DNA from: Methanosphaerula palustris E1-9c
GTDB lineage: Archaea > Halobacteriota > Methanomicrobia > Methanomicrobiales > Methanospirillaceae
Assembly (NCBI RefSeq): GCF_000021965.1
Contig: NC_011832.1
Span: 2,149,242-2,213,241, forward strand
Direction of reading: 5' to 3'
Length of the DNA stretch: 64,000 bases
Part shown: piece after piece, positions 1 to 64,000 of the stretch
Layout of the letters: every line of letters begins with the position of its first letter
Position numbering within the stretch: position 1 is the first letter of the stretch
The notes under the pieces: generated by a model
What the model was told of the DNA's origin: nothing
The model's input: the letters and a program-made list of their open reading frames with translations, nothing else
Database searches by the model: none
Position numbers and translations under genes: made by a program

Positions 1-54
1 CCTCAACACATCTGGATGAACGGGGCGAAATGAGTGAGGTGGTTACCTCCCCAC
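1..54. other. 3' flank of the first gene, with a possible hairpin
   Basis: The arms TGAGTG plus AGGT (31-40) can pair with ACCT plus CACTCA (45-48 and 52-57), with a small bulge. The stem overlaps the stop codon of the minus-strand gene that follows, so it could help end that transcript. No T-run supports this. No gene is seen in the first 54 bases. Confidence 0.2.
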
Positions 55-558
55 TCAGGCCAGGGCCGGCACTCCGTCCGCCCAGGTCTCGATCTTCGTC
101 CTGATCGCGTCATCGGTGTACGATGCGATCGTGACACGGTCCTTGGAGAATGAGACCGTATAGACCTCGCCGTTCGCGTCGTGGCACTTCAGCGTGAGCG
201 AATAGGTGTCGTCGGCCGGGTTGTGCGACGGGGTGCCACCGATCGCGGTCTGCAGCGCCGTATCTGCGGTGATGGCCGTGATCGCAGCGTTGAAGCCGGC
301 CGTGGTGGGTGCCTTCGCCGACACCGTCCCGACGGTCTTCGCGTCGCCGTCCTGGTAGGCGATCCGGGCGGTATATGCCTCCTTGCTTGTGGTGACCGGG
401 TTGTAGGTGGTTGAACCAACCAGGTAGACAGTACATGCCCAGGGGTTGCCTGAGACCACACCATCGATGATGGTGTTGAACGCGGAAAGATCCGCGATCG
501 GTGCAGCGAGTTTCCTCACTGCGGTTTTGGTGATGGACGATTCAAGAAATTCTCCCAT
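55..558 (-). CDS. Conserved archaeal hypothetical protein, 167 aa
   Basis: The product is a soluble, acidic 167-residue protein without signal peptide or membrane segment. It ends in a conserved-looking stretch with TDDAIRTKIETWADGVPA. I recall proteins of this shape as a recurrent family of unknown function in Methanomicrobiales, from memory only. The ATG is preceded on the minus strand by GGAG about 8 bases upstream, which supports this start. A decayed copy of the same C-terminal segment lies 200 bases beyond its start, so the gene was probably once tandemly duplicated. No function is proposed. Confidence 0.7.
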   Translation of the reverse strand: MGEFLESSITKTAVRKLAAPIADLSAFNTIIDGVVSGNPWACTVYLVGSTTYNPVTTSKEAYTARIAYQDGDAKTVGTVSAKAPTTAGFNAAITAITADTALQTAIGGTPSHNPADDTYSLTLKCHDANGEVYTVSFSKDRVTIASYTDDAIRTKIETWADGVPALA

Positions 559-764
559 GATGATTGCTCCGTGCGGCTGGCCTCTGCCCCCTCGCAGAAG
601 TCAGCCGACACTGAAATCATTGATGGATAGATACCTAATTATTCACGCGTTCTTTCATCGGTTGCGGCTGCTCGCCTCATTGCGCGATTGTCGGACGCCG
701 GCACAGCGAAACAGATCAAATTTGTGCCCGCGGTTATTGAAAAAATCGGGAATGATCTGTTCAG

Positions 765-838
765 GTTGAACCCGTCGGCCCAGGCTTCACAGTTCGTGAG
801 GATCGAGTCATCACTGTATCATGAGATCGTGATCTGAT
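765..838 (-). pseudogene. Decayed second copy of the 167-aa protein's C-terminus
   Basis: Read on the minus strand, this segment gives YSDDSILTNCEAWADG, matching YTDDAIRTKIETWADG near the end of the intact neighbour (55-558). A stop codon lies just before the match and nothing upstream is recognisable. It is too short to be functional. The rest of 559-1059 holds no gene I can support. Confidence 0.6.
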
Positions 839-1059
839 GACCTGTAACCGGCCTTGGCCAGGGAACCAAAGCATTAATCCACCTGAATTTCTTCTTCTAA
901 AAATAGTTCTATGGAGCGCTTCAACATATTCGAGACCCTACCAACGAAACTCGGCCGGTGGAAGGTTATCAATCTGCTAATCGTTCCATCATATCTCGTT
1001 GTCACCGCAGACCTCTTCCTCCTTGGCAGCACGGCCACCTTCACCAACCACATGGTTCT

Positions 1060-1470
1060 CCTGCTTTTGAACTCCGGATCCATGCGGTCGGCGGCTCTGC
1101 GGTCGTCGACCCGCTCCCGATTGTCATGGCTGACCCGTCGCAGCTCGAGCAGGTCTTCACAAACCTGATCGAGAATGCGTCAAGTACCGGCGGCCGGAGG
1201 TGTCGGCTGTTATCCATATCTCAGCCGTTCGTCACGGCGACTTGCGGGAGTTCGCTGTCGGGGATAACGGGATCGGGATCGAACACGAGTACTTCGACCA
1301 GATCTTCGAACTGTTCAGCCGGCTCAAAACCACGGACGAGCAAGAGGGGACCAGGATCGGTCTTGTGATCGTCAGGAAGATCATCGAGCGACATGGGGGA
1401 GAATATGGGTCGAGTTCACGTCAGACAGGGGATCCACGTTCCGCTTCACCCTTCCAGGAGAAATCTTTAA
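1060..1470 (+). pseudogene. Histidine kinase ATPase domain, frameshifted remnant
   Basis: This is the C-terminal part of a sensor histidine kinase broken by at least two frameshifts. The N box appears as ADPSQLEQVFTNLIENA, then near 1175 the frame changes and continues as VKYRRPEVSAVIHIS. The G1 box DNGIGIEHEY follows. The G2 box reads GTRIGL instead of the usual GTGIGL. A second frameshift near 1405 is needed to reach the typical ending GSTFRFTLPGE. No PAS or dimerisation region precedes it, so the gene is truncated as well as shifted and cannot make an active kinase. Confidence 0.85.
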
Positions 1471-1655
1471 GGGGGGTGAGACAGATGAATGATATCCCCT
1501 CCTTCCAGGGCTCGGTAGTTCGCTGATTTTACAAAACGCCGAGATTTACCATTGAACATCTATCAGGCCGAGTGCGGGGCCTAGTATAACTGAAGGAGAC
1601 TTGGAGTGTTGATGAATGAAAAAGATACAGAGGAAAATTAGTTAAGTACTGATGA

Positions 1656-1772
1656 TTGATCCCGCCTGATTTTTTTCCGAATGCCCCACTCTATGTCGGT
1701 TCGGTGCTACTGGGTACATTCCTGCTTGCGGTGCCGCCTCTTGTCTTCATGAAATTCAAAAAGCCGGAATAG
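1656..1772 (+). CDS. Possible 38-aa single-span membrane peptide
   Basis: A TTG-initiated frame gives a peptide with one hydrophobic span (LYVGSVLLGTFLLAVPP) and a basic tail (KFKKPE), the layout of a small membrane protein. The start is weak, with no clear Shine-Dalgarno. The stretch 1527-1971 otherwise shows no gene. It may be the tail of a lost protein rather than a gene. Confidence 0.25.
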   Translation: MIPPDFFPNAPLYVGSVLLGTFLLAVPPLVFMKFKKPE

Positions 1773-1971
1773 GCCACAGATACCCAATCTGAAGAGGTAA
1801 AAACGGAATAAAAGGCAATGATAGGCCGTCCCGGATCCCGCTCAACAAATTTTTCTCAGATTAACTCCCATCGTACTAATCTCCGGAATAGCCGGTAAGA
1901 AAATGTGAAAAAGATAAAATGATTCCGAAATCGTACAAATTTGTTCAAACCACATAAATCCGACCAGAATA

Positions 1972-2079
1972 ATGCTATCAGGTTTTCGGCAGATCAGTAC
2001 TCCCATGGGGGCTGTCAAAAGTATGCAGGTACAGATCCACTTTCAGGTCTGCCCAGTCTGCGGACGGCTGAAAAATTAA
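1972..2079 (+). CDS. Possible 35-aa CxxC micro-protein
   Basis: A short ATG frame ends in FQVCPVCGRLKN, which contains a CPxCG knuckle of the kind found in archaeal micro zinc proteins. A single CxxC would need a partner or a dimer to bind zinc. An AT-rich stretch precedes it but I see no strong ribosome binding site. It converges with the small membrane protein gene at 2076. Confidence 0.3.
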   Translation: MLSGFRQISTPMGAVKSMQVQIHFQVCPVCGRLKN

Positions 2080-2261
2080 TGTTTTGTTGAACGGTTTCTC
2101 AAAATCAATGCTACAATTAGCACAATGATTGAAAGAGTTAATATGTACCAATCATACTCGAATAAATTCTGGTGAAGAGAAGTTCTTGCAATACTGATGA
2201 CGGTTATCACTGCAATACCTAACCAAAACCCAATTATCAAATTCCAGTGGATTTTCATCAT
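2076..2261 (-). CDS. Small two-span membrane protein, 61 aa
   Basis: The product has two hydrophobic segments, roughly residues 6-25 and 40-56, separated by a short polar loop (SLHQNLFEYDW), and ends in a basic tail (RNRSTKH). That fits a hairpin membrane protein with both ends in the cytoplasm. A weak GAG-type ribosome binding site lies upstream. I recognise no family and the neighbours give no clue to function. Confidence 0.45.
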   Translation of the reverse strand: MMKIHWNLIIGFWLGIAVITVISIARTSLHQNLFEYDWYILTLSIIVLIVALILRNRSTKH

Positions 2262-3054
2262 AATGACGATCTCGAGTCGAATGTAGTACTCATAATATTA
2301 GTTATTTTGGCTCTGCAAACCAGTATATCGGTTTTTACGCTGCCAAGTTTCGGAATTCAGTACGTAGCTAATTTTGTGAGACGCCCAAATGTCTCATTGA
2401 TCATTGATGTCAGGGCAGAATAAAAAAAATATCTAATATCCTTGCAGGCTTCCCTGATACTGGAGCCGGAGGGGGTCCGCGTCCAACCCAGGTAACCCAA
2501 CCATCCGGTCTGCGTAGCGGAGCCGGGGCCGGCTGAGCGTAGGAAGCCCCGTGCTGGCGGGGGCGGGTGTGGGTGGTGGAACCAATACGACCCAGGCGAA
2601 CGGCCGAGTGAGCTCCAGGACCTGCAGCGGCGGCACCTCGATCGGCACTAGCCGGCGGCCGGCTGCCAGGGAATGAGGAACGCTCGCCCATGACCGGGAG
2701 GGCAATCCCGCACGGTACCCAGACCGAAGAAGACTGACCAGATAATAGCCCGCCGACCGGAGATTGTGAGCCGGCCGAACTCCCTTTTCACGTCGCGGCC
2801 TTAAGTCCCAGACGACAGGTCGACGGACGCAGACCGTATCGCATCTGACCATCAGAAGTGAAGAAAAAATGAGCTGAGGGTCTCAGAGGGAGTTGAAGAG
2901 TTAGACGACGTCAGCGAAGCCGATCCGGCTGTTGCTGTAGTCGTCGACACGTCGAAGATGCATGTTCTCCAGATCCAGTCCTGTGAACTGTCGCTCTTCG
3001 CACTTTAGACACCCCTGAGTAGGTATTATACTATTTTCAATCCAAGAATGCTTC
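2262..3054. other. Gene-poor stretch with a GC-rich block
   Basis: No convincing gene is seen. From about 2440 to 2830 the DNA is strikingly GC-rich compared with the AT-rich sequence on both sides, and it is full of GCCGGC-type runs. On the minus strand it runs into a T-run near 2425-2432, as a transcript end would. The reading frames across it have low-complexity composition and look non-coding. It could be a structured RNA or scrambled gene debris. I looked for SRP RNA and RNase P RNA signatures and found none. Confidence 0.3.
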
Positions 3055-4041
3055 ATGATGATCACATCTGAGGAGATCGCCTGGAACGTGGACGGAATTC
3101 CTGTACAGGGCACCCTGACACGGCCGGCGGGTGAGGGCCTTCACCCGGGGATCGTCTTTGTCGCCGGGAGCGGACCGACCGATCGGGACTGGTGTTCACC
3201 CTTAATACCGGGAACCAATGGCAGTGGTCGCCTGCTGGCTGAAGACCTCACCCGAGCAGGATTCATGACGTTGCGTTACGATAAACGGGCTTCTGGACCG
3301 CATGGACAGGAGAACGCCCGGCAGCTCGTGGGCAGGATCAGCATGCAGAGTCACCTCGACGAGCTGTCAGGTGCGGTCGACGCCCTGCTCGCCGACGGCG
3401 CAATGGATCCCGCCCGACTATTCGTGCTGACGAACAGCGAGGGGACCATCCACGCCCTGAACTATCAGGTGCAGGCGACGGAGAGGCGCTTTTCGGGCCT
3501 CGTGCTCACCGGCGCACCTGGCCGTTCCATCGGGCAGGTTGCCCGTAGCCAGATACTCGCACAGGTGAGAGACCTGCCAAACGGAGATCTGATGATGGAC
3601 CAGTACGATGCGGCCATCGCTGCATTCGAGGCCGGCGAGTCGATACAGCCCGATCCATCGCTCCCCGAAGGGCTGCGGGTCCTGCTCCTCAGTCTTACGA
3701 CTCCTGCAAACCTGCCGTTCGCGCGAGAACTCTGGTCGACCAATCCGTCCGACCTCATCACAAAGGTGAAGGAGCCCATCCTGGTCGTGATCGGCAAGAA
3801 AGACATCCAGGTCGACTGGAAGACCGACGATGGCCCGCTGGAGCAGGCGGCCTTTGGGAACGGCAACGTCGAGTTCGCGTACCCGGAGGAGGCCGACCAC
3901 GTCCTGAAACATGAGGACCGGCTCCGGGAGATGCTCGCGGCCGCCGAGGTCGGGGCACACTACAACAGCGAAGATCGAGTGCTTGACGCTGCGGCTCTAA
4001 CGGTCATCACACGCTGGATTCGTGACCGTGCCCGGCTATAA
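3055..4041 (+). CDS. Alpha/beta hydrolase, 328 aa
   Basis: This is a cytoplasmic serine hydrolase of the alpha/beta fold, related to dienelactone-hydrolase and acyl-esterase-type proteins. The N-terminus gives GIVFVAGSGPTDRDW, the usual first strand and oxyanion loop. LRYDKRASG follows. The likely nucleophile elbow is TNSEG near residue 127. A late strand, PILVVIGKKDIQVDW, is placed to carry the acid, and ADHVLKHED near residue 283 supplies the likely histidine. Length is normal for the family. The substrate cannot be told from the sequence, and the flanks are non-coding on both sides. Confidence 0.85.
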   Translation: MMITSEEIAWNVDGIPVQGTLTRPAGEGLHPGIVFVAGSGPTDRDWCSPLIPGTNGSGRLLAEDLTRAGFMTLRYDKRASGPHGQENARQLVGRISMQSHLDELSGAVDALLADGAMDPARLFVLTNSEGTIHALNYQVQATERRFSGLVLTGAPGRSIGQVARSQILAQVRDLPNGDLMMDQYDAAIAAFEAGESIQPDPSLPEGLRVLLLSLTTPANLPFARELWSTNPSDLITKVKEPILVVIGKKDIQVDWKTDDGPLEQAAFGNGNVEFAYPEEADHVLKHEDRLREMLAAAEVGAHYNSEDRVLDAAALTVITRWIRDRARL

Positions 4042-4595
4042 TCGCATACAACTGTACCGATACGCTGCCCTACCAACTGACGCTCACGGAAGATTTCCGG
4101 CTCCAGAGTGCGGATCGTTCTGTCAGAAGTCCGCAGGTGATAGACGTTCCCAGAGCCGTCGGGCTGGTCCATCTCACCGGAGTCAATCACCGCCGCCCGA
4201 GATCGCCAGGTACTGAGCAAGGTCGGCCGCGTGGGCGTCGACGAAGTCTAGCCGTTCGGTGATACCAAGCAACACGGGCCGGCCCCCATGATTGTGACAC
4301 CCGGACCAGGCCGGAGATACCGGGATCCATCAAGGGCGAAACCACCGTTACCATTAAGTGTGCCGGCCAGAATTGTCACCAACCTGTCACGTTTCGCGGC
4401 TTCAGCGGCGAGTTTTTAAAAATCGGTCTCGCCGTTCAGAACGAGATCCGCGTCTTTTTTCTTTTGGTTCGGGCAGTTCTTTGGTGAAATGATTATGGTC
4501 ATAATTTACTATCATCCCCAGAATCGACAGGTATATACACTGATGTGAATAATTTTGGAATCGCGATGTTACTATCGCTTTTGGGGAAGAAAATA
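4042..4595. other. Degenerate intergenic stretch and element promoter
   Basis: No intact gene is seen. On the minus strand short coding-like pieces can be read (for example ERLDFVDAHAADLAQYLAIS near 4200-4260), which suggests a decayed gene I cannot name. Near 4529-4537 the sequence GTATATACA is a plausible archaeal TATA box about 60 bases before the small gene that opens the replication module. Confidence 0.3.
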
Positions 4596-4823
4596 ATGAG
4601 CACATCAGTTTTTTCATCATGCATGCGAGGAGCGATCCCGGATGCTGTAGAGGATCCGGGCAGGGCCATCGCCCTCGCCCCTGGCTTGAACGGCACGGTC
4701 CGGCTTTATCACGCCGACCGGGCGGTACACATCGATCACACCGCCCTGCGGGACACGGCAGTCATCCATGATGCCGCCCGTGGTATAACCAGGTCCCGGT
4801 TCGATCCGATACCTTCGGTGTGA
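4596..4823 (+). CDS. Small hypothetical protein of the replication module, 75 aa
   Basis: I chose the internal ATG at 4596 because GGGGAAG sits just upstream of it. An earlier in-frame ATG at 4545 lacks such a site. The product has no membrane segment and no recognised domain; its centre reads LNGTVRLYHADRAVHID. It lies nine bases before the next gene, so it is probably cotranscribed with the nuclease-like and primase genes. Function unknown. Confidence 0.5.
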   Translation: MSTSVFSSCMRGAIPDAVEDPGRAIALAPGLNGTVRLYHADRAVHIDHTALRDTAVIHDAARGITRSRFDPIPSV

Positions 4824-4832
4824 GGTTACACC

Positions 4833-5222
4833 ATGTCAACCGAACATGCGGAAGATACAGGAGCGGAGCCGATCTTTCCCTACCTCCGGCGGCACGCCAT
4901 CGAATATGAAGCGGTGGCACGCCTCCGGGGCCTTGGATACGGGGTGATCCGGACCGACGGCCGCTACCCGGGCGTGAACCTGATCGCAATGAAAGGCGAT
5001 CATTTCAGGTTCGTCTGTGTCAGGCGACGGAAGAAGCCGGCCGGCCCGGTCATCGAGGTTGCCGCGACATATGCCGAAGATCTGTATGAACTCCGGCGGT
5101 ACATCTCGCCGATCGTCACCGCCGATCTCTGGATCTGGTCCACGGCGGACCGGTGGCGGTACTTCGCGGTCTACCCCGGTGGAATTCAGGAGACAGGGGA
5201 GGACGATGGACGCCGGCTCTGA
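4833..5222 (+). CDS. Degenerate PD-(D/E)XK-fold protein, 129 aa
   Basis: The layout matches small archaeal restriction-endonuclease-like (Hjc-like) proteins: an N-terminal helix YEAVARLRGLGYGVIRT, a strand with GVNLIAMKGD, then FRFVCVRRRKKP, and a C-terminal half ending in WRYFAVYPGGI. In active members the second motif reads VDLIA and the third QVK. Here the aspartate is asparagine and the QVK position reads CVR, so catalysis is probably lost. GAGG precedes the ATG at good spacing. Its end overlaps the primase start by 17 bases, so translation is probably coupled. A DNA-binding or structural role in replication is inference. Confidence 0.6.
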   Translation: MSTEHAEDTGAEPIFPYLRRHAIEYEAVARLRGLGYGVIRTDGRYPGVNLIAMKGDHFRFVCVRRRKKPAGPVIEVAATYAEDLYELRRYISPIVTADLWIWSTADRWRYFAVYPGGIQETGEDDGRRL

Positions 5223-8200
5223 GATCCGGCGGGGTCTTGAGATCCTGCTCGCCCCCGGCCAGGTCTTCGAGGTCCGTTCTTGGACCGGCGACCGGATATC
5301 CTCCGGCTACTTCGACGACCTGACCGCCGCCGAAAAGGCGATCGAGGCACTGGACGCCGCCGGCCCTGATGGGATCTACCTGACCCCGAATCCGGTCCTG
5401 CCCGACCTGCTGAGCAGGCGAGCGAATCGGATTAAGGGGCCGCTCGCAAAGAAGGACAGCAGCACCAGCGACGCCGACATCATCGGCCGGCGCTGGCTGC
5501 TCATCGACATCGACCCGGCCCGGCCATCTGGGGTCTCTTCATCCGAGGAAGAGCACGCCGCCGCCCTGACACGAGCCGCAGACATCGCCGCAGCCCTGGG
5601 TGAACGGGGATGGCCGGCCCCGGTGGCGGGCGACTCCGGCAATGGTGCTCACCTCCTCTATCGGCTGGACCTCCCGAACGACGATCAGGTAACAGCACTG
5701 GTTAAGGCCGCCCTGGTGGCCCTCGATGCGCTCTTCTCCGACCCGTTCGCCTCAGTGGACACGGCCGTCTTCAATGCCTCCCGTATCTGGAAGGTATACG
5801 GGACCGTGGCCCGAAAGGGTGACAATACCACGAGCAGACCGCATCGACGGAGCCGGCTGATCTCGGTGCCGAAGACGATCGAGATCGTGACCCGCGAGCA
5901 ACTCGCCGCCCTGGCGATCACCGACCCCGGAGGGGACACCGTGGCGCCGGCTCCTTCAACGAAGGGCACCGGCCGCAAGGCTGGCGAGAAGATCGACCTG
6001 GCCGGCTGGCTCCGGGACCACGGCCTCGGCTTCTCCGATCGCCGGCCCTACCAGGGCGGGGACCTGTACCGGCTCGACACCTGTCCGTTCTCTTCGGCTC
6101 ACACCGATGGTGCGTTCGCGATCCAGTTCGCGAGCGGGGCCGTCTATGCCGGCTGCCATCATGCCTCCTGTGGCGGCGGGTCGCAGCGGTGGCCTGAACT
6201 GCGGGAGATGTTCGAGGGACCTAAGCGGATCCCGGCCGGCCTGGCGAACCATGACGAGAAGGAAGTGGAGTGGCGGAAGAAGAAAGCCGAAGCAAGGGAA
6301 GCGGCGGCCGGCCGGGATGACTCCGAACCGGTTGAAGCCGACGCAGCTGATGAAGTGATCCTGGCAGAGGCCCGGCAGATCCTTGAGCACGGCGACCCGC
6401 TCGCCTACATGGTCGACGCGTTCAACCTGGAGCACGTCGGCGACAGGGATTTAGCGAAATGTCTGGTATTGTCTCTCGCATCCAGGTTAATCGCAAACTC
6501 AAAGGGTCTGCATGTGATGACATCAGGGGACAGTGGAAAGGGGAAGAGCTGCGGATACCAAACAATGTTGGAACAAGTGCCGGCCGCGTTCAAGCTCGAA
6601 GGATCGTTTTCTGATAAATCTCTCTACTACAGCAACGATCTCCGCCCACGGACCGTGTTTTTCATCGACGACAAAGATCTTTCAGAATCCATGCAAGAGG
6701 TATTGAAGGAATCGACTTCCTCGTTTCAAAAACCGATCACTCACCGCACGCTCTCCATCGATCGAAAACTCCAGGTTTGCACAATCCCACAGAATTGTGT
6801 CTGGTGGATCGCGAAGGTGGAAGGGACAGGAGACGACCAGGTTCTCAACCGGGTATTGATGGTCCACGTCAACAACTCAGCCGAACAGGACCAGGCCGTA
6901 CAGCAGGCCGCCATAGAACGAGAATCACGGGACGACCCACCAGGCGAACCACACCAGGTCAAGGCATGCCGGGCCATGTGGATCCACCTGGACGCCGCTG
7001 CTCAAAACCCAGTGGTCGTATCTCTCTCCAGGTTCGCCAGACGGATTGTCTTTTCATCTGCCCGGGATCGGCGGAATACCGAAATTTTCTTCGATCTGAT
7101 CCGGTCCGTAACCCTGATCCGATTCTTTCAACGGGATCGGGAAGAACTGCCAGACGGAACGATCAGAGTATACGCCACCCCGGACGACTTCAGAACCGCG
7201 AACGACGTTTTCAACGCAATTCAAAAAGACTCAGGATCGCAGGGTGCGAAACTCAACCCACGCGAGGCGGGATTGTTAGACGTGATCGACCGGACCGGTC
7301 GAGATGAATTTACCGTACAGGAACTCGCAAGACTCACAAACCTTCCAGACTACACAATCAGGCGAGCGTTTACAGGAATCCCTGGAAGGACAAGCGCGGG
7401 ATTGTTGGAAAAATGCCCGGCCTGCGGGATCCTCGATCGTTCTGTCAGCTCGCCGGACGACACACAGGGATCAGCCCGACGCAATCAAACCGTGTTCACG
7501 TTCGACCGTGGGATCTATGCCATATGGGATCGTGGGTGTCGTGTTCACTTGAAACCGGCCGATGGGGAAGATGACGTTACACCGTTACACAGACATTACA
7601 CAAACGTTACACAACCCTGTGTAAAGGTAACGCCGGCACCAGAGGCGGCGGATACACAAAACAACTCTCTCCTCTCTAGTGTACATAAGAAAGAAGAGAA
7701 CGTTACACAAAAACAGGAGAGTACCCACCCCAGTAACAATAATCGAGAGATCACACCTGGAGGTGTATGTGCTCCACCAGAATGTGTAAAGGTGTCAGGT
7801 CAAAATGTTGAAAGCACACCTGTACCCCCAAATAACAAAACGAGTGACGGAAACGCCGAATCAAACCGTACACAAACAGGTGTACGGTTTGTGTCAAGCA
7901 GTGTAAATGTGCAAAACGCCCCACCCGCCCTTGATCTCGCCCAGGTCCGCGCCGGCGATTACTCCCCGATCGCCGATGGTGCGATCGCCGAGACCTGCCC
8001 GATCTGCTCCGGCCGGCTGGTGCACTATCAGGAAAAATTCACGGCGATGAAGAGCCGGGGCGGGGACCACCCGCGGCGGCTCTGCCGGTCCTGTTACACC
8101 CAGGCGAAGGAGCGAGAGCAGACCGCGGTCCAGGCCCTCCCCGGCGCCATCCCGATCGACGAGGTGAAGCCGATCGCCTCCGGCCTGCTCGGTCGGTGCA

Positions 8201-8307
8201 CGGTCTGCGGGCTGCAGGTCGCGACCTACTCCCATGTCGACAGCGGGACCGCGCTCTGCTCGGTCTGTTATGAGAAACTGGTGAGGGAGCAGGTGGAGAT
8301 CCGGTAG
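5206..8307 (+). CDS. Primase-helicase of a mobile element, 1033 aa
   Basis: A multidomain replication protein. The start at 5206 is chosen for the GGGGAGG just upstream; the open frame extends further 5' into the previous gene. Residues 90-200 carry the archaeo-eukaryotic primase motifs: LIDIDPARP (D101, D103), GNGAH (H149) and VDTAVF (D185). A Cys/His region follows (DTCPF, then GCHHASC, about 292-322). Residues 430-490 hold Walker A GDSGKGKS and Walker B TVFFIDDKD of a helicase-type ATPase. Then come a winged-helix region, a low-complexity linker, and two C-terminal zinc ribbons (CPIC...CRSC and CTVC...CSVC). It probably starts replication of an integrated plasmid or virus. Its 3' end recurs four more times downstream. 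Confidence 0.85.
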   Translation: MDAGSEIRRGLEILLAPGQVFEVRSWTGDRISSGYFDDLTAAEKAIEALDAAGPDGIYLTPNPVLPDLLSRRANRIKGPLAKKDSSTSDADIIGRRWLLIDIDPARPSGVSSSEEEHAAALTRAADIAAALGERGWPAPVAGDSGNGAHLLYRLDLPNDDQVTALVKAALVALDALFSDPFASVDTAVFNASRIWKVYGTVARKGDNTTSRPHRRSRLISVPKTIEIVTREQLAALAITDPGGDTVAPAPSTKGTGRKAGEKIDLAGWLRDHGLGFSDRRPYQGGDLYRLDTCPFSSAHTDGAFAIQFASGAVYAGCHHASCGGGSQRWPELREMFEGPKRIPAGLANHDEKEVEWRKKKAEAREAAAGRDDSEPVEADAADEVILAEARQILEHGDPLAYMVDAFNLEHVGDRDLAKCLVLSLASRLIANSKGLHVMTSGDSGKGKSCGYQTMLEQVPAAFKLEGSFSDKSLYYSNDLRPRTVFFIDDKDLSESMQEVLKESTSSFQKPITHRTLSIDRKLQVCTIPQNCVWWIAKVEGTGDDQVLNRVLMVHVNNSAEQDQAVQQAAIERESRDDPPGEPHQVKACRAMWIHLDAAAQNPVVVSLSRFARRIVFSSARDRRNTEIFFDLIRSVTLIRFFQRDREELPDGTIRVYATPDDFRTANDVFNAIQKDSGSQGAKLNPREAGLLDVIDRTGRDEFTVQELARLTNLPDYTIRRAFTGIPGRTSAGLLEKCPACGILDRSVSSPDDTQGSARRNQTVFTFDRGIYAIWDRGCRVHLKPADGEDDVTPLHRHYTNVTQPCVKVTPAPEAADTQNNSLLSSVHKKEENVTQKQESTHPSNNNREITPGGVCAPPECVKVSGQNVESTPVPPNNKTSDGNAESNRTQTGVRFVSSSVNVQNAPPALDLAQVRAGDYSPIADGAIAETCPICSGRLVHYQEKFTAMKSRGGDHPRRLCRSCYTQAKEREQTAVQALPGAIPIDEVKPIASGLLGRCTVCGLQVATYSHVDSGTALCSVCYEKLVREQVEIR

Positions 8308-8335
8308 GGCCGGCTGTGGGTGAGGTGGAGGCGAT
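7960..8335 (+). repeat. Primase 3' end, reference copy of a recurring segment
   Basis: This segment encodes the last two zinc ribbons of the primase and the first 28 or so bases after its stop (GGGCCGGCTGTGGGTGAGG). Versions of it recur at 8914-8958 plus 9571-9660, 12016-12235, 17840-18025 and 21963-22000. In the first three of these the stop codon and the bases after it are kept as well. Confidence 0.85.
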
Positions 8336-8446
8336 CGCCTGGTCGGGATGTGCCGATGAGCAGGTATCAGCCGGCCCCGCGGTTCACTGTTCCGCAGGCA
8401 GGCATATCCTGATTCCCATTCGGGAGCCGGGAGAGGAGGTAAGAAC

Positions 8447-8794
8447 ATGGATTCAACAAAAACCAGCAAGTATGAGATCAGAGCCATGGAAGCAGAGCAG
8501 AGATTCACGACCGCCGCCACCGATGAGCAGGGAAAACATCTCTTCTGGCTCGGGTACTGGTCTGCACAGAAAAGTTTTGAGGCCGGAACGGGATTCACCT
8601 TGGAGGAATGCGAAACCATGCTTTTTGATCTCGGCACCATCCCTTATGAAACGCCACGGGGATGGCCGTCCACAGAGTTCTGGTTGGGGTATATCGAGGC
8701 CATTTTTGAGGATCGACGAGATGAGGAGGGGACCGGGACCTCGACCGGTATCACAGTCGAGTATGACCTGGGGGAGGATGAAGAGGCGGACTAA
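8447..8794 (+). CDS. Hypothetical protein of the replication module, 115 aa
   Basis: The ATG follows an excellent ribosome binding site (GAGAGGAGG), so this is very likely expressed. The protein is acidic, tryptophan-rich (FWLGYW, FWLGYIEAIF) and has no membrane span. Two short stretches resemble each other, HLFWLGYWSA and TEFWLGYIEA, which hints at an internal duplication of a helical hairpin. It follows the primase by 139 bases. I do not recognise the family. Confidence 0.6.
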   Translation: MDSTKTSKYEIRAMEAEQRFTTAATDEQGKHLFWLGYWSAQKSFEAGTGFTLEECETMLFDLGTIPYETPRGWPSTEFWLGYIEAIFEDRRDEEGTGTSTGITVEYDLGEDEEAD

Positions 8795-8913
8795 AATTCC
8801 CATTCCCCAGGGCGGTTCTACCCTTCCCAGGAAGATCCAACAAAGGTACGACACGTATATGAAAGCGGGTACCGGTTCAACCGACAACCCTATTTTTGTA
8901 TGCGGGCTATCTG
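8778..8913 (+). pseudogene. Possible truncated small gene
   Basis: A frame overlapping the end of the previous gene reads MKRRTKIPIPQGG and continues to about 8905, where the zinc-ribbon remnant starts and the similarity to normal coding sequence stops. The purine-rich site abuts the ATG too closely to be ideal. It may be a short cotranscribed gene cut off by later rearrangement. Confidence 0.25.
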
Positions 8914-8958
8914 ATCGATGCCAGCCTCTTCGGGCGGTGCTCGGTCTGCAGGCTCCAG
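8914..8958 (+). repeat. Primase-tail remnant, left half
   Basis: The sequence reads IDASLFGRCSVCRLQ, matching IDTGLFGRCSVCGLQ of the copy at 17840 and IASGLLGRCTVCGLQ of the intact primase. It stops abruptly. The missing right half resumes at 9571, so about 610 bases now lie inside this copy. Confidence 0.75.
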
Positions 8959-9097
8959 GGGTCGACACACCCACCAGAGATGGAGGGTCGACGGGTGGCC
9001 GTGCTGGATTCGACTTCTCACGCATCGAAGCTTTGTTGATGTCGTCGAGCGGTAATGCAACCTCAATGAACTTCTTTGAAGCCTTGATCTCTGTCAT
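8951..9097 (-). pseudogene. 5' fragment of a DUF1156 gene (defence-type methyltransferase family)
   Basis: On the minus strand an ATG at 9097 opens SKKFIEVALPLDDINKASM, followed by REKS. After a one-base insertion the other frame continues as IQHGHPSTLHLWWVCRPLE. DUF1156 proteins begin in the same way, with an IEVALP opening and then RHGHPSTLHLWWARRPL (recalled from the family). Only the first 50 or so of roughly 900 residues remain, ending inside the primase-tail remnant. DUF1156 proteins are large methyltransferase-like proteins often found in archaeal and bacterial defence islands. This fragment is dead. Confidence 0.75.
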
Positions 9098-9256
9098 GGT
9101 ATTGTCTGTCGTTCCCTGCCTGCCGGTGGATGGAGGTCGACAGATGTGCTGGTCGAACCGGGGGGATAACGGCCGGTTTAGTGCCTGTAATGATGATGAG
9201 GTGTTGAACAAAGGAAAAGTGATCGAAGTGTTCGTGGAGAGACAGAGAATGCAGGG

Positions 9257-9290
9257 AGATACGATAAAATAGGAAGATACAATCGTATCT
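9257..9290. promoter_or_regulatory. Inverted repeat AGATACGAT...ATCGTATCT
   Basis: Two perfect 9-base arms (9257-9265 and 9282-9290) are separated by 16 bases, and a direct copy of AGATAC lies between them. The spacing suits a dimeric DNA-binding protein. It sits upstream of the DUF1156 fragment on the minus strand and may have been that gene's operator. Confidence 0.4.
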
Positions 9291-9358
9291 GATATTCAAT
9301 TTCAGTACCTGGGCCGATAGTTGGGGAGGTTCACCTGGGATCTGATGGTAAAACCAGA

Positions 9359-9395
9359 ATTAGTCCTAATTAGTACCTAATTAGTAACAATTAGT
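9359..9395. repeat. Four phased ATTAGT repeats
   Basis: ATTAGT occurs at 9359, 9369, 9380 and 9390, at steps of 10, 11 and 10 bases, so all four face the same side of the helix. The surrounding DNA is AT-rich. This resembles iterons or a cooperative operator. The stretch 9098-9570 holds no gene. Confidence 0.5.
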
Positions 9396-9570
9396 TACAA
9401 GCGCAAGATGGGGAAAAGTCACGAATCGCAGGCAGACTGAGAATTAAACAGAAATTTTCCATTTTCACCCCTACGACAATTGTTCAACATTTGTAGTACA
9501 TACAAATTGATATTCAGGCCCTCCAAGGTATCATCGAAGCCACTTGAGTACATGTTGGTGGGCAATCCCT

Positions 9571-9660
9571 GCCGGCAGCGGGACGGCGATCTGCTCGGTC
9601 CGTTATGAGAAGTTGATGAGGGAACAGGTGGAGATTAGGTAGGGCCGACTGTGGTTGAAT
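9571..9660 (+). repeat. Primase-tail remnant, right half
   Basis: The sequence reads GSGTAICSVRYEKLMREQVE up to a TAG at 9640-9642, then GGGCCGACTGTGG, as after the intact primase stop. One zinc-ribbon cysteine has become arginine (CSVR for CSVC). It completes the half-copy that ends at 8958. Confidence 0.75.
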
Positions 9661-9737
9661 CTCCGCTGGGATACCGGTCCCGACTGGTTGTTGTACACGA
9701 ACAGTCCTTCATCGAATCCAAACCACGATGAGGATTA

Positions 9738-10013
9738 TTATCTGAGTTGAAACTCCTCCTTCATCTCCCGAATCTGCGCCGCCAGGGGGGGATAATCCCC
9801 CTTCCTCGCAAGGGAAAGCGCATCGTCGATCACGCGGGACGCCTCCATGCGCCGGCCCTGTTGCGCGAAGATGATCACCTGATTCGCGAGCGAGGGCGCC
9901 AATCCTTCGATGTTCCCGAGTTCTCGGCAGATCCAAATATTTGTTGAATCAGTCAGAGCTGCATCACGAGAAGGCATGTTCCGCGAAGTACAGATGAAAT
10001 TCAGGGGATCCAA
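9738..10013 (-). pseudogene. C-terminal fragment of a TPR protein
   Basis: The minus-strand frame contains ICRELGNIEGLAPSLANQ followed by a second helix pair ending DDALSLARKGDYPP, the pattern of tetratricopeptide repeats common in methanogen TPR proteins. Only about one and a half repeats remain. The first 30 residues of the open frame do not look like TPR, so the gene has lost its 5' end. Confidence 0.5.
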
Positions 10014-10144
10014 TATCCTTCTGGCAATGGCTCAGTGAACGAGCAAGACAGGAGATCGGAGTGAATGGATCTCATGACGGGATTATGCAACAGAGCACCA
10101 TTTTAAAAAAACTATAAATACTGTTAACCGTAAATATCAACAAG

Positions 10145-10244
10145 TCGATATCGATTAAACGATATCTACCACTTGATATGATTTGGACATATACAGAAGT
10201 AAAATTCGTTACAGATTCGTATCAAATCGTCGATATGATATCGA
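10145..10244. promoter_or_regulatory. Two palindromic operators before the padR-type gene
   Basis: TCGATATCGA (10145-10154) and the perfect 15-base palindrome TCGATATGATATCGA (10230-10244) share the core TCGATAT. The second ends 28 bases before the regulator's ATG, where it would block transcription. A TATA-like ACTATAAATA lies at 10111-10120. Extra half-sites ATATCAA (10134) and TTGATAT (10173) flank the first palindrome. Autoregulation by the PadR-type protein is the simplest reading. Confidence 0.6.
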
Positions 10245-10272
10245 TTTGACGATAAATTAAGGAGTTTGAAAA

Positions 10273-10848
10273 ATGAACGGCAAATGGCCTCACCATGATG
10301 AGAGAATCCATGAGATGATCTGGGGATTCCGTGACAGAATGATGATGATGGAAAACTTCGGCGGCCTGAGAAGCTGGATCCTCTTTGCACTCAAGGATGG
10401 GCCAAAAAATGGAGTGGAGATCATGAACTCAATTCAGGATATACGGCGGATTCCCCACGCATTCCATGACCACCAGCCGGGATCCCCTTTTCCAGGTCGG
10501 CCCACTAATGAGGGTGAAGAATCCGGTATGTGGCGCCCGTCACCCGGTTCGATCTACCCCATGCTGAACAAAATGACCAACAAGAATCTTATCTTAAAAA
10601 TGGAGGACAAACGATACGAAATGACACAGACCGGTCAAGAGACATTTTCCCGGATATTTGGATCCGTATCACCTGGTGCAAATCCGGAGAGCAGGAGATA
10701 TGACGTTGACAATGTACTCACAGAGATGAACGGTTCTGCATCGTATTTAGGGGATATTGCAAAAGAGAAACTGATCCCTCAGGAAGCAATAATCGATGAA
10801 ATCATCCAGAAACTGACACAAGTTAAAGAATCGCTCCACCAGCAATAA
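10273..10848 (+). CDS. PadR-family transcriptional regulator, 191 aa
   Basis: A cytoplasmic winged-helix repressor. The DNA-binding part is visible as RSWILFALKDGPKNGVEIMN near residues 36-55 and PSPGSIYPMLNKMTNKNLI near 87-105, both standard PadR signatures. A basic wing (EDKRYEMTQTGQ) follows, then a C-terminal helical dimerisation region of about 70 residues. The histidine- and proline-rich loop between the helices is longer than usual. AAGGAG precedes the ATG. Palindromic operators lie directly upstream. The methyltransferase gene 140 bases downstream may be part of its regulon. Confidence 0.85.
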   Translation: MNGKWPHHDERIHEMIWGFRDRMMMMENFGGLRSWILFALKDGPKNGVEIMNSIQDIRRIPHAFHDHQPGSPFPGRPTNEGEESGMWRPSPGSIYPMLNKMTNKNLILKMEDKRYEMTQTGQETFSRIFGSVSPGANPESRRYDVDNVLTEMNGSASYLGDIAKEKLIPQEAIIDEIIQKLTQVKESLHQQ

Positions 10849-10987
10849 AATTCAGACGACAGGATTCTGGTGCGTTGTCGGGATGTTTACATAATGAACA
10901 TTGATGATTCACGACGATATCATGTTCTTTAAGTCCCGTTAATGCACCAGCACCGAAAATCATAATTTTTATAGTGAGGATATGAAG

Positions 10988-11581
10988 ATGTTAAACAAAA
11001 AACTAATGCCACCTTCAACAAAAAGAGATTTTGACAAAGCGTACAATTCATTCTCCCACTGGATGTGGTCGGATGTGCGCATTCCAAAAGAACTGAAAGA
11101 GCTCGCGAAAGCAACCAATTCTAAGACCTCTCTCGAATTGGGTTGTGGGCTCGGCGTATTTTCGACCTACATGGCAGAACAAGGGATAAAGGCAACCGGG
11201 GTTGATTTTTCTTCCGTTGCGATCGAAAAGGCGAAGCAACGAGCGGCTGAAAAAAAGAATAAGCCGACATTCCTGGTCGGAGATGTAACTGACTTAAAAA
11301 TCATCACTGAACCGTTTGATGTTACCTTTGATGTTGGCTGCTTCCATTGTTTAAACGAGGAAGACGAGAAAAAATATGCTTCAGAAATGCACAGGCTTTT
11401 GAAGCCCGGGGGTACGCTCCTCATTTGGGCTTTGCGAAATTCACCGAGTGGCATCAAACTGAATGCTGAACATATTTCCAGGGTATTTAGCGAGGGATTT
11501 CAACTGGTTGATTCTAGGTTTAGCGGCCGGAAAATAATTATTGTTGCCTCAGATTGGTATTGGCTCACCCGTTCAAAATAA
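10988..11581 (+). CDS. Class I SAM-dependent methyltransferase, 197 aa
   Basis: A soluble small-molecule-type methyltransferase. Motif I is SLELGCGLGVFSTYMAEQG, followed by the acidic residue in VDFSS, motif II around VGDVTD, and post-motif LLKPGGTLLIWALRN. I prefer the ATG at 10988 over that at 10982 because GTGAGGA ends at 10980, giving normal spacing only for the second. The substrate is unknown. Together with the PadR regulator upstream it may form a small resistance or detoxification pair, which is inference. Confidence 0.8.
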   Translation: MLNKKLMPPSTKRDFDKAYNSFSHWMWSDVRIPKELKELAKATNSKTSLELGCGLGVFSTYMAEQGIKATGVDFSSVAIEKAKQRAAEKKNKPTFLVGDVTDLKIITEPFDVTFDVGCFHCLNEEDEKKYASEMHRLLKPGGTLLIWALRNSPSGIKLNAEHISRVFSEGFQLVDSRFSGRKIIIVASDWYWLTRSK

Positions 11582-12015
11582 AACATTAGCTCTACTGAGT
11601 CTGCTGTATAACCACTATGCATTGACTCCCCCTTCTCCTCTAACGCGGTCAAATATAGCCGTCCGCATCCCGCCTGGCGCCGGAGCAGCGCGACAAGTCA
11701 GGGGCGTCATCCTATCACAATAGGGCAACCTCAAAAAACAGCAAGGTGATGTGAAGCGAGCCGGAATGCAGTGAGCGCAAGCGGACGGAATGAGAACGAG
11801 TGAACATGACCGAGCGTCTTTATACCAACCGGACACGATGGCTCCCACCCTCGGTATGGTGGGTGGGACTCCAGAGGGGCGGTCCGGAGGATAATTTCCC
11901 GCAGATCGCCGGCTCTTCCATCCCTCTCCCGACGGTACTTCCTCACGGTCCATGCATCCGTTGTCTCACCAATCGTCAGCCACTGGAAGGGGTTGGCGGA
12001 CGGAACGGCCCGGGT
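11582..12015. other. Gene-free stretch between the methyltransferase and the third primase tail
   Basis: No gene is recognised. A hairpin CCCACC...GGTGGG lies near 11849-11868. The right end merges into the primase-tail copy. Open frames on both strands have scrambled composition. Confidence 0.3.
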
Positions 12016-12235
12016 CCGTGAGCAGGCCGCCGTCCAGGTCCTGCCCGGTGCGATCCCGATCGACGAGGTGAAGCCGATCGCCTCCGGCCTGCTCGGCCGG
12101 TGCTCGGTCTGCGGGCTGCAGGTCGCGACCTACTCCCATGCCGACAGCGGGACGGCGATCTGCTCCAGGTGTTATGAGAAACTGGTGCGGGAGCAGGTGG
12201 AGATCCGGTAGGGCCGGCTGTGGGTGAGGATGGGT
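12016..12235 (+). repeat. Primase-tail copy, single complete zinc ribbon
   Basis: From about 12016 the DNA reads REQAAVQVLPGAIPIDEVKP and on through CSVCGLQVATYSHADSG to the stop at 12211, nearly identical to the intact primase end. The bases after the stop (GGGCCGGCTGTGGGTGAGG) are also kept. Upstream of 12016 the match is lost. An open frame begins at 11993, but no start signal or upstream domain supports a separate gene. Confidence 0.8.
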
Positions 12236-12348
12236 TCACCGTGAATCCATCCATGACACAGGGCACCTCCCTGATCGAGTTCACCTGAAAGGATCCGCCC
12301 TGCATCATCTGATCGGGGTTTATATCCCGGCAGGAGATAGTCTTCATC

Positions 12349-12591
12349 ATGACACGCTGGCTCTGCAGGGCTGATCGCACGAACGCCGCGATCGTCAAGG
12401 AACGCCTCGTCCGGGGCGTGCCGGCCCTCTCATTCATCAAGAGCATGGTCATGTGGTCGGGTTCCATCCTCTCAACGACCGGTCCGAGCGCCGTGGAACT
12501 CACCGGACCATCAGTCCGGCTTGAGAAGTCGCTTCAGACCTGCTGGGAGCAGAACCAGGGGTATCTGAAGGCGCTCGGGGACGGGGTGTGA
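12349..12591 (+). pseudogene. EVE-domain gene with an internal deletion
   Basis: The first 25 or so residues (TRWLCRADRTNAAIVKERLV) match the EVE-domain gene at 18141, then the frame jumps to PALSFIK and MVMWSGSI near that gene's end. The junction is GTGCCGGC, which occurs in the longer gene at both 18210 and 18468. A 258-base in-frame deletion between these 8-base repeats explains the structure. The last 35 residues are unrelated. Without its middle the EVE fold cannot form. Confidence 0.8.
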
Positions 12592-12592
12592 C

Positions 12593-13657
12593 GTGAGCGA
12601 GGAGATGAGGGAGCCGGCCGGAGGTTTGTCCGAGTTTCTTCTCTACCAGACCGAAGGGGGCGAGACCCGTGTCCAGGTCAGCCTGTTCGAGGGGACGGTC
12701 TGGCTGACGCAGCGGTTGATCGCCGAGTTGTATCAGAAATCGATCAAGACAATCAACGAGCATATCAAAAACATCTACGAGGAGCGGGAACTCGACCCCC
12801 AAGCAACTATCCGGAAATTCCGGATAGTTCAACTGGAGGGTGACCGCCAGGTCGAGCGTCTGGTGGACTTCTACAACCTCGATATGATCCTTGCCGTGGG
12901 CTACCGGGTGCGGTCGCACAGGGGGACCCAATTTCGACAGTGGGCGACGAAGCAACTGCGGGAATATGTGGTGAAGGGTTTTGTCCTGGACGATGAGCGC
13001 CTGAAGGAGGCCGGCGGGATCGGGAGGGACTACTTCGACGAACTTCTGGAGCGGATCCGTGACATCAGGGCGTCGGAGAGGCGGTTCTACCAGAAGATTA
13101 CTGATATCTATGCGACGAGCGTCGACTATGATCCGAAAGACCCGATGACACTTGAGTTCTTCAAGACGGTACAGAACAAGATGCACTGGGCGATCCACGG
13201 GCATACGGCGGCTGAGACGATATTCCTCCGGGCTGATGCGAGGAAGCCGCACATGGGGCTGACGACCTGGAAACAGGGGCCGAAAGGGCGGATCCACAAG
13301 ACCGATGTGGGGGTTGCGAAGAACTACCTGACCAGGGAAGAGATCTCAAACCTGAACCTGATCGTGAACCAGTATCTCGACTTCGCTGAGTTTCAGGCCC
13401 GCCAGCGCCGGGAGATGAGGATGGAGGACTGGATCAGGAAACTGGATGGTTTTATTCAGTTGAATGACCGGAACGTTCTCAAAAACGCCGGGAGTATTTC
13501 GGCAGAAAGGGCGAAGCAGAAGGCGCAGAAGGAGTTTGAGGGGTCTGAAGCGCAGCGCCGTATCAAGGAGGCGAGCGAGCCGACAAGCGACTTCGACCTG
13601 ATGGTCGACGAGGTTACGTATCTCTCCAAGAAGCAGGAGGACGAAGATGAAGTCTGA
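12593..13657 (+). CDS. RhuM-family protein, 354 aa
   Basis: This is a member of the RhuM (virulence protein) family, cytoplasmic proteins of unknown activity found in genomic islands. Visible hallmarks are an N-terminal region with VSLFEGTVWLTQRLIAELYQ, then KTINEHIKNIYEERELDP and a central FRQWATKQLREYVVKGFVLDD. The C-terminal part includes QNKMHWAIHGHTAAE, with charged helices after it. The length is typical. It starts with GTG two bases after the preceding frame ends, with GGGGTG as ribosome site. Its last bases overlap a SIR2/DUF1016 fusion remnant. Confidence 0.85.
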   Translation: MSEEMREPAGGLSEFLLYQTEGGETRVQVSLFEGTVWLTQRLIAELYQKSIKTINEHIKNIYEERELDPQATIRKFRIVQLEGDRQVERLVDFYNLDMILAVGYRVRSHRGTQFRQWATKQLREYVVKGFVLDDERLKEAGGIGRDYFDELLERIRDIRASERRFYQKITDIYATSVDYDPKDPMTLEFFKTVQNKMHWAIHGHTAAETIFLRADARKPHMGLTTWKQGPKGRIHKTDVGVAKNYLTREEISNLNLIVNQYLDFAEFQARQRREMRMEDWIRKLDGFIQLNDRNVLKNAGSISAERAKQKAQKEFEGSEAQRRIKEASEPTSDFDLMVDEVTYLSKKQEDEDEV

Positions 13658-13874
13658 TGCAGGTGTTTCGGTTGCGTATGCGATGCATACCTTTCCAGAG
13701 CGGTTCATCCTGTTTCTCGGAGTCGGAGTATCGGTCGCTGCCGGCCTTCCGACGGCACGCGATACCGCCGGGTATTGGATCCCTGCCATTGCTGAGGCCT
13801 GGCCCGAGTCGTCAAGAGTGCAACAGTCTGTTGCACAAATTCCCGATGGACCCGGACGTCCGGAGTATCTGTGA
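13647..13874 (+). pseudogene. Fused remnants of a SIR2-like gene and a DUF1016 gene
   Basis: The 75-residue frame joins two scraps. Its first half has ERFILFLGVGVSVAAGLPTA, matching the nucleotide-binding opening of SIR2-like proteins (usually LGAGxSxxAGLP). Its second half, AEAWPESSRVQQSVAQIP, matches AEAWPDPSIVPQPVAQIP of the DUF1016 gene at 15275. Neither has the rest of its domain. The joint shows that defence-type genes were lost here by deletion. Confidence 0.6.
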
Positions 13875-13918
13875 CATAGGACGGGGTTCGGGCGACGGTT
13901 GGTTATGGGGTGTGAGTG

Positions 13919-15274
13919 ATGAGTTCGGTTGAGAACATACGGCGTATTGAAGAGATCCGGAAAACCAAGACAGAAAGGGATACAATCATTCAAAATGCCC
14001 TGGCATGCCGGACATTGCAAGATGGAAAAATCGTCGTGAAAGGAGAATCCAATCTGCAGCAGAAGGTGCTTAACGATGCCATCCTGTCTTTTGAGGTGAT
14101 GGTGGCAGAAGGATACGAGCAACGGCTTGACAAAATTTGCTACTCGTATCCTCCATCCGGTTCCTCCCCAATAACTGATTTCTCCCTCATTGAAGTCATG
14201 AAAAATCTGAAAGGGAGGAGGGCTTCGACATTTGCGGAATGTATGGAGGAGGTGGAGATAGAATATCGCAGGCTCGAGGAGTTACCACTCATCCGGTACG
14301 ACGTGTATATGGTTCTCAATGTTGTTCCGTTTGAAGACTTCCCAGCCTTGACCCTATCAATGGGGGATGCAACAGTTCAGATCAGGAGTACACAAGAACT
14401 TCGCACCGTTCTCTCCAACGAGGACGTTCTCGCGGAAAAACGGAAAATTGAACAAAAAGTTGGATTCCGCTACTCCCTTGATAATCGAATCTTCTTAACG
14501 GTGTCTCTACAGGCTAGAAACGCGTACTACGCAGGAAAAATTGCCATGGACCTCCGGGACTTCGTCCTCGCGCTTATCGATTTATCCAAGCACGAGCGCT
14601 CCATGCCGCTTCTGAGTAGCGGACCCATCGGTGCTATCGACAGCCTTAATTCGACGATTGGGTTCATCCTCGATGAGAATAATACCTACCACGATTTCTT
14701 TTATCAGTCGGAGAACCTCGATGATGTGACCATCTCAATAGATCGAGACGCCGTCATTGAGGCAACTGACAAATATTCACGTGCATCCACTGACGCCCAG
14801 CAAATTATCCAAAGAGCATTTTCGGCGTATCACCGAGGGATAACTGAGAAGAACCCATCTTTCGCGTTCATGTACTTCTGGTCAAGTCTCGAGCAGATCC
14901 TCTTGAAAGATGAAAATCTACGTCATCCAGACATGTTGAACCGGTTGTATCGTGTAGCTATAAATCCAAACTTACTTCATAAATTTGAGATTGGTCAGCT
15001 CCTCAAACTTCGAAATGCCCTCATCCATGACGCAGCATATCATAGGGTAGGACCCTATCACCGTAGCCTACTCAAACTTTTCACTGAACCAATACTTTGG
15101 TTCTTTCTGTATGACATCTCTGACTTCAATAAGGGACAACTTGATTTACTCTATAACAAATTCGGCTGCCACAAGAACGAATTCAAACGTCCGCGTGCGT
15201 CAGATGAAGAGGCAGCAGTGTATGCTCGAATAAAAAAGATCCGGGAATCTGCACCTCTGAAGGTTAGCAACTGA
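13919..15274 (+). CDS. ApeA-like HEPN-domain protein, 451 aa
   Basis: A large soluble protein. The N-terminal two thirds is not recognised. The C-terminal part looks like an Apea-type HEPN domain: AFMYFWSSLEQIL and then LRNALIHD, which supplies the RxxxxH motif of HEPN ribonucleases (Arg about 365, His about 370). ATG at 13919 is preferred to the adjacent in-frame GTG at 13916. It ends immediately before the DUF1016 gene, so the two are probably cotranscribed. HEPN proteins with this motif usually cut RNA in toxin or phage-defence systems, so an abortive-infection role is inferred. Base composition is lower in GC than its neighbours. Confidence 0.65.
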   Translation: MSSVENIRRIEEIRKTKTERDTIIQNALACRTLQDGKIVVKGESNLQQKVLNDAILSFEVMVAEGYEQRLDKICYSYPPSGSSPITDFSLIEVMKNLKGRRASTFAECMEEVEIEYRRLEELPLIRYDVYMVLNVVPFEDFPALTLSMGDATVQIRSTQELRTVLSNEDVLAEKRKIEQKVGFRYSLDNRIFLTVSLQARNAYYAGKIAMDLRDFVLALIDLSKHERSMPLLSSGPIGAIDSLNSTIGFILDENNTYHDFFYQSENLDDVTISIDRDAVIEATDKYSRASTDAQQIIQRAFSAYHRGITEKNPSFAFMYFWSSLEQILLKDENLRHPDMLNRLYRVAINPNLLHKFEIGQLLKLRNALIHDAAYHRVGPYHRSLLKLFTEPILWFFLYDISDFNKGQLDLLYNKFGCHKNEFKRPRASDEEAAVYARIKKIRESAPLKVSN

Positions 15275-15790
15275 ATGGAAAAAACCGCACTCCCATCTTC
15301 TACTGCCGAGAGTCACGATTATCAAAGCCTCCTCGCCGATCTCAAAACCCGGGTCCGCTCAGCCCAGGTCAAGGCCGCACTCTCGGTCAACCACGAACTG
15401 ATCCAGCTCTACTGGGAGATCGGCCGATCGATCCTCGCCGCCCAGGACCGGGAAGGGTGGGGGACGAAGGTGATCGACCGGCTGGCCGGCGATCTCCGCC
15501 ATGAGTTCCCGGAGATGAAGGGGTTCTCGCCCCGGAATCTGAAATATATGCGCCGGCTCGCCGAGGCCTGGCCCGACCCCTCAATTGTGCCACAGCCAGT
15601 GGCACAAATTCCGTGGGGCCACAACTGCATCCTGCTCGATAAGATTGGCGAGCCGGCACTGCGTGAATACTATAGTCGAAAACCTGATAATAATCAGGTT
15701 TTCTCGAAATCCGGTTCTCCCGTAAGGGAGAAACGGATCGCTGAGAGAAGGGAACTCGTAGTAAAACAAAAAGAAAAGACGGGGTTCTGA
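15275..15790 (+). pseudogene. DUF1016 (YhcG-type) nuclease, N-terminal half only
   Basis: The N-terminal domain is clear: ALSVNHELIQLYWEIGRSI, GWGTKVIDRLAGDL and FSPRNLKYMRRLAEAWP, then PWGHNCILLDK. Full family members are about 350 residues and carry a PD-(D/E)XK nuclease domain at the C-terminus. This one leaves the family after EPALREYYS and ends at residue 171 in a basic unrelated tail, so the nuclease is missing. It may still be translated as a binding domain. It abuts the HEPN gene. Confidence 0.75.
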
Positions 15791-15843
15791 GCCGGCCACC
15801 CTATTTTTGAACTGTCAAGCATCCCTTGACAGTTCGCCGGCTC
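15789..15843. terminator. Nested inverted repeat after the DUF1016 remnant
   Basis: An inner perfect 11-base stem, GAACTGTCAAG (15809-15819) and CTTGACAGTTC (15825-15835), has a 5-base loop. An outer 8-base pair, GAGCCGGC (15789-15796) and GCCGGCTC (15836-15843), flanks it. It could stop transcripts from either side or be the relic of a mobile element end. Confidence 0.5.
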
Positions 15844-15849
15844 ACCAGG

Positions 15850-16026
15850 TCAGATCCACCGGAGATGATCGATCGTGACCAGGGCGGCCAGGACGATCGC
15901 TGAGAGGATGACCACCTCGAGAGGGACGATCGGGGCCAGCCAGTCCCGCTCAAGTTCCCAGACCGCAGGACCAAGCATGACAATGTTGACCAGAACGACG
16001 ATACGGATGAGGGAAACGTCTTGCAT
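15850..16026 (-). CDS. Possible two-span membrane protein, 58 aa
   Basis: The minus-strand frame starts MQDVSLIRIVVLVNIVMLG and has a second span VPLEVVILSAIVLAALVTI before ending in HLRWI. The two hydrophobic segments joined by a charged loop look like a genuine membrane hairpin. No strong ribosome site is seen, and coding-like pieces continue upstream in shifted frames to about 16330. It may therefore be the tail of a decayed larger gene. Confidence 0.35.
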   Translation of the reverse strand: MQDVSLIRIVVLVNIVMLGPAVWELERDWLAPIVPLEVVILSAIVLAALVTIDHLRWI

Positions 16027-16392
16027 GTCGAAATGATCGCCGCCCTGAAGATGAGTATTTCGATACGATTCCGCCGGACGGCAACCTGTACGCCATCAGA
16101 GACACCCCAGCCGGCACCCCTGACTCTCCATCCCGGCCAGTTCAGCCAAGACCGACACACTCCCAATCCCGTCGTCGACCTCAAACCAGGGGGGATCACC
16201 TCGCTCGACGCAGCCGTCGCGAACCACGTCCACGTCGACCATATCGGTGGCTCCCTGGTGGTCCTCTCGAGGAACTTCAATGCAGTGAAACTCCATCCAG
16301 CGTGTCCACTCCGATGGAGCGGCGAATCCTCATGATAGATCGGGTCAGGTATCATTCCAGATCCCACACCTTCTGCCAGAACCCCCGGTTTC

Positions 16393-16428
16393 ATTTACTT
16401 CAAACTTTAAGTAAATAAAAAAGTAAAT
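16393..16428 (+). promoter_or_regulatory. Operator-promoter of the winged-helix/MazF cassette
   Basis: ATTTACTT (16393-16400) is inverted as AAGTAAAT (16409-16416), which is repeated directly at 16421-16428. The block is the only AT-rich stretch here and also supplies a TATA-like AAATAAAAAA. It lies about 45 bases before the first gene of the cassette, a natural place for autoregulation by that gene's winged-helix product. Confidence 0.55.
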
Positions 16429-16470
16429 ATGTCGGGCTGCCAATCATGATGAAAAGGAGGGAACCAGAAG

Positions 16471-16797
16471 ATGCAGGATGATATCCTCTCCATCTTAAAT
16501 GAATCCGAAGCGCTCAATGCGAAAGTCTTCTCGCTCGTCCGGCTGAAACTGCTCGCGAGCCTTGCAGCCCTCGGACGCGACGGGGCGACCTACCGTGAAC
16601 TCAAGGCGGCGCTCACAATTAATGACGGTGTTCTGTTTGCGAACCTCAATGTCCTCAAAGACATGGGGTATCTCACGTCAGAGAAGATCACCTCGGATGG
16701 GAAAGAACTCGAACTCTATACCATCACGCCCAACGGACAGGACGAATGGAAGCGAGTGAAAACCTGGCTGTGCAGGTTCCTCGGCTGTGGAGCATGA
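16471..16797 (+). CDS. Winged-helix transcriptional regulator, 108 aa
   Basis: A small ArsR/MarR-like DNA-binding protein. The helix-turn-helix is visible as LVRLKLLASLAALGRDGATY, then ELKAALTINDGVLFANLNVL, followed by a wing (SDGKELELYTITPNG) and a last helix. AAAGGAGGG lies 9 bases before the ATG. Its stop overlaps the next start as ATGA, so the antitoxin-like gene is translationally coupled. Palindromic AAGTAAAT repeats upstream suggest it controls the cassette. Confidence 0.75.
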   Translation: MQDDILSILNESEALNAKVFSLVRLKLLASLAALGRDGATYRELKAALTINDGVLFANLNVLKDMGYLTSEKITSDGKELELYTITPNGQDEWKRVKTWLCRFLGCGA

Positions 16798-17330
16798 CGA
16801 TGGAAAGACGGAAAAAAGTAATTGCCTTCTTCAGGGAACTGGGCTTTGCGATCGATATCTCACAGTTCGATGACCGGCTCATCGCCCAGAAACTCGTATG
16901 CCTGCTTGAACTCAGGGGTATCGATCTCGGATATCCCTGTAACATTCACGTGCGGGGACCGTATTCCCCGCCCCTGGCGGACGATCTGTTCGACTTCACG
17001 AACGAGTTCAGGAATCTGGAAACCGATCTTCAGCTCAAGCCAGCAGAGAAAGAGGCAGCACGCGACCTCGGCAGGATCTTCGGTCTCAAGCCGGTGCCTC
17101 TCGAAATCGGGGCAACGTATGGGTATTATACCAGGTGGCAGAAGAACGATCCGCTCGAAGCCCTCCGGCGGCTCAAACGACTCAAGCCGTTCTATTCAGA
17201 GACCCAGATTGCCCTCGGCATCTCCAAAGCAAATGAGTTTCTCTTCAGGCCCACTCCCGGCGACCTGGAAGAACTGAGCGAGGAGACCGGCATCTGGCAG
17301 CGGGCTTCATTAAAAACATGGGAGTCCTGA
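16794..17330 (+). CDS. YwgA/Panacea-like putative antitoxin, 178 aa
   Basis: The protein resembles the YwgA/Panacea type of antitoxin-associated proteins: QFDDRLIAQKLVCLLELRGI, then GYPCNIHVRGPYSPPLADDL, and a helical C-terminal half ending near ISKANEFLF. Start 16794 overlaps the regulator's stop; a second ATG lies at 16800. It sits directly before a MazF-type toxin gene, three bases apart, in the usual antitoxin-first order. Neutralisation of MazF is inferred from position. The family match is from memory and is moderate. Confidence 0.6.
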   Translation: MTMERRKKVIAFFRELGFAIDISQFDDRLIAQKLVCLLELRGIDLGYPCNIHVRGPYSPPLADDLFDFTNEFRNLETDLQLKPAEKEAARDLGRIFGLKPVPLEIGATYGYYTRWQKNDPLEALRRLKRLKPFYSETQIALGISKANEFLFRPTPGDLEELSEETGIWQRASLKTWES

Positions 17331-17333
17331 TCG

Positions 17334-17660
17334 ATGACGAGGGGCGATATCTGGCTTGTCGATCTCACCGACGCAAAAGGGCATGAGCAGCGAGGAACCC
17401 GTCCTGCAATTGTTGTGGGAGGTGCCAATGGCCTCACCCTCGTCGTCCCGCTGACCAGCACGATGAGCAGTGCCAGGTTCTCGCATACCTGTATCATCTC
17501 CCCGACCCGGCACAACGGCCTCGATGTCGATAGTGTCGCTCTCGTATTTCAGATCGTTGCTCTGGACAGGGCCCGATTCAGGCACCGAATCGGAGCCGTC
17601 GGTGAACCGCATCGGCTGGCAATCGTGGCCCTTATCCGCGACCTTCTGGGACTGGATTAA
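17334..17660 (+). CDS. MazF/PemK-family endoribonuclease toxin, 108 aa
   Basis: The family core is clear: RGDIWLVDLTDAKGHEQRGT, then RPAIVVGGANG and VVPLTSTM, with length typical of MazF. Members cut mRNA at short sequence motifs and stop growth. GGGAGTCC upstream acts as ribosome site. It closes a three-gene cassette with a winged-helix regulator and a YwgA-like protein, so the antitoxin is not the usual MazE type. Confidence 0.85.
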   Translation: MTRGDIWLVDLTDAKGHEQRGTRPAIVVGGANGLTLVVPLTSTMSSARFSHTCIISPTRHNGLDVDSVALVFQIVALDRARFRHRIGAVGEPHRLAIVALIRDLLGLD

Positions 17661-17675
17661 TATTTTCTGACCCAA

Positions 17676-17839
17676 TTGGCCGCTTCCATAGCAACGACAT
17701 CCACCCTCACAACACAGTCGACAAACACCGACACCTCGGCCCCGGTCTCTGTCTTCTCCACGCCAGCGTTGACGTACCATTGGAGGCATGGCAACGGCCG
17801 GTACCATCCGATCTCTGTGCTTAACGTGAGCCAGAGAGG
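17676..17839 (+). pseudogene. Lipoprotein remnant, first copy
   Basis: This segment reads TNTDTSAPVSVFSTPALTY and, after compensating frameshifts, TIGGMATAGTI and VLNVSQRGS. It matches the remnant at 21754-21962 (TNSDTSAPISVISTPATTY, TLGGTTAGTL, VLNVGQEGS). The signal peptide is lost here. It is fused at GGATCC to a primase-tail copy, exactly as in the other remnant. Confidence 0.6.
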
Positions 17840-18025
17840 ATCCCGCTCGACGAGGTCATACCGATCGATACCGGCCTCTTCGGGCGGTGCTCGGTCTGCG
17901 GGCTTCAGGTTGCGGGGTATCTGCTTGCCGGCAGCGGGACGGCGATCTGCTCGGTCTGTTATGAGAAACTAGTGAGGGAGCAGGTGGATATTCGGTAGGG
18001 CCGGCTGTGGTTGAGGTGGAGGATT
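17840..18025 (+). repeat. Primase-tail copy before the intact EVE gene
   Basis: The frame reads IPLDEVIPIDTGLFGRCSVC and on to CSVCYEKLVREQVDIR, stop at 17998, then GGGCCGGCTGTGG. The region between this copy and the EVE gene is similar to the region between the 12 kb copy and its EVE remnant, so tail and EVE were duplicated together. Confidence 0.8.
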
Positions 18026-18140
18026 AGTTTACCGATAAGTAGTCCTGTGACATGAAGCACTTCCAAGATCGAGTTCAACGGAGGAGATTATCGGAATTAT
18101 CTGATAGGGTTTGATATTCTTGCAGGAGAGAATGTTCTTC

Positions 18141-18584
18141 ATGACACGCTGGCTCTGCATGGCCGATCGCACGAACGCCGCTATCGTAAAAGAGCGCCTC
18201 GTCTGGGGTGTGCCGGCTCGGTACCGGAATACAATCGGCAGGGTACATCCCGGCGACACGCTCCTGATCTATGCCCGGCAGGAGCACGCCGCCGGCGAGA
18301 CCCTCCCCTCCATCGTCATGGCCGCCTATGATGTCGTCTCCCCGGTCTTCGAGGACACAGAGCCCATCTTCACGGCGCCGGCCTTTCTCCCTGGCGAGGT
18401 CTTCCCAATGCGAGTGAAGGTAAAACCCCTGCCGGATATCAGCGAGCCGGTCCCGTTCAAACCACTCGTGCCGGCCCTCTCATTCATCAAGAACAAGGTC
18501 ATGTGGTCGGGATCCATCCGAGCCATGCGGACGATCCCGGAAGAGGATTATCAGCGGATCGTCGCCGGGGGCAAAGGAAACTGA
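18141..18584 (+). CDS. EVE-domain protein, 147 aa
   Basis: EVE (PUA-like) proteins bind modified bases in DNA or RNA and often accompany defence nucleases. Here the opening TRWLCMADRTNAAIVKERLV, the central HPGDTLLIYARQEH, and the closing PLVPALSFIKNKVMWSG are all typical. I take ATG 18141 because the decayed copy at 12349 aligns from the same codon; ATG 18132 is also possible. GCAGGAGAG lies upstream. It stands alone, without a nuclease partner, just before the TIGR04255 operon. Confidence 0.8.
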   Translation: MTRWLCMADRTNAAIVKERLVWGVPARYRNTIGRVHPGDTLLIYARQEHAAGETLPSIVMAAYDVVSPVFEDTEPIFTAPAFLPGEVFPMRVKVKPLPDISEPVPFKPLVPALSFIKNKVMWSGSIRAMRTIPEEDYQRIVAGGKGN

Positions 18585-18698
18585 TGTGCACACGGAACCG
18601 GGAGAATGGAGTAAAGAGCCGTATCACATCGAGATCGGTGTATCCATATACTATGAATACTCATATCCGAGTGCGAGTCTTAAGAACCAAATACATCC

Positions 18699-18720
18699 AA
18701 TAATATATGAACTTGTGATC
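18699..18720 (+). promoter_or_regulatory. Likely TATA box of the TIGR04255 operon
   Basis: AATAATATATG around 18699-18709 lies so close to the ATG at 18721 that the transcript would begin at or next to it. No ribosome site is seen, which fits a leaderless mRNA. Confidence 0.4.
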
Positions 18721-19458
18721 ATGACCCAGTACAGTTCTCCACCAGTCGTTGAGGTGGTCTGTGAATTTCGTTTCTCTTCGAAGACAGAGTGGAACGACAC
18801 CCTCGCAGATCGTTTTCACAAGGCTGTTCAAGAGACCTTTCCCGAGCGTGACCGGATTGTAGAGCACCAATTCGAATTCGAGGTCACTCCGGATAAATCC
18901 CAATCGAAGAACGGCAAGAGGGAACGACCGGTCTTTCTGACCCAAAACCGGCGAATGTTCATACAATTCGGAGAGCGGATCGTCTCAATCCATTGTTTGA
19001 AACCGTATCCGTCCTGGGAAAAGTTCCGGCCGATCATTGAACAGGTCTACGGAGCACTTTCTAAGGTGACCGAGATCAAAGGGGTCGACCGGATCGGCTT
19101 ACTCTATGTCGACAAGATCGAGATCCCGGGAACCGAGATCGATCTCACAGAATACTTTGGGTTCAGACCGGTCATTAAGGGATATAAACCAGAATCATTT
19201 GTGAACTTCCTGGTGGGTGTCGATCTTCCGTTTTCCGGGCAACGAGATCTCTGCCGACTTCAGTTGATGCGGGCTGTAGCAGAAAGAGAGGGCTATAGTG
19301 CCTTTTTGCTGACCACTGATTACTTCCTCCGAAATCAGGAGGGAATCCTTCCCGATGAGGTTCTGACCTGGCTTGAAGAGGCCCACGCCACGATAAGAAA
19401 TATCTTCCTCAATTGTATCACCGGTAAACTCGAGAAGATCTTCAACGGAGAAGTCTGA
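18721..19458 (+). CDS. TIGR04255-family protein, 245 aa
   Basis: The family is widespread but sporadic and has no known function. The start at 18721 gives the usual opening YSSPPVVEVVCEFRF. GKRERPVFLTQNRRMFIQFG and VDRIGLLYVDKIEI in the middle are typical, and the C-terminus ends in a helical EEAHATIRNIF segment. The open frame reaches back to 18586, but that part is AT-rich promoter-like DNA. No signal peptide or membrane span is present. It is the first gene of a tight three-gene operon with an unknown protein and a HEPN-like protein. Confidence 0.75.
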   Translation: MTQYSSPPVVEVVCEFRFSSKTEWNDTLADRFHKAVQETFPERDRIVEHQFEFEVTPDKSQSKNGKRERPVFLTQNRRMFIQFGERIVSIHCLKPYPSWEKFRPIIEQVYGALSKVTEIKGVDRIGLLYVDKIEIPGTEIDLTEYFGFRPVIKGYKPESFVNFLVGVDLPFSGQRDLCRLQLMRAVAEREGYSAFLLTTDYFLRNQEGILPDEVLTWLEEAHATIRNIFLNCITGKLEKIFNGEV

Positions 19459-19459
19459 T

Positions 19460-20005
19460 ATGTTAAATTCATCTATGACGCCGTTTTCGACAGTTATCCC
19501 ATGCTCGCACCCGGCAAGATCTGGCTGGAATGATTCCCCTGCTTCCTTAATAGATAGGGCTATTAATTGGCTCTTTGGTGGTACTTCGATTGATAAGCAT
19601 TCCATTGTCTCAGAACAATCCTATGATATACGTAACGCAACTGCAAGTGATAATTCATTAATCGAGCCCTTACTCTTCGCGCTTTTCGAGAACCAGAAGT
19701 TCAATCTGATACAGTCTGGAGATGTAGTGGGGTATTTGCAACGATATCTGGGGATGTATTGGCCCTTGATAGTAGCGTGCCATCTGATCTCCAAGGAGTT
19801 TCAGAACGAAGGAACCTTCTCACTGGAGGTCTACCACGACCCCGAGGGGCATGATGAATACCTCATGCTGACGGTGCGGCAGTACCACTACACGGACGAC
19901 CTGCTTGGTCGTATCGAGAGGGTGAGCGATCTGGTTCGGCCATTTCTACAAGGAGAGTCCGGCTGGCTCCTGATTACTACCGATTTTCAATCCGTCGGGA
20001 TATAA
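19460..20005 (+). CDS. Hypothetical partner of the TIGR04255 protein, 181 aa
   Basis: I do not recognise a named family. The C-terminal half looks ordered: FSLEVYHDPEGHDEYLMLTV, then DDLLGRIERVSDLVRPFL and SGWLLITTDF. The first 60 residues look loosely structured. It starts one base after the TIGR04255 stop, and its stop overlaps the HEPN start as TAATG, so all three products are probably made together and may form a complex. Confidence 0.6.
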   Translation: MLNSSMTPFSTVIPCSHPARSGWNDSPASLIDRAINWLFGGTSIDKHSIVSEQSYDIRNATASDNSLIEPLLFALFENQKFNLIQSGDVVGYLQRYLGMYWPLIVACHLISKEFQNEGTFSLEVYHDPEGHDEYLMLTVRQYHYTDDLLGRIERVSDLVRPFLQGESGWLLITTDFQSVGI

Positions 20006-20391
20006 TGCAGAAAATCTTCTCCTGGGAACAGTTTATTGATATCGCCCAATTCCTTGTGCAGGAAACCAAAAAACTGGACAGTGCCATTCCAGATGAGGCC
20101 GCGTACAGATGCGCCATCAGCCGGTCCTATTATGCCGCCTTCTGTTGTGCTCTTGAATTTGCAGAGGATGAGCTCGGTTACAATTCAGAAAGAGCAGGAA
20201 CAGACCATACCAAATTGCGGAATTTTATGAAAGTACAAAAAGATGATACCATGGTAAAGATTGCAGGAAAACTCGATCAGTTACGAGGCTGGAGAAATAC
20301 AAGCGATTACAATGCGCTGAAAAATATCCCATTAATAATGGCTGAAAATGCCATTCTTCAAGCACAAGAGATTGTAAAACTCACACGATGA
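20005..20391 (+). CDS. HEPN-like domain protein, 128 aa
   Basis: An all-helical HEPN-type protein: EAAYRCAISRSYYAAFCCAL forms the first helix pair and LDQLRGWRNTSDYN the conserved late helix. The arginine-containing motif ends in SDY and lacks the histidine of active RxxxxH HEPN nucleases. It may therefore be a binding or regulatory HEPN, like those paired with nucleotidyltransferases. No nucleotidyltransferase gene is adjacent. Its start overlaps the previous stop. Confidence 0.65.
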   Translation: MQKIFSWEQFIDIAQFLVQETKKLDSAIPDEAAYRCAISRSYYAAFCCALEFAEDELGYNSERAGTDHTKLRNFMKVQKDDTMVKIAGKLDQLRGWRNTSDYNALKNIPLIMAENAILQAQEIVKLTR

Positions 20392-20400
20392 TCTTTTTTA

Positions 20401-20492
20401 GGCTTTGCTGAAACCTTCAAACACACATATATACATTCTCTCCATCAATATGAGTCGCAGAGTCGTGAATTTTGAAGGGTTTCAATAAAGAC
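20401..20492. mobile_element. MITE-like palindromic element, left copy
   Basis: The ends are inverted: GGCTTTGCTGAAACC plus TTCAAA (20401-20421) against TTTGAAGGGTTTCAATAAAG (20471-20490). A close relative lies at 21516-21611. The pair brackets one AT-rich gene. The arms look like transposon ends, and no transposase is encoded. Confidence 0.6.
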
Positions 20493-20537
20493 GAAACAAT
20501 AATAAAGTTGAAATTCCCGAACGACATTGGTTGATTT

Positions 20538-21464
20538 ATGCCTCCAAAAGTGCTTCGAGATTTTATCTATCTTGATGTTGAGAGATTAAAATCGATAATT
20601 GCCCAAATCGAGGGAGGTGTGATAAATACTCAGCAAGACTCTCGGCAGGAGAGTGATGAGCTCACAGCAAGTGTTGAAGGGGGGATATTGGGCTTTCTTC
20701 GAGGAGTGGTTGGAGGTAAGTATCTTCTGGAGAATCAGGAGACATCTACCAAGACATTGCATGATGATATTTTCAATAAAGTTGAGCAATTTTTAATTAA
20801 TACTGAATATCTAGTAAGGATTCCCGATGATTATGATATCAAAAGTGACAATGTTAATTTGAGAGAAGACCTAACCGACAATTGGTTTGTTCTGATTAAT
20901 GGAAGGGTTAATATTAATGATTATAATCGGATGAGAGATTCATTAAGTAATTATAATAATCTTGCAACTCTTATCTCGCAATTTTCAATTGACGCACAAA
21001 AACCAGCACTGACAAAAAAAGATAAAGTTAAAAAAATGGGGGAGATAAAAAGAGAACTAGCTCAAAACGAAGAATCTATTAAGGGGCTGACACTGTTTTT
21101 TGATATTTTTTATAAGAATAGAATCGTCATAAAAATATTTCCGTATGAAGGAAATAGTAAAATTAGATTTTCAGGAAATATTAATCCCGTTTATCTGAGA
21201 GAAGATATCGCGAGTATTATCTACAAGTATGGGACAGCTCCAACCTCAAATTGGCAAATATTTGCCCAAATCGCTTCAATCCCTCCTGCTGATCGCTCGA
21301 ATCTATCCCCTGAAATTGATGAGGATACACTTGAGGCAAAATTACATTCAATATTCAACGTGTTTCGAGGTATCGAAGTGCTTACAGAATCTGTAGTCTA
21401 CCCAGAAATTGCTATCACACCCATCGCAATCTACAGAGAAGTATCCATTAGGACAAAAAAATAA
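20538..21464 (+). CDS. DUF6414-like protein, 308 aa
   Basis: The opening RDFIYLDVERLKSIIAQIEG resembles DUF6414-type proteins, whose function is unknown. The middle has a conserved-looking NWFVLINGRVNINDYNRM and a lysine-rich helix. No signal peptide or membrane span is seen, apart from a glycine-rich LGFLRGVVGGK stretch near residue 55. The gene is strikingly AT-rich compared with everything around it, and MITE-like palindromes flank it at both ends. Recent transfer as a cassette is likely. The family call is from memory and moderate. Confidence 0.55.
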   Translation: MPPKVLRDFIYLDVERLKSIIAQIEGGVINTQQDSRQESDELTASVEGGILGFLRGVVGGKYLLENQETSTKTLHDDIFNKVEQFLINTEYLVRIPDDYDIKSDNVNLREDLTDNWFVLINGRVNINDYNRMRDSLSNYNNLATLISQFSIDAQKPALTKKDKVKKMGEIKRELAQNEESIKGLTLFFDIFYKNRIVIKIFPYEGNSKIRFSGNINPVYLREDIASIIYKYGTAPTSNWQIFAQIASIPPADRSNLSPEIDEDTLEAKLHSIFNVFRGIEVLTESVVYPEIAITPIAIYREVSIRTKK

Positions 21465-21515
21465 TAATAATTTTCGATAATTAATGAAGTCGTTGATATC
21501 GATATTTGAATAATT

Positions 21516-21611
21516 GGCTCTGTTGAAACCCCTTAAATAATACACCCTGTACCCTCTTCTATATCAATACAGTCAGCAGATTTTTGTATTTTGAAGGATT
21601 TTTACAAAGCC
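21516..21611. mobile_element. MITE-like palindromic element, right copy
   Basis: The left arm is GGCTCTGTTGAAACCCCTTA (21516-21535); the right arm (about 21588-21611) reads on the other strand as GGCTTTGTAAAAATCCTTCA. The size, arms and interior motif (ATCAATA...GTCAGCAGA, compared with ATCAATA...GTCGCAGA) match the copy at 20401-20492. Confidence 0.6.
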
Positions 21612-21753
21612 CCATTCAACTCATTCACAACGATAAATCTCCTTTTCCTCTAATTTAGGGTATCGTTCTTGGCATATCTGTACATCCCTGATTTTTTCAC
21701 CATCACAAACAAAAAGAAGCCTTGAAATCATCCTGCGAAAGAACATACCCTCC

Positions 21754-21962
21754 ATGCGAAGTCCCTGGTTCTCCTCAGCCTCTTACTCTGTGGCCTCCTG
21801 ATAGCCGGCTGCACTTCTTCAACGACGACAAAGGCGACAAACTCCGACACCTCCGCCCCGATCTCCGTCATCTCCACACCGGCAACGACCTACACCCTCG
21901 GAGGCACGACGGCTGGCACCCTCCGGGTCTCTGTCCTGAACGTTGGCCAGGAAGGATCCTGA
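21754..21962 (+). pseudogene. Lipoprotein remnant with lipobox, second copy
   Basis: A one-base loss after ATGCG puts the start out of frame. Corrected, it reads KSLVLLSLLLCGLLIAGC, a lipoprotein signal with lipobox IAGC, then a threonine-rich linker and ISVISTPATTYTLGG. It ends at VLNVGQEGS with a stop inside GGATCCTGA. The C-terminal domain is missing. A shorter relative lies at 17676-17839. Confidence 0.65.
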
Positions 21963-22000
21963 TCGAGCCATGCCCTGTCTGTGCCGGTCGGGTGGTACAT
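21963..22000 (+). repeat. Primase first-zinc-ribbon scrap
   Basis: IEPCPVCAGRVVH matches AETCPICSGRLVH of the intact primase. Most differences are at third codon positions, so it diverged while still coding. It follows the lipoprotein remnant directly. The rest of 22001-22132 holds no gene. Confidence 0.5.
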
Positions 22001-22132
22001 ACACTACACCAAACGCTACCAGGCTCGGCGACCATACCGAATGGGGAGATTCACTCGGGGAGATCGTGGCGAACGTGCATACAAACCACAGAACGTGATA
22101 ACCATGACCGCCGATAGAGATAAGGGACTCCG

Positions 22133-23089
22133 ATGAACGCGATAGAGGTTTTCGATCTCACGAAATATTACGACTCGTTGTGTGCCGTCGACCATCTCAC
22201 CCTCTCGGTCGACAACGAGATCTTCGGGCTGCTGGGGCCCAACGGCTCCGGCAAGACCACCACCGTGATGATGCTCACCACGCTGCTGCGCCCGACCGAA
22301 GGGAAGGGACTGGTCTGCGGCCACGATATCGTAACAGAAGGGAGTCTGGTGAGGAAGAACCTCAGTTATGTCCCGCAGGAGATGGCCGTCGACATCAAGA
22401 TGACCGGGCGGGAGAACGTCCTCTTCTTCGCAAAACTCTACGGGGTGCCGGACCCGAAAGACCGGACCGATGAAGCCCTCGCCGTGATGGAACTCTCGGA
22501 CCGGGCCGACGATCTCGTCAAAACCTATTCCGGGGGGATGCGCCGCCGGCTCGAACTGGCCCAGGCGCTGGTCCACGAACCTGCCGTCCTCTTCCTGGAC
22601 GAACCGACCATCGGGCTCGACGTCGCCGCGAGGAAGAAGATCTGGGAACATATCAGGGAACTTCGGGGAAGGGGGATGACGATCTTCGTCACGACCCACT
22701 ACCTGGACGAGGCCGACCAGTACTGCGACCGGGTCGGGATCATCAGCAAAGGAAAGATCATGGCCCTCGGTTCGCCGGCCGACCTCAAGGCCCGGTTGAT
22801 GGAGGATATCGTCACCGCGACGATCGCAGGAGCGTTCATCCCACCTGAGATCGAAGGGGTCCGGGTCGTCGGGCGGGTGGAGGACGAGGTCTCCTTCACC
22901 GTGGAGAACGGGAGGGAGGCGCTCCCGCTGATCGCCCAGGCCCTCGCTGCGAACGGAACGACCGTCACGTCGCTGTCTCTTCAGGAGCCGACCCTCGACG
23001 ATGTCTTCCTCCATGCCGTGGGGGTCCAGGAGGAGCCCCACACCTTCAATGACCGCCAGTTCCGGACGATGTTGCGGAGGCGGAGATGA
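22133..23089 (+). CDS. ABC-2 type exporter, ATP-binding protein, 318 aa
   Basis: The ATPase of a DrrA-like drug or lipid exporter. Walker A is GPNGSGKTTT (about residues 35-44), the Q-loop lies in LSYVPQEM, the signature is YSGGMRRRLELAQAL, Walker B is VLFLDEPTIGLD, and the switch histidine is in VTTHYLDEAD. A DrrA-type C-terminal extension of about 90 residues follows. Its stop overlaps the permease start, so the two are coupled. The substrate is unknown. Confidence 0.92.
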   Translation: MNAIEVFDLTKYYDSLCAVDHLTLSVDNEIFGLLGPNGSGKTTTVMMLTTLLRPTEGKGLVCGHDIVTEGSLVRKNLSYVPQEMAVDIKMTGRENVLFFAKLYGVPDPKDRTDEALAVMELSDRADDLVKTYSGGMRRRLELAQALVHEPAVLFLDEPTIGLDVAARKKIWEHIRELRGRGMTIFVTTHYLDEADQYCDRVGIISKGKIMALGSPADLKARLMEDIVTATIAGAFIPPEIEGVRVVGRVEDEVSFTVENGREALPLIAQALAANGTTVTSLSLQEPTLDDVFLHAVGVQEEPHTFNDRQFRTMLRRRR

Positions 23090-23811
23090 GCGGCATCTGG
23101 TACTACATGGAACGGGATATGATCAAGTGGTTACGCGGGAGGATCGCCGTCGTATCGCTGCTGGTGATGCCGGCCGCATGGCTGATCTTCGTCGGGCTCG
23201 CCCTGCCGGTCACCTTCACCGGCAATTACCTCGACTTCATCACCCCCGGCATCCTGGTCATGACCATCCTCGCCTCGTCGCTGCAGGGCGGGGCGCTGCT
23301 GATGTTCGATCGGATCCTCGGGTTCCTGAACAAGTTCCTCGCCCTCCCGACACCCCGCGAGGACATCCTCTTCGGGAAGATCCTCTTCATCACCCTCCGC
23401 GGGCTCATCCAGTCGACGGTGATCTTCCTGGTCTCGATCCTCATCGGTGCGACGATCCTGTCGCCCTTACAGTACGGCATGGTCTACCTGATCCTGGTCC
23501 TCTTCGGGATCCTCTTCTCTGGGCTGGCCACGACACTGGCCCTGTACGTGGAGGATCACGACTCGTATGGCGCAGTCAATACGATGATCTCCATGCCGCT
23601 CTTCTTCACCTCCAGCGCCCTGATGCCCTACCGTGTGATGCCTCCCTGGCTGCGGACGATCGCATCGGTCAACCCCCTCAGCTTCGCCATCGATGCGATC
23701 CGAGCGGTGGAAGCCGGCCAGTTCCCGCTGATGCAGATCGGACTGCTGAGCGTGCTCTGTGTCGTCATCATCGCCCTCTGCATGCAGGTCTTCCGGAGGA
23801 TGACGGTGTGA
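23086..23811 (+). CDS. ABC-2 type transporter permease, 241 aa
   Basis: An integral membrane permease with about six hydrophobic spans (VVSLLVMPAAWLIFVGLALP is the first, VLCVVIIALCMQVF the last) and the conserved ABC-2 stretch VNTMISMPLFFTSSALMPY followed by VNPLSFAIDAIR. It overlaps the ATPase gene by four bases and works with it as an exporter. Confidence 0.9.
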   Translation: MSGIWYYMERDMIKWLRGRIAVVSLLVMPAAWLIFVGLALPVTFTGNYLDFITPGILVMTILASSLQGGALLMFDRILGFLNKFLALPTPREDILFGKILFITLRGLIQSTVIFLVSILIGATILSPLQYGMVYLILVLFGILFSGLATTLALYVEDHDSYGAVNTMISMPLFFTSSALMPYRVMPPWLRTIASVNPLSFAIDAIRAVEAGQFPLMQIGLLSVLCVVIIALCMQVFRRMTV

Positions 23812-24017
23812 GGAGAGGGGGGACAGAATGAAGTGTATGAGCGGGAGAGTGCAGTGGAGCACCCCTGCGGGAAAAATTGGCAGAGATTATTCCAGAACGT
23901 CGACGGACGACAACAATATCATCCAGTTCGGTAAAGGGATACGTTGTCTCTGACGTTTGGCATGCGAACCCGGTAACGGAATGCTTATGTACAGAAGAGG
24001 AGAGAGAAAAAAACCAT

Positions 24018-24401
24018 ATGAATTATTTTTTAAGCAGTATGTTTGTGCTATTCATCTTTCTCTTCCACTCAGGATGCATCGCCCCAAACCCTGCGATGGC
24101 GGTGAAAAATCAGTCACAATTTGCAGAGGAGAGCAACGCAAGCCAGAGGTATTACGACCAGTTAGTGACGGAAGATCCGCTGAATGCAACCGCATGGTGC
24201 ATACGGGGAAATTATTACAACAATGTCTTCAACCAGTACGAAAAAGCCCTGCAGTGTTACGATCAGGGACTTGACCTCGATCCCACCTATGGGTACTGCT
24301 GGTATTCGAAAGGGATTACGCTCCAGAATATGAAGCGGTTCAATGAATCAGCGATCTGTTTTGAAAACGCGAAAAAATTTGATCCGACCCTGCCAGTGTG
24401 A
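24018..24401 (+). CDS. TPR-repeat lipoprotein, 127 aa
   Basis: ATG 24018 is chosen because it yields a proper lipoprotein signal: FLSSMFVLFIFLFHSGC with the cysteine at residue 20. Two tetratricopeptide repeats follow (DPLNATAWCIRGNYYNNVF and then DPTYGYCWYSKGITLQNM). The protein is probably anchored outside the membrane and binds a partner protein. GAAGAGGAGAG lies upstream. The 205 bases before it hold no gene. Confidence 0.7.
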   Translation: MNYFLSSMFVLFIFLFHSGCIAPNPAMAVKNQSQFAEESNASQRYYDQLVTEDPLNATAWCIRGNYYNNVFNQYEKALQCYDQGLDLDPTYGYCWYSKGITLQNMKRFNESAICFENAKKFDPTLPV

Positions 24402-24635
24402 CGAAGAAACTGAGCCGGAAAAAACATGAACCCCAATAAGGCATATCAACAACGCGACCTTCTGAACAATTCAACCGTTGTCTCACTCTGAGAAGGACTT
24501 CGGTTTTATATCATTTCTGATACGTCAAGAGATGCACCGGTGAATCACTGCCGGCCGGTTTGGGACGGGAGGTACAGCATCGTCACGTCAGACGAGAATC
24601 CGGCATTGCCGGCAAAAAAGGGTAAGAGTGATTGT
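24402..24635. terminator. Convergent intergenic region with terminator-like end
   Basis: Just past the minus-strand stop, a CCGGC-ATT-GCCGG hairpin and a T6 run on the minus strand (near 24598-24622) could end the Hsp20-like transcript. No gene is seen. Confidence 0.35.
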
Positions 24636-25043
24636 TCAGATCACGGTCTGGGCACTGTCCACCGGTTTCTTGTGGCAGATCACGTCGATGACGCCGTGCC
24701 GGACCTGGTAGAAGCTGTGCTGGACATCGATCGGCACCGGCAGGTCGACGGCGGTCACCTGATCGTCCATCACCAGTTTGACCTGTGCAGGCTGGATGTC
24801 CACATAGGGAGCGGACCTGGTCTCTGTCGGGATCGTAGCTGTGATATAGACTTTCTCCCCCGATTCGACCAGTTCATAGGGGACGCGCTCCTCACCCTGA
24901 GATTCTGTCTCCTGCTGCCTCCCACCGGCGATGATCGTGACGCCGATGATCGGCCCGTGCTCTGACTCGGGCAGACTTCTGAGCAGCTGCTCCATGATGC
25001 GAGCAATATTCTGATAGATATCGTCATTTGGATTATTCGGCAT
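24636..25043 (-). CDS. Hsp20-like domain protein, 135 aa
   Basis: The C-terminal two thirds looks like an alpha-crystallin/Hsp20-type beta sandwich, as in GvpH-like archaeal proteins: VPYELVESGEKVYITATIPT and then DDQVTAVDLPVPIDVQ. The N-terminal helix IYQNIARIMEQLLRSLP could oligomerise. I use ATG 25043, with GAGTGG upstream, rather than GTG 25052. It overlaps the regulator gene by 11 bases and is probably controlled by it. Confidence 0.6.
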   Translation of the reverse strand: MPNNPNDDIYQNIARIMEQLLRSLPESEHGPIIGVTIIAGGRQQETESQGEERVPYELVESGEKVYITATIPTETRSAPYVDIQPAQVKLVMDDQVTAVDLPVPIDVQHSFYQVRHGVIDVICHKKPVDSAQTVI

Positions 25044-25653
25044 GTATACCACTCAGGTTATAGGTTGTTCCCTGGTTCTCCACCAGCCCGTTCTTCTTCA
25101 GCCGGGCGAGCGTGCTATTCAATTCTGAGGAGGACATACCGGTCAGCTCCTCGAGACTCTCGAAGGTGAGGTCGTAATGAGAGAGAGCGATCAGGAGATC
25201 GAGATCCCCTTCGTTCTGCAGTATATCCTTACCATACTTAAGCATATCATGTATTTTAAGATCGATATCGCGGTCAATCTGTTCCAGGTTCAGGATCAGG
25301 TTCTCACGGGCACTGATCAGCCGCCGCAGCATCACCAGCCCGTTTCTGAGCACCGCCTGCTGACTCCGCTCTGGCAGAGAGATCAGGTCGTCGCGCCTCT
25401 TCAGGTCGACGCTGAACGTGATGTCATTGAAGAGGAAGTAGTACTTTCGCCTCCGCTCATCCTGGTTGAACGTGATGATCTGCTCCCGCTCCATCATGGC
25501 CAGGTGTTCGATCACCACCTTCGGACTGAGCACGAGCCGGTCCGAGATCTCAGTGACAAAACAGGGCTTCTGACGGAGAAGGTCGATGATCCGCCTTCTG
25601 TTCCTGTTTCCAAGAATATCGAGGAGGCGGGATACTTCCTCTTGGTCGAGCAT
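25033..25653 (-). CDS. ArsR-type winged-helix regulator, 206 aa
   Basis: A DNA-binding repressor: LLDILGNRNRRRIIDLLRQK, then FVTEISDRLVLSPKVVIEHL is the helix-turn-helix, followed by a wing with DERRRKYYF. The C-terminal half is a long helical region (ARENLILNLEQIDRDIDLKI) and a second small winged-helix-like part (LEELTGMSSSELNSTLARL). It is first in a two-gene unit with the Hsp20-like gene, which suggests stress-linked control. Confidence 0.8.
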   Translation of the reverse strand: MLDQEEVSRLLDILGNRNRRRIIDLLRQKPCFVTEISDRLVLSPKVVIEHLAMMEREQIITFNQDERRRKYYFLFNDITFSVDLKRRDDLISLPERSQQAVLRNGLVMLRRLISARENLILNLEQIDRDIDLKIHDMLKYGKDILQNEGDLDLLIALSHYDLTFESLEELTGMSSSELNSTLARLKKNGLVENQGTTYNLSGIHAE

Positions 25654-25700
25654 TATTTACTTTATGTTAGGGAGTATTGTATATAAAAATAGGTGTTGGA

Positions 25701-27173
25701 TCACTCAAACATCCGATAGTTCGGTGCCTCGTCGGTGATCATGATATTGTGCGGGTGACTCTCCCCCATACCCGCGGCAGTGATACGGACGAATGCCCCG
25801 TTCTTCTGCAGGTCCGGGATCGTGGCCGAGCCGGTGTAGCCCATCGATGACCGCAGCCCGCCGACGAGCTGGTAGATCACATCGGAGACGCGACCCACAT
25901 ACGGGGTCGCTCCTTCGACACCCTCGGGAACGAACTTGGTCTTCCCAATCTCCTTCTTCTGGAAGTAACGGTCGCTGGAGACCCCGCTGCTCATCACGCC
26001 CATCGAACCCATACCGCGGTACTGCTTGTACCGTCTCCCCTTGATAGCGATCACGCGGCCAGGAGCCTCATCGGTCCCGGCGAAGAGCGAACCCATCATC
26101 ACGCTGTCGGCGCCGGCGGCGATCGCCTTGGCGACATCGCCGCTGAATCGGACCCCCCCATCAGCGATCACCGGCACACCTGCCTCAGAGGCCACCCCGG
26201 CGACCTCCGCGATCGCGGTGATCTGCGGGATACCGACACCAGCGACGATCCGGGTCGTGCAGATCGAGCCCGGCCCGATCCCAACCTTCAGCCCGTCGAC
26301 CGTGTCGGAGAGGGCCGTGGCAGCCTCAGCGGTCGCAATATTCCCTGCGATCACCTCGGCCGTCGCACTGGCCTTGATGTCGCGAACGGCCTGCACCACC
26401 TTCATGTTATGGCCGTGGGCGCAGTCCACGATCAGAGCGTCGGCATGGACCCCGTCGAGCGCCATCGCCCGTTCGAAGTCGAACGGACCGACCGCCGCAG
26501 CGACGCGGAGATTCCCCAGATCATCCCGGATCGCACGCGGGTACTGCCGCTTCTCCAGGATATCCTGCATCGTGATGATCCCGAGCAACCGCTTCTCGCT
26601 GTTCACCACCGGAAGCCGCTCGACCTTGTTGGTGTACATCACCTCCAGGGCATCGTCGATGTTGATGTTCTCCCCGGTGGTGATCGGCTGCTTGGTCATG
26701 ATCGTCCGAATACTCTCTGCACCCCGCTTGGAGACGATCGCCCGAACGTCCCGCCTGGAGACGATCCCGATGATCCGCTGATCGTCGTCGAGCACCGGCA
26801 CACCGCCGATCCCATGGATATTCATCAGCCGCTCGACATCGGCGACCGTCGACTCGGGAGTGACCGACTGGACGTCCCGCTCGATCAATTCCTCTGCCTG
26901 CTTGACGATGGTGATCTGCCGGATCTCCTCCTCGACGGACATGTTCCGGTGGAGCACCCCAATCCCTCCTTCACGGGCGATCGCGATGGCCATCGTCGAC
27001 TCGGTGACCGTATCCATCGCAGACGAGACCAGGGGAATGTTCAGGGCGATCTTCTTCGAGAACCTCGACCGGACATCGGTCTCCGAGGGCTCCACGTACG
27101 ACGCCGCCGGCTTGAGCAGCACATCGTCAAAGGTCAGAGCCGTCGGGATCTGCAGTTTATCGGCGTATTTCAT
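25701..27173 (-). CDS. guaB: IMP dehydrogenase, 490 aa
   Basis: Catalyses the NAD-dependent oxidation of IMP to XMP in guanine nucleotide synthesis. The barrel carries LTFDDVLLKPA near the start and the catalytic cysteine loop GPGSICTTRIVAG (C305), with the mobile flap around RGMGSMGVM. Two CBS domains occupy about residues 100-205. Full length for the family. ATG 27173 is used; its ATG overlaps the mfnB stop as TGATG, so the two are coupled. The in-frame GTG at 27176 is less likely. Confidence 0.97.
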   Translation of the reverse strand: MKYADKLQIPTALTFDDVLLKPAASYVEPSETDVRSRFSKKIALNIPLVSSAMDTVTESTMAIAIAREGGIGVLHRNMSVEEEIRQITIVKQAEELIERDVQSVTPESTVADVERLMNIHGIGGVPVLDDDQRIIGIVSRRDVRAIVSKRGAESIRTIMTKQPITTGENINIDDALEVMYTNKVERLPVVNSEKRLLGIITMQDILEKRQYPRAIRDDLGNLRVAAAVGPFDFERAMALDGVHADALIVDCAHGHNMKVVQAVRDIKASATAEVIAGNIATAEAATALSDTVDGLKVGIGPGSICTTRIVAGVGIPQITAIAEVAGVASEAGVPVIADGGVRFSGDVAKAIAAGADSVMMGSLFAGTDEAPGRVIAIKGRRYKQYRGMGSMGVMSSGVSSDRYFQKKEIGKTKFVPEGVEGATPYVGRVSDVIYQLVGGLRSSMGYTGSATIPDLQKNGAFVRITAAGMGESHPHNIMITDEAPNYRMFE

Positions 27174-27859
27174 CACCGCACCTCCGCAATCGCCCTGGCG
27201 ACCAGATCCTCGCGGATGGTCGCGTTTCGATCGCCGCCGCAGACCATACCGCGGACACCGATGATCTCCGGATCGATCCTTTTCAGGACCGGGAGATCCT
27301 CGAAGACCAGCGAGCCGGCCAGGGCCGTCCCGAGGCCGGCGTCCCGGTTCATCGCGGTGAACCGGGTCAGCGCCTCTGTGTCCATGAACTCAAAGGTGGA
27401 CCGCCGGTCCTTCCTGCCGGTATCGATCATCGCAAAGTCCGCGCCCGCCGCTGCTGCCAGCGGGGTCATATCGAACGGAGAGATCGTTCCGAGCCGTTCA
27501 TAATCAGAATACGCCGCGATCACCACGTACTTCTCAGGGAAATCATCCTTGACCGCCCGGACGACACCCTCGATCACCTCGGCCGCGGCCGCAGGGTCGT
27601 TGAGCATCAGCCCGACCTTGATGTAATCGGCACCGGCACAGGCCGCCCCGTACGCGGCAAGAGCAGCACCGCCCGGCTTGTTGTCAAAGTCGCCGATTGC
27701 AGCGCTGACCGGTTTCTCGGTCATCGCCTTGATCGCCCTGATCACCCAGGGGAAGTTTGCACCCAGAGATCCCTCTGAGGGCTTCTTCACGTCAATGATA
27801 TCAGCAGCGAGCGAACGCTGAGCCTCCTCAGGACTGCTAGGGCTGACCAGTAATTTCAT
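27173..27859 (-). CDS. mfnB: (5-formylfuran-3-yl)methyl phosphate synthase, 228 aa
   Basis: Makes the furan phosphate precursor of methanofuran from two glyceraldehyde-3-phosphate molecules. The DUF556 barrel is evident from IIDVKKPSEGSLGANFPWVI, which carries the Schiff-base lysine (25-26), plus ADYIKVGL and FAMIDTGRKDRR. The length is normal. It is transcribed with guaB, which overlaps it. A second methanofuran gene, mfnA, lies at 58687. Confidence 0.95.
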   Translation of the reverse strand: MKLLVSPSSPEEAQRSLAADIIDVKKPSEGSLGANFPWVIRAIKAMTEKPVSAAIGDFDNKPGGAALAAYGAACAGADYIKVGLMLNDPAAAAEVIEGVVRAVKDDFPEKYVVIAAYSDYERLGTISPFDMTPLAAAAGADFAMIDTGRKDRRSTFEFMDTEALTRFTAMNRDAGLGTALAGSLVFEDLPVLKRIDPEIIGVRGMVCGGDRNATIREDLVARAIAEVR

Positions 27860-27940
27860 AAAAAGAGAATGACGCTTATCCTAATAGTGGTTCCGCTGGA
27901 ATAGAACCAGTTATCTCGATAAAGGGTCAAATCCTTTACC

Positions 27941-28612
27941 ATGGAACTGATCCTGGCAGTTGATCTCAAGGATGGGCTGGTCGTCCACGGAAAGAGCGGC
28001 AGACGCGACCAGTACGCGCCGCTGACCTGGGGGCCGGCCCCAACAGCAGAGCCTGTCGGGTTCGTCAGGACCCTCCGCCCCGCGTATCTGTACATCGCCG
28101 ACCTGGACCGGATCGAGGGGCGCGGTGATCATGACCGGGAGGTGAAGGATTGTGCCCCCCTGGTGAAGCACTGTTATCTCGACCGCGGGTGCAGGGGACC
28201 GGAGGACTACCTGCAGGTCCCGGGGGTCAGCACCATCGTCGGCACTGAGACCGGCGGAGCCGACCTCGAACGCTACCACGGCGGCTACCTGAGCCTGGAC
28301 ATCAGGGACGGGGGTGTCATCCCCACCGGGACCGACCCAGTCTCCTTCCTGGCCGCGGCCGGCCGGTACTCCTTCGACGGCTGTATCCTGCTGAACATCC
28401 AGGCCGTCGGGACCGAAACCGGACTGGATCGGGATCGCCTGGCCCGGCTGCGAGAGGCCTGCACCGGCCGGCTCTTCTATGGCGGCGGGGTGAAGGGGGA
28501 AGAGGATCTCGATGCCCTGCAGGAAACCGGGTTCGACGGCGCGATCGTGGCCACGGCCGTGCACAAAGGGATCATCCCCCTCGATGCGGTGCGGAGGGGA
28601 CAATGGTCCTGA
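27941..28612 (+). CDS. HisA/HisF-related protein of methanogens, 223 aa
   Basis: A (beta/alpha)8 barrel of the hisA/hisF-related family (TIGR00734 type) found in methanogens. It opens with LILAVDLKDGLVVHGKSG and has YLYIADLDRIEG and YGGGVKGEEDL phosphate-binding loops like HisA. It is not the histidine enzyme itself: the sequence is shorter and the catalytic loops differ. A role in methanogen cofactor synthesis is possible, as it sits next to mfnB, but unproven. The tmk start overlaps its end. Confidence 0.8.
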   Translation: MELILAVDLKDGLVVHGKSGRRDQYAPLTWGPAPTAEPVGFVRTLRPAYLYIADLDRIEGRGDHDREVKDCAPLVKHCYLDRGCRGPEDYLQVPGVSTIVGTETGGADLERYHGGYLSLDIRDGGVIPTGTDPVSFLAAAGRYSFDGCILLNIQAVGTETGLDRDRLARLREACTGRLFYGGGVKGEEDLDALQETGFDGAIVATAVHKGIIPLDAVRRGQWS

Positions 28613-29232
28613 TCACCATCGAAGGGATCGATGGCGCAGGAAAGAGTTCGCTGGTCCGCCGGCTGAAACATTCGCTCGCCGACCTGGACCCGATCTTCAC
28701 CCGGGAACCGGGGTCGACCTGGATCGGGGAGTCGGTCAGGCGCGGGATCGCCGAGGAGATCGATCCGGTGGCAGAGGCGCTCCTCTTTGCAGCTGACCAT
28801 GCGGCTCACATCGCCCGGGTGATCAGACCGGGGCTCGCGAAGAACAGGGTGATCATCTCCGACCGCTACGTCGACAGCCGGTACGCCTACCAGTCGGTGA
28901 TGCTGAAGGGGGTGCTCCCCGACCCCGGCACCTGGCTCCGTCAGGTGCACCAGCACTGGTCGATCGCCCCGGACCTGACCTTTCTGATGGTGCTGCCGGT
29001 CGGCACGGCCCTCGCCCGGATCACCAGGGGACGGCCGAAAAAAGAGCATTTTGAGCAGACCGCCGTGCTCGAAGCCGTGCAGCAGCAGTACCTGGCCCTC
29101 GCCAGGGCCGAACCATCACGGTTCGTGGTGATCGATGCAGAACTGGATCTGGCCGAGGTCCATCATTTCATGGACCAGACCATCCGGGAAGCGGTCAGGC
29201 GGAACGCTGGATCGTCACGATCACATCCCTGA
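28603..29232 (+). CDS. tmk: Thymidylate kinase, 209 aa
   Basis: Phosphorylates dTMP to dTDP. The P-loop is [10 protein letters not shown] (8-17), the DR(Y) motif is [13 protein letters not shown], and the lid region contains [11 protein letters not shown]. It overlaps the HisA/HisF-like gene by 10 bases. Its 3' end overlaps the convergent valS gene by about 38 bases. Confidence 0.95.
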
Positions 29233-31786
29233 CCGTGATCACATCCACCTGTTCTCCTTCGATCATGTATGAGTAGACCGGGGAGAAGGCGTTCTCCGGC
29301 ACAGCCACCTCGGCGCCGTTCACCTGGATCGTGGCCGGCGGGTGCTCGATCTCCTCTTCCAGCAGGGCCTTCACGGCGTCCATGAATGCACTGGCATCCT
29401 TTCTGAAGGTCTTCCCGATCACGGCCATGTTGAACTTGATATCGGTGATCGCCTGCTCGAGGTCGGCCGGGCCGGTATGCCAGTGCAGATCCGCGTTCAG
29501 GGTCCTGGCGGCGTCTCCGCCGTCGTCGATCGGGTGGGGAACCATCACGGTCACCTTCCCGAGCGGGCCGTTCAGGGCGATGCCGTGATCGTGTTTGTAC
29601 CGCCGGAGTTCACTGACCAGCGCAACCAGGAACTCCCCGTCGGTGAGGGCCTCGGGATCGGTATACGCGTAGGTGACCCAGGGCTGGGCGTGCACCGAGC
29701 CCTCGCCGATCGCTGAGAAGCACTCCTCGGCAAAGTAGGGGATGAACGGAGCCAGCAGCCGGCAGAGGGCATCGAGGGTGGTGGCCAGCGTCGAACAGGC
29801 GCTGTCCCTTCCCTCGCCCTCGGCATACAGCCTCCCCTTCACAAGTTCGATGTACTCGTCGGCCAGCACCTCCCAGGCGAACTCCCGGATGGCCCGGAGT
29901 GCACGGTCGAACTGGTAGGCGTCCATCGCAGCGGTCACCTCAGCGACCGTCGCCGCGAGCTTCGCCGAGAGCCAGCGGTCGGCGAGGACCGTCGGCTCCT
30001 GATGGCGGTACTCGGCACGGTCCAGCTGCATCACCACGAACCGGGTGATGTTCCAGAGTTTGGTCTGGAACCGTGAGGCGGCGACCACATCGTTCCAGTT
30101 GAACATGATATCGGAACCGGTGGCGGCCCCGGCCGCTGCCCACTGCCGGAGGCCGTCGGCTCCGTACTTGCAGATGATCTCCTCAGGGGCGATGATGTTG
30201 CCGCGGCTCTTGGACATCTTGAACCCGTCCTCGCCGAGCACCATCCCGTTGACCAGGATCTCCTCCCAGGGGGCGCCGCCGGTCAGGGCGACCGCACGGA
30301 GGATCGAGTAGAAGGCCCAGGTCCTGATGATGTCATGCCCCTGCGGCCGGATCTGTGCCGGGAAGTGGGCCGGCTTGCCAGTCCCGTCCCACCCGGTCAC
30401 ATTCATCACCGAGATGGACGAGTCCATCCAGGTATCGAGCACATCCTTCTCCCCAATAAAGGTCGTCGACCCGCACTTCGGACACGGGTGAGCAGGGGTG
30501 TCGACGGTCGGATCGATCGGGAGATCGGCCTCCTCAGGCAGGATCATCTCCCCGCAGTCCTTACAGAACCAGACCGGGATCGGCGTTGCAAAGATCCGCT
30601 GCCGGGAGATACACCAGTCCCACTCCATCTTGCCGACCCAGTCCTCCATCCGGAGGAGCATATGCTCGGGGTTCCATTTGACCTGGTGAGCCGCATCGAG
30701 GATCTCCTCCTGGTTGATCTTCACGAACCACTGCCGTTCCGAGAGGATCTCGATCGGGGTCTTGCACCGCCAGCAGGTACCGACCCGCTGCTCGAGCGGC
30801 TCCTGCCGTTTCAGAATTCCGGCCTCGCGCATGGCGTCGAGGACCGCAGCCCGGCACTCCTCGGTCGTCATCCCGCAGAACTTTCCGGCGATGGGGGTCA
30901 TCTTCCCGTGCAGGTCGATGGCCGTCCGGAGATCCAGGTGGTGCTGCTTCCACCAGTGAACGTCCTGCTTGTCCCCGAACGTACAGATCATCACGGCCCC
31001 GGACCCGAACGCAGGGTCGACGGCCTCGTCCTCGATCAGCGGCACCTCATGGCCGAAGAGCGGCACCGTCATCTTCCTGCCGGCCATTCCGGTGTAGCGC
31101 TCGTCCTCGGGGTTGACCGCCACGGCCACGCAGGCCGCCAGCAGTTCAGGCCGGCTCGTCGCGATCTCAAGCCCGTCGAAGTCGAAGAAGTTCAACTTCG
31201 TAGTCCGCTCTTCGTAGGCCACCTCGGCGAAGGCGATCGCCGTCTCGCACCGGGTGCAGTAGTTCACCGGGTGCTCGCTCTGGTAGATATATCCCTTCTT
31301 GAGCATCTGCAGGAACGACATCTGCGTCTTCCGGTAATACTCGGGCTTCATCGTGATGTACTCGTTCGACCAGTCGGTGGTGAAGGCCATCCGCCGCATC
31401 GTCGCCCGCATCTTCTCGATGTTTCCAATTGTCAGCTCCCGGCACATCCGCCGGAACTCCTCGCGGGGTACATCGTTCTTCGTGATCCCGTGGGTCTCCT
31501 CGACCTTCACCTCCGTCGGAAGGCCGTGGCAGTCCCAGCCCTGCGGGAACATTACATTGTACCCGTTCATACGCCGGTACCGCGCGATAAAGTCGATATA
31601 ACACCAGTTCAGCGCATTTCCGATATGGAAGTTCCCGGTCGGGTACGGCGGTGGCGTGTCGATGATGAACTGCGGCTTTGTCGAGGTCGGATCGAAGTAA
31701 TTGGTCTCATCACGCCAGATACGCTGCCATCGCTCTTCCACTTCGATGGCGTCGTACTGCTTTGGGAGTTGAGGTGATGCTGACAT
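29195..31786 (-). CDS. valS: Valyl-tRNA synthetase, 863 aa
   Basis: Class I synthetase. The HIGH motif reads GNFHIGNAL (51-59), an editing domain follows, the zinc-type cysteine pairs are CRWCKTP-like (GTCWRCKTP) and CKDCGE, and the KMSKS motif is FKMSKSRGN. The anticodon-binding domain and a C-terminal part are complete, so the length is normal for archaea. It is convergent with tmk and divergent from the DUF92 gene. Confidence 0.97.
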
Positions 31787-31923
31787 CTACGCAGCTGTTT
31801 GTTCTTACATGACATATACTGTTCGACAGCTCCTGCCAGCGGATTTATGTCGACGTATCTTCTCTCTTCCTTCCTCGTTCGCGACGACAAAACTCTTTTT
31901 ACTCCAGCGCCAATGATAACGGA

Positions 31924-33189
31924 ATGACAGTACAGCCAGGCGTTCTGCTCGCATCCCTGCTCGGCCTCGTCTGTATTGTACTGGCCCCCGCCCTGCAGGC
32001 TCCCCAGGTCTTTTCCCTGCTGGTGATCCTGGCATTCGGGCTGATCTTTCTCGTCTATACAGAACCGTACCCCTCGCTGCCGATCATCGTGCTGACGATC
32101 CTGTACGGTGCCGGGGTGATCCCGGTCTTCGTCTACTCTGTGACGCTCGGGATCATGATCCTCGGGGAACTGGCCTACCTGATCGGAGAGGGCGAACCGC
32201 TCCTGTCGCAGCAGCGTCCGGCACGCCGGATCAGGCCGGCCGGGAACGAAAAATCGGACGGAAGCGTCCCCAGGGGGTACATCTTCTTCACCATCACGGC
32301 CCTTGCCAGCGGGCTGTTGATCATGGAGTACCTCGGACGTTCCGCCGCCCTGGCCGTGGTGATCGCGGCGATCGTCGGGGTGCTCCTCAAGGCGATCATG
32401 GAGGATCGGGAGGACGCGTTCCTCGTGGAGATGCTCGGGGTCGCAATGACCCTGTACCTCTTCGTCGACCTGAACATCATGGTCGACACCACCCGTCTGC
32501 TGGCGGTCGCGATCATCTGTCTCACGTTCGGGTACTTCGCGTACAGGCTGAAGGCCGCCGACCTGAGCGGGCTCTTCAGCGCTGCGCTGATCGGGATCAT
32601 CCTGATCATCATCGCCGACTTCCGATGGTTCCTGATCATGCTGGTCTTCTTCATCATCGGATCGGTCTGCACCCGGTACAAGTTCGAGTACAAGACCAGG
32701 ATCGGGGTCGAGGAGGCTCACGGGGGGGTCAGGGGATATCGGAATGTCTTCTCCAACGGGATCGTCGGTACCGCGGCCGCGGTCCTCTTCGGGGTGACCG
32801 GGCATCCGATGTTCATCGCTCTCTTCCTGGGGTCGGTCGCGACCGCGGCCGGCGACACCGTGGCCAGTGAGATCGGGGTGACCGGCAAGACGCCGTACCT
32901 GATCACCACCTTCGAACAGGTCCGGCCCGGAACCAACGGCGGGGTCACGATGGTCGGCGAGGCGGCCGCCCTGATCGCCTCGTTCTGCATCGCGCTCGTC
33001 GCCTACCTGTTAGGGGTGGCGGACCCGACGATGGTCGCGGTGGTGACGATCGCCGGGCTGGTCGGCACCAATGTCGACAGTGTCGTCGGCGCCCTCTTTG
33101 AGAATCGGGGGCTGATCGGGAACTCCGGGACCAACCTGTCCGCGACCCTCTCAGGCGGGCTCTTCGCCCTCATCTTCTTCCTCTTCTGA
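31924..33189 (+). CDS. DUF92 integral membrane protein, 421 aa
   Basis: A polytopic membrane protein with about ten hydrophobic spans. The C-terminal half carries the DUF92 signature: GVRGYRNVFSNGIVGTAAAV, DTVASEIGVTGKTPYLIT and GTNGGVTMVGEAAAL, then LVGTNVDSVVGALFE. The family (TIGR00297) is related to phytyl-phosphate and dolichol-type kinases, so a prenyl-lipid kinase role is a reasonable guess. About 180 residues of extra membrane spans precede the DUF92 part. Confidence 0.85.
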   Translation: MTVQPGVLLASLLGLVCIVLAPALQAPQVFSLLVILAFGLIFLVYTEPYPSLPIIVLTILYGAGVIPVFVYSVTLGIMILGELAYLIGEGEPLLSQQRPARRIRPAGNEKSDGSVPRGYIFFTITALASGLLIMEYLGRSAALAVVIAAIVGVLLKAIMEDREDAFLVEMLGVAMTLYLFVDLNIMVDTTRLLAVAIICLTFGYFAYRLKAADLSGLFSAALIGIILIIIADFRWFLIMLVFFIIGSVCTRYKFEYKTRIGVEEAHGGVRGYRNVFSNGIVGTAAAVLFGVTGHPMFIALFLGSVATAAGDTVASEIGVTGKTPYLITTFEQVRPGTNGGVTMVGEAAALIASFCIALVAYLLGVADPTMVAVVTIAGLVGTNVDSVVGALFENRGLIGNSGTNLSATLSGGLFALIFFLF

Positions 33190-33351
33190 TCTCCTCATCC
33201 TCTCCCAATCACACCCAGGGATCCTCTCCAATAATCTTCAGGAGACTGATGATCCCTCGTGCCAGAGTTTCAGCCACGAGGTACCTGAACGATTCGAGGA
33301 CTGGAACCTGATTTGAGGATGGACAACCCCAGAACACGACGTGAATATACT

Positions 33352-33374
33352 AAAAAAAGGAGAGAACACCCTCC
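33352..33374 (-). terminator. Terminator of the first PKD gene
   Basis: On the minus strand GGAG and CTCC can pair around an 8-base loop and are followed by seven T. Poly-T ends of the same kind follow the sister genes near 36246, 38887, 43136 and 45953, sometimes with an AACCGG/CCGGTT stem. The remaining intergenic bases 33190-33351 hold no gene. Confidence 0.4.
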
Positions 33375-33379
33375 CCCTA

Positions 33380-35992
33380 TCAGACAAAGGTGATCCAGTT
33401 GATGTTGACGTAGTCGGTCGGGAACGAAAGTCTCAGCCGGTGCTGCCCGGCCGGCAGGGTCACCGGCACCGAAACGGTCCTGAAGACCGGCCAGTCACCG
33501 GTGTTCGGGACGTTCACCGTCGCGACCGGGGTCGTACCATTGTCGACATAGACCTGGATCGATGAGCCGGAGTGAGAGGAAGCAACACGGAACCCGGCGT
33601 TGTAGGTGCCGGCCGTGCTGACGTTCACGGTGTACCCGAGCCATTCACCGGCACGGATCCAGCCGACGTTCGGCGACCCGTCGGTGTCAAGCTGCTCGAT
33701 ATCGACGTCGTCATGCCGGTAGACGCCGCCCTCGTTTCCAGGGGTGGTGTCGTGGTAGGCAACGCCTTCACCACCGAGGTCGTAATCCTCGGCCTGCAGC
33801 GTTCCTGGGATCGTATGCGGACCGTTGTACGGGTTACCCGTCACGGTCGGTGAGACCGTTGTTGTCGTCGTTGGAGTCACGGTCGGGGTCGTTGTAGGCG
33901 CCGCAGCCGGCACCGTCACCGTGAGGGTCTTATGCGAGGAGCCGACGGCATTGGTCGCGGTCTGTTCGATCGTGTACGTCCCGGCCTGCCAGTAGGTGTA
34001 CCGGAATGTCGGATAGGAGGTGGTGGTGCCGTCACCGAGGTCGTAGCTGACCGAGGTCGCGTTCACCGAGGTGTCGATCACCTGGATCGCCAGCGAGCCC
34101 GGGGCACCGGCCGTGACCGTGAAGTTCGCTACAGGCAAGTTCTGTTCAGTCGGTGTCGGAATCACGGTGGTGTTCACCGGTGCCGGCGTGGTGGGAGCCG
34201 GTGTCACCGGGTTGGTGACGTTGATGTAGTCCTCGACCGTCTTTGTCTCGGTTCCATTGGAGCCGACGGTCATCAGCGAGACAGTGTACTGACCGGGCGT
34301 ATCATAGACGTGGACCGGGTTGGAATCCATCGAGGTCGAACCGTCACCGAAATGCCAGAACGAATACTGGACCGATCCGTTCACCGACTCGTTGAACTGG
34401 ACGGCGAGCGGTGAGAGACCGGCGGTCACGTTCGCCGAGAACCCGATCGTCGAGGGGTCGCCGACCGTGATATACCCGGGCTTCTGGACGAAGACACTCC
34501 CGTAGTCGGGCTCGGAGACTGTCAGCATCACCGAGTACGACCCGGGGGTCGTATAGGTGTGGACCGGGTTCTGCTCGGTCGAGGTCGTCCCGTCGCCGAA
34601 CTGCCACTGGTACCCGTCCGCACCGCTGGTGGACTGGTCGATGAACTGCACGGTGAGGGGGGTTTTGCCGGCGGTCGTATTGGCCGTGAAGTTCGCTGCC
34701 GGCACTGCATTCACGATGACACACCGGTACTGGGTGCAGGTGTCGCTCGCCTGGTCGTTCGAGGCGGTCAGGGCAACGTTATAGGCGCCGGTCCGGTTGT
34801 AGACATGCGTCGGGTTCTGCTCGGTCGATGTCGTGTTATCCCCGAAATCCCACTTCCAGGCGGTCGGCGAGCCGGTCGACTGATCCAGGAACCGGACCGA
34901 ATACGGAGCCTGGCCGACGTGGCCGAAGGCGTAGAAGTTCGCCGTGATGGCTGATGTCGGCGTCGGGGTCGGGGGAACGATACCATCAGAGAGGATAGCC
35001 AGATAACCTGGTACCAGCAGGTGATCATCCCGTGTGGCAGTGATATCCGGGGGACCAACAGGGATCGTGTTCTGCAGGTTCAGATCACTGTCATATATTC
35101 TGAGCTCAGGAATCATCAGAGGGTCATCGTCATCTGAGACTTTACGGGTCGTCCCTGCATAGAGGTAATGAGATGCGGGATCCACGGCCAGTTTCAGGAA
35201 TAGATCGGAGTGATAACTGTATTGATCGAGATGCTGATATACGATACTTCTGGTGGGAAGGATGCCGTAGGGGTCCAGTCTGAGCAGGGAGTAGGTGCAT
35301 TGATCTGAAGAGACCGTCTCCATATAGAGACAATGGGTCACGTCATCGACCGCAAGGGAGTATGCACCTGTATCAACCGGAAGGCTGACATTTCCCAGGA
35401 AAACTCCGGAGGCGGAGCTGTATTTTTGAATCGTACCATTATAAGTTATCACATAGAGCAGATACTCGTCCGGATCGATATCAAGTCCATTACACCCCTC
35501 CGACAGAGGGATCGACATCCCGTCGGGCGTCAGAGTCAGATTGTCTGAGTCCCACGTATACCCAACCAGATCCCCCCCATTTGTATCATAGACATACAGA
35601 CGGTCATGTCCCTGGTCAAACACACACTTACCTGCACGAAATGTCGCGGAGAGTGAAAGGTTCGTGACCGGTTGCATCGTCGTAGCATTGATGACTGTGA
35701 TATTATACCCTGTAGGATGATATCGATTATTCGTGACGAAGAGCGTCCGGTTGGAAGCGTCCACAGCCATCCCTTTAATGTTAAAGAATGAATTTGATCG
35801 GGAAATGGTGAGGTTCTGCTGATACTGGGCGGTAGAACCGGATACAGAGAACTCATTCACGGTGTTTGGTACATCCATGGTTGGGGAAGGAGCGCCAACA
35901 AACAGCGACGATGCAGATACCGGGGTGCAGCAGACCGCGACCAGCGCGAACACCAGCAGCACCCCTCCCATTAATCCTGTAATAACCTTCAT
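33380..35992 (-). CDS. Secreted beta-propeller/PKD/CBM6 protein, 870 aa
   Basis: The start at 35992 gives a clean signal peptide (VLLVFALVAVCCTPVSA). Residues 30-330 look like a YVTN-type beta-propeller (TLFVTNNRYHPTGYN and similar). Three PKD domains follow with WDFGDNTTSTEQNP, WQFGDGTTSTEQNP and WHFGDGSTSMDSNP, then a degenerate PKD (YDLGDGTTTS) between Thr/Pro-rich linkers. The last 145 residues are a CBM6-like module (GTLQAEDYDLGGEGVAYHD). No membrane anchor or cell-wall sorting tail is seen. Such proteins probably bind polysaccharide outside the cell. It is the last of a one-direction array of paralogs. Confidence 0.88.
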   Translation of the reverse strand: MKVITGLMGGVLLVFALVAVCCTPVSASSLFVGAPSPTMDVPNTVNEFSVSGSTAQYQQNLTISRSNSFFNIKGMAVDASNRTLFVTNNRYHPTGYNITVINATTMQPVTNLSLSATFRAGKCVFDQGHDRLYVYDTNGGDLVGYTWDSDNLTLTPDGMSIPLSEGCNGLDIDPDEYLLYVITYNGTIQKYSSASGVFLGNVSLPVDTGAYSLAVDDVTHCLYMETVSSDQCTYSLLRLDPYGILPTRSIVYQHLDQYSYHSDLFLKLAVDPASHYLYAGTTRKVSDDDDPLMIPELRIYDSDLNLQNTIPVGPPDITATRDDHLLVPGYLAILSDGIVPPTPTPTSAITANFYAFGHVGQAPYSVRFLDQSTGSPTAWKWDFGDNTTSTEQNPTHVYNRTGAYNVALTASNDQASDTCTQYRCVIVNAVPAANFTANTTAGKTPLTVQFIDQSTSGADGYQWQFGDGTTSTEQNPVHTYTTPGSYSVMLTVSEPDYGSVFVQKPGYITVGDPSTIGFSANVTAGLSPLAVQFNESVNGSVQYSFWHFGDGSTSMDSNPVHVYDTPGQYTVSLMTVGSNGTETKTVEDYINVTNPVTPAPTTPAPVNTTVIPTPTEQNLPVANFTVTAGAPGSLAIQVIDTSVNATSVSYDLGDGTTTSYPTFRYTYWQAGTYTIEQTATNAVGSSHKTLTVTVPAAAPTTTPTVTPTTTTTVSPTVTGNPYNGPHTIPGTLQAEDYDLGGEGVAYHDTTPGNEGGVYRHDDVDIEQLDTDGSPNVGWIRAGEWLGYTVNVSTAGTYNAGFRVASSHSGSSIQVYVDNGTTPVATVNVPNTGDWPVFRTVSVPVTLPAGQHRLRLSFPTDYVNINWITFV

Positions 35993-36081
35993 TAAGACCA
36001 GATCGTTTTTGATTTGACAGTAAAAATTTGGGGAGATGATCCCTAAACGCTTCGATTTGCATGGCACATCACACGGCGCAT

Positions 36082-36093
36082 CTTTTTATACAG
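36082..36093 (-). promoter_or_regulatory. TATA box of the first PKD gene
   Basis: CCTGTATAAAAAG on the minus strand. Equivalent boxes precede the paralogs at about 38760-38772 and 43011-43020, and the roughly 90 bases between box and start codon are similar in all three. Confidence 0.55.
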
Positions 36094-36278
36094 GAATGAG
36101 GATCTGGATGACTTTTTCAATGATTCATCTGCAGAAGAGAGAGCAATACCTCGATCCTGGAGAAGAACAGAATACAGGCCAAACCAACATTTGCGCGATC
36201 TATCCATCGAGAGGGGCACCGATTCAGAAAATCATCCAATATAAAAAAAGGGAACGGACCGGAGGGTTACGCCCCGGT

Positions 36279-38654
36279 TCAGGTGAAACTGATCCAGTTG
36301 ATGTTGACATAGTCGGTCGGGAACGAAAGTCTCAGCCGGTGCTGCCCGGCCGGCAGGGTCACCGGCACCGAGACGGTCCGGAAGACGGGCCAGTCGCCGG
36401 TGTTCGGGACGCTCACCGTCGCGACGGGCGTCGTACCATTGTCGACATAGACCTGGATCGATGAACCGGAGTGGGAGGACGCAACACGGAACCCAGCATT
36501 ATAGGTGCCGGCCGTGCTGACGTTCACCGTGTACGCAAGCCATTCACCGGCACGGATCCAGCCGACGTTCGGCGACCCGTCGGTGTCGAGCTGCTCGATA
36601 TCGACGTCGTCATGCCGGTAGACGCCGCCCTCATTACCTAGAGTGGTGTCGTGATAGGCGACGCCCTCACCGCCGAGGTCGTAGTCCTCGGCCTGCAGCG
36701 TTCCGGGGATCGTGTGCGGGCCGTTATAGGCCGAACCGGTGACAGTCGGAGCGACTGTCGTGACTGTAGGAACCACGGTGGTGTTCGTTGGCACCAGGGT
36801 GACGGTTGCGGTCGGAACCAGCGTCGTCGGTACCGTCGTGGTGTTCACCGGTGCCGGCGTGGTGGGGGTCGGCGTCACCGGCGAGGTGACGGTGATGTAC
36901 TGATCGACCGTCTTCGCCTCTGTTCCGTTCGAACCGATCGCGTAGAGGGAGACGGTGTAACTGCCGGCGTTGGTATAGATATGAACAGGGTTCTGGTCGA
37001 ACGAAGTTCCCCCGTCGCCGAACTGCCAGTAATAATACTGGACCGAACCGTTCGTCGACTCGTTGAACTGGACGGCGAGCGGGGCAAGACCAGCCGTCAC
37101 GTTCGCCGAGAACCCGACCGTCGGCGGGTCGGTGACCGTGATGTACCCGGGCTTCTGCGTGTAGACACTCCCGTAGTTGGGCTCGGAGACTGTCAACATC
37201 ACCGAGTACGACCCGGGGGTCGTATAGGTGTGGACCGGGTTCTGCTCGGTCGACGTCGTGCCATCACCGAACTGCCACTGATACCCGGTCGCCCCAGTCG
37301 ACTGGTCGGTGAACTGAACGGTGAATGGTGTCCGGCCGGCGGTCGCGTTGGCCGTGAAGTTCGCGGCCGGCACGGTGTTGACGATGACGCACCGGTACTG
37401 GGTGCAGGTGTCGCTCGCCTGGTCGTTCGAGGCGGTCAGGGCAACGTTGAAGGCGCCGGTCTGATTGTAGATATGCGTCGGGCTCTGCTCGGTCGACGTC
37501 GTGTTATCCCCGAAATCCCACTTCCAGGCGGTCGGCGAGCCAGTCGACTGGTCAAGGAACCGAACCGGGTACGGAGCCTGGCCGACGTGGCCGAAGGCGT
37601 AGAAGCCGGCCGTGATGGCTGATGTCGGCGTAGGGGTCGGGGTCGGGGGAACGATTCCATCAGAGATGATGGCCAGATAAACTGGTTCCAGCAGGTGGTC
37701 GGACTTGGTTGCTATGAGATCCGAGGGGCCGGCGGGGATCGTGTTCTTCAGTCTCAGGGAACTGTCATACACTCTGATCTCGGGAATCATCAGAGGGTCA
37801 TCGCCATCTGAGACTTTACGGGTCGTCCCAACATAGAGGTAATGAGATGCGGGATCCACAACCTGTGCTGTTACTTCAGCACCGGTAATCGTGTCTCCCT
37901 GGGTGAGAAGGTTGCTGGTGGGGTTCAGACAGACAAGGTGAATAGTGGAATCAGAAGCCATAGCCCACATATAGAGACAGTGGTTCACTTCATCGACTGT
38001 AAGGAAATTGACCTCCATGGGTTCCGGGAGGGTGAGATCTTCCAGGCGACTCCCGGATACGGTGCTGTATCTCTGTATAGTACCTGAATATGTTACCACA
38101 TAGAGCACATCTTCGACCGGATCTACAGCAAATGCACTACAACCATCCGATAGGCCGATCGGGTCCCCGTCGAGGGTCAGTGTCTGAGTAGTGGAATCCC
38201 ACACATACCGAAACAAACTCCCTAAATCAGACGAATAGACATACAGACGGTTATGCCCCGAGTCGAACGCACTGCCACTGACTCCCGTCATTACATCCAG
38301 CATGGGGACCGTCGTCACCTGCTGCATCGTCGTAGTATCGATGACTGTAAGATTATAAGATTCAGGATATCCTTGATGAATATATCGACCTGTCGTGACG
38401 AAGAGCGTCCGGTTGGGAGCGTCCACAGCCATCCCAGCAATGTCAAAAAATGAATCGGATCGGGGGATGGTGAGATTCCGCTGATACTGATCGGCAGAGT
38501 AGGATACTGAGAACTCACTCACCGTGTTGGGTACGCTACTGGTTGGGGAAGGGGCACCGGTAAACAGTGACGATGCATATACCGGGGTGCAGCAGACCGC
38601 GACCAGCGCGCTCATCAGCAGCACCCATCTCATTTTTTCCGTTGTAACAATCAT
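36279..38654 (-). CDS. Secreted beta-propeller/PKD/CBM6 protein, 791 aa
   Basis: The start at 38654 gives signal peptide WVLLMSALVAVCCTPVYA. It has the same layout as the neighbour downstream: a propeller of about 300 residues, PKD domains (WDFGDNTTSTEQSP, WQFGDGTTSTEQNP, WQFGDGGTSFDQNP), a long Thr/Val/Pro linker, and a CBM6 module almost identical to its sisters'. The degenerate fourth PKD of the neighbour is absent. The open frame extends 28 codons upstream, but the matching leader of the first paralog is out of frame, so this start is preferred. Confidence 0.88.
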   Translation of the reverse strand: MIVTTEKMRWVLLMSALVAVCCTPVYASSLFTGAPSPTSSVPNTVSEFSVSYSADQYQRNLTIPRSDSFFDIAGMAVDAPNRTLFVTTGRYIHQGYPESYNLTVIDTTTMQQVTTVPMLDVMTGVSGSAFDSGHNRLYVYSSDLGSLFRYVWDSTTQTLTLDGDPIGLSDGCSAFAVDPVEDVLYVVTYSGTIQRYSTVSGSRLEDLTLPEPMEVNFLTVDEVNHCLYMWAMASDSTIHLVCLNPTSNLLTQGDTITGAEVTAQVVDPASHYLYVGTTRKVSDGDDPLMIPEIRVYDSSLRLKNTIPAGPSDLIATKSDHLLEPVYLAIISDGIVPPTPTPTPTSAITAGFYAFGHVGQAPYPVRFLDQSTGSPTAWKWDFGDNTTSTEQSPTHIYNQTGAFNVALTASNDQASDTCTQYRCVIVNTVPAANFTANATAGRTPFTVQFTDQSTGATGYQWQFGDGTTSTEQNPVHTYTTPGSYSVMLTVSEPNYGSVYTQKPGYITVTDPPTVGFSANVTAGLAPLAVQFNESTNGSVQYYYWQFGDGGTSFDQNPVHIYTNAGSYTVSLYAIGSNGTEAKTVDQYITVTSPVTPTPTTPAPVNTTTVPTTLVPTATVTLVPTNTTVVPTVTTVAPTVTGSAYNGPHTIPGTLQAEDYDLGGEGVAYHDTTLGNEGGVYRHDDVDIEQLDTDGSPNVGWIRAGEWLAYTVNVSTAGTYNAGFRVASSHSGSSIQVYVDNGTTPVATVSVPNTGDWPVFRTVSVPVTLPAGQHRLRLSFPTDYVNINWISFT

Positions 38655-38920
38655 TAAAACCAGATCGGATGTTGTATTGGTATATTGGAAATTGGGGGAA
38701 GAACCAATAAACGCATCGATTTGCATTGCATATTGCATGGCAAATCACACAGCACATATTTTTTATACAAGAACGAGGATCGGGATGAGTTTTTCAATAT
38801 CAGGGAGATACGCAGGATAGAGATTAAATCAACATTCGCGCGAAAAATCCATCGAGAGGGACACGGGTTCAAAGACTCATTCAGTAAAAAAGGAAACGAA
38901 CCGGAGGGTTACGCCCCGGT

Positions 38921-41900
38921 TCAGGCGAAACTGATCCAGTTGATGTTGACGTAGTCGGTCGGGAACGCAAGTCTCAGCCGGTGCTGCCCTGCCGGCAGGG
39001 TCACCGGCACCGAGACGGTCCGGAAGGCGGGCCAGTCACCGGTGTTCGGGACGCTCACTGTCGCGACCGGGGTCGTACCGTCGTCGACATAGACCTGGAT
39101 CGATGAACCGGAGTGGGAGGAAGCAACACGGAACCCGGCCGTGTAGGTGCCGGCCGTGCTGACGTTCACGGTGTACCCAAGCCACTCGCCGGAACGGATC
39201 CAGCCGACGTTCGGCGACCCGTCGGTGTCGAGCTGTTCGATATCGACGTCGTCGTGCCGGTAGACGCCACCTTCATTGCCGGCAGTGGTGTCGTGGTAGG
39301 CGACACCCTCACCGCCGAGGTCGTAATCCTCGGCCTGCAATGTTCCTGGGATCGTGTGCGGGCCGTTGTAGGCTGAACCGGTGACGGTCACCGTCGGTGA
39401 GATCGTGGTTGGGGCCGGGGTTGTTGTCGTGGTCGGAGTCAGTACCGCGGGTATGGTCACGACCAGAGTTTTGTTGGTAGACCCGGCCGCGTTCGTCGCG
39501 GTCTGGTTGATCGTGTAGGTGCCGGGTTGCCAGTAGGTGTAGGTGAAGTTCGGATAGGCGGTGGTCGCCCCGTCGCCGAGGTTATAATGGACTGAAGTCG
39601 CGTTCACCGCAGTGTTGATGACCTGAATGCCCATCGAACCCGGGCCGCCCGGGAAGGTGACCGTGAAGTTCGCCACCGGCAGATTCGGATTGGTTGGTGT
39701 TGGTGTCGGGGTTACGGTCGACGTCACGGTCGGCGTAACTGGTAAGGTCACCGTCGTTGTCGGCGAGACAGTCATCGTTGGAGCCGGCGTTGTCACGGTT
39801 GGTACAATGGTCGTGATCGTCGGCGAACCGGCCGGCACCGTCACCGCGACGGTCTTCGTCGAAGACCCGGCGTCGTTGGTTGCGATCAGGGTGATCGTAT
39901 AGGTGCCGGGCTGCCAGTAGGTATACTTGAAGTTCTTATAGGCGGTAGTCGTACCGTCGCCGAGGTCGTACTTCAAGGTGGTGGCGTTCGTCGAGGCGTC
40001 GGTGACCTGGATGCCCATCGAGCCCGAGCCGGCCTGGTAGGTGACCACGAAGTTCGCGAGCGGCAGGTCATGCCCGGACGAGGTCGGCAGCGGGGTCACG
40101 GTCGTCGTTGCGGTCGTCAACGTCACGGTTGGGGTGACGGTTGTTGTAGTGGTTGGAGCTGGCGTTGTCGCTGTCACCGTTGTCGTTACGGTTTGGGTCG
40201 GCGCCGTCGCAGTCGGTGAGACGGTCGGTGTTCCCGGTGTGGTGATGGTGATGTACTGTGGGATCGTCTTCACATCAGCCCCGGTAGAACCGATGGCGAC
40301 GAGGGAGACAGTGTAGGTGCCGGCTGCCGAGTAGGTGTGGACCGGGTTCTTATCGAACGATGCCCCGCCGTCGCCGAACTGCCAGAAGTACTGTTGGACA
40401 GAACCAGAGGTCGCATCAGTGAATTGCACGGCGAGCGGAGTCTGGCCGGTCGTCACATTCGCGCTGAAATTCGCTACAAGCGGCGGCACCGTCGCGGTTG
40501 GCGTCGGGGTCACCGGTATCGTCGTGGGAATCGTCGTCGGAATCCTCGTCGGCACAGTCGTTGGTACTGTTGTTGGTGGTGTGGTCGGTGCCGTCGTCGG
40601 AACAGTTGTCGTTGGTGCGGTGGTCGGTGGCACCACGGCATGGACGGTGATGTAGTTCGTCTTTACCGAGGTGTTGGAACCGCCGGCGTTCGTCACCGTC
40701 AGGTTCACCGTGTAGTTCCCTGCCGCCGTATAGGTGTGGACCGGGTTCTGCTCGGTCGAGGTATTGTCGTCACCGAAGTTCCACGACCTGGTCGCCGGGG
40801 AACCTATCGACAGGTCAGTGAAACCGACTGAGAGCGGTGCGGTGCCGTTCGTCACGTTCGCCGTGAAGTTCGCAACCGGGGCAAACACCGGGGCATGGAC
40901 CGTGATATAGTCCGTCTTGTTCTGGGAGGCATTCCCCCCGGCGTTCGTCGCCGTCAGGTTCACTGAATAGTTACCGGCCGCCATGTAGGCATGGACCGGG
41001 TTTTGCATCGTAGAGGTGGTGCCATCACCAAAGTCCCACAGCCAGGAGGTTGGAGAATTGGTCGAAAGGTCAGTGAAACCGACCGATAGCGGGGATGTCC
41101 CATTCGTAACGTTCGCCGAGAAGTTGGCCACTGGAACGGGCACCTGGGTGACCGTGATATAATCCGTCTTGGTCTGGGTGGCATTCCCCCCGGCGTTCGT
41201 CGCCGTCAGGTTGACGGTGTAGGTCCCGATATCCGAAAAGGTGTGGACCGGGTTTTGCATCGTAGAGGTGGTGCCGTCACCGAAGTCCCAGTGCCAATCC
41301 GTTGGAGAATTGGTCGAAAGGTCAGTGAAACCAACCGACAGTGGGGATGTCCCATTCGTAACGTTCGCCGAGAAGTTGGCCACTGGAACGGGTACCTGGG
41401 TGACCGTGATATAGTCGGTCCTGATCGAGGTGTTGTTCCCACCAGTATTGGCCGCCGTCAGGTTCACCGTGTAGTTCCCGATATCCGTAAAGGTGTGGAC
41501 CGGGTTCTGCATCGTAGAGGTGGTACCGTCACCAAACTCCCAGAGCCAATCCGTTGGGGAATTGGTCGAAAGGTCAGTGAAACCGACGGTCAGCGGAGAC
41601 GTGCCGTTCGTTACGTTCGCCGTGAAGTTCACAACCGGGGCAAATATCGGGGCATGGACCGTGATGTAGTTGGTCTTTGTCGTGGAGTTGCTCCCGCCGG
41701 GGTTCGCCACCGTCAGATTCACCGTGTAGTTCCCGGCTTCCGTGTAGGTATGGTCTGCGAACCCTAAATCGGTCGAGGTAGTGCCGTCACCAAACTCCCA
41801 GTGCCACGAATCCGGGGAACCGGTCGACTGATCGGTGAACTCGACCTCGAGCGGAGCGGTGCCGTTCGTCACGTCTGCCGTGAAGTTCGCCACAGGCGGG

Positions 41901-42919
41901 GCTAATGTTTCAGGGAGGACGGCCAGATAATAGTCGTCCGGCAGATTCCCTCTCCTTGAGACGCCGGGGAAATCCGACGGGCAGGCCAAGGCAGAGTCCA
42001 TCTGGTTCATGGAACGGTCATAAAATTCAATCATTGGATAATACAGATTATTACCCAAATTCTGAGATTTTGTCGCTGCAATGAGGTAATGAGAGGCAGG
42101 ATCCACGGCCAGTGCCATTATGGTATCACTATCCGAAACCGAAGCAATCCCGGTGTTGAAATTGGAAGTGGAGGTATTCCAGCTGAACATGCATTCGGAA
42201 TCAAGGAGGGAATAATATGCTTTCATATAGAGACAGTGGTTCTCACTGTCGACGGCAAGTGAGGAGATCTGACTGAGCCCCCATACTCCGAGAGAGATAT
42301 CATCCAGAGACGCTCCCGTCACCGTACTATATCGATGGATCGAGCCGATATCCGGATCAGGATCTTCTGGCAATACATAGAGAATATTAGCGACCGAATC
42401 CAGAGCCAGTCCGGAACAACGTTCGGGAAGGACAATCGTCATCCCGTCGTAGTTCAGCGTTTGATTAGTTGAATCCCATGCAAACCCGACCAGATCTTGA
42501 TTTCCATTATCATAGATATACAGGCGGCTATGCTCGGGATCGTACACACTATTCAGGGGATAGTCTATACTTATACCTGAAAGCGGGATCGGCGATCCCT
42601 GCACTGCCATCGTCGTTGCATTGAGGATTGTGACGGACGTAGTCGACCTATCCGTGACGAAGAGCGTCCCGTTGGGGGCGTCCTCAGCCAGCCCCTTGAG
42701 GAGGAAATTTTCGGAAGGCCAGGAGACATTTTGCTGGTACTGGGCAGAATAACCGGACACAGAGAGTTCACTCACCAGGTTGGAGTTTGTCGACGGAACC
42801 GGTGTTGAGGCGGGAGCGACTCCAACGAACAGCGACGATGCAGATACCGGGGTGCAGCAGATCGCGACCAGCACGATCATCAGCAGCACCCATCTCATTT
42901 TTTCCGTTGTAACAATCAT
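38921..42919 (-). CDS. Giant secreted propeller/PKD/CBM6 protein, 1332 aa
   Basis: The start at 42919 gives signal peptide WVLLMIVLVAICCTPVSA. A propeller occupies about residues 30-365. Five consecutive PKD domains follow, three of them nearly repeated (STNSPTDWLWEFGDGTTST, then STNSPTDWHWDFGDG and STNSPTSWLWDFGDG), then a sixth (WQFGDGGASFDKNP). Two degenerate PKD domains (YDLGDGTTTA, YNLGDGATTA) sit between Thr/Pro linkers, and a C-terminal CBM6 closes the protein. The PKD number has clearly grown by internal duplication. It is presumably a long extracellular stalk presenting a sugar-binding tip. Confidence 0.88.
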   Translation of the reverse strand: MIVTTEKMRWVLLMIVLVAICCTPVSASSLFVGVAPASTPVPSTNSNLVSELSVSGYSAQYQQNVSWPSENFLLKGLAEDAPNGTLFVTDRSTTSVTILNATTMAVQGSPIPLSGISIDYPLNSVYDPEHSRLYIYDNGNQDLVGFAWDSTNQTLNYDGMTIVLPERCSGLALDSVANILYVLPEDPDPDIGSIHRYSTVTGASLDDISLGVWGLSQISSLAVDSENHCLYMKAYYSLLDSECMFSWNTSTSNFNTGIASVSDSDTIMALAVDPASHYLIAATKSQNLGNNLYYPMIEFYDRSMNQMDSALACPSDFPGVSRRGNLPDDYYLAVLPETLAPPVANFTADVTNGTAPLEVEFTDQSTGSPDSWHWEFGDGTTSTDLGFADHTYTEAGNYTVNLTVANPGGSNSTTKTNYITVHAPIFAPVVNFTANVTNGTSPLTVGFTDLSTNSPTDWLWEFGDGTTSTMQNPVHTFTDIGNYTVNLTAANTGGNNTSIRTDYITVTQVPVPVANFSANVTNGTSPLSVGFTDLSTNSPTDWHWDFGDGTTSTMQNPVHTFSDIGTYTVNLTATNAGGNATQTKTDYITVTQVPVPVANFSANVTNGTSPLSVGFTDLSTNSPTSWLWDFGDGTTSTMQNPVHAYMAAGNYSVNLTATNAGGNASQNKTDYITVHAPVFAPVANFTANVTNGTAPLSVGFTDLSIGSPATRSWNFGDDNTSTEQNPVHTYTAAGNYTVNLTVTNAGGSNTSVKTNYITVHAVVPPTTAPTTTVPTTAPTTPPTTVPTTVPTRIPTTIPTTIPVTPTPTATVPPLVANFSANVTTGQTPLAVQFTDATSGSVQQYFWQFGDGGASFDKNPVHTYSAAGTYTVSLVAIGSTGADVKTIPQYITITTPGTPTVSPTATAPTQTVTTTVTATTPAPTTTTTVTPTVTLTTATTTVTPLPTSSGHDLPLANFVVTYQAGSGSMGIQVTDASTNATTLKYDLGDGTTTAYKNFKYTYWQPGTYTITLIATNDAGSSTKTVAVTVPAGSPTITTIVPTVTTPAPTMTVSPTTTVTLPVTPTVTSTVTPTPTPTNPNLPVANFTVTFPGGPGSMGIQVINTAVNATSVHYNLGDGATTAYPNFTYTYWQPGTYTINQTATNAAGSTNKTLVVTIPAVLTPTTTTTPAPTTISPTVTVTGSAYNGPHTIPGTLQAEDYDLGGEGVAYHDTTAGNEGGVYRHDDVDIEQLDTDGSPNVGWIRSGEWLGYTVNVSTAGTYTAGFRVASSHSGSSIQVYVDDGTTPVATVSVPNTGDWPAFRTVSVPVTLPAGQHRLRLAFPTDYVNINWISFA

Positions 42920-43010
42920 TAAAACCAGATCGGATTTTGTATTGGTATATTGAAAATTGGGGGAAGAACCAATAAACGCTTCGATTTGCATGGCAAATCT
43001 CTCGGCACAT

Positions 43011-43020
43011 ATTTATATAC
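43011..43020 (-). promoter_or_regulatory. TATA box of the giant PKD gene
   Basis: GTATATAAAT on the minus strand is a near-perfect archaeal TATA box. Transcription would begin about 25 bases on, close to the conserved upstream ATG at 42991, so a leaderless start there cannot be excluded. Confidence 0.55.
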
Positions 43021-43171
43021 CAGAACAGAGATCGGGATGATTTTTACTTATCCAGGAGATGAACAGGATGGAACCAAAACCGATATTCGCGCGATTTATC
43101 CGTCGAAAGGGGCACTGGTTCAGAGAATCATTCAGCAAAAAAGGGAACGGACCGGAGAGTTACACCCCAGT

Positions 43172-45580
43172 TCAGGTGAAACTGATCCAGTTGATGTTGA
43201 CGTAGTCGGTCGGGAACTTCAACATGAGTCGGTGCTGACCGGCCGGCAGGGTCACCGGCATCGAGACGGTCTGGAAGGCCGGCCAGTCGCCAGTGTTCGG
43301 GACGCTCACCGTCGCGACCGGGGTCGTACCGTCGTCAACGTAGACCTGGACGGTTGAACCACTGTGAGAAGACGCAACCCGGAATCCGGCGTTGTAAGTG
43401 CCGGCGGTGGTGACATTCACCGTGTACGCGAGCCACTCGCCGGCACGGATCCAGCCGACGTTCGGCGAGCCGTCAGTGTCGAGCTGCTCGATATCCACGT
43501 CGTCATGCCGGTACGCACCACCCTCATTGCCGGCAGTGGTGTCGTGATAGGCGACACCCTCACCGCCGAGGTTATAATCCTCGGCCTGCAGCGTTCCGGG
43601 GATCGTGTGCGGACCGTTGTACGGGGTGGAGGTCGGGGTCAGGTGCACGGTTATATCCACGTTCTGGTCCTTGCCGGGATGTTCTGTGATGACCCCTGAG
43701 ACAGTGGAGTATCCGTCTTTCTGGACTGTGTAGGTTCCATAGGGTGATCCAGTAACATAGACAGGTATCTTCAGGATCCCCTGTGCGATTGTACCCATTG
43801 TGGTCTGATCGAAGATGACCGTCGCCCCGTCAACATTACAGTGGACGGTATACCATCCCTGATCCCCGCCGATAGGCGGGAACGTGATCGTCGGCGTTGG
43901 GGTGGTCGCTGGCACGATAACCTCGACCGTCTTCATCGATGATCCCGCAGCATTGGTCGCGGTCTGTTCGATCGTGTACGTCCCGGCCTGCCAGTAGGTG
44001 AACTGGAAGTTCCGATAGGCGGTAGTCGTACCGTCACCGAGATCGTAGCGGACCGAGGTTGCGTTCGTCGAGGTGTCGGTCACCTGGATCGCCAGCGAGC
44101 CGGGGGCACCGGCCATGACCGTGAAGTTCGCCACCGGCAGGGCTCCGGTCGGTGTCGGTGTTACCGTCGATGTTGGAGTTACTGTCGGGGTTACTGGGGC
44201 GGTGACGTTGATGAAGTCCTCAATCGTCTTTGTCTCAGTTCCATTGGAGCCGACGGTCATCAGCGAGACCGTGTACTGGCCGGGCGTATCATAGACGTGG
44301 ACCGGGTTGGAATCCATCGAGGTCGAACCGTCACCGAAATGCCAGAACGAGTACTGGACAGATCCGTTCACCGACTCGTTGAACTGCACCGGAAGCGGTG
44401 AGAGACCGGTCGTCACGTTCGCCGAGAACCCGATCGTCGAGGGGTCGCCGACCGTGATGTACCCCGGCTTCTGGACGAAGACACTCCCATAGTTGGGCTC
44501 GGAGACCGTCAGCATCACCGTGTATGACCCGGAGGTCGTATAGGTGTGGACCGGGTTCTGTTCGGTCGAGGTCGCACCATCGCCGAACTGCCACTGGTAC
44601 CCGTCCGCACCGCTGGTGGACTGGTCGGTGAACTGCACCGAGAACGGCGTCTGGCCGGAGGTCGCATTGGTCGTGAAGTTCGCCACAGGCACGTCGTTCA
44701 CGATGACACATCGGTACTGGGTGCAGGTGTCGCTCGCCTGGTCGTTCGAGGCGGTCAGGGCAACGTTATAGGCGCCGGTCCGGTTGTAGACATGCGTCGG
44801 GTTCTGCTCGGTCGAGGTCGTGTTATCCCCGAAATCCCACTTCCAGGCGGTCGGCGAGCCAACGGACTGATCCATGAACCGGACTGAGTACGGAGCCTGG
44901 CCGACGTGGCCAAAGGCGTAGAAGTTCGCCGTGAAGGCCCGGGTGAGCTGGATGTTATAGAGATGAGTTCCATCCCCATCATAGATACCAAACGGAATGG
45001 AGGAAGACAGATATCCATCCTTGGTCGCAATCAAGTAATATACACCCCTGAAGGAGAGGCCATTTTGATTAAGGCCTGCATCTTGCAACCGAATATAATA
45101 ATATCCATTACCATCCGAGGTACCCGACGAGGGACCCAGAGAGACATGCACACCCGATAATGGCTGCCCCGTAACAGAATCAGTGACGTACCCTGAAACC
45201 TTTCGGGTGAGTTCGATCTGCCCAAGATCCTTTGATCTGGCTGAAATTTCTGCAGCACTAAATGAATAGGTGATCTCCCTATCACGGTACTGGTAATCAG
45301 CAGCCTCAGGAGGCGTGAGGCCCAGGGTATAAGAAATCCCGCTCTGGGAATTATCCACTTCGATTGAGAAAACCCCATTAGAATCAGTATAAAAATGAGG
45401 ACCGGGCACTTGTGAGGTAGTGATCTCTACATGGTTTATTGGTTGATGGGTGTAGGAATCAACTACGGTACCTGTTAGCGTCTCTGTGTGCATTGCCGTC
45501 ACCGGCGGGATAAGCAAAAGACTGGAGACGAGGATCAGCACGATCAGCGGCCTGATCAGTCTTTGAAGTTGTGTTGTCAT
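43172..45580 (-). CDS. Secreted carboxypeptidase-reg-like/PKD/PEGA/CBM6 protein, 802 aa
   Basis: ATG 45580 follows AGAGAGGTT and gives signal peptide PLIVLILVSSLLLIPPVTA. Two carboxypeptidase-regulatory-like domains come first (LTGTVVDSYTHQPINHVEIT and VSGYVTDSVTGQPLSGVHVS). Then come three PKD domains, a degenerate PKD, a PEGA-like domain (YTVHCNVDGATVIFDQ) found in no sister protein here, and the CBM6 module. The propeller of the other paralogs is replaced by the regulatory-like domains, a good example of module exchange. Confidence 0.87.
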   Translation of the reverse strand: MTTQLQRLIRPLIVLILVSSLLLIPPVTAMHTETLTGTVVDSYTHQPINHVEITTSQVPGPHFYTDSNGVFSIEVDNSQSGISYTLGLTPPEAADYQYRDREITYSFSAAEISARSKDLGQIELTRKVSGYVTDSVTGQPLSGVHVSLGPSSGTSDGNGYYYIRLQDAGLNQNGLSFRGVYYLIATKDGYLSSSIPFGIYDGDGTHLYNIQLTRAFTANFYAFGHVGQAPYSVRFMDQSVGSPTAWKWDFGDNTTSTEQNPTHVYNRTGAYNVALTASNDQASDTCTQYRCVIVNDVPVANFTTNATSGQTPFSVQFTDQSTSGADGYQWQFGDGATSTEQNPVHTYTTSGSYTVMLTVSEPNYGSVFVQKPGYITVGDPSTIGFSANVTTGLSPLPVQFNESVNGSVQYSFWHFGDGSTSMDSNPVHVYDTPGQYTVSLMTVGSNGTETKTIEDFINVTAPVTPTVTPTSTVTPTPTGALPVANFTVMAGAPGSLAIQVTDTSTNATSVRYDLGDGTTTAYRNFQFTYWQAGTYTIEQTATNAAGSSMKTVEVIVPATTPTPTITFPPIGGDQGWYTVHCNVDGATVIFDQTTMGTIAQGILKIPVYVTGSPYGTYTVQKDGYSTVSGVITEHPGKDQNVDITVHLTPTSTPYNGPHTIPGTLQAEDYNLGGEGVAYHDTTAGNEGGAYRHDDVDIEQLDTDGSPNVGWIRAGEWLAYTVNVTTAGTYNAGFRVASSHSGSTVQVYVDDGTTPVATVSVPNTGDWPAFQTVSMPVTLPAGQHRLMLKFPTDYVNINWISFT

Positions 45581-45972
45581 GGTTTGAACCTCTCTTTTTT
45601 GGTAAAGGATGATTGGAATTTTTAGTACATTTGAGGACGAGTCATCATAAATAATCACCATATTTGATCCCACGAACTTTCTGATATTTCGCACGGGAAT
45701 ATCTGCAATTCCAAGAATATCAGATTAAAAGCCGTTAAGGATCATTGATATTCAAAATCACCGGCTGGAATGGGATATTCAGGATGATAATAGAACAACC
45801 CCTCCAGGACACTCCATCACCAGGAGGGGCACACCCCATCAGGAATTGTTCGGACCTCCGACCCTCGAATCTTCCCGTGTACTATGAAATGCTTCAAACC
45901 ATCCGTGCCGTCGAAAAAAACCGGCCGCACAGAAGTTTCACAGGAAAAAAAAGAGATGACACCCGGTCCCTA

Positions 45973-48900
45973 TCAGGCGAAACTGATCCAGTTGATGTTG
46001 ACGAAATCGGTCGGGAACGAAAACTTCAGTCGGTGAGTACCGGCCGGCAGGGTCACTGGAACCTGAACGGTCTGGAAGACCGGCCAGTCGCCAGTGTTCG
46101 GGACGCTCACCGTCGCGACCGGGGTCGTACCGTCGTCAACGTACATCTGGACAGATGAACCTGTGTGGGAGGAAGCAACACGGAACCCGGCCGTGTAGGT
46201 GCCGGCAGTGCTGACGTTCACGGTGTACCCAAGCCACTCGCCGGCACGGATCCAACCGACGTTCGGCGACCCGTCGGTGTCGAGCTGCTCGATATCGACG
46301 TCGTCATGCCGGTAGACGCCGCCCTCGTTTCCAGGGGTGGTATCGTGGTAGGCGACACCCTCACCGCCGAGATCATAGTCCTCGGCCTGCAGGGTGCCGG
46401 GGATCGTGTGCAGGCCGTCAAAGGCCGAACCGGTGACGGTCACCGTCGGTGAGACCGTGGTAGTTGGGATGGTCGGTGGGATTGTGGTCGGGATCGACCC
46501 AACCGGCACCGTCACCATAATGGTCTTATTGGAAGACCCAGCCGCATTGGTCGCGGTCTGGTTGATGGTATAGTTCCCAGGCTGCCAGTATGAGTAGGTG
46601 AAGTTCGGGTAGGCAGTGGTCGCCCCGTCGCCGAGGTTATAATGGACCGAGGTCGCATTCACCGCGGTGTTTGTGATCTGGATGCCCATCGAGCCAATGC
46701 CACCCGGGAAGGTGACCGTGAAGTTCGCCACCGGGAGATTCGGAATGGTTGGTGTCGGTGTCGGGGTGAAGGTTGAGGTCACAGTCGGCGTGACCGGTGT
46801 GGTCATGGTCGTTGTCGGCGAGACGGTCGTCATAGTTGGGGCCGGCGTCGTCACGGTCACCGTCGGCGATACGGTCGTGGTCGTGGGTGATCCGGCCGGC
46901 ACCGTCACCGTGACAGTCTTCGTTGAGGACCCTGCATCGTTCGTCGCGATCAGTTTGACCGTGTAGGTGCCAGGCTGCCAGTAGGTGTACTTGAAGTTTT
47001 TATAGGCGGTGGTCGTGCCGTCGCCGAGATCATATTTCACCACGGTCGCATTCGTCGAGGCATCGGTGACCTGGATGCCCATCGAGCCGGCACCGCTCTG
47101 GTAGGTGACCACGAAGTTCGCGATCGGAAGCGGGGCCACGGTCGGCGTCACCGGGATGGTCTTTGTCACGATGGGAGTGATGGTTGTTGTAGTGGTTGGA
47201 GCCGGCGTTGTCGCTGTCACTGTTGTCGTCACGGTCGGCGAGACCGTCGGTGTTCCCGGTGCAGTGACGGTGATGTACTGCTCATTCGTCTTCACCTGCC
47301 ATCCATTTTGATCGATCACAAAGAGAGAGATGGTGTACTTCCCGGCTGCCGAGTAGGTGTGGACCGGGTTCTTATCGAACGAGGCCCCGCCGTCGCCGAA
47401 CTGCCAGAAGTACTGCCTGACCAGACCGGTGGTCGCATCAGTGAACTGCACGGCGAGCGGAGTCTGGCCAGCCGTCACATTCGCACTGAAGTTCGCTACC
47501 AGCGGCGGAACCGTCGCGGTCGGCGTCGGGGTCACCGGTATCGTCGTCGGGATCGTCGTCGGAATCCTCGTCGGTACGGTCGTTGCTGGTGCTGTTGTTG
47601 GAGCAGTTGTCGTTGGAGCGGTGGTGGGCGGCACCGGGGCACGGACAGTAATGTAGTTCGTCTTCGCCGTGGTGTTACTCCCGCCAGCATTGGTTGCCGT
47701 CAGGTTCACCGTATAGTTCCCGGCATCCGTGTAGATGTGAACCGGGCTCTGCTCCATTGAAGAGTTGCCGTCACCAAACTCCCAGAGCCAGGAGATCGGA
47801 GAACCCGTCGACAGGTCCGTGAACTGGACAGGGAGTTGTCGGTTTCCTGCTGTCGTGTTGGCGGTGAAGTTCGCGACCAGTTGCTGCAGAATCGTGAAGG
47901 TGCCAGCCCATTTTACCTCGGCCCCATCCCCATTCACAACCACAATCCCCCAATCCCCAAGGGCTGCATTCCTGAGGTTGAAGGTTCCGGTGATGGCGTT
48001 TCTATCAGGTGTCATCGCAACCGAACCGGCCGTGATGTTCGTCTGGCCGGCCTTCACAAGCCTGACCTCCTGTGGTGAGATGATACCAGAGGTGGTGAGC
48101 GTGAAAGAGACCGACGTGTTGTTGGTCTCTGCATGGTCAGGGGTGCAGTTGTTGAGTGCAATCGGGGTGAATGTGATATTATGGAGGGAGGGATTGAGAA
48201 AATCAGATGCCCCAAGTTCAGTGGAGTATGGCAGATATCCATCCTTCATCACTGTCAGGTTCACGGAGGAGATGTTAGTCAGAACGAGACCATCGGGTAT
48301 CTCCAATTGAGAAAGATAGTACCCCGAATTATCCGATGTCGCCGAACCGGAGGTCACTACCAATGAATGCACGGTGAGGGTGATGTGCGCCCCCGATACC
48401 GGTTGATTAGCAGAATTGGTTACATATCCTGCCAGATACGGAGTGAGTTCGATCGTCCCGAGATCCTTTGAGCCGCGTTGAAGTTCAGCAGATGAGTAAG
48501 AGAAGAGGCTACTATGAGACCAGTAGGTGTTCGACGCCAGGACATTCAGAGCATTACCATTTATGTCGACTACGGTAGGGGTGACATTACTCAAGGTGAA
48601 ACTTCCATTCCCCGTGGAAGTAACCTGGTTCCCGTTAATAAGGATCTTCGCATTGGACACCGGCAGACCGGTGAATCGATCGACGACGGTACCGTTCAGG
48701 GTCTGGGTCAGGGTGAGCTGGAAGTCTTTTGATATTACAGACCCTGATAGCGAGATCAGGTTGTTGTTGTTCTCCACATATCCATTCTTATGAATATCAC
48801 AGAGCGGGACTGCGAGAGAATCAGAGGTTTGGAAATCGAGCGAATAATGTCCGTCACTGTCCGATGACGTATTGTTCGAGGTTGTCTTATAGCCGTGAAT

Positions 48901-50115
48901 GGAGATTGTCGCATTCGACACAGGCTGACCGGATTGTGAATCAGTAACAGTACCGGTAAGGGTCCGGAGGACCGGGGTGAGTTTGTAGTCTTTTGATATA
49001 ACAGACCCTGATAGCGAGATCAGGTTGTTGTTGTTCTCCACATATCCATCCTTATGAATATCGCAGAGCGGAACGGCGAGAGAACCCGATGTTTGAAAAT
49101 CGACCGAATAGTGCCCATCACTATCCGATTGAGTATTGTTCGAGGTTGTCTCATAGCCGTGAACGGAGATTGTCGCATTCGATACAGGCTGACCGGTGAT
49201 CGAATCAGTAACAGTACCGGTAAGGGTCCGGAGGACCGGGGTGAGTCTATAGTCTTTTGATATTACAGACCCTGATAACGAGATCAGGTTGTTGTTGTTC
49301 TCCACATATCCATCCTTATGAATATCACAGAGCGGAACGGCGAGAGAACCCGATGTTTGAAAATCGAGCGAATAATATCCGTCACTGTCCGATAGAGTAT
49401 TGTTCGAGGTTGTCTCATAGCCGTGAACGGAGATTGTCGCATTCGATACAGGCTGACCGGTGATCGAATCAGTAACAGTACCGGTAAGGGTCCGGAGGAC
49501 CGGGGTGAGTCTATAGTCTTTTGATATTACAGACCCTGATAGCGAGATCAGGTTGTTGTTGTTCTCCACATATCCATCCTTATGAATATCGCAGAACGGA
49601 ACAGCGAGAGAACCCGATGTTTGAAAATCGACCGAATAGTGCCCATCACTATCCGATTGAGTATTGTTCGAGGTTGTCTCATAGCCGTGAACGGAGATTG
49701 TCGCATTCGATACAGGCTGACCGGTGATCGAATCAGTAACCGTACCGGTAAGGGTCCGGAGGACCGGGGCGAGTTTGTAGTCTTTTGATGTAGATGATCC
49801 TAAAAATGCAATTGGGTTGTTGTTGCTCTCCACATATCCATCCTTATGAATATCACAAAGTGCAGCATAGATATAACTTGATACAGAAAAAACAAGCGAA
49901 TAATGCCCGTCACTGCCTGAGGATACACTGTTCGTTGTAACCCCTGTGCCATGGACGGTGATTGTCGCACCCGACACTGGTAAACCAGTGATTGAATCAG
50001 TAACAATGCCAGTCAGGGAGACAGATTTCGCCGCCACAGGCGTGATCATCAGCAGGCACGAAACGATGAACACCCCAATCAGCAGCCACGTCATTCTTTT
50101 GAGTAGATTTGCCAT
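45973..50115 (-). CDS. Giant secreted repeat protein with PKD and CBM6, 1380 aa
   Basis: ATG 50115 follows GAGG and gives signal peptide LLIGVFIVSCLLMITPVAA. The first 500 residues are a ladder of carboxypeptidase-regulatory-like domains. Four of them are near-identical 88-residue repeats (LTGTVTDSITGQPVSNATIS each time). Two more divergent domains follow, then a TIG-like part (SGIISPQEVRLVKAGQTNIT), a PKD (WEFGDGNSSMEQSP), a second (WQFGDGGASFDKNP), two degenerate PKDs and the CBM6 module. No anchor is seen. Confidence 0.87.
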   Translation of the reverse strand: MANLLKRMTWLLIGVFIVSCLLMITPVAAKSVSLTGIVTDSITGLPVSGATITVHGTGVTTNSVSSGSDGHYSLVFSVSSYIYAALCDIHKDGYVESNNNPIAFLGSSTSKDYKLAPVLRTLTGTVTDSITGQPVSNATISVHGYETTSNNTQSDSDGHYSVDFQTSGSLAVPFCDIHKDGYVENNNNLISLSGSVISKDYRLTPVLRTLTGTVTDSITGQPVSNATISVHGYETTSNNTLSDSDGYYSLDFQTSGSLAVPLCDIHKDGYVENNNNLISLSGSVISKDYRLTPVLRTLTGTVTDSITGQPVSNATISVHGYETTSNNTQSDSDGHYSVDFQTSGSLAVPLCDIHKDGYVENNNNLISLSGSVISKDYKLTPVLRTLTGTVTDSQSGQPVSNATISIHGYKTTSNNTSSDSDGHYSLDFQTSDSLAVPLCDIHKNGYVENNNNLISLSGSVISKDFQLTLTQTLNGTVVDRFTGLPVSNAKILINGNQVTSTGNGSFTLSNVTPTVVDINGNALNVLASNTYWSHSSLFSYSSAELQRGSKDLGTIELTPYLAGYVTNSANQPVSGAHITLTVHSLVVTSGSATSDNSGYYLSQLEIPDGLVLTNISSVNLTVMKDGYLPYSTELGASDFLNPSLHNITFTPIALNNCTPDHAETNNTSVSFTLTTSGIISPQEVRLVKAGQTNITAGSVAMTPDRNAITGTFNLRNAALGDWGIVVVNGDGAEVKWAGTFTILQQLVANFTANTTAGNRQLPVQFTDLSTGSPISWLWEFGDGNSSMEQSPVHIYTDAGNYTVNLTATNAGGSNTTAKTNYITVRAPVPPTTAPTTTAPTTAPATTVPTRIPTTIPTTIPVTPTPTATVPPLVANFSANVTAGQTPLAVQFTDATTGLVRQYFWQFGDGGASFDKNPVHTYSAAGKYTISLFVIDQNGWQVKTNEQYITVTAPGTPTVSPTVTTTVTATTPAPTTTTTITPIVTKTIPVTPTVAPLPIANFVVTYQSGAGSMGIQVTDASTNATVVKYDLGDGTTTAYKNFKYTYWQPGTYTVKLIATNDAGSSTKTVTVTVPAGSPTTTTVSPTVTVTTPAPTMTTVSPTTTMTTPVTPTVTSTFTPTPTPTIPNLPVANFTVTFPGGIGSMGIQITNTAVNATSVHYNLGDGATTAYPNFTYSYWQPGNYTINQTATNAAGSSNKTIMVTVPVGSIPTTIPPTIPTTTVSPTVTVTGSAFDGLHTIPGTLQAEDYDLGGEGVAYHDTTPGNEGGVYRHDDVDIEQLDTDGSPNVGWIRAGEWLGYTVNVSTAGTYTAGFRVASSHTGSSVQMYVDDGTTPVATVSVPNTGDWPVFQTVQVPVTLPAGTHRLKFSFPTDFVNINWISFA
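48731..49786. repeat. 264-base tandem repeats inside the giant protein gene
   Basis: The marker GATATTACAGACCCTGAT or a close variant begins units at 48731, 48995, 49259 and 49523, and a diverged unit begins at 49787, each exactly 264 bases apart. Units differ at only a few positions. Each encodes one 88-residue domain, so copy number can change without breaking the frame. Confidence 0.9.
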
Positions 50116-50321
50116 GATTCAATCCTCGTATGATTATAGAAATGCATATGAAGAATGAGAAACTTACTTATATTATCTCCGATTTTAAGCGTATTGACCG
50201 TATCATTTTAAAAATATTCAGGAGATTAGTTATTAACCTCAAGAAATAGCCCATTGATTAAAAGGAATTTATATACGTAATTGATAAAAGAAGGGAATGT
50301 ACAGTCCCGAAAGTATTTCCA
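50116..50321. promoter_or_regulatory. Divergent AT-rich promoter region
   Basis: On the minus strand AATATAAGT near 50170-50178 could serve the giant protein gene. On the plus strand AATTTATATACG near 50265-50276 is a strong TATA box facing the transposase remnant. Confidence 0.4.
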
Positions 50322-50922
50322 ATGAGAATAACTATTAACCTCAGATTACTTTTATCCAATTATAGACCTCTTAACACAAGCACGTTCGGGAACTTCTTTT
50401 TCAACCTGGAATATGCTGATATCGCAACCCCTGGCGAAGATCCTCTCCATGGGATCAGCAGTATGATCGACGGGGAACGGCTTCGCCCTCTTCTGTCCCT
50501 GGCGTATCGGAGTGATACTGAATTTGGTGATCATCCTCACATCGACGTGATTGTGCTCATGAAGTTACCTGCTCTCCAGCAGTGGTCTGGCCTTTCTGAT
50601 TCTGAACTCGAACGACAGGCAAGCGATCGAATCTCGTTCCGGTACTTAAATAAAAATCGGGAACTCACAGGTTCCCCTCGAAATTTTCATCTTGTATGCT
50701 TATGGACTTCGGTATCGTGTCTTTTTTCTGAGTGTTCCTGAGATTATCCCCAATCGTTCGACGATCTGGTCGTTTAAGAATCTGTTGATTGAGGTTGAGG
50801 TACTGGATGAGATCTGGAACGAACTACAGCATCAGATCGATGCACGTGGACTTCAGGTAAAACGTGGTGTCATTCAGGATTCAACATTCATCACTTCAGA
50901 TCCCGGTCATGCCCCTGTATAG
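50322..50922 (+). pseudogene. IS5-type transposase, truncated and frameshifted
   Basis: The first frame carries DGERLRPLLSLAYRSDTEFG, then HPHIDVIVLMKLPALQQWSG and ELERQASDRISFRYL. After a frameshift near 50690 the second frame gives PEIIPNRSTIWSFKNLL and VKRGVIQDSTFITSDPGHA. These match, in order, the N-terminal and first catalytic-domain segments of IS5 transposases. The second half of the DDE domain is missing. I see no clear terminal repeats. Confidence 0.75.
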
Positions 50923-50989
50923 AGACTCAAAACGAGCCCGGTTATAAAGTATCCTCATCTGGATATCCGGTCTACAGAGGGGTCTGATA

Positions 50990-51085
50990 TAAAAAAAGGA
51001 GGTGATCCAGGTGATGTTGACGTAGTCGATCGGGCACTTCAACGCCAGCCGGTGCTGGCCGGCCGGCAGGGTCATCAGGGAGCTG
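50990..51085 (-). pseudogene. Orphan C-terminus of a CBM6 module
   Basis: On the minus strand this reads LMTLPAGQHRLALKCPIDYV and then NITWIT, matching VTLPAGQHRLRLSFPTDYV and NINWISF at the end of the sister genes. The T-rich terminator that follows those genes is also kept. It lies directly after the stop of the NHL/dockerin protein gene. Confidence 0.75.
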
Positions 51086-51104
51086 GCTCTTCCAACACCC
51101 GAGT

Positions 51105-52673
51105 TCACAATATATTAAACAATGTCACAATATCCCCGAAGTCGACACGCCCGTTTCGATTGAAGTCGAAGGCCACTGTCGGTTCATTATCAGAGATCCA
51201 GTCGATCTGGTTGAAGTATTGAATCACATCGTTGAAGTTAAAAACCCCATCGCCATTCACATCCTCATATAGACCATCCTGGTCCAGATCGTGGGGCGGA
51301 GTATCAGACGAAGGAAGTGACCGTATCAGTGTGCCGCTGACGGTGATGACAACAGACATGGTGATGACCGGTACCAGATTACCTGAATCATCGTCCAGTT
51401 GATACCGGGTCACATCCAGACTGGTTGTCCCAGGCAATTTCCCCTGAACCGTGAGATTGCCGAGGGGGATATTAGACATCCGTCCCTGGACCCTATTCCC
51501 AAGGTCCGCACCCCCGATTGTGACCGCAGATGAAGGAAGATCATAGTATTGTGGTGTCGAAGACCAAACGGGTGGGCTGGCTCCAACAATATCAAGGACT
51601 GAGGGATTAGCAACGGATACAATGACCTCAGACCCCGAAAGGCCGGTATCTATTCCAGAGAGGGTGAGATCAAACGATTGGTGTTCACCAAGGACCAGCG
51701 TTTTTGTACCTGGGACAAAGTCAAGGGTGGCATAGGTCTGCACAGGCGTGAACCGCTGAATGCGATTGTTACCAGTATCGGCCACATAGACGGTACCTTC
51801 ACCATCAACCGTTATTCCGCATGGAGAAACAAATTGGCCTGATTCCGAACCATAAGAGCCCCAGGAGGTGATGAGGTCACCTGAAGACGTGAACTTCTGG
51901 ATCCGATTATTGCCAGTGTCCGCAACATAAACACTCCCACCGGTGTCAACAGCGACACTGGTCGGTCTGTTGAACTGGCTGGCCCCAGAGTTGGATATGC
52001 TCCTTGTCGCAACGAGGTCACCGGTCAATGTGAATTTCTGAATGCGGTTGTTACCGGTATCTGCGACGTAGATATATCCTATTCCTGTGTTGTCCACAGC
52101 AACACTGGTTGGTCTGTTGAACTGCCCAACTTCCGAACCATAGGAACCCCAGGAGGTGACAATATCCCCCGAGGATGTGAATTTTTCAATGCGGTTATTA
52201 CCCGTATCGGCCACATAAACATTGCCAGCACCGTCCACCGCAATCCCCTCAGGGGAGTTGAACTGATTGGTCCCCGAGCCCTTAATTCCCCATTGCGTGT
52301 TGAAGTTACCATTTACCGTGAACTTCTGAATCTGGTGGTTACCCGTATCAGCCACATAAACATTGCCAGTGCTATCCACTGCAACCCCGTGGGGATAGAA
52401 GAACTGTCCATGCCCAGAACCGATCCTCCCAATTGATGAAGGCATCTGTGGTAAGCTAGCCTTCGTGAAGAACGATATACGATCGTTGTTCATGTCGGCC
52501 ACATAAACATTGCCAGTACCATCCACCGCAATCCCTTCAGGGGAGTTGAACTGATTGATCCCAAATCCAGGGGTTCCCCACAGTCTGGAAGATAGATATG
52601 TCTCTGTTGCCGTCACGGCCTGGACACTACCGCAGAGGAGGAGCAGGATGCAGAGTAATGAGAAAACCTTCAA
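51105..52673 (-). CDS. Secreted NHL-repeat protein with cohesin-like and dockerin-like parts, 522 aa
   Basis: The only start that gives a signal peptide (FSLLCILLLLCGSVQA) is TTG at 52673, with GGTGG upstream; this is an unusual start. Residues 30-315 form six or so NHL repeats (FNSPEGIAVDGTGNVYVAD and repeats), a beta-propeller. Residues about 320-445 resemble a cohesin-like beta sandwich (SFDLTLSGIDTGLSGSEVIV). The C-terminus carries two dockerin-type calcium loops, DVNGDGVFNFNDV and DFNRNGRVDFGDIV. A cohesin-like part and a dockerin in one chain suggests self-assembly or binding to related proteins, which is inference. Confidence 0.8.
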   Translation of the reverse strand: MKVFSLLCILLLLCGSVQAVTATETYLSSRLWGTPGFGINQFNSPEGIAVDGTGNVYVADMNNDRISFFTKASLPQMPSSIGRIGSGHGQFFYPHGVAVDSTGNVYVADTGNHQIQKFTVNGNFNTQWGIKGSGTNQFNSPEGIAVDGAGNVYVADTGNNRIEKFTSSGDIVTSWGSYGSEVGQFNRPTSVAVDNTGIGYIYVADTGNNRIQKFTLTGDLVATRSISNSGASQFNRPTSVAVDTGGSVYVADTGNNRIQKFTSSGDLITSWGSYGSESGQFVSPCGITVDGEGTVYVADTGNNRIQRFTPVQTYATLDFVPGTKTLVLGEHQSFDLTLSGIDTGLSGSEVIVSVANPSVLDIVGASPPVWSSTPQYYDLPSSAVTIGGADLGNRVQGRMSNIPLGNLTVQGKLPGTTSLDVTRYQLDDDSGNLVPVITMSVVITVSGTLIRSLPSSDTPPHDLDQDGLYEDVNGDGVFNFNDVIQYFNQIDWISDNEPTVAFDFNRNGRVDFGDIVTLFNIL

Positions 52674-52781
52674 TGAGAACCACCATAAATGGATTAAAAT
52701 TAGTCTGAACGATTAATACGGTTTTCTCTTTTACTTTATCAGCAGGCTCCTGTTGATAAAGACGATGATATTAAAAAAAGA

Positions 52782-53606
52782 TCAGTACCGGTAGTACCGG
52801 CCCTTCTCATCGTACTCGCCCTGCGGCTCCGCTGAAACCTCCTCAGCAGCGACCTCCTTGAAGAGCAGCGCCTTGTAGGTGGTCATCAGGGTGAAGAAGA
52901 ACAGGAAACCGACAAAGTAAAGACCCGTGGTGATCATGGCCCCATTCGACCCGATCAGTGCGAAGAGTTGATCCTGAGTGAAGGCCGCCGCCTCGACGGG
53001 AGTCATCGTTGCGATCGGTGTCAATTGCTGGTACAGGGCCGCAGTCCAGATGACCAGCAACGGGACACCGATCCCCAGCGCAACCAGAATAGCAGCGAAC
53101 AGGAATCTGACCGCCGCCATTGGGACCCGGCTCACCACCGCAACGGACCGCCGGATCGCATTGAAGACGCTCTGTTCCTCAAAGACCGCAGCCGTGTCGT
53201 AGAAGAGCGTCAGCAGGGCAAAGACCGCGATCACCAGCATCATCACCAGCGCCACCAGCCCTACAGAATCGGTCTGAACCAGAGCCATCATCAGCCCGGT
53301 CGCGACGACCGCGATGGCCACCGCTCCGAACGCCACCAGCAGCCCCGGCAGCAATACACGGAAGTAGTTGCGCGAACCTTCTCGGATCAGACTTTTGAAT
53401 GAGGCATCATCGGCCTTGATCGCACCGTACACCGCTGCAAACGCAAACGGCATCAGCACCAGTTCCACGGCAAGCAGCCGCGGTGCGATGAACGTCTCCC
53501 CGGTCAGCGAGAACCAGATCTGGATGGCATCCAGCACGGCGATCAACACCCCCGGGATGAAGAGACCCGGCATCCGCTTGAGCAGTCGTAACGTGTCGAC
53601 GAACAC
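52782..53606 (-). CDS. DUF7847-like integral membrane protein, 274 aa
   Basis: Six hydrophobic spans are visible, among them LFIPGVLIAVLDAIQIWFSL and VALVMMLVIAVFALLTLFYD, with a charged C-terminal tail (EEVSAEPQGEYDEKGRYYRY). FEEQSVFNAIRRSVAVVSR is typical of DUF7847-like archaeal proteins. No function is known. It starts four bases after the pyruvate-kinase-C-like gene, so they form one transcript. Confidence 0.7.
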   Translation of the reverse strand: MFVDTLRLLKRMPGLFIPGVLIAVLDAIQIWFSLTGETFIAPRLLAVELVLMPFAFAAVYGAIKADDASFKSLIREGSRNYFRVLLPGLLVAFGAVAIAVVATGLMMALVQTDSVGLVALVMMLVIAVFALLTLFYDTAAVFEEQSVFNAIRRSVAVVSRVPMAAVRFLFAAILVALGIGVPLLVIWTAALYQQLTPIATMTPVEAAAFTQDQLFALIGSNGAMITTGLYFVGFLFFFTLMTTYKALLFKEVAAEEVSAEPQGEYDEKGRYYRY

Positions 53607-53610
53607 CCGT

Positions 53611-54201
53611 TCACCTCACGCGGGGCATCGCCGCGATCTCGCGAACCTGCAGATCGAAGAAGGAGGCGGTATACGAGGGTCTGATCACACAGACCGTATC
53701 CGCACCCGACCCGGTCCCTCCGACAGCGACCACCTCGTCATCGATGGAGATAATCCCCTGATCGGCTGCGATCAGCACGCACTCCACCGCAACCTTCAGC
53801 CCGACGGCGACGGTTTTACGGAGCGCCTCGGCGATCGCTTCAGTCCTCGAACCGCCGCCGACCTTTGGTGACCGTGCGAGCGACCGCTCAAGCCCGGAGA
53901 GGACATGGGTGCCGGTCACCACGGTGGCGCCGGCCGCCTTCAGGGTTGCAGCGGCTTCGGACGAAAACTCCCAGACACCCGGTTTCGTAAACCCATAGAC
54001 GTGAGTCACCACCACGAGCCGCAGACCGGCCTTCTGCACATACGGCAGAAAGGCGAGGGCCGTCGACCCGGTGGTACTGGCCAGCACGATGGTGCTGCAT
54101 CCAGCCTCCTCTGCCCGTGCAACCGCACAGGCTGCTGCGTCGGCCGTGTTTGCGGGTCCCGGCGAATCGAAGTAGATCGTGGATCTGGTTGTATAAGACA
54201 T
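53611..54201 (-). CDS. Pyruvate kinase C-terminal-domain-like protein, 196 aa
   Basis: A stand-alone version of the alpha/beta domain that regulates pyruvate kinases. ADAAACAVARAEEAGCSTIV and LASTTGSTALAFLPYV open it, RLVVVTHVYGF follows, and DEVVAVGGTGSGADTVCVIR closes it. It lacks the kinase barrel, so it is not pyruvate kinase. Such proteins are common in methanogens and their ligand is unknown. Confidence 0.8.
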   Translation of the reverse strand: MSYTTRSTIYFDSPGPANTADAAACAVARAEEAGCSTIVLASTTGSTALAFLPYVQKAGLRLVVVTHVYGFTKPGVWEFSSEAAATLKAAGATVVTGTHVLSGLERSLARSPKVGGGSRTEAIAEALRKTVAVGLKVAVECVLIAADQGIISIDDEVVAVGGTGSGADTVCVIRPSYTASFFDLQVREIAAMPRVR

Positions 54202-54284
54202 AGCCTCTTCCTCGTATGGATCAGCATAGGGAGGAGGATCCCGATAAAATGCTCGTCCGAACGGGAAGCAACTAAAAATAACGC

Positions 54285-54304
54285 GATCTGATCGGGATCA
54301 GATC
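54285..54304 (-). terminator. Hairpin spanning the DUF362 stop codon
   Basis: GATCTGATC-GG-GATCAGATC is a perfect 9-base inverted repeat with a 2-base centre. The stop codon of the minus-strand gene (54298-54300) lies inside it. On that strand a T-rich TTATTTTTAG follows, fitting a terminator. Confidence 0.5.
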
Positions 54305-55404
54305 TCGATCAGATCATATGCCCCGATGCCGAGGCCGATCTCTTCGGCGTACTGGACCTGCCGGCGTCCGTCGGTGACACACCGGAGGCCGGTGAACTTG
54401 TCCTCGCCGGCGGCGAAGTGATCGGTCAGCATGGTGTCGGAGAACCCGATCTGCTGATTCACCAGATCGAAGCTGGCTGCATCGATCGCCACCGGATCGT
54501 TGGAGGCCAGGATCCCGATGTCAGGGACGATCTGTCGGTCCGACCAGGGCACGCAGTCACAGTCCGGCGTGATGTTCAGCAGGAAGTTCATATATCCGAT
54601 CCTCCCCTCCTTGGTCTTCGCCGCCCCGGCAGCATACTCGACCATCCGTTCGGTGAACGTCGGGATATCGGTCTCCCAGTCCACATCGATCGCACGCTCC
54701 GGACAGACGGTCATGCATTCAAAGCAGCCGATACACCGGTCTTTACTGATCAGCGCCGCACCCTCGTCCATCCCGATCGCCTGCTGCGGACAGACCGGCA
54801 GACAGGTCTGGCAGCCGATACAGAGATCGCGAACGACCATCGGCCGGGCCGAATGCTGCTCCCGCTTGCCGGCCGGGGATGCACACCCCATTCCGAGATT
54901 CTTGATCGCCCCGCCAAACCCGGCCACCTCGTGCCCCTTGAAATGGGAGAGCACGATCATCGATCGGGCCGCCGCGATGTCGCCGGCGATCTTCACCGAG
55001 GAGAAGTGCTTCCCCTGCACCGGCACCGACGTGACATTGCCGCCGCGGAGCCCGTCGGCGATGATCACCGGGGCGTTGACCACCGCGTAGTCGAAACCAT
55101 GGCCGATGGCCGTGGTGATGTGGTCGACCGCATCGGACCGCGACCCCAGGTACAGGGTGTTGGTATCGGTCAGGAACGGCCGGGAACCCGACTCCTTCAC
55201 CTTGTCCACCACCTGCCTGACCAGGACCGGGTTGATATACCCGTCACCGCCGGCCTCACCGAAGTGAAGCTTGATGGCCGTTGCCTCGCTGGGTGTGAGA
55301 TGCCCGGCAAACCCTGCCCGTTCGAAGAGGGCACGCACCCTGCTGATCTTGTTCTCACCAGGGGACCTGGCCCGCACACGTGCAAAATATACCGGAGACG
55401 CCAT
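54298..55404 (-). CDS. DUF362 protein with two [4Fe-4S] clusters, 368 aa
   Basis: The N-terminal 190 residues are the DUF362 domain (TAIKLHFGEAGGDGYINPVL, IVLSHFKGHEVAGFGGAIKN). A two-cluster ferredoxin part follows, with CIGCQTCLPVCP and CIGCFECMTVCP. The C-terminus returns to DUF362 (PDIGILASNDPVAIDAASFD). It is a cytoplasmic iron-sulfur protein of unknown electron partner. It is divergent from the AIM24-like gene, with 111 bases between them. Confidence 0.9.
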   Translation of the reverse strand: MASPVYFARVRARSPGENKISRVRALFERAGFAGHLTPSEATAIKLHFGEAGGDGYINPVLVRQVVDKVKESGSRPFLTDTNTLYLGSRSDAVDHITTAIGHGFDYAVVNAPVIIADGLRGGNVTSVPVQGKHFSSVKIAGDIAAARSMIVLSHFKGHEVAGFGGAIKNLGMGCASPAGKREQHSARPMVVRDLCIGCQTCLPVCPQQAIGMDEGAALISKDRCIGCFECMTVCPERAIDVDWETDIPTFTERMVEYAAGAAKTKEGRIGYMNFLLNITPDCDCVPWSDRQIVPDIGILASNDPVAIDAASFDLVNQQIGFSDTMLTDHFAAGEDKFTGLRCVTDGRRQVQYAEEIGLGIGAYDLIEI

Positions 55405-55515
55405 ACCGGATACTATGCACTGAATCTTCTGATAAAAGATTCGACATATCCGATACCTCCATCACCGGGATCCAGTTCCACAACATTTTTTATACCGGCT
55501 GCCAGAGGAACTGGC

Positions 55516-56205
55516 ATGCAGTACACGATAACAGGCGACAACCTGCAGATGGTCACCCTCTCCCTTGTAGAGGGTGAAGAGATCGCCGCCGAAGCCGGGG
55601 CGATGGTCAATATGAGCGGCAATATGAAGATGACCAGTGCGGTGACCGGCGGGCTCTTCAAGGGGCTGAAACGGATGGTAACCGGCGAGAGTTTCTTCCT
55701 CTCCCACTTCACCCCATCCGGGGGCGGAGGACAGGTGGCCTTCGCCGGGAACGTGCCCGGCAAGATCGTTCCGGTCTCCTTCAACGGGAACGAATTCATC
55801 GCCCAGCGGGACGCCTACCTCTGCGCAGAGATGGGGGTCGACCTGGACATCGCCTTCACCAAACGGATCCGGGCCGGCATCTTCGGCGGCGAAGGGTTCG
55901 TGATGCAGAAACTGAGCGGTCACGGAACGGCCTTCCTCCACTGCTGCGGGGATGTCGTTGAGATGACCCTCGCCCCGGACCAGGTGATGAAGGTCCAGAC
56001 CGGGCTGGTCGTCGGGTTCGATTCGACGGTCAGGTACGACATCGCCCGTGCCGGCGGGGTCACCACCATCCTCTTCGGCGGGGAAGGGCTCTTTCTGACG
56101 ACACTGCAGGGGCCCGGAAAGGTGGTGCTCCAGTCGATGGACGTGGCAAAACTGGCACAGGCGCTCACACCGTTCCTGCCTCATCCCGAATCCGGGTCAC
56201 AATGA
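55516..56205 (+). CDS. AIM24/TIGR00266-family protein, 229 aa
   Basis: ATG 55516 is chosen: AGAGGAA precedes it, and TTTTTTATACC near 55487-55497 is a likely TATA box. The open frame upstream to 54418 is antisense to the DUF362 gene. The protein is rich in beta strands with glycine turns: EEIAAEAGAMVNMSGNMKMT, FFLSHFTPSGGGGQVAFAGN and GFVMQKLSGHGTAFLHCCGD are family marks. The function of the family is unknown; a tryptophan-RNA-binding-protein-like fold has been described for relatives. Confidence 0.85.
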   Translation: MQYTITGDNLQMVTLSLVEGEEIAAEAGAMVNMSGNMKMTSAVTGGLFKGLKRMVTGESFFLSHFTPSGGGGQVAFAGNVPGKIVPVSFNGNEFIAQRDAYLCAEMGVDLDIAFTKRIRAGIFGGEGFVMQKLSGHGTAFLHCCGDVVEMTLAPDQVMKVQTGLVVGFDSTVRYDIARAGGVTTILFGGEGLFLTTLQGPGKVVLQSMDVAKLAQALTPFLPHPESGSQ

Positions 56206-56411
56206 TGAGAGGGATTATTCAGGAGCCCCTCAACCATTTATTATCATCCCTCACCCTCCCGGAACCGGGAATCATCGTTCGAGGAAAACGGACGCATAAC
56301 AACCTGGTGCACATAATCTCTTCGATCGTTGCCGCTTCTCGAACGTCTGATTAAGAAAGTCTAATTAAACATAAAACCGGAGATAATAGTGAAGATTAAA
56401 GGGGTGCATGC

Positions 56412-58697
56412 ATGAACGAAGTGCCGAATATTCTATGGCTCGAGGAGATAAGGAAAGAGGATATTCCCTCCGTAGGAGGGAAAGGTGCTTCACTCGGTGA
56501 GATGGCATCCATCGGACTTCCGGTCCCGAAAGCATTTGTGGTGACAGCTCAGGCATTCCGCAGGTTCCTGGTTGAGACAGGACTTGAGGATACACTGTTC
56601 CAGAGGATGGAGAAACTCGATGTCGAGAACAACGAATCTCTCGAGGCAACAGCTGCAGAGGCAATAGCATCAGTTATTGATGCAATGATGCCACAGAAGA
56701 TCCAGGACGATATCAAAGCAGCATACCATAAAATGTCTCCAGAGGAGATGATCGTCGCGGTCAGGTCGAGTGCGACCGCAGAGGATCTCCCGGATGCCAG
56801 TTTTGCAGGGCAGCAGGAGACATACCTGAATATCAAAGGGGTCGATGACCTGATCGAAGCGGTCAAGATGTGCTGGGCCTCGCTCTATGGAGCCCGGGCC
56901 ATCTACTACCGCTCAAAGCAGGGATTCGACGACCGGAGTGTGAACATCGCCGTCGTCATACAGCAGCTGGTCCACTCCGAGAAGGCCGGCGTGATGTTCT
57001 CCAGTCACCCGGTGACCGGCGAGCCGCTGACGATCATCGAAGGTTCGTGGGGGCTCGGTGAAGCCGTCGTATCAGGCACGGTCTCTCCTGACAACTATAT
57101 CTTCGACCAGCGGACCGAGAAGGTCGTCGACCAGTTAATCGCCAACAAGAAGGTCGAGATCGTCCCTGACGGCAGGAAGGGGACGAAGGTCGTCGAGGTC
57201 TCACCCTCCAGGCAGGACGCCCAGGTCCTCTCGAACGATGAGGTGGCCAGGCTCGCGATGTTCGGCAAGATCGCCGAGGACCACTACGGTGTTCCTCAGG
57301 ATGTTGAATGGTCGATCATCGGAAATTCGCTCTATATTCTGCAGTCCCGCCCGATCACGACGATCGGAATGGCGAACGGGAAGAACGCACCCCTGCCCAC
57401 CGGGGCTATCCAGGGGAAGATCCTCGTCCAGGGCCAGGGAGCCTCTCCGGGGATTGCAACCGGCAAAGTCGTGATCCTGATGGACGCAAAGGACATCGGG
57501 ATCGTCAAGGAGGGCGACATCCTGGTCACCCGGATGACCAACCCCGACATGGTCCCTGCGATGCGCAAGGTGAAGGCGATCGTGACCGACGAGGGCGGAA
57601 TGACCTGCCACGCCGCGATCGTCAGCAGGGAACTCGGCACACCGGCCGTGGTCGGAACCAGAAACGGAACCGGTACCCTCAGACAGGGGCAACTGGTGAC
57701 CGTCGACGGTGAGAAGGGAGTCGTCTACGAGGGGGCAGTCCAGGCTGCACCAGCAGCGGCAAACGCCGGGCAGCCGGTGGCAGCCGCGGCGCCGGTGATC
57801 ACCGCCACCAGCGTGAAGGTGAACGTCTCGCTTCCAGAAGCTGCGCAGCGGGCTGCAGCCACCGGAGCGGACGGGGTCGGGCTGCTCAGGATCGAGCATC
57901 TGATCCTCGGGCTGAACAAGACGCCGAACTGGTTCATCAAGAACGGAAAGGAAGAGGAGTTCATCCTCGAACTCTACAACGGGATCAAGACCGTGCTGGA
58001 CGCGTTCCCGGGGAAACCGGTCTGGGTCCGGACTCTCGACGCACCGACCGACGAGTTCCGGAACATGGAGGGCGGCGAGGACGAGCCGATCGAACACAAC
58101 CCGATGCTCGGATGGCGTGGAATCAGGCGCGACCTCCGGAGCCCCGAACAGTTCAGGATGCAGGTCGAGGCATTCAAGCGGCTCTGGAACGAGGGCTACG
58201 ACAACATGGGCCTGATGTTCCCGCTGGTCGGGCATCCTGACGAGTTCATCCAGGCCAAGGCGATGCTCGCCGGCTGGGGTGTCGACGTCGAGAAGGTGAC
58301 GCTCGGTATCATGATCGAGATCCCGAGCAGCGCCGTCCTGATCGAGGACTTTGCCAAGTGCGGGATCAAGTTTGCCTCGTTCGGCACCAACGATCTGATC
58401 CAGTACACGCTGGCGATCGACCGGAACAACGAGCACCTGACCGATATGTACAAGCCCAAGCACCCGGCCGTGCTGAAACTGATCGACTCTGCGATCAGGG
58501 TCTGTAGAGACTACGGAATCGAATGCTCGATCTGCGGTCAGGCCGGATCTGACCCGGTGATGGCAGAGTGGCTCGTCGATCACGGCATCAGCAGTATATC
58601 AGCAAACATCGACGCAATCGCTAAGATCCGACATGCCGTGGCACGCACCGAGCAGCGGATACTTCTTGAAGCGGCGAGAAAGAACAATGCTCAATAA
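56412..58697 (+). CDS. ppsA: Phosphoenolpyruvate synthase, 761 aa
   Basis: Converts pyruvate and ATP to phosphoenolpyruvate, AMP and phosphate for gluconeogenesis. The N-terminal ATP-binding domain opens with VGGKGASLGEMASIGLPVP and has VAVRSSATAEDLPDASFAGQ. The phosphohistidine domain shows GGMTCHAAIVSRELGTPAVV. The C-terminal barrel has SFGTNDLIQYTLAIDR and the catalytic CGQAGSDP. Complete. The last 11 bases overlap mfnA. GGGGTG precedes the ATG. The 206 bases before it hold no gene. Confidence 0.97.
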   Translation: MNEVPNILWLEEIRKEDIPSVGGKGASLGEMASIGLPVPKAFVVTAQAFRRFLVETGLEDTLFQRMEKLDVENNESLEATAAEAIASVIDAMMPQKIQDDIKAAYHKMSPEEMIVAVRSSATAEDLPDASFAGQQETYLNIKGVDDLIEAVKMCWASLYGARAIYYRSKQGFDDRSVNIAVVIQQLVHSEKAGVMFSSHPVTGEPLTIIEGSWGLGEAVVSGTVSPDNYIFDQRTEKVVDQLIANKKVEIVPDGRKGTKVVEVSPSRQDAQVLSNDEVARLAMFGKIAEDHYGVPQDVEWSIIGNSLYILQSRPITTIGMANGKNAPLPTGAIQGKILVQGQGASPGIATGKVVILMDAKDIGIVKEGDILVTRMTNPDMVPAMRKVKAIVTDEGGMTCHAAIVSRELGTPAVVGTRNGTGTLRQGQLVTVDGEKGVVYEGAVQAAPAAANAGQPVAAAAPVITATSVKVNVSLPEAAQRAAATGADGVGLLRIEHLILGLNKTPNWFIKNGKEEEFILELYNGIKTVLDAFPGKPVWVRTLDAPTDEFRNMEGGEDEPIEHNPMLGWRGIRRDLRSPEQFRMQVEAFKRLWNEGYDNMGLMFPLVGHPDEFIQAKAMLAGWGVDVEKVTLGIMIEIPSSAVLIEDFAKCGIKFASFGTNDLIQYTLAIDRNNEHLTDMYKPKHPAVLKLIDSAIRVCRDYGIECSICGQAGSDPVMAEWLVDHGISSISANIDAIAKIRHAVARTEQRILLEAARKNNAQ

Positions 58698-59778
58698 AGG
58701 GCTGGCTGAGGAAGAACTCTTCTCTTTCCTCTCGAAAAAGAGAGAGGAAGACCTCTGTCACTCTCATATTTTAAGTTCGATGTGCACGGTACCTCACCCA
58801 ATTGCGGTGAAGGCACATCTGATGTTCATGGAGACGAACCTCGGAGATCCGGGTCTCTTTCCGGGCACCGCCTCTCTCGAACGGCTGCTGATCGAGCGGC
58901 TCGGCGACCTCTTTCACCACAGGGAGGCCGGCGGATATGCGACCTCGGGCGGGACCGAGTCGAACATCCAGGCCCTTCGGATTGCAAAAGCTCAAAAGAA
59001 GGTCGACAAACCGAACGTGGTGATCCCCGAGACCTCGCACTTCTCGTTCAAGAAGGCCTGCGACATACTCGGGATCCAGATGAAGACCGTCCCGGCGGAC
59101 CGGTCCATGCGGACTGACATCAGTGAGGTCAGCGATGCGATCGATAAGAATACGATCGCCCTGGTCGGAATAGCAGGGAGCACCGAGTACGGGATGGTGG
59201 ATGACATCGGTGCCCTCGCCACGATCGCAGAGGAGGAAGATCTCTACCTGCATGTCGATGCGGCATTCGGGGGGCTTGTAATACCGTTCCTCCCGAACCC
59301 CCCGGCCTTCGACTTCGCCCTCCCCGGGGTCTCCTCGATCGCCGTCGACCCGCATAAGATGGGGATGAGCACCCTGCCGGCAGGGGCGCTGCTGGTCCGC
59401 GAACCACAGATGCTCGGGCTGTTGAACATCGACACCCCGTACCTGACCGTCAAGCAGGAGTACACCCTGGCCGGCACCAGGCCGGGCGCCTCGGTGGCCG
59501 GGGCTCTTGCTGTCCTCGATTACATGGGCAGGGACGGAATGGAGGCAGTGGTGGCCGGGTGCATGAAGAATACCAGCCGGCTGATCCGGGGGATGGAGAC
59601 ACTCGGGTTCCCGAGGGCCGTGACCCCGGACGTGAACGTGGCCACCTTCATCACAAACCATCCGGCCCCGAAGAACTGGGTCGTATCCCAGACCCGACGG
59701 GGACACATGCGAATCATCTGCATGCCGCACGTGACCGCCGACATGATCGAACAGTTCCTCATAGACATTGGAGAATAA
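58687..59778 (+). CDS. mfnA: L-tyrosine decarboxylase, 363 aa
   Basis: A pyridoxal-phosphate enzyme that makes tyramine for methanofuran (and may decarboxylate aspartate in some archaea). ATG 58687 is used; the longer frame from 58633 lies inside pps[21 protein letters not shown] and [12 protein letters not shown] are typical, and [11 protein letters not shown] carries the cofactor lysine (K224). It overlaps ppsA by 11 bases, so expression is coupled to gluconeogenesis. Length is standard for archaeal MfnA. Confidence 0.95.
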
Positions 59779-59789
59779 GTGAGACTAGA

Positions 59790-60338
59790 ATGCTTGAAAA
59801 ATTGGTGACGTCCCTAGAGACCTGTCCGATGGTGCAGCGGAATGGATACAACTATTTTATTCACCCCATCTCCGACGGGGTGCCGATCGTTGAACCCGAA
59901 CTCCTGCGGGAGATCGGGTGTGCGATGGTGAAGATGCTGGACCTGGATAAGGTCGACAAGATCGTGGTCGCCGAGGCGATGGGGATCCATATCGGAACGG
60001 TCCTCTCCCTGATGACCGGCATCCCGATGAACATCGTCAGAAAGCGGGAGTATAAACTCCCCGGCGAGGTGGCGGTCCACCAGACCACCGGCTACTCCAA
60101 GGGGGAGCTGTACCTGAACGGCCTCTTCGCAGGCGATCGCGTGGTGATCATCGACGACGTGATCTCCACCGGCGGGACGGCACGGGCACTCCTCTCGGCC
60201 CTCGGGCAGATCGGTGTCGACGTGGTCGACATCTGCGTTGTGATCCAGCGCGGGAACCCGGATATCGGCAGGGATTATAAATCACTGACGAAGATCGAGG
60301 TGAACGAACGGGTCCATGTCATCGATAAACACTGCTGA
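59790..60338 (+). CDS. hpt: Hypoxanthine phosphoribosyltransferase, archaeal type, 182 aa
   Basis: Salvages hypoxanthine (and guanine) to nucleotides with PRPP. The start at 59790 removes an upstream extension that is antisense or frameshifted mfn[21 protein letters not shown] is the archaeal HPT opening, and [20 protein letters not shown] is the PRPP-binding motif. Its 3' end overlaps dph2 by 23 bases. Confidence 0.93.
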
Positions 60339-61263
60339 CCTGATCGGAGAACTCCACCGACGGGGGGCTCACCGTGTCGCACTCCAACTCCCGGAGGGGC
60401 TGAAGCGGCAGGGAGCCGGGTTGGCCGGGGACCTGAAGGCAGCCGGCTTCTCAGTGATTCTGAGCGGGGACCCCTGTTACGGGGCCTGTGACCTGGCCCT
60501 CTCCGCCCTGGCCGAGGCCGACGTGCTGGTGCATATCGGGCACACCCCGGTCGAGGATCACCCGCAGGTGATCTGCCTGCCCTTCGAGCAGGACTTCGAT
60601 CTCTCCTCCCTGGACCAGGCCATCCCCCTGCTGCAGGAGAGACGGATTGGCCTCATAACCACCGTTCAGCACGCCCACCTCCTCGCTGCTGCCGCACAGT
60701 ACCTGGCTGACCATGGGATCGAGGCCGTGATCAGAGATGGTGCTGGGCGGACCCCGGCAGCCGGCCAGGTACTCGGGTGCACCTACCGGGCGGCACGGAT
60801 CGATGGAGTGAACGAGATCCTCTTCATCGGGACCGGTCTCTTCCATCCGATCGGGGTGCAGCTGGCCACCGGGAAACGGGTGATCGCCCTCGACCCGTTC
60901 ACACGGAATGCCGGGGTGGTCGACAGTTCACGCCTCCTTCGGCGCAGGTTCGGGCTGATCGAGCAGGCAAAAGAGGCAGAATCCTATGGAATCCTGCTCA
61001 GTACCAAATCGGGCCAGCGACGGGCGGCCCTGGCAGAACGCCTGGCCTCCCTCGATGACCGAGCGATGATCGTCACCCTCCAGGAGGTGAGCCCTGACGC
61101 ACTGCTGAACCTCGGATTCGGGTGCTACGTGAACACGGCCTGTCCGAGGATCGCCTACGACGACCAGGTCCGGTTCCCGGTACCGGTGATCACCCCTGAA
61201 GAGTTCGAGATCGTCTGTGGTCAGCGGAACTGGGACGACTACGCAGTCGACGAGATACGATGA
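60316..61263 (+). CDS. dph2: Diphthamide biosynthesis radical SAM enzyme Dph2, 315 aa
   Basis: Transfers the 3-amino-3-carboxypropyl group of SAM to a histidine of elongation factor 2. The three cluster-binding cysteines sit in separate domains as expected: [22 protein letters not shown] and [25 protein letters not shown] is the usual opening. It overlaps hpt upstream and the methyltransferase downstream by four bases. Confidence 0.93.
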
Positions 61264-61874
61264 AACTGAAGAACCTGGAGATGGCCCTCGAGAAACTCAA
61301 TACCTTTGAGCGCCCGAGAGCAGACCTGGAACAGTACCAGACGCCGGCCCCAGTCGCGGCCAGGCTCCTCTATCATGCCCTGATGCAGGGAGACCTCGAG
61401 GACCGTTCGATCCTCGACCTCGGATGCGGCACCGGTGTCCTCACCTGCGGGGCAGCGATGATGGGAGCCGTCAGCGTCACCGGCATCGACATCGATGCCA
61501 GGGCCATTCAGGTCGCAGAAGCGAACGCAAGACGCTGTGGTATTTCGGCCACCTTCATCACCGGGGATGTGAGCGACCAGACGCTCCCCCTCGACGGTCC
61601 CTTCGATACGGTGATCATGAACCCTCCGTTCGGGGCTCAGAAGAAACATGCTGACCGGCCGTTCATCGACCGTGCCCTGCTTGCAGGGAAGGTGGTCTAC
61701 GGGATCTTCAACCAGGGGTCGCTCCCATTCATCCAGAGTTATATCGAAGGCAGAGCGACGATCGAGAGCGTCGTCGCCGCAGCCTTCCCAATCAAAAAAA
61801 CTTTTTCATTTCACAAAGAACGGATACGGGAGATCCCGGTCGAGATCGTTCTTTTGAGGCGAATCGAAGCGTGA
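61260..61874 (+). CDS. METTL5-like N6-adenine methyltransferase, 204 aa
   Basis: A class I methyltransferase with motif I LDLGCGTGVLTCGAAMMGA and the catalytic NPPFGAQKKHADRPF, which is the adenine-N6 signature in the METTL5 arrangement. Eukaryotic METTL5 modifies 18S rRNA, so a small-subunit rRNA target is inferred. The opening LEQYQTPAPVAARLLYHAL fits. It overlaps both neighbours by four bases. Confidence 0.88.
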   Translation: MKLKNLEMALEKLNTFERPRADLEQYQTPAPVAARLLYHALMQGDLEDRSILDLGCGTGVLTCGAAMMGAVSVTGIDIDARAIQVAEANARRCGISATFITGDVSDQTLPLDGPFDTVIMNPPFGAQKKHADRPFIDRALLAGKVVYGIFNQGSLPFIQSYIEGRATIESVVAAAFPIKKTFSFHKERIREIPVEIVLLRRIEA

Positions 61875-63058
61875 AAGAAGAGACATCCACAATTCTTGGC
61901 TTATCGTCAGCTCACCTGGTCACTGACATCTATATGACCGTCATCCCGGCGGTCCTGCCGTACCTGATCGCTCATCACGATCTCTCGTATTTTCTTGCAG
62001 GGCTGCTGGTCACCATCTACAACCTCGCATCCTCGATGACCCAGCCGCTCTTCGGCTGGCTGGCAGATACCCGGGGGTTCATGATCCCGCTGGTGCTGAG
62101 CGTCACCGGCAGCGCCGTCTTCATCTCCCTGATGGGGTTCACCGATTCGTTCCCCCTGCTGGCCCTCTGTGCCGGAATCGCCGCACTCGGCCACGGCTCG
62201 TTCCACCCGATCGGCCTCTCCTGCATCAGCCGGTTCTGCACCGACCAGAATCGAGGTCGGATGCTCTCGTACTTTGTGGTCGGGGGGAACATCGGGTTCG
62301 CCCTGGGTCCGGTGCTGGCCGGCATCGCCCTCGCCGTTGCAGGGCTCCAGGGAATGGCCCTGCTCCTGCTGCCAGTCCTCGTGCTGGTACCGGTTCTCCG
62401 TCGGATCCACCCGGACCTCTCCAGCCGGCTGAATCCTGAGAATGAAATCCATACAGAAAGTCCCCATCCATCACACTGGCCGTTCCTGCTGCTGATGTTC
62501 GCCTCGACATTTCGGGCCTGGGGGCTCTTCGGCGTGGTCGCGTTCCTGCCGTCCTACATGGTCCAACTCGGCTACCCGGTGATGAGCGCGGATCTGAGCA
62601 TCTCGTTCATGCTGATCGGAGGGGTGATCGGACAGATCGCCGGTGGAAGACTCTCCGATCGCTACGGACGCAAAGAGTTCGTCCTCGCCGCCCTGGGCCT
62701 CTCGATCCCCTGTTTCTACGGGTTCCTGCTCCTGCCAGGGATCTACTCGCTCGCCTCGCTCCTTCTCTTCGGGTTCTGGCTCTGGTCCACCTTCTCGGTG
62801 ACCGTCGCGATGTCCCATGAACTCCTCCCGAACAACATCGGCCTCGCCTCGGGTTCGATCATGGGGGTCGTGGTCGGAGCCGGCGGCCTCGGGGTCGCCC
62901 TGAACGGGATGCTCGCTGACCAGAGTTCGCTGTTGACCGCGATGATGGTGCTGCCGGTGACCATAGCGGTCAGCGTCATTCTCTTCCTGGTCACCCCGTA
63001 TCCGCTGAAGATCGGTCGGCTAGTTGCCGGCCATCTCCATCGGCATCATTCAATCTAA
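61871..63058 (+). CDS. MFS transporter, Fsr-like, 395 aa
   Basis: A 12-span major facilitator. STILGLSSAHLVTDIYMTVI and PALPYLI-like VIPAVLPYLIAHHD resemble the fosmidomycin-resistance (Fsr) branch, and the loop GWLADTRGF after span 2 is the MFS signature. A charged loop near residue 190 divides the halves. It starts with GTG overlapping the methyltransferase stop. The substrate is unknown; drug export is a guess from the family. Confidence 0.85.
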   Translation: MKEETSTILGLSSAHLVTDIYMTVIPAVLPYLIAHHDLSYFLAGLLVTIYNLASSMTQPLFGWLADTRGFMIPLVLSVTGSAVFISLMGFTDSFPLLALCAGIAALGHGSFHPIGLSCISRFCTDQNRGRMLSYFVVGGNIGFALGPVLAGIALAVAGLQGMALLLLPVLVLVPVLRRIHPDLSSRLNPENEIHTESPHPSHWPFLLLMFASTFRAWGLFGVVAFLPSYMVQLGYPVMSADLSISFMLIGGVIGQIAGGRLSDRYGRKEFVLAALGLSIPCFYGFLLLPGIYSLASLLLFGFWLWSTFSVTVAMSHELLPNNIGLASGSIMGVVVGAGGLGVALNGMLADQSSLLTAMMVLPVTIAVSVILFLVTPYPLKIGRLVAGHLHRHHSI

Positions 63059-64000
63059 AGCCAGCCGCGCCGGGAGAAGTAGACCAGCATTCCAGAGGCG
63101 ATGACGATCATCACCCCCCAGAGCACCGGATACCCCCACGGGAGGGAGAGCTCCGGCATGTACTGGAAGTTCATCCCGTACACCCCGACTAGGAAGGTGA
63201 GCGGGATGAAGATGGTGGCGATCAGCGTCAGAAACTTCATGATCTGGTTCAACCGGAAGCTGACGCTGGAGAGGTAGATATCGATCATCCCGGCGATGAT
63301 ATCCCGGAACGACTCGATCGCATCGATCATCTGGACGGTGTGATCGTAGACATCCCTGATGTAGAGGATGGTCTCCTGGTGGATGAGGGGCGAGTCCGAT
63401 CGCTCCAGCGAGGAGATCACCTCGCGGAGCGGCCAGACTGACCGGCGCATGAAGATCATATCCTTCTTGAGCTGGTGGATCGCCGAGAGGGTGGCCGGGT
63501 CGGGACGGGTCAGCAGATCGTCCTCGAGGAACTCGATCTTCTCGCCGAGGTTCTCAAGGACCACGAAGTAGTTGTCGACGATCAGATCGATCAGGGCGTA
63601 GGCGAGGTAATCGCTGGGATGGGTCCGGATCCTGCCGTCCTTTCTGATCCGGTCCCTGACCGGTTCAAAGACAGCGTCCGCCGACTCCAGAAACGTGATC
63701 AGGTAGCGCTCACCAAAGATCACACTCACCTGCTCGGCCTCCATCTCAGAGTCCACACCCCTACTGGTGATCAGCTTCATCACCATGAACAGGTAGGCGT
63801 CGAACTCCTCGAACTTGGGGCGCTGCCGGGTGTGCAGGATGTCCTCGAGGATCAGGGGATGGACCTTAAAACGCACCCCAATCTGTCGTATCAGACCGAT
63901 ATCCGAGAGACCGGTCACGTTGATCCAGGTGACCTTCATCGCAGGGTCCAGGGGGGGAAGGTCGGCAATCGAGCCGATGGTCTCCTCCTCCCAGTGCTCG
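63055..64000 (-). CDS. corA: CorA-type magnesium/cobalt transporter, 5' end outside the window
   Basis: The C-terminus has two membrane spans joined by the ion-selective loop YGMNFQYMPEL. The long stalk helix (ENLGEKIEFLEDDLLTRPDP) and the regulatory domain precede it. An internal ATG lies at 63939, but coding continues past it (EHWEEETIGSIADLPPLDPA) to the window edge, so the true start lies beyond 64000. Its stop overlaps the convergent MFS stop. Confidence 0.92.
   Translation of the reverse strand, partial: EHWEEETIGSIADLPPLDPAMKVTWINVTGLSDIGLIRQIGVRFKVHPLILEDILHTRQRPKFEEFDAYLFMVMKLITSRGVDSEMEAEQVSVIFGERYLITFLESADAVFEPVRDRIRKDGRIRTHPSDYLAYALIDLIVDNYFVVLENLGEKIEFLEDDLLTRPDPATLSAIHQLKKDMIFMRRSVWPLREVISSLERSDSPLIHQETILYIRDVYDHTVQMIDAIESFRDIIAGMIDIYLSSVSFRLNQIMKFLTLIATIFIPLTFLVGVYGMNFQYMPELSLPWGYPVLWGVMIVIASGMLVYFSRRGWL

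Follow-up and report, generated by a model that had tools for sequence, protein, structure and literature searches.

Integrons carry passengers that are separated by same-orientation repeats and lie downstream of a fixed gene. Elements can also integrate into the 3' end of a gene and restore the gene end, as at tRNA genes. In archaea, the small integrated elements of the arCOG07809 family, including Mpal_2033, combine primase, helicase, HTH, and zinc finger in one protein and have an associated HJR-family endonuclease gene, according to the treatment of these elements by Makarova et al. (2014, PMC4158269). Integrases and integration sites are reported there for some members only, and section 10 of that account describes tRNA targets of integration for such elements (PMC4158269).

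The window analyzed here, a stretch of 64,000 nucleotides of the methane-making archaeon Methanosphaerula palustris E1-9c, holds a primase gene belonging to this already published family. We take it to be, very probably, Mpal_2033 itself. The gene, its surroundings, and the copies of its zinc-ribbon tail are as follows, X, Y, and Z being copies elsewhere in the genome.

4276..4753, + strand: left region of the element, matching copy X at 89% and in part common to Y and Z
4833..5222, + strand: 129-aa ORF immediately upstream of the primase gene
5203..8307, + strand: intact primase-helicase gene with two zinc ribbons at its end; the ORF is open from 5017, and homologues start near 5203
7936..8325, + strand: zinc-ribbon tail in its intact form, with the element's right end, -372 to +18 from the stop
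8913-8970 and 9567-9658, + strand: decaying tail copy, split
12007-12229, + strand: decaying tail copy with an open 72-aa frame, 92% identical to the intact tail from 12017 on
17840-18022, + strand: decaying tail copy, retaining the stop and reaching +24
21958-22029, + strand: decaying tail copy

The 129-aa ORF, for which no Pfam or PHROG match was found, is taken for the endonuclease reported beside arCOG07809 (Makarova et al. 2014, PMC4158269), and a small ORF before the primase is present in several copies. The primase and P-loop motifs of the window gene were read by eye, and eight cysteines of the zinc tail are invariant in 20 sequences. The other domains gave weak Pfam matches below the cut-off (MarR_2, 0.028; AAA_22, 0.06), and the PHROG match of the primase is also weak (0.0027). 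The tail (7936..8325) is alike between copies, while the linker preceding it is divergent; inverted repeats in this linker score at least 20 in 14 of 63 loci, as compared with 4 of 63 for a control segment, several of them being low-identity self-matches. On the left, an additional piece (4189-4284) is common to the window locus and X, and X and Y are alike further left still, so that the true left end of the element is not fixed. The primase has a match in 80 of 108 genomes from its family. Searches of phage and plasmid collections yielded two records and one record, respectively, spanning about one-third of the primase protein, and the search of a genome contig collection for related loci found no relative.

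DNA matches reveal that the primase 3' end is intact at 8307 and that four decaying copies of it lie in the window, and thus confirm all five of the occurrences over 14 kb claimed in the preliminary description. Segment 8113-8325 matches 12017-12229 at 92% (E 3e-84), 17840-18022 matches the intact copy from 8149 at 84% (E 1e-51), 9567-9658 matches it from 8232 at 85% (E 6e-23), and 8913-8959 matches 17863-17909 at 91% (E 4e-12). The remaining piece, 21958-22029, matches copies Y and Z over their first zinc ribbon (-327 to -260 from the stop; 82%, E ~1e-12) and gave no match to the intact window copy at the same threshold; upstream of it, 21825-21966 is 76% identical to 17709-17850. In primase stop coordinates, 8913-8970 is -135 to -78 and 9567-9658 is -75 to +16, and because these are consecutive, the two form one split copy. 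A mobile insert was considered for this split and rejected, as the roughly 600 bases (607 bp) inside it have no other match in the genome and no clear end repeats. The stop and 16-24 bases after it are retained at 9567, 12017, and 17840, in line with the approximately 20 bases described earlier for three of the four copies, and the 21958 piece ends short of the stop. Primase or helicase sequence was found in none of the four decaying copies, as had also been stated.

Over the 2.92 Mb genome, the tail is detected by DNA at eight places in four loci (the window locus, W, and X, Y, and Z), three of them outside the 14 kb, and a protein profile adds two tail loci, at 893820 and 1511989. The right ends in this genome agree (+15 to +24 after the stop). 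Over the loci compared, left breaks fall at -363, -204, -202, -192, -159, and -126. The copies are about 42-726 nt long, with variable left breaks; a fixed left break at -363, seen in loci L117 and L145, was discarded, since other copies break elsewhere. Some copies fall short of the right end: L128 stops at -60, L083 at +208, and the 21958 piece at -260. The preliminary description had expected shared breakpoints, as opposed to ends that differ on both sides and tails scattered over the genome. Several right ends are indeed common; the contrary outcome is realized by half, as the left breaks differ and 23 of 27 partnerless tails lie away from the downstream side of an intact primase.

The segment that recurs was sought in 64 primase loci from 35 genomes, by comparing the tail with four other segments of the gene. 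The tail recurs at ten places in five loci (half of the places in the window), always in direct orientation and downstream of the primase. Each of the four other segments has zero recurrences in the 64 loci, and primase-body relics are absent from these loci outside the elements. The left region recurs too, at nine places. In six loci of genus g13, it is the small gene following the primase that recurs, instead of or alongside the tail. As the tail recurs, and in g13 the gene after the primase, the recurring unit is the right end of the element; the zinc tail as a special, moving or recombining module, offered earlier as an alternative, is weakened by the same g13 repeats. By our assignment, 10 of the 64 loci have a right-end relic, and such relics are seen in three other genera.

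Tail: W, Y, L090, L128
Tail and next gene: L117
Next gene: L082, L083, L086, L118, L132

The protein profile detected 27 tails lacking an N-terminal partner across 17 genomes, and 23 of these tails fall outside the 10 kb downstream of any intact primase. L161 has a pair of orphan tails upstream of its intact primase, one of them on the opposite strand.

The copies in the window are separated by the following genes, referred to here as passengers.

9659..9934, - strand: fragment taken as the 3' part of a TPR gene (weak Pfam match, E 0.05)
12263..12469, + strand: EVE-domain gene remnant, internally deleted, 79-94% to 18057-18519
12593..13657, + strand: RhuM-family gene (PF13310)
15275..15790, + strand: truncated DUF1016/YhcG gene
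16381..17666, + strand: three-gene unit (16471-16797, 16746-17330, and a PemK toxin gene at 17334-17660)
18111..18584, + strand: EVE-domain gene (PF01878), after the 17840 tail

The gene content after the primase is variable among loci, and TIR, HEPN, AAA, YhcG, and PemK-type genes are found between copies. Eight of ten hand-picked passengers matched defence models. The 9659..9934 flank lies directly after the primase in X (77%) and after the second tail in Y (71%); tail and TPR flank are joined directly in X, while in W and Y a second tail, reduced to a remnant, precedes the flank. A relative of the truncated YhcG gene abuts the primase stop in L128 (79% DNA identity, 243 nt), and the three-gene unit is 80% identical over 1297 nt to a unit that L090 carries, oppositely oriented, between its two tails. 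A Dam gene abuts the primase stop in three loci and is 1.9 and 2.7 kb off in two others, without tail relic.

In the explanation we favor, with moderate confidence, the tail repeats are the right-hand termini of small integrated elements belonging to the arCOG07809 primase family. The spot in question is the element's own right end, which moves with the element; a fixed chromosomal site is not supported. On this reading, a series of related elements arrives next to the right end of a resident, whose old body is lost and whose old end stays. Successive related elements would reach that right end and, as a rule, leave one intact primase at the left, with passengers (often defence-like or toxin genes) to its right. 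The body of the former resident would be gone, its relic being the final 60-370 bases of the primase gene, together with either a short flank or the gene that follows. The copies, their direction, the recurring segment, the right ends common to several copies, the variable left breaks, the divergence as of separate working genes, and the passengers are direct observations; the exchange itself would be a recombination at the primase-gene 3' end, in which the incoming DNA brings a complete 3' end. An exchange within the body would swap out the old body, with the other junction falling inside the old tail. In favor of serial arrival are the segment comparison over 64 loci, the right-end relics of 10 loci, the dN/dS values, the agreeing right ends and differing left breaks, the direct tail-TPR junction of X beside the remnant tails of W and Y, the Dam gene at varying distance from the primase stop, and the passengers. 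The analysis brought to light neither a recombinase nor a core site for the exchange, nor near-identical strains that capture a locus before and after it. Counted against serial arrival are the 54 of 64 loci without relic, the concentration of half of the tail places in one locus, the recurrence of the left region, the 23 of 27 partnerless tails away from a primase, the upstream tails of L161, the incomplete right ends, and the relic-free Dam displacements. Overall, the stacked ends look like a record of repeated arrivals, not a new kind of gene.

Integron-like cassettes are an unlikely alternative source of such arrays: passengers with a primase tail as attachment site would insert at the resident tail, giving the order primase-tail-passenger-tail. 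They would account for the single YhcG gene of L128, which directly fills the interval from the intact primase (-13) to a tail fragment (+1029, 5 nt past the YhcG stop), for the three-gene unit of L090, whose edge (+1792) abuts the second tail (+1797), and for the L118 end pieces (42-65 nt) that separate a HEPN-nucleotidyltransferase pair, an AAA gene, and a gene assigned to Mrr by eye; the lack of body relics outside the elements also suits them. Nevertheless, the left breaks differ by hundreds of bases, the home loci have no tyrosine integrase, the tails derive from several lineages, and the three-gene unit, present in both orientations, may move on its own. A related and similarly unlikely proposal makes the primase-gene 3' end itself an integron-like recombination site, at which defence-gene passengers with a primase or small-gene end would insert and the intact primase would always be restored; defence genes would then accumulate downstream as an array, with element ends between them. 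Ordinary erosion of full elements at defence islands, the tail being seen most often since selection keeps it as a stand-alone zinc-ribbon gene, is very unlikely. By hand count, 17 of the 27 partnerless tails (several not tail-only) have no in-frame stop, and L154 and L157, from two species, have one orphan at a shared chromosomal position, but the other 10 do have in-frame stops, and the next-gene end piece of L082 recurs in another frame. A single primase end duplicated locally in tandem and then decayed, a reading to which we give still less credence, would explain the direct orientation, the downstream clustering, and the 92% likeness of W8.3 and W12. It is disfavored by the excess of dS over dN in all 15 pairs compared (compared as plain values over short alignments of 23-121 codons), which fits separate working genes or separate arrivals rather than local duplicates. 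Pairs with an orphan tail gave dN/dS values of.056/.197,.15/.41,.039/.237, and.14/1.17, i.e., ratios of 0.12-0.36, close to the 0.10-0.33 of intact pairs. Moreover, the L117 copies are about as distant mutually (91.7%) as from the copy of another species (90.2 and 91.4%), and passengers are not the same between copies. In the home tail tree, W8.3, W12, and X group with a support of 89/93, below the tool's full-support mark, and the remainder has no resolved branching.

Serial site-specific integration at a fixed attachment site is the least probable reading. The common right ends of the home genome would agree with it, as would the integrases of some arCOG07809 elements elsewhere (PMC4158269). 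The right ends of W, X, and Y each carry the same-strand 8-base GGGCCGGC, which occurs again about 4.0, 5.1, and 1.5 kb to their left, exactly at the left junction in W and at or left of that junction in the other two; the window holds 22 copies, against 3.65 expected. However, Z is without it at the right end, X and Y remain alike further left, and in 25-52% of ~2000 draws per locus, a 61-mer picked at random has some 8-mer in common with the left region, so that GGGCCGGC at both ends is no evidence by itself. Present at several ends yet not above chance, it was rejected as an attachment core, and the short duplications anticipated earlier were not borne out by this one repeat checked. Integration at a tRNA by a tyrosine integrase was likewise rejected: no tRNA abuts the primase in the 28 stretches scanned, and the four tyrosine-integrase matches of the home genome lie outside the four home loci. 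What stands of the original inference is that related elements left the same end, as suggested by the tails, dS > dN, the common right ends, and the relics in other genera; a fixed chromosomal hot spot with site-specific insertion is not supported.

Read as serial arrival, an odd repeat becomes a legible record of element turnover. It suggests where small archaeal primase elements gain and drop defence-like genes, and orphan right ends could serve as a simple marker for such passenger sites in other genomes.

Among known systems, the arCOG07809 elements (Makarova et al. 2014, PMC4158269) appear to share the primase-helicase-HTH-zinc gene type with the window. Their account, in section 10, makes no mention of tail relics, right-end arrays, or passenger arrays, and whereas integrases are reported for some members, none (PF00589) was found at the home loci. 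In P4-type hotspots, exchangeable defence genes sit between conserved flanking genes. The present loci may work like the antiviral hotspots of P2 phages and P4 satellites (PMC9122126), in which a small mobile element has one site with changing defence genes; here, by contrast, the host is archaeal and old element ends are left between the passengers. As in integrons, passengers are separated by one-orientation repeats downstream of a fixed gene, but the home genome search gave no tyrosine integrase at the home loci, and the repeats are variable gene-end fragments (~42-726 nt) rather than a short defined site with a conserved core. Unlike in tRNA-gene integration, the elements would target a gene of their own, the primase gene, with an attachment core that is only putative; as in 3'-end gene integration, an intact gene stands upstream, and displaced 3' ends follow downstream in the same orientation.

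The home genome, a single contig of 2,922,917 bp, carries the tail (the zinc-ribbon 3' end of the arCOG07809-type primase gene) at eight places recognizable by DNA, in four loci: W, in the window, and X, Y, and Z elsewhere. Makarova et al. 2014 (PMC4158269) presented Mpal_2033 and its family as putative integrated elements that might be satellite viruses; section 10 of that article makes no mention of tail relics. The article was the sole result of a literature search for arCOG07809 and Mpal_2033, most subscription papers lying outside the search.

Primase genes of the home genome
Locus W, 5017-8307 of the window: primase reading frame; homologues start near 5203
Locus X, 1.423 Mb: primase intact; protein identity 68%
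Locus Y, 2.745 Mb: primase decayed
Locus Z, 0.394 Mb: primase with one TAG, solely upstream of the conserved part

DNA comparison confirmed as real all tail copies listed for the window in the preliminary description. Counting from the primase stop codon, 8913-8970 corresponds to -135 to -78 of the tail and 9567-9658 to -75 to +16; as these parts adjoin, they are a single split copy, and the approximately 600 bases splitting it have no second occurrence anywhere in the home genome. The piece at 21958 is only a first-zinc-ribbon fragment. Protein profiles added two home-genome tails, at 893820 and 1511989, each accompanied by Dam-gene sequence of a type occurring in genus g12 (77-79% identity over 616-735 bp to L093 and L113, two of the other loci examined, designated by L-numbers). 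Elsewhere in the window, L137 and L113 match the 11674-11895 segment at several places and L105 and L091 at one place each (70-84%), perhaps reflecting a shared repeat family. The 55-558 (-) ORF looks similar, by eye, to ORFs (about 170 aa) found near primases in either orientation (L075, L078, L080, L081, L082, and L090).

Which part of the gene recurs was assessed over 64 loci, namely the four home loci and 60 loci of relatives from 34 genomes, the latter selected from the matches listed for a long match and for distance from contig ends. Every usable locus was queried against all 64, and matches within -5500 to +420 were dropped. No recurrence was obtained for the N-terminal and first helicase segments (62 queries each), nor for the second helicase segment and the linker (63 each). 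The N-terminal segment is better conserved than the tail (mean column identity of 62% versus 37%), so its zero is not due to poor detection. The tail recurred at 10 places (63 queries), all direct and downstream, spread over L090, L117, L128, Y, and W; five of them are in W, and one of those in L128 is merely 35 nt long. The flank (1-400 past the stop; 63 queries) gave 25 places, all downstream and 23 direct, and the left region (59 queries) nine, of which seven were direct and eight downstream. Eight flank places, in six g13 loci, are a small gene, and the others are mixed: passengers (such as Dam, TPR, or YhcG sequence adjoining the primase in another locus), local repeats, or unassigned sequence. 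By our assignment, right-end relics occur in 10 of the 64 loci. The downstream result stems partly from an imbalance in searched length, since an earlier self-comparison test covered 733 kb downstream versus 159 kb upstream; a narrower exclusion gave two upstream places (L092 and Z), both flank sequence.

The W, X, and Y copies are alike as far as +15 to +23, the Z copy only as far as the stop, and the sequence shared by three copies in genome G072 ends between -10 and +2; in these loci, the primase stop therefore marks the element's right end. In genus g13, the primase is followed by a gene of about 105-130 aa (13 aligned); the repeats there are of this small gene, often of its end alone, and in L117 of the tail as well. 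The most fitting name for what recurs is, therefore, the right end of the element. In L172 (G079:C23, 978-1892) and in L142 (from 5379), the element end is directly followed by a unit of about 0.9 kb; in G079 this unit is bounded by perfect 32-bp inverted repeats, each hairpin-capable by eye, and it is absent from the corresponding place in G084 (L157).

A protein profile search of 17 genomes gave 82 tail matches, merged into 77, and 58 N-terminal matches; 27 tails had no N-terminal partner, versus eight N-terminal matches without a tail. The 27 include two at contig starts, copy Y, and one half of a split gene, and four are found downstream of an intact primase at a distance of no more than 10 kb. 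Among the eight, two are cut off at contig starts, another is the second split-gene half, one is a 32-residue match, and two (L163 and L164, of different genera) keep just the N-terminal third, with primase matches that stop at almost the same residue. In the neighbourhoods of 20 regions, 14 tail places in 12 loci keep at most about 160 residues by best match (in L159 a weaker match extends to 295), and six loci (L147, L148, L149, L151, L152, and L156) retain a longer part or are split genes. L161 has two tails upstream of its intact primase, one of them inverted, which count against a strict downstream rule. In L154 (G077) and L157 (G084), an orphan tail occupies the same chromosomal place in two species, with similar upstream genes.

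Synonymous divergence was nominally above nonsynonymous in all 15 pairs compared, over alignments of 23-121 codons.

dN/dS of tail pairs (W8.3, W12, and W18, window tails at 8307, 12017, and 17840)
W8.3-W12:.056/.197
W8.3-W18:.15/.41
L117 pair, tail:.039/.237
L090 pair:.14/1.17

The ratio was 0.12-0.36 in pairs with an orphan tail versus 0.10-0.33 between intact copies; by plain codon counts, synonymous changes are sometimes the minority (9 versus 13 for W8.3-W18). The two L117 copies share 91.7% identity with each other, and 90.2 and 91.4% with one from another species. The tail tree groups W8.3, W12, and X (support 89/93), no branch reaching the full-support mark. Judging from these sequence comparisons, the copies fit separate arrivals rather than duplicates. 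Within the primase linker of L144, copies shifted by about 195 nt share 92-94% identity.

Home-genome right ends are concordant (+15 to +24), and the L117 copy ends with its small gene; copies ending short of the right end are those of L128 (-60) and L083 (+208) and the 21958 piece (-260). Left breaks vary (-363, -204, -202, -192, -159, and -126). The tail of X is directly joined to a TPR flank; in W and Y, a second tail precedes that flank. L089, L109, and L093 have a Dam start that overlaps the stop of the primase; in L091 and L106, GmrSD_N and DUF4062 genes part the two (Dam at 1.95 and 2.73 kb), with no tail relic. No tRNA abuts the primase in the 28 stretches scanned, four of which contain tRNA genes (L011, L015, L016, and L093), and the window has none. 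GGGCCGGC is present at the right ends of W, X, and Y; a same-strand occurrence lies 4.0, 5.1, and 1.5 kb, respectively, further left, the one of W exactly at its left junction. It is commoner than expected in the window (22 observed versus 3.65 expected), but a 61-mer drawn at random has an 8-mer in common with the left region in 25-52% of draws, and the similarity of X and Y continues beyond the left-hand occurrence. GGGCCGGC stays a candidate attachment core. Within the window, the intact tail and the copies at 12017 and 17840 each have it at their end. Inverted-repeat arms whose starts are 256-289 nt apart lie at similar positions in the primase linker, within coding sequence before the tail (about -800 to -390), in X, Y, L089, L106, L127, and L128.

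Passengers between end copies
L117: TIR gene
L118: HEPN gene with nucleotidyltransferase, and AAA gene
L132: Schlafen AlbA_2 gene and weakly SIR2-like genes
L128: YhcG nuclease

Passenger domains were searched in two runs of ten proteins, hand-picked by eye, nine being common to both; the defence library gave no hit for two of the ten, and part of its hits were to general ATPase models. A three-gene PemK unit (16381-17666 of the window) shares 80% identity with an inverted unit in L090, and adjoins a tail in both places; the PemK match itself was found for the window unit only. In L128, a single YhcG gene occupies, within 5 nt, the gap from intact primase to tail fragment.

We infer that one exchange inside the primase body, with a second junction inside the old tail, would yield an intact primase and new passengers, while the old body would be lost and the old end kept with a variable left break. 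An integron-like version of this exchange is a good fit to L128 and L118, but it is without a recombinase (PF00589 has no match at the four home loci, all four matches of the home genome lying elsewhere) and without a fixed site.

Follow-up and report, generated by a model that had tools for sequence, protein, structure and literature searches.

A conserved three-gene cassette in Methanosphaerula palustris E1-9c as a candidate three-component toxin-antitoxin module of the TIGR04255 family

Three adjacent genes in the archaeal genome of Methanosphaerula palustris E1-9c (2.92 Mb, with a single TIGR04255 gene) form a tight operon, and the order of these genes is conserved far beyond chance in archaea and bacteria. 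The balance of the evidence leans towards a three-component toxin-antitoxin (TA) module, most likely antiviral, in which a HEPN-domain protein would serve as effector, the middle protein as its antitoxin and a TIGR04255 family protein as third component. The operon was analysed within a stretch of 64,000 nucleotides, referred to as the window.

The operon, its surroundings and its conservation

The genes, here named g1, g2 and g3, are listed in Table 1. A single base separates g1 from g2, and g2 and g3 are joined by a TAATG overlap; rechecking of start and stop codons showed that the earlier note had given the coordinates and junctions of the three genes correctly. The best TATA-like stretch, AATAATATATG, lies at about 18699-18709, with its centre only ~17 nt 5' of the g1 start codon, so that the leaderless promoter suggested in the earlier note is no more than possible. 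Scans for sigma-70-type promoters and terminators, hardly informative for archaeal DNA, returned nothing above chance. With 42-50% G+C the cassette is A+T-richer than the whole window (56%).

Table 1. Features of the three-gene operon in the window and examples of the QSCDL family in other loci
Feature	Position	Strand	Remarks
g1, TIGR04255 family protein, 245 aa	18721..19458	+	ATG 18721, stop TGA 19456-19458
g2, predicted antitoxin, 181 aa	19460..20005	+	ATG 19460, stop TAA 20003-20005
g2 N-terminal extension (~residues 1-63), probably disordered; proposed TIGR04255-docking part	19460..19648	+	residues 1-70 of homologue L056 have pLDDT 35-66
g2 conserved alpha/beta core (~residues 64-181), proposed HEPN-neutralising part	19649..20005	+	matches L056 residues 71-188, mostly pLDDT >90
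g3, HEPN-domain protein, 128 aa; predicted toxin/effector	20005..20391	+	ATG 20005, stop 20389-20391
H68 codon of the HEPN protein	20206..20208	+	invariant in 57 homologues
R97-NTS-D101-Y102 codons, variant HEPN motif without the RX4-6H histidine	20293..20310	+	R97 and Y102 invariant, D101 >=90% (57 homologues)
QSCDL family examples, with relatives	L034:2672-3205; L117:2500-3030; L124:11209-11952		third gene after TIGR04255

The EVE gene that had been placed upstream of the operon is real (18141-18584; PF01878, E 2e-15). Parts of it occur in two diverged segment copies (83-94%) at 12052-12469 and 17839-18519, the upstream copy being truncated. The genes sampled around related cassettes, whether close to them or distant, included no EVE homologue. 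Both EVE and the DUF6414 protein encoded just 3' of the operon (20538-21464, 36% G+C; PF19952, E 8e-34) were rejected as members of the system, as neither has a homologue near related cassettes. About 1 kb 5' of the operon lies a PemK/MazF-like toxin gene (17334-17660; PF02452, E 3.4e-21); a 194-aa gene without family match (16746-17330) ends within 4 bases of it, and the two constitute a second TA-like pair. Candidate defence genes in the window are a RhuM-family gene (PADLOC PDC-S05; 12593-13657) and a short DUF1016 N-terminal gene (PDC-S02; 15275-15790). The stretch 13916-15274 encodes a 452-aa protein with no Pfam match, whose C-terminal LRNALIHD resembles, by eye only, an active HEPN RX4-6H motif.

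The g1 alignment was scanned against 84,980 species genomes and 80 loci were kept, after which iterative profiles were used. In about 58 of the 80 loci, a count biased to the HEPN version by a scan seeded with the TIGR04255 of the HEPN module, g2 and/or the HEPN gene stood directly 3' of TIGR04255 in the same order, and never elsewhere in the loci. In 63 of 65 cassettes neither gap exceeded 20 nt. The named hosts of HEPN-type cassettes belong to at least 20 phyla, and the iterative profiles also recovered the module from a Thermus plasmid. No hits were obtained in the plasmids searched with g2 or in the phages searched with g1, and three IMG/VR relatives are distant. Surveys of four phyla with the TIGR04255 model found the family in 43 of 295, 19 of 251, 23 of 244 and 24 of 299 genomes. 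Within the phylum of 295 genomes, g2 was present in only eight; seven complete g1-g2-HEPN triplets besides that of the window were identical in order. Broken copies also occur.

Of 57 HEPN-type loci, seven have a type III Mod directly upstream of the cassette. Six of the seven also carry a Res immediately downstream, although the sixth Res is truncated where its contig ends; the mod-cassette-res arrangement is seen in six loci. A downstream gene of ~850-970 aa, which is either the type III Res or some other neighbouring gene, was rejected as a fourth component. Several further HEPN-type loci are bordered by type IIG and type I genes, and cassettes with the QSCDL family described below also lie inside type III operons (L117, L119). 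The 106 adjacent genes include seven matches to N6_N4_Mtase and seven to ResIII, and the commonest PADLOC models were matched by 4-7 adjacent genes each versus at most two genes at a distance of 6 kb or more. About three quarters of the 57 cassettes do not adjoin the restriction-modification genes searched for. The earlier note had proposed a candidate undescribed defence or TA system that should keep the order of its three genes across genomes and be enriched next to known defence genes, and had named a lack of conserved order or consistent housekeeping contexts as evidence to the contrary. The proposal stands: conserved order and defence-gene adjacency were both observed, and neither of the contrary results was encountered for this cassette.

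The three proteins

The g1 protein is a clear member of NCBIfam TIGR04255 (E 9e-40, 137.1 bits at a curated cut-off of 30), which NCBIfam describes as a 'sporadic' family of unknown function present across bacteria and archaea. There was no mention of TIGR04255 in the literature searched; a family previously without assigned role is here common to three-gene TA-like cassettes. The AlphaFold2 model (pLDDT 91, pTM 0.87) is TBP-like/helix-grip and comprises two similar halves, of which the first is beta-alpha-beta4-alpha and the second is shorter. In Foldseek searches the nearest solved folds were TATA-binding proteins (E ~2e-3, probability up to 0.99), a weak match with TM ~0.3 and rmsd ~10 Å. 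Two viral proteins scored better, one of them unnamed (E 6e-6) and the other a TBP (E 8e-4). The assignment of TIGR04255 as a SecB by fold is unsupported, as TBP was matched instead and SecB was absent from the sequence search and from the best 50 structural matches. TIGR04255 proteins are acidic in every cassette class (median pI 5.1-5.8; g1 pI 5.7), and protein binding is therefore favoured over DNA binding. Their most conserved residues are aromatic, proline or acidic and do not make up a basic surface. One related genus has TIGR04255 genes that stand alone, with no recognised TA partner, in many of its genomes (L024-L033), and their products are fairly close to g1.

No match to g2 was found in Pfam, NCBIfam or PADLOC, and its core has no recognisable fold in the PDB. 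The protein is strongly acidic (pI 4.8; median of the homologues 4.6). Its N-terminal extension is rich in S, T, G, N, Q and P, poor in acidic residues and disorder-prone; a SecB-type aromatic/basic motif was rejected for this region on account of its acid depletion and disorder-promoting residues and the lack of aromatic/basic enrichment. Gene-2 proteins of all toxin classes (HEPN, PIN, PemK and QSCDL) have a disorder-prone composition over their first 35 residues.

The extension is associated with the presence of TIGR04255. A median of 64.5 residues precedes the g2 core where TIGR04255 is present, and two-gene g2-HEPN pairs without any upstream partner mostly have a g2 of 110-130 aa with at most 12 residues before the core. 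Pairs of g2 and HEPN without TIGR04255 occur in some cyanobacteria and Chloroflexota. Over all loci without detected g1 the difference in g2 length was significant but modest (p=0.011), because this set includes extended cyanobacterial g2 cases, truncated copies and two loci with a TIGR04255 too diverged for detection. Some cyanobacteria without TIGR04255 have an extended g2 that follows a different upstream protein. In L221 (1848-2531), L225, L227 and L232 a different protein of ~230 aa (TDVRPIF...ALVVHTLKIEYQ) precedes the extended g2 and HEPN, and may be a replacement third component in the place of TIGR04255. The relative L241 encodes a fusion of the g2 core with an XRE-type HTH (HTH_3, E 2e-13), and HEPN follows downstream. 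This is a classic antitoxin build; such a DNA-binding domain is absent from the g2 of the window.

The g3 protein belongs to the HEPN superfamily by its family profile and not by its single sequence, which stayed below the cut-off of Pfam HEPN PF05168 (E 0.018, 15.6 bits of 22). The profile matches the solved HEPN proteins 9xbd (E 2.5e-9) and 9xbc as well as a retron HEPN and the UPF0332 protein AF0298 (2hsb, E 0.0025). PADLOC HEPN_IX was matched by 35 of 57 g3 homologues, and a weak profile similarity links the g3 HEPN to PADLOC PDC-M05B. The catalytic histidine, reported as missing in the earlier note, is indeed lacking: in place of the HEPN ribonuclease motif RX4-6H the protein has R97-NTS-D101-Y102, with an invariant tyrosine in 57 homologues where histidine is expected. 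Invariant in the same 57 homologues are R35, R40, Y42, H68, R97 and Y102, at a mean column identity of 30%. Ribonuclease activity may be predicted at most, the RX4-6H motif being absent yet six residues invariant. The HEPN homologues are mostly basic (pI 8.7), and the HEPN of the window is near neutral (pI 5.8).

Exchange of partners and comparison with known systems

Other TIGR04255 genes keep the layout of TIGR04255, small middle gene and third gene but swap the pair. Third genes above the Pfam cut-off were PIN in five representatives and PemK/MazF in one, and the PIN domains behind TIGR04255 are of several kinds. Among 181 distinct TIGR04255 genes, profiles assigned 67 to HEPN, 29 to QSCDL/QHPC, 12 to PIN and 2 to PemK, with 58 lacking an assigned partner class; three more PIN cases were found outside the profile-assigned classes. 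Further undescribed pairs also stand behind TIGR04255. In about 29 loci the third gene behind TIGR04255 belongs to an undescribed family marked by the motif QSCDL...PPYREHLSQAFARFFMRVGLP; the family matches nothing in Pfam or NCBIfam and is likely a new family of toxins or effectors. The type of third gene changes at least 15 times on the TIGR04255 tree, the minimum possible being 5. At least three (HEPN), five (QSC) and five (PIN) partner changes are required by well-supported branches.

In TAC systems SecB serves unrelated HigA, MqsA and HicB antitoxins with variable extensions (PMC5105189). CmdTAC is an anti-phage defence that a virus can trigger by occupying the chaperone (PMC11618068). 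The cassette resembles TAC (HigBA-SecB, CmdTAC) in that an operonic TA pair and a third protein, combined with unrelated antitoxin and toxin families, share one operon; the TA nature of the pair follows from Pfam for PIN and PemK, and we infer it for HEPN. In both cases three-part antitoxins are longer than their two-part relatives by an extension that varies in length and sequence. Unlike in TAC, the third protein is TBP-like, it is encoded by the first and not the last gene, the antitoxin extension is N-terminal instead of C-terminal, and the toxins would be HEPN, PIN and PemK. The module is not TAC by membership because no recognisable SecB homologue is present.

A small HEPN protein in a pair is also found in HEPN-MNT (HepT/MntA) and PADLOC PDC-M05, which consists of a nucleotidyltransferase, PDC-M05A (PMC12988326), and a HEPN protein. 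In contrast to these, the present cassette has no nucleotidyltransferase and no RX4HXY motif, and the HEPN partner is the g2 fold, plus TIGR04255. Membership in HEPN-MNT or PDC-M05 was rejected, as no nucleotidyltransferase is adjacent and g2 matches no family.

In omega-epsilon-zeta and paaR-paaA-parE an extra first gene, coding for a separate regulator, is followed by the antitoxin and then the toxin. TIGR04255 differs from these regulators in being acidic and in having no HTH; the toxins also differ, and one third-component family serves many toxins.

Proposed function and alternative explanations

Gene position, acid/base polarity and the analogy to PIN and PemK make it more likely that the HEPN protein acts as effector and g2 as its antitoxin. 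On the same grounds the role of antitoxin or scaffold, which the earlier note had suggested for the HEPN protein, was judged less likely. In the mechanism proposed here, TIGR04255 would bind g2 at its N-terminal extension, which is probably disordered, and render the antitoxin stable or competent. If TIGR04255 were titrated or lost, e.g. by a viral product, the antitoxin would fail and HEPN would act. One TIGR04255 component combined with unrelated antitoxin-toxin pairs (PIN, PemK/MazF, undescribed ones) would then work in a TAC-like manner. Counted against this model are the missing RX4-6H motif of HEPN, the lack of SecB among the 50 best structural matches of TIGR04255, the gene order unlike that of TAC, the stand-alone TIGR04255 genes, the extended g2 proteins without TIGR04255, the modest difference in g2 length over all loci without detected g1 and the near-neutral HEPN of the window.

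It is unlikely that TIGR04255 is instead a separate transcriptional repressor that would bind operator DNA via a TBP-like saddle and use the antitoxin extension as co-repressor arm. The gene order regulator-antitoxin-toxin and a fold closest to TBP would fit such a protein, and the HTH of the solo antitoxin in L241 suggests that TIGR04255-type antitoxins are without DNA binding of their own; the acidity of TIGR04255 in every class, the character of its conserved residues and the weakness of the TBP match nevertheless argue against a DNA-binding saddle. Rather improbable is a non-toxic accessory complex of restriction-modification, e.g. a regulator or assembly factor, with HEPN as a dead scaffold. 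The lack of the RX4-6H histidine and the repeated position between mod and res are consistent with it, but most of the cassettes stand apart from the restriction-modification genes searched for, the six invariant HEPN residues are unlike a pure scaffold, and bona fide toxin families take the place of the third gene elsewhere. As for a housekeeping operon with no tie to conflict, the stand-alone TIGR04255 genes common in one related genus would agree with it; the sporadic spread of TIGR04255 and g2 within one phylum and across many phyla, the broken copies, the exchange of partners and the embedding in restriction-modification operons make it very improbable.

The three-component TA module thus remains the preferred reading. 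As a tentative extension, which we hold to be possible though somewhat doubtful as a whole, TIGR04255 would found a new class of TA defence under the control of a chaperone or sensor that is TBP-like, unrelated to SecB and plugged onto many unrelated antitoxin-toxin pairs via the disordered antitoxin N-terminus in archaea and bacteria. It would act as a second line of defence inside restriction-modification operons, the HEPN form with a new RX3DY active site.

If the proposed role holds, the TIGR04255 genes found sporadically in bacteria and archaea would be explained at once as a common component of three-part TA modules. This role would also point to several undescribed toxin families, notably QSCDL, and would show that control of toxins by a third component has also evolved without SecB. 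Having one g2-HEPN core in both a two-gene and a three-gene form would represent a natural experiment on antitoxin addiction.
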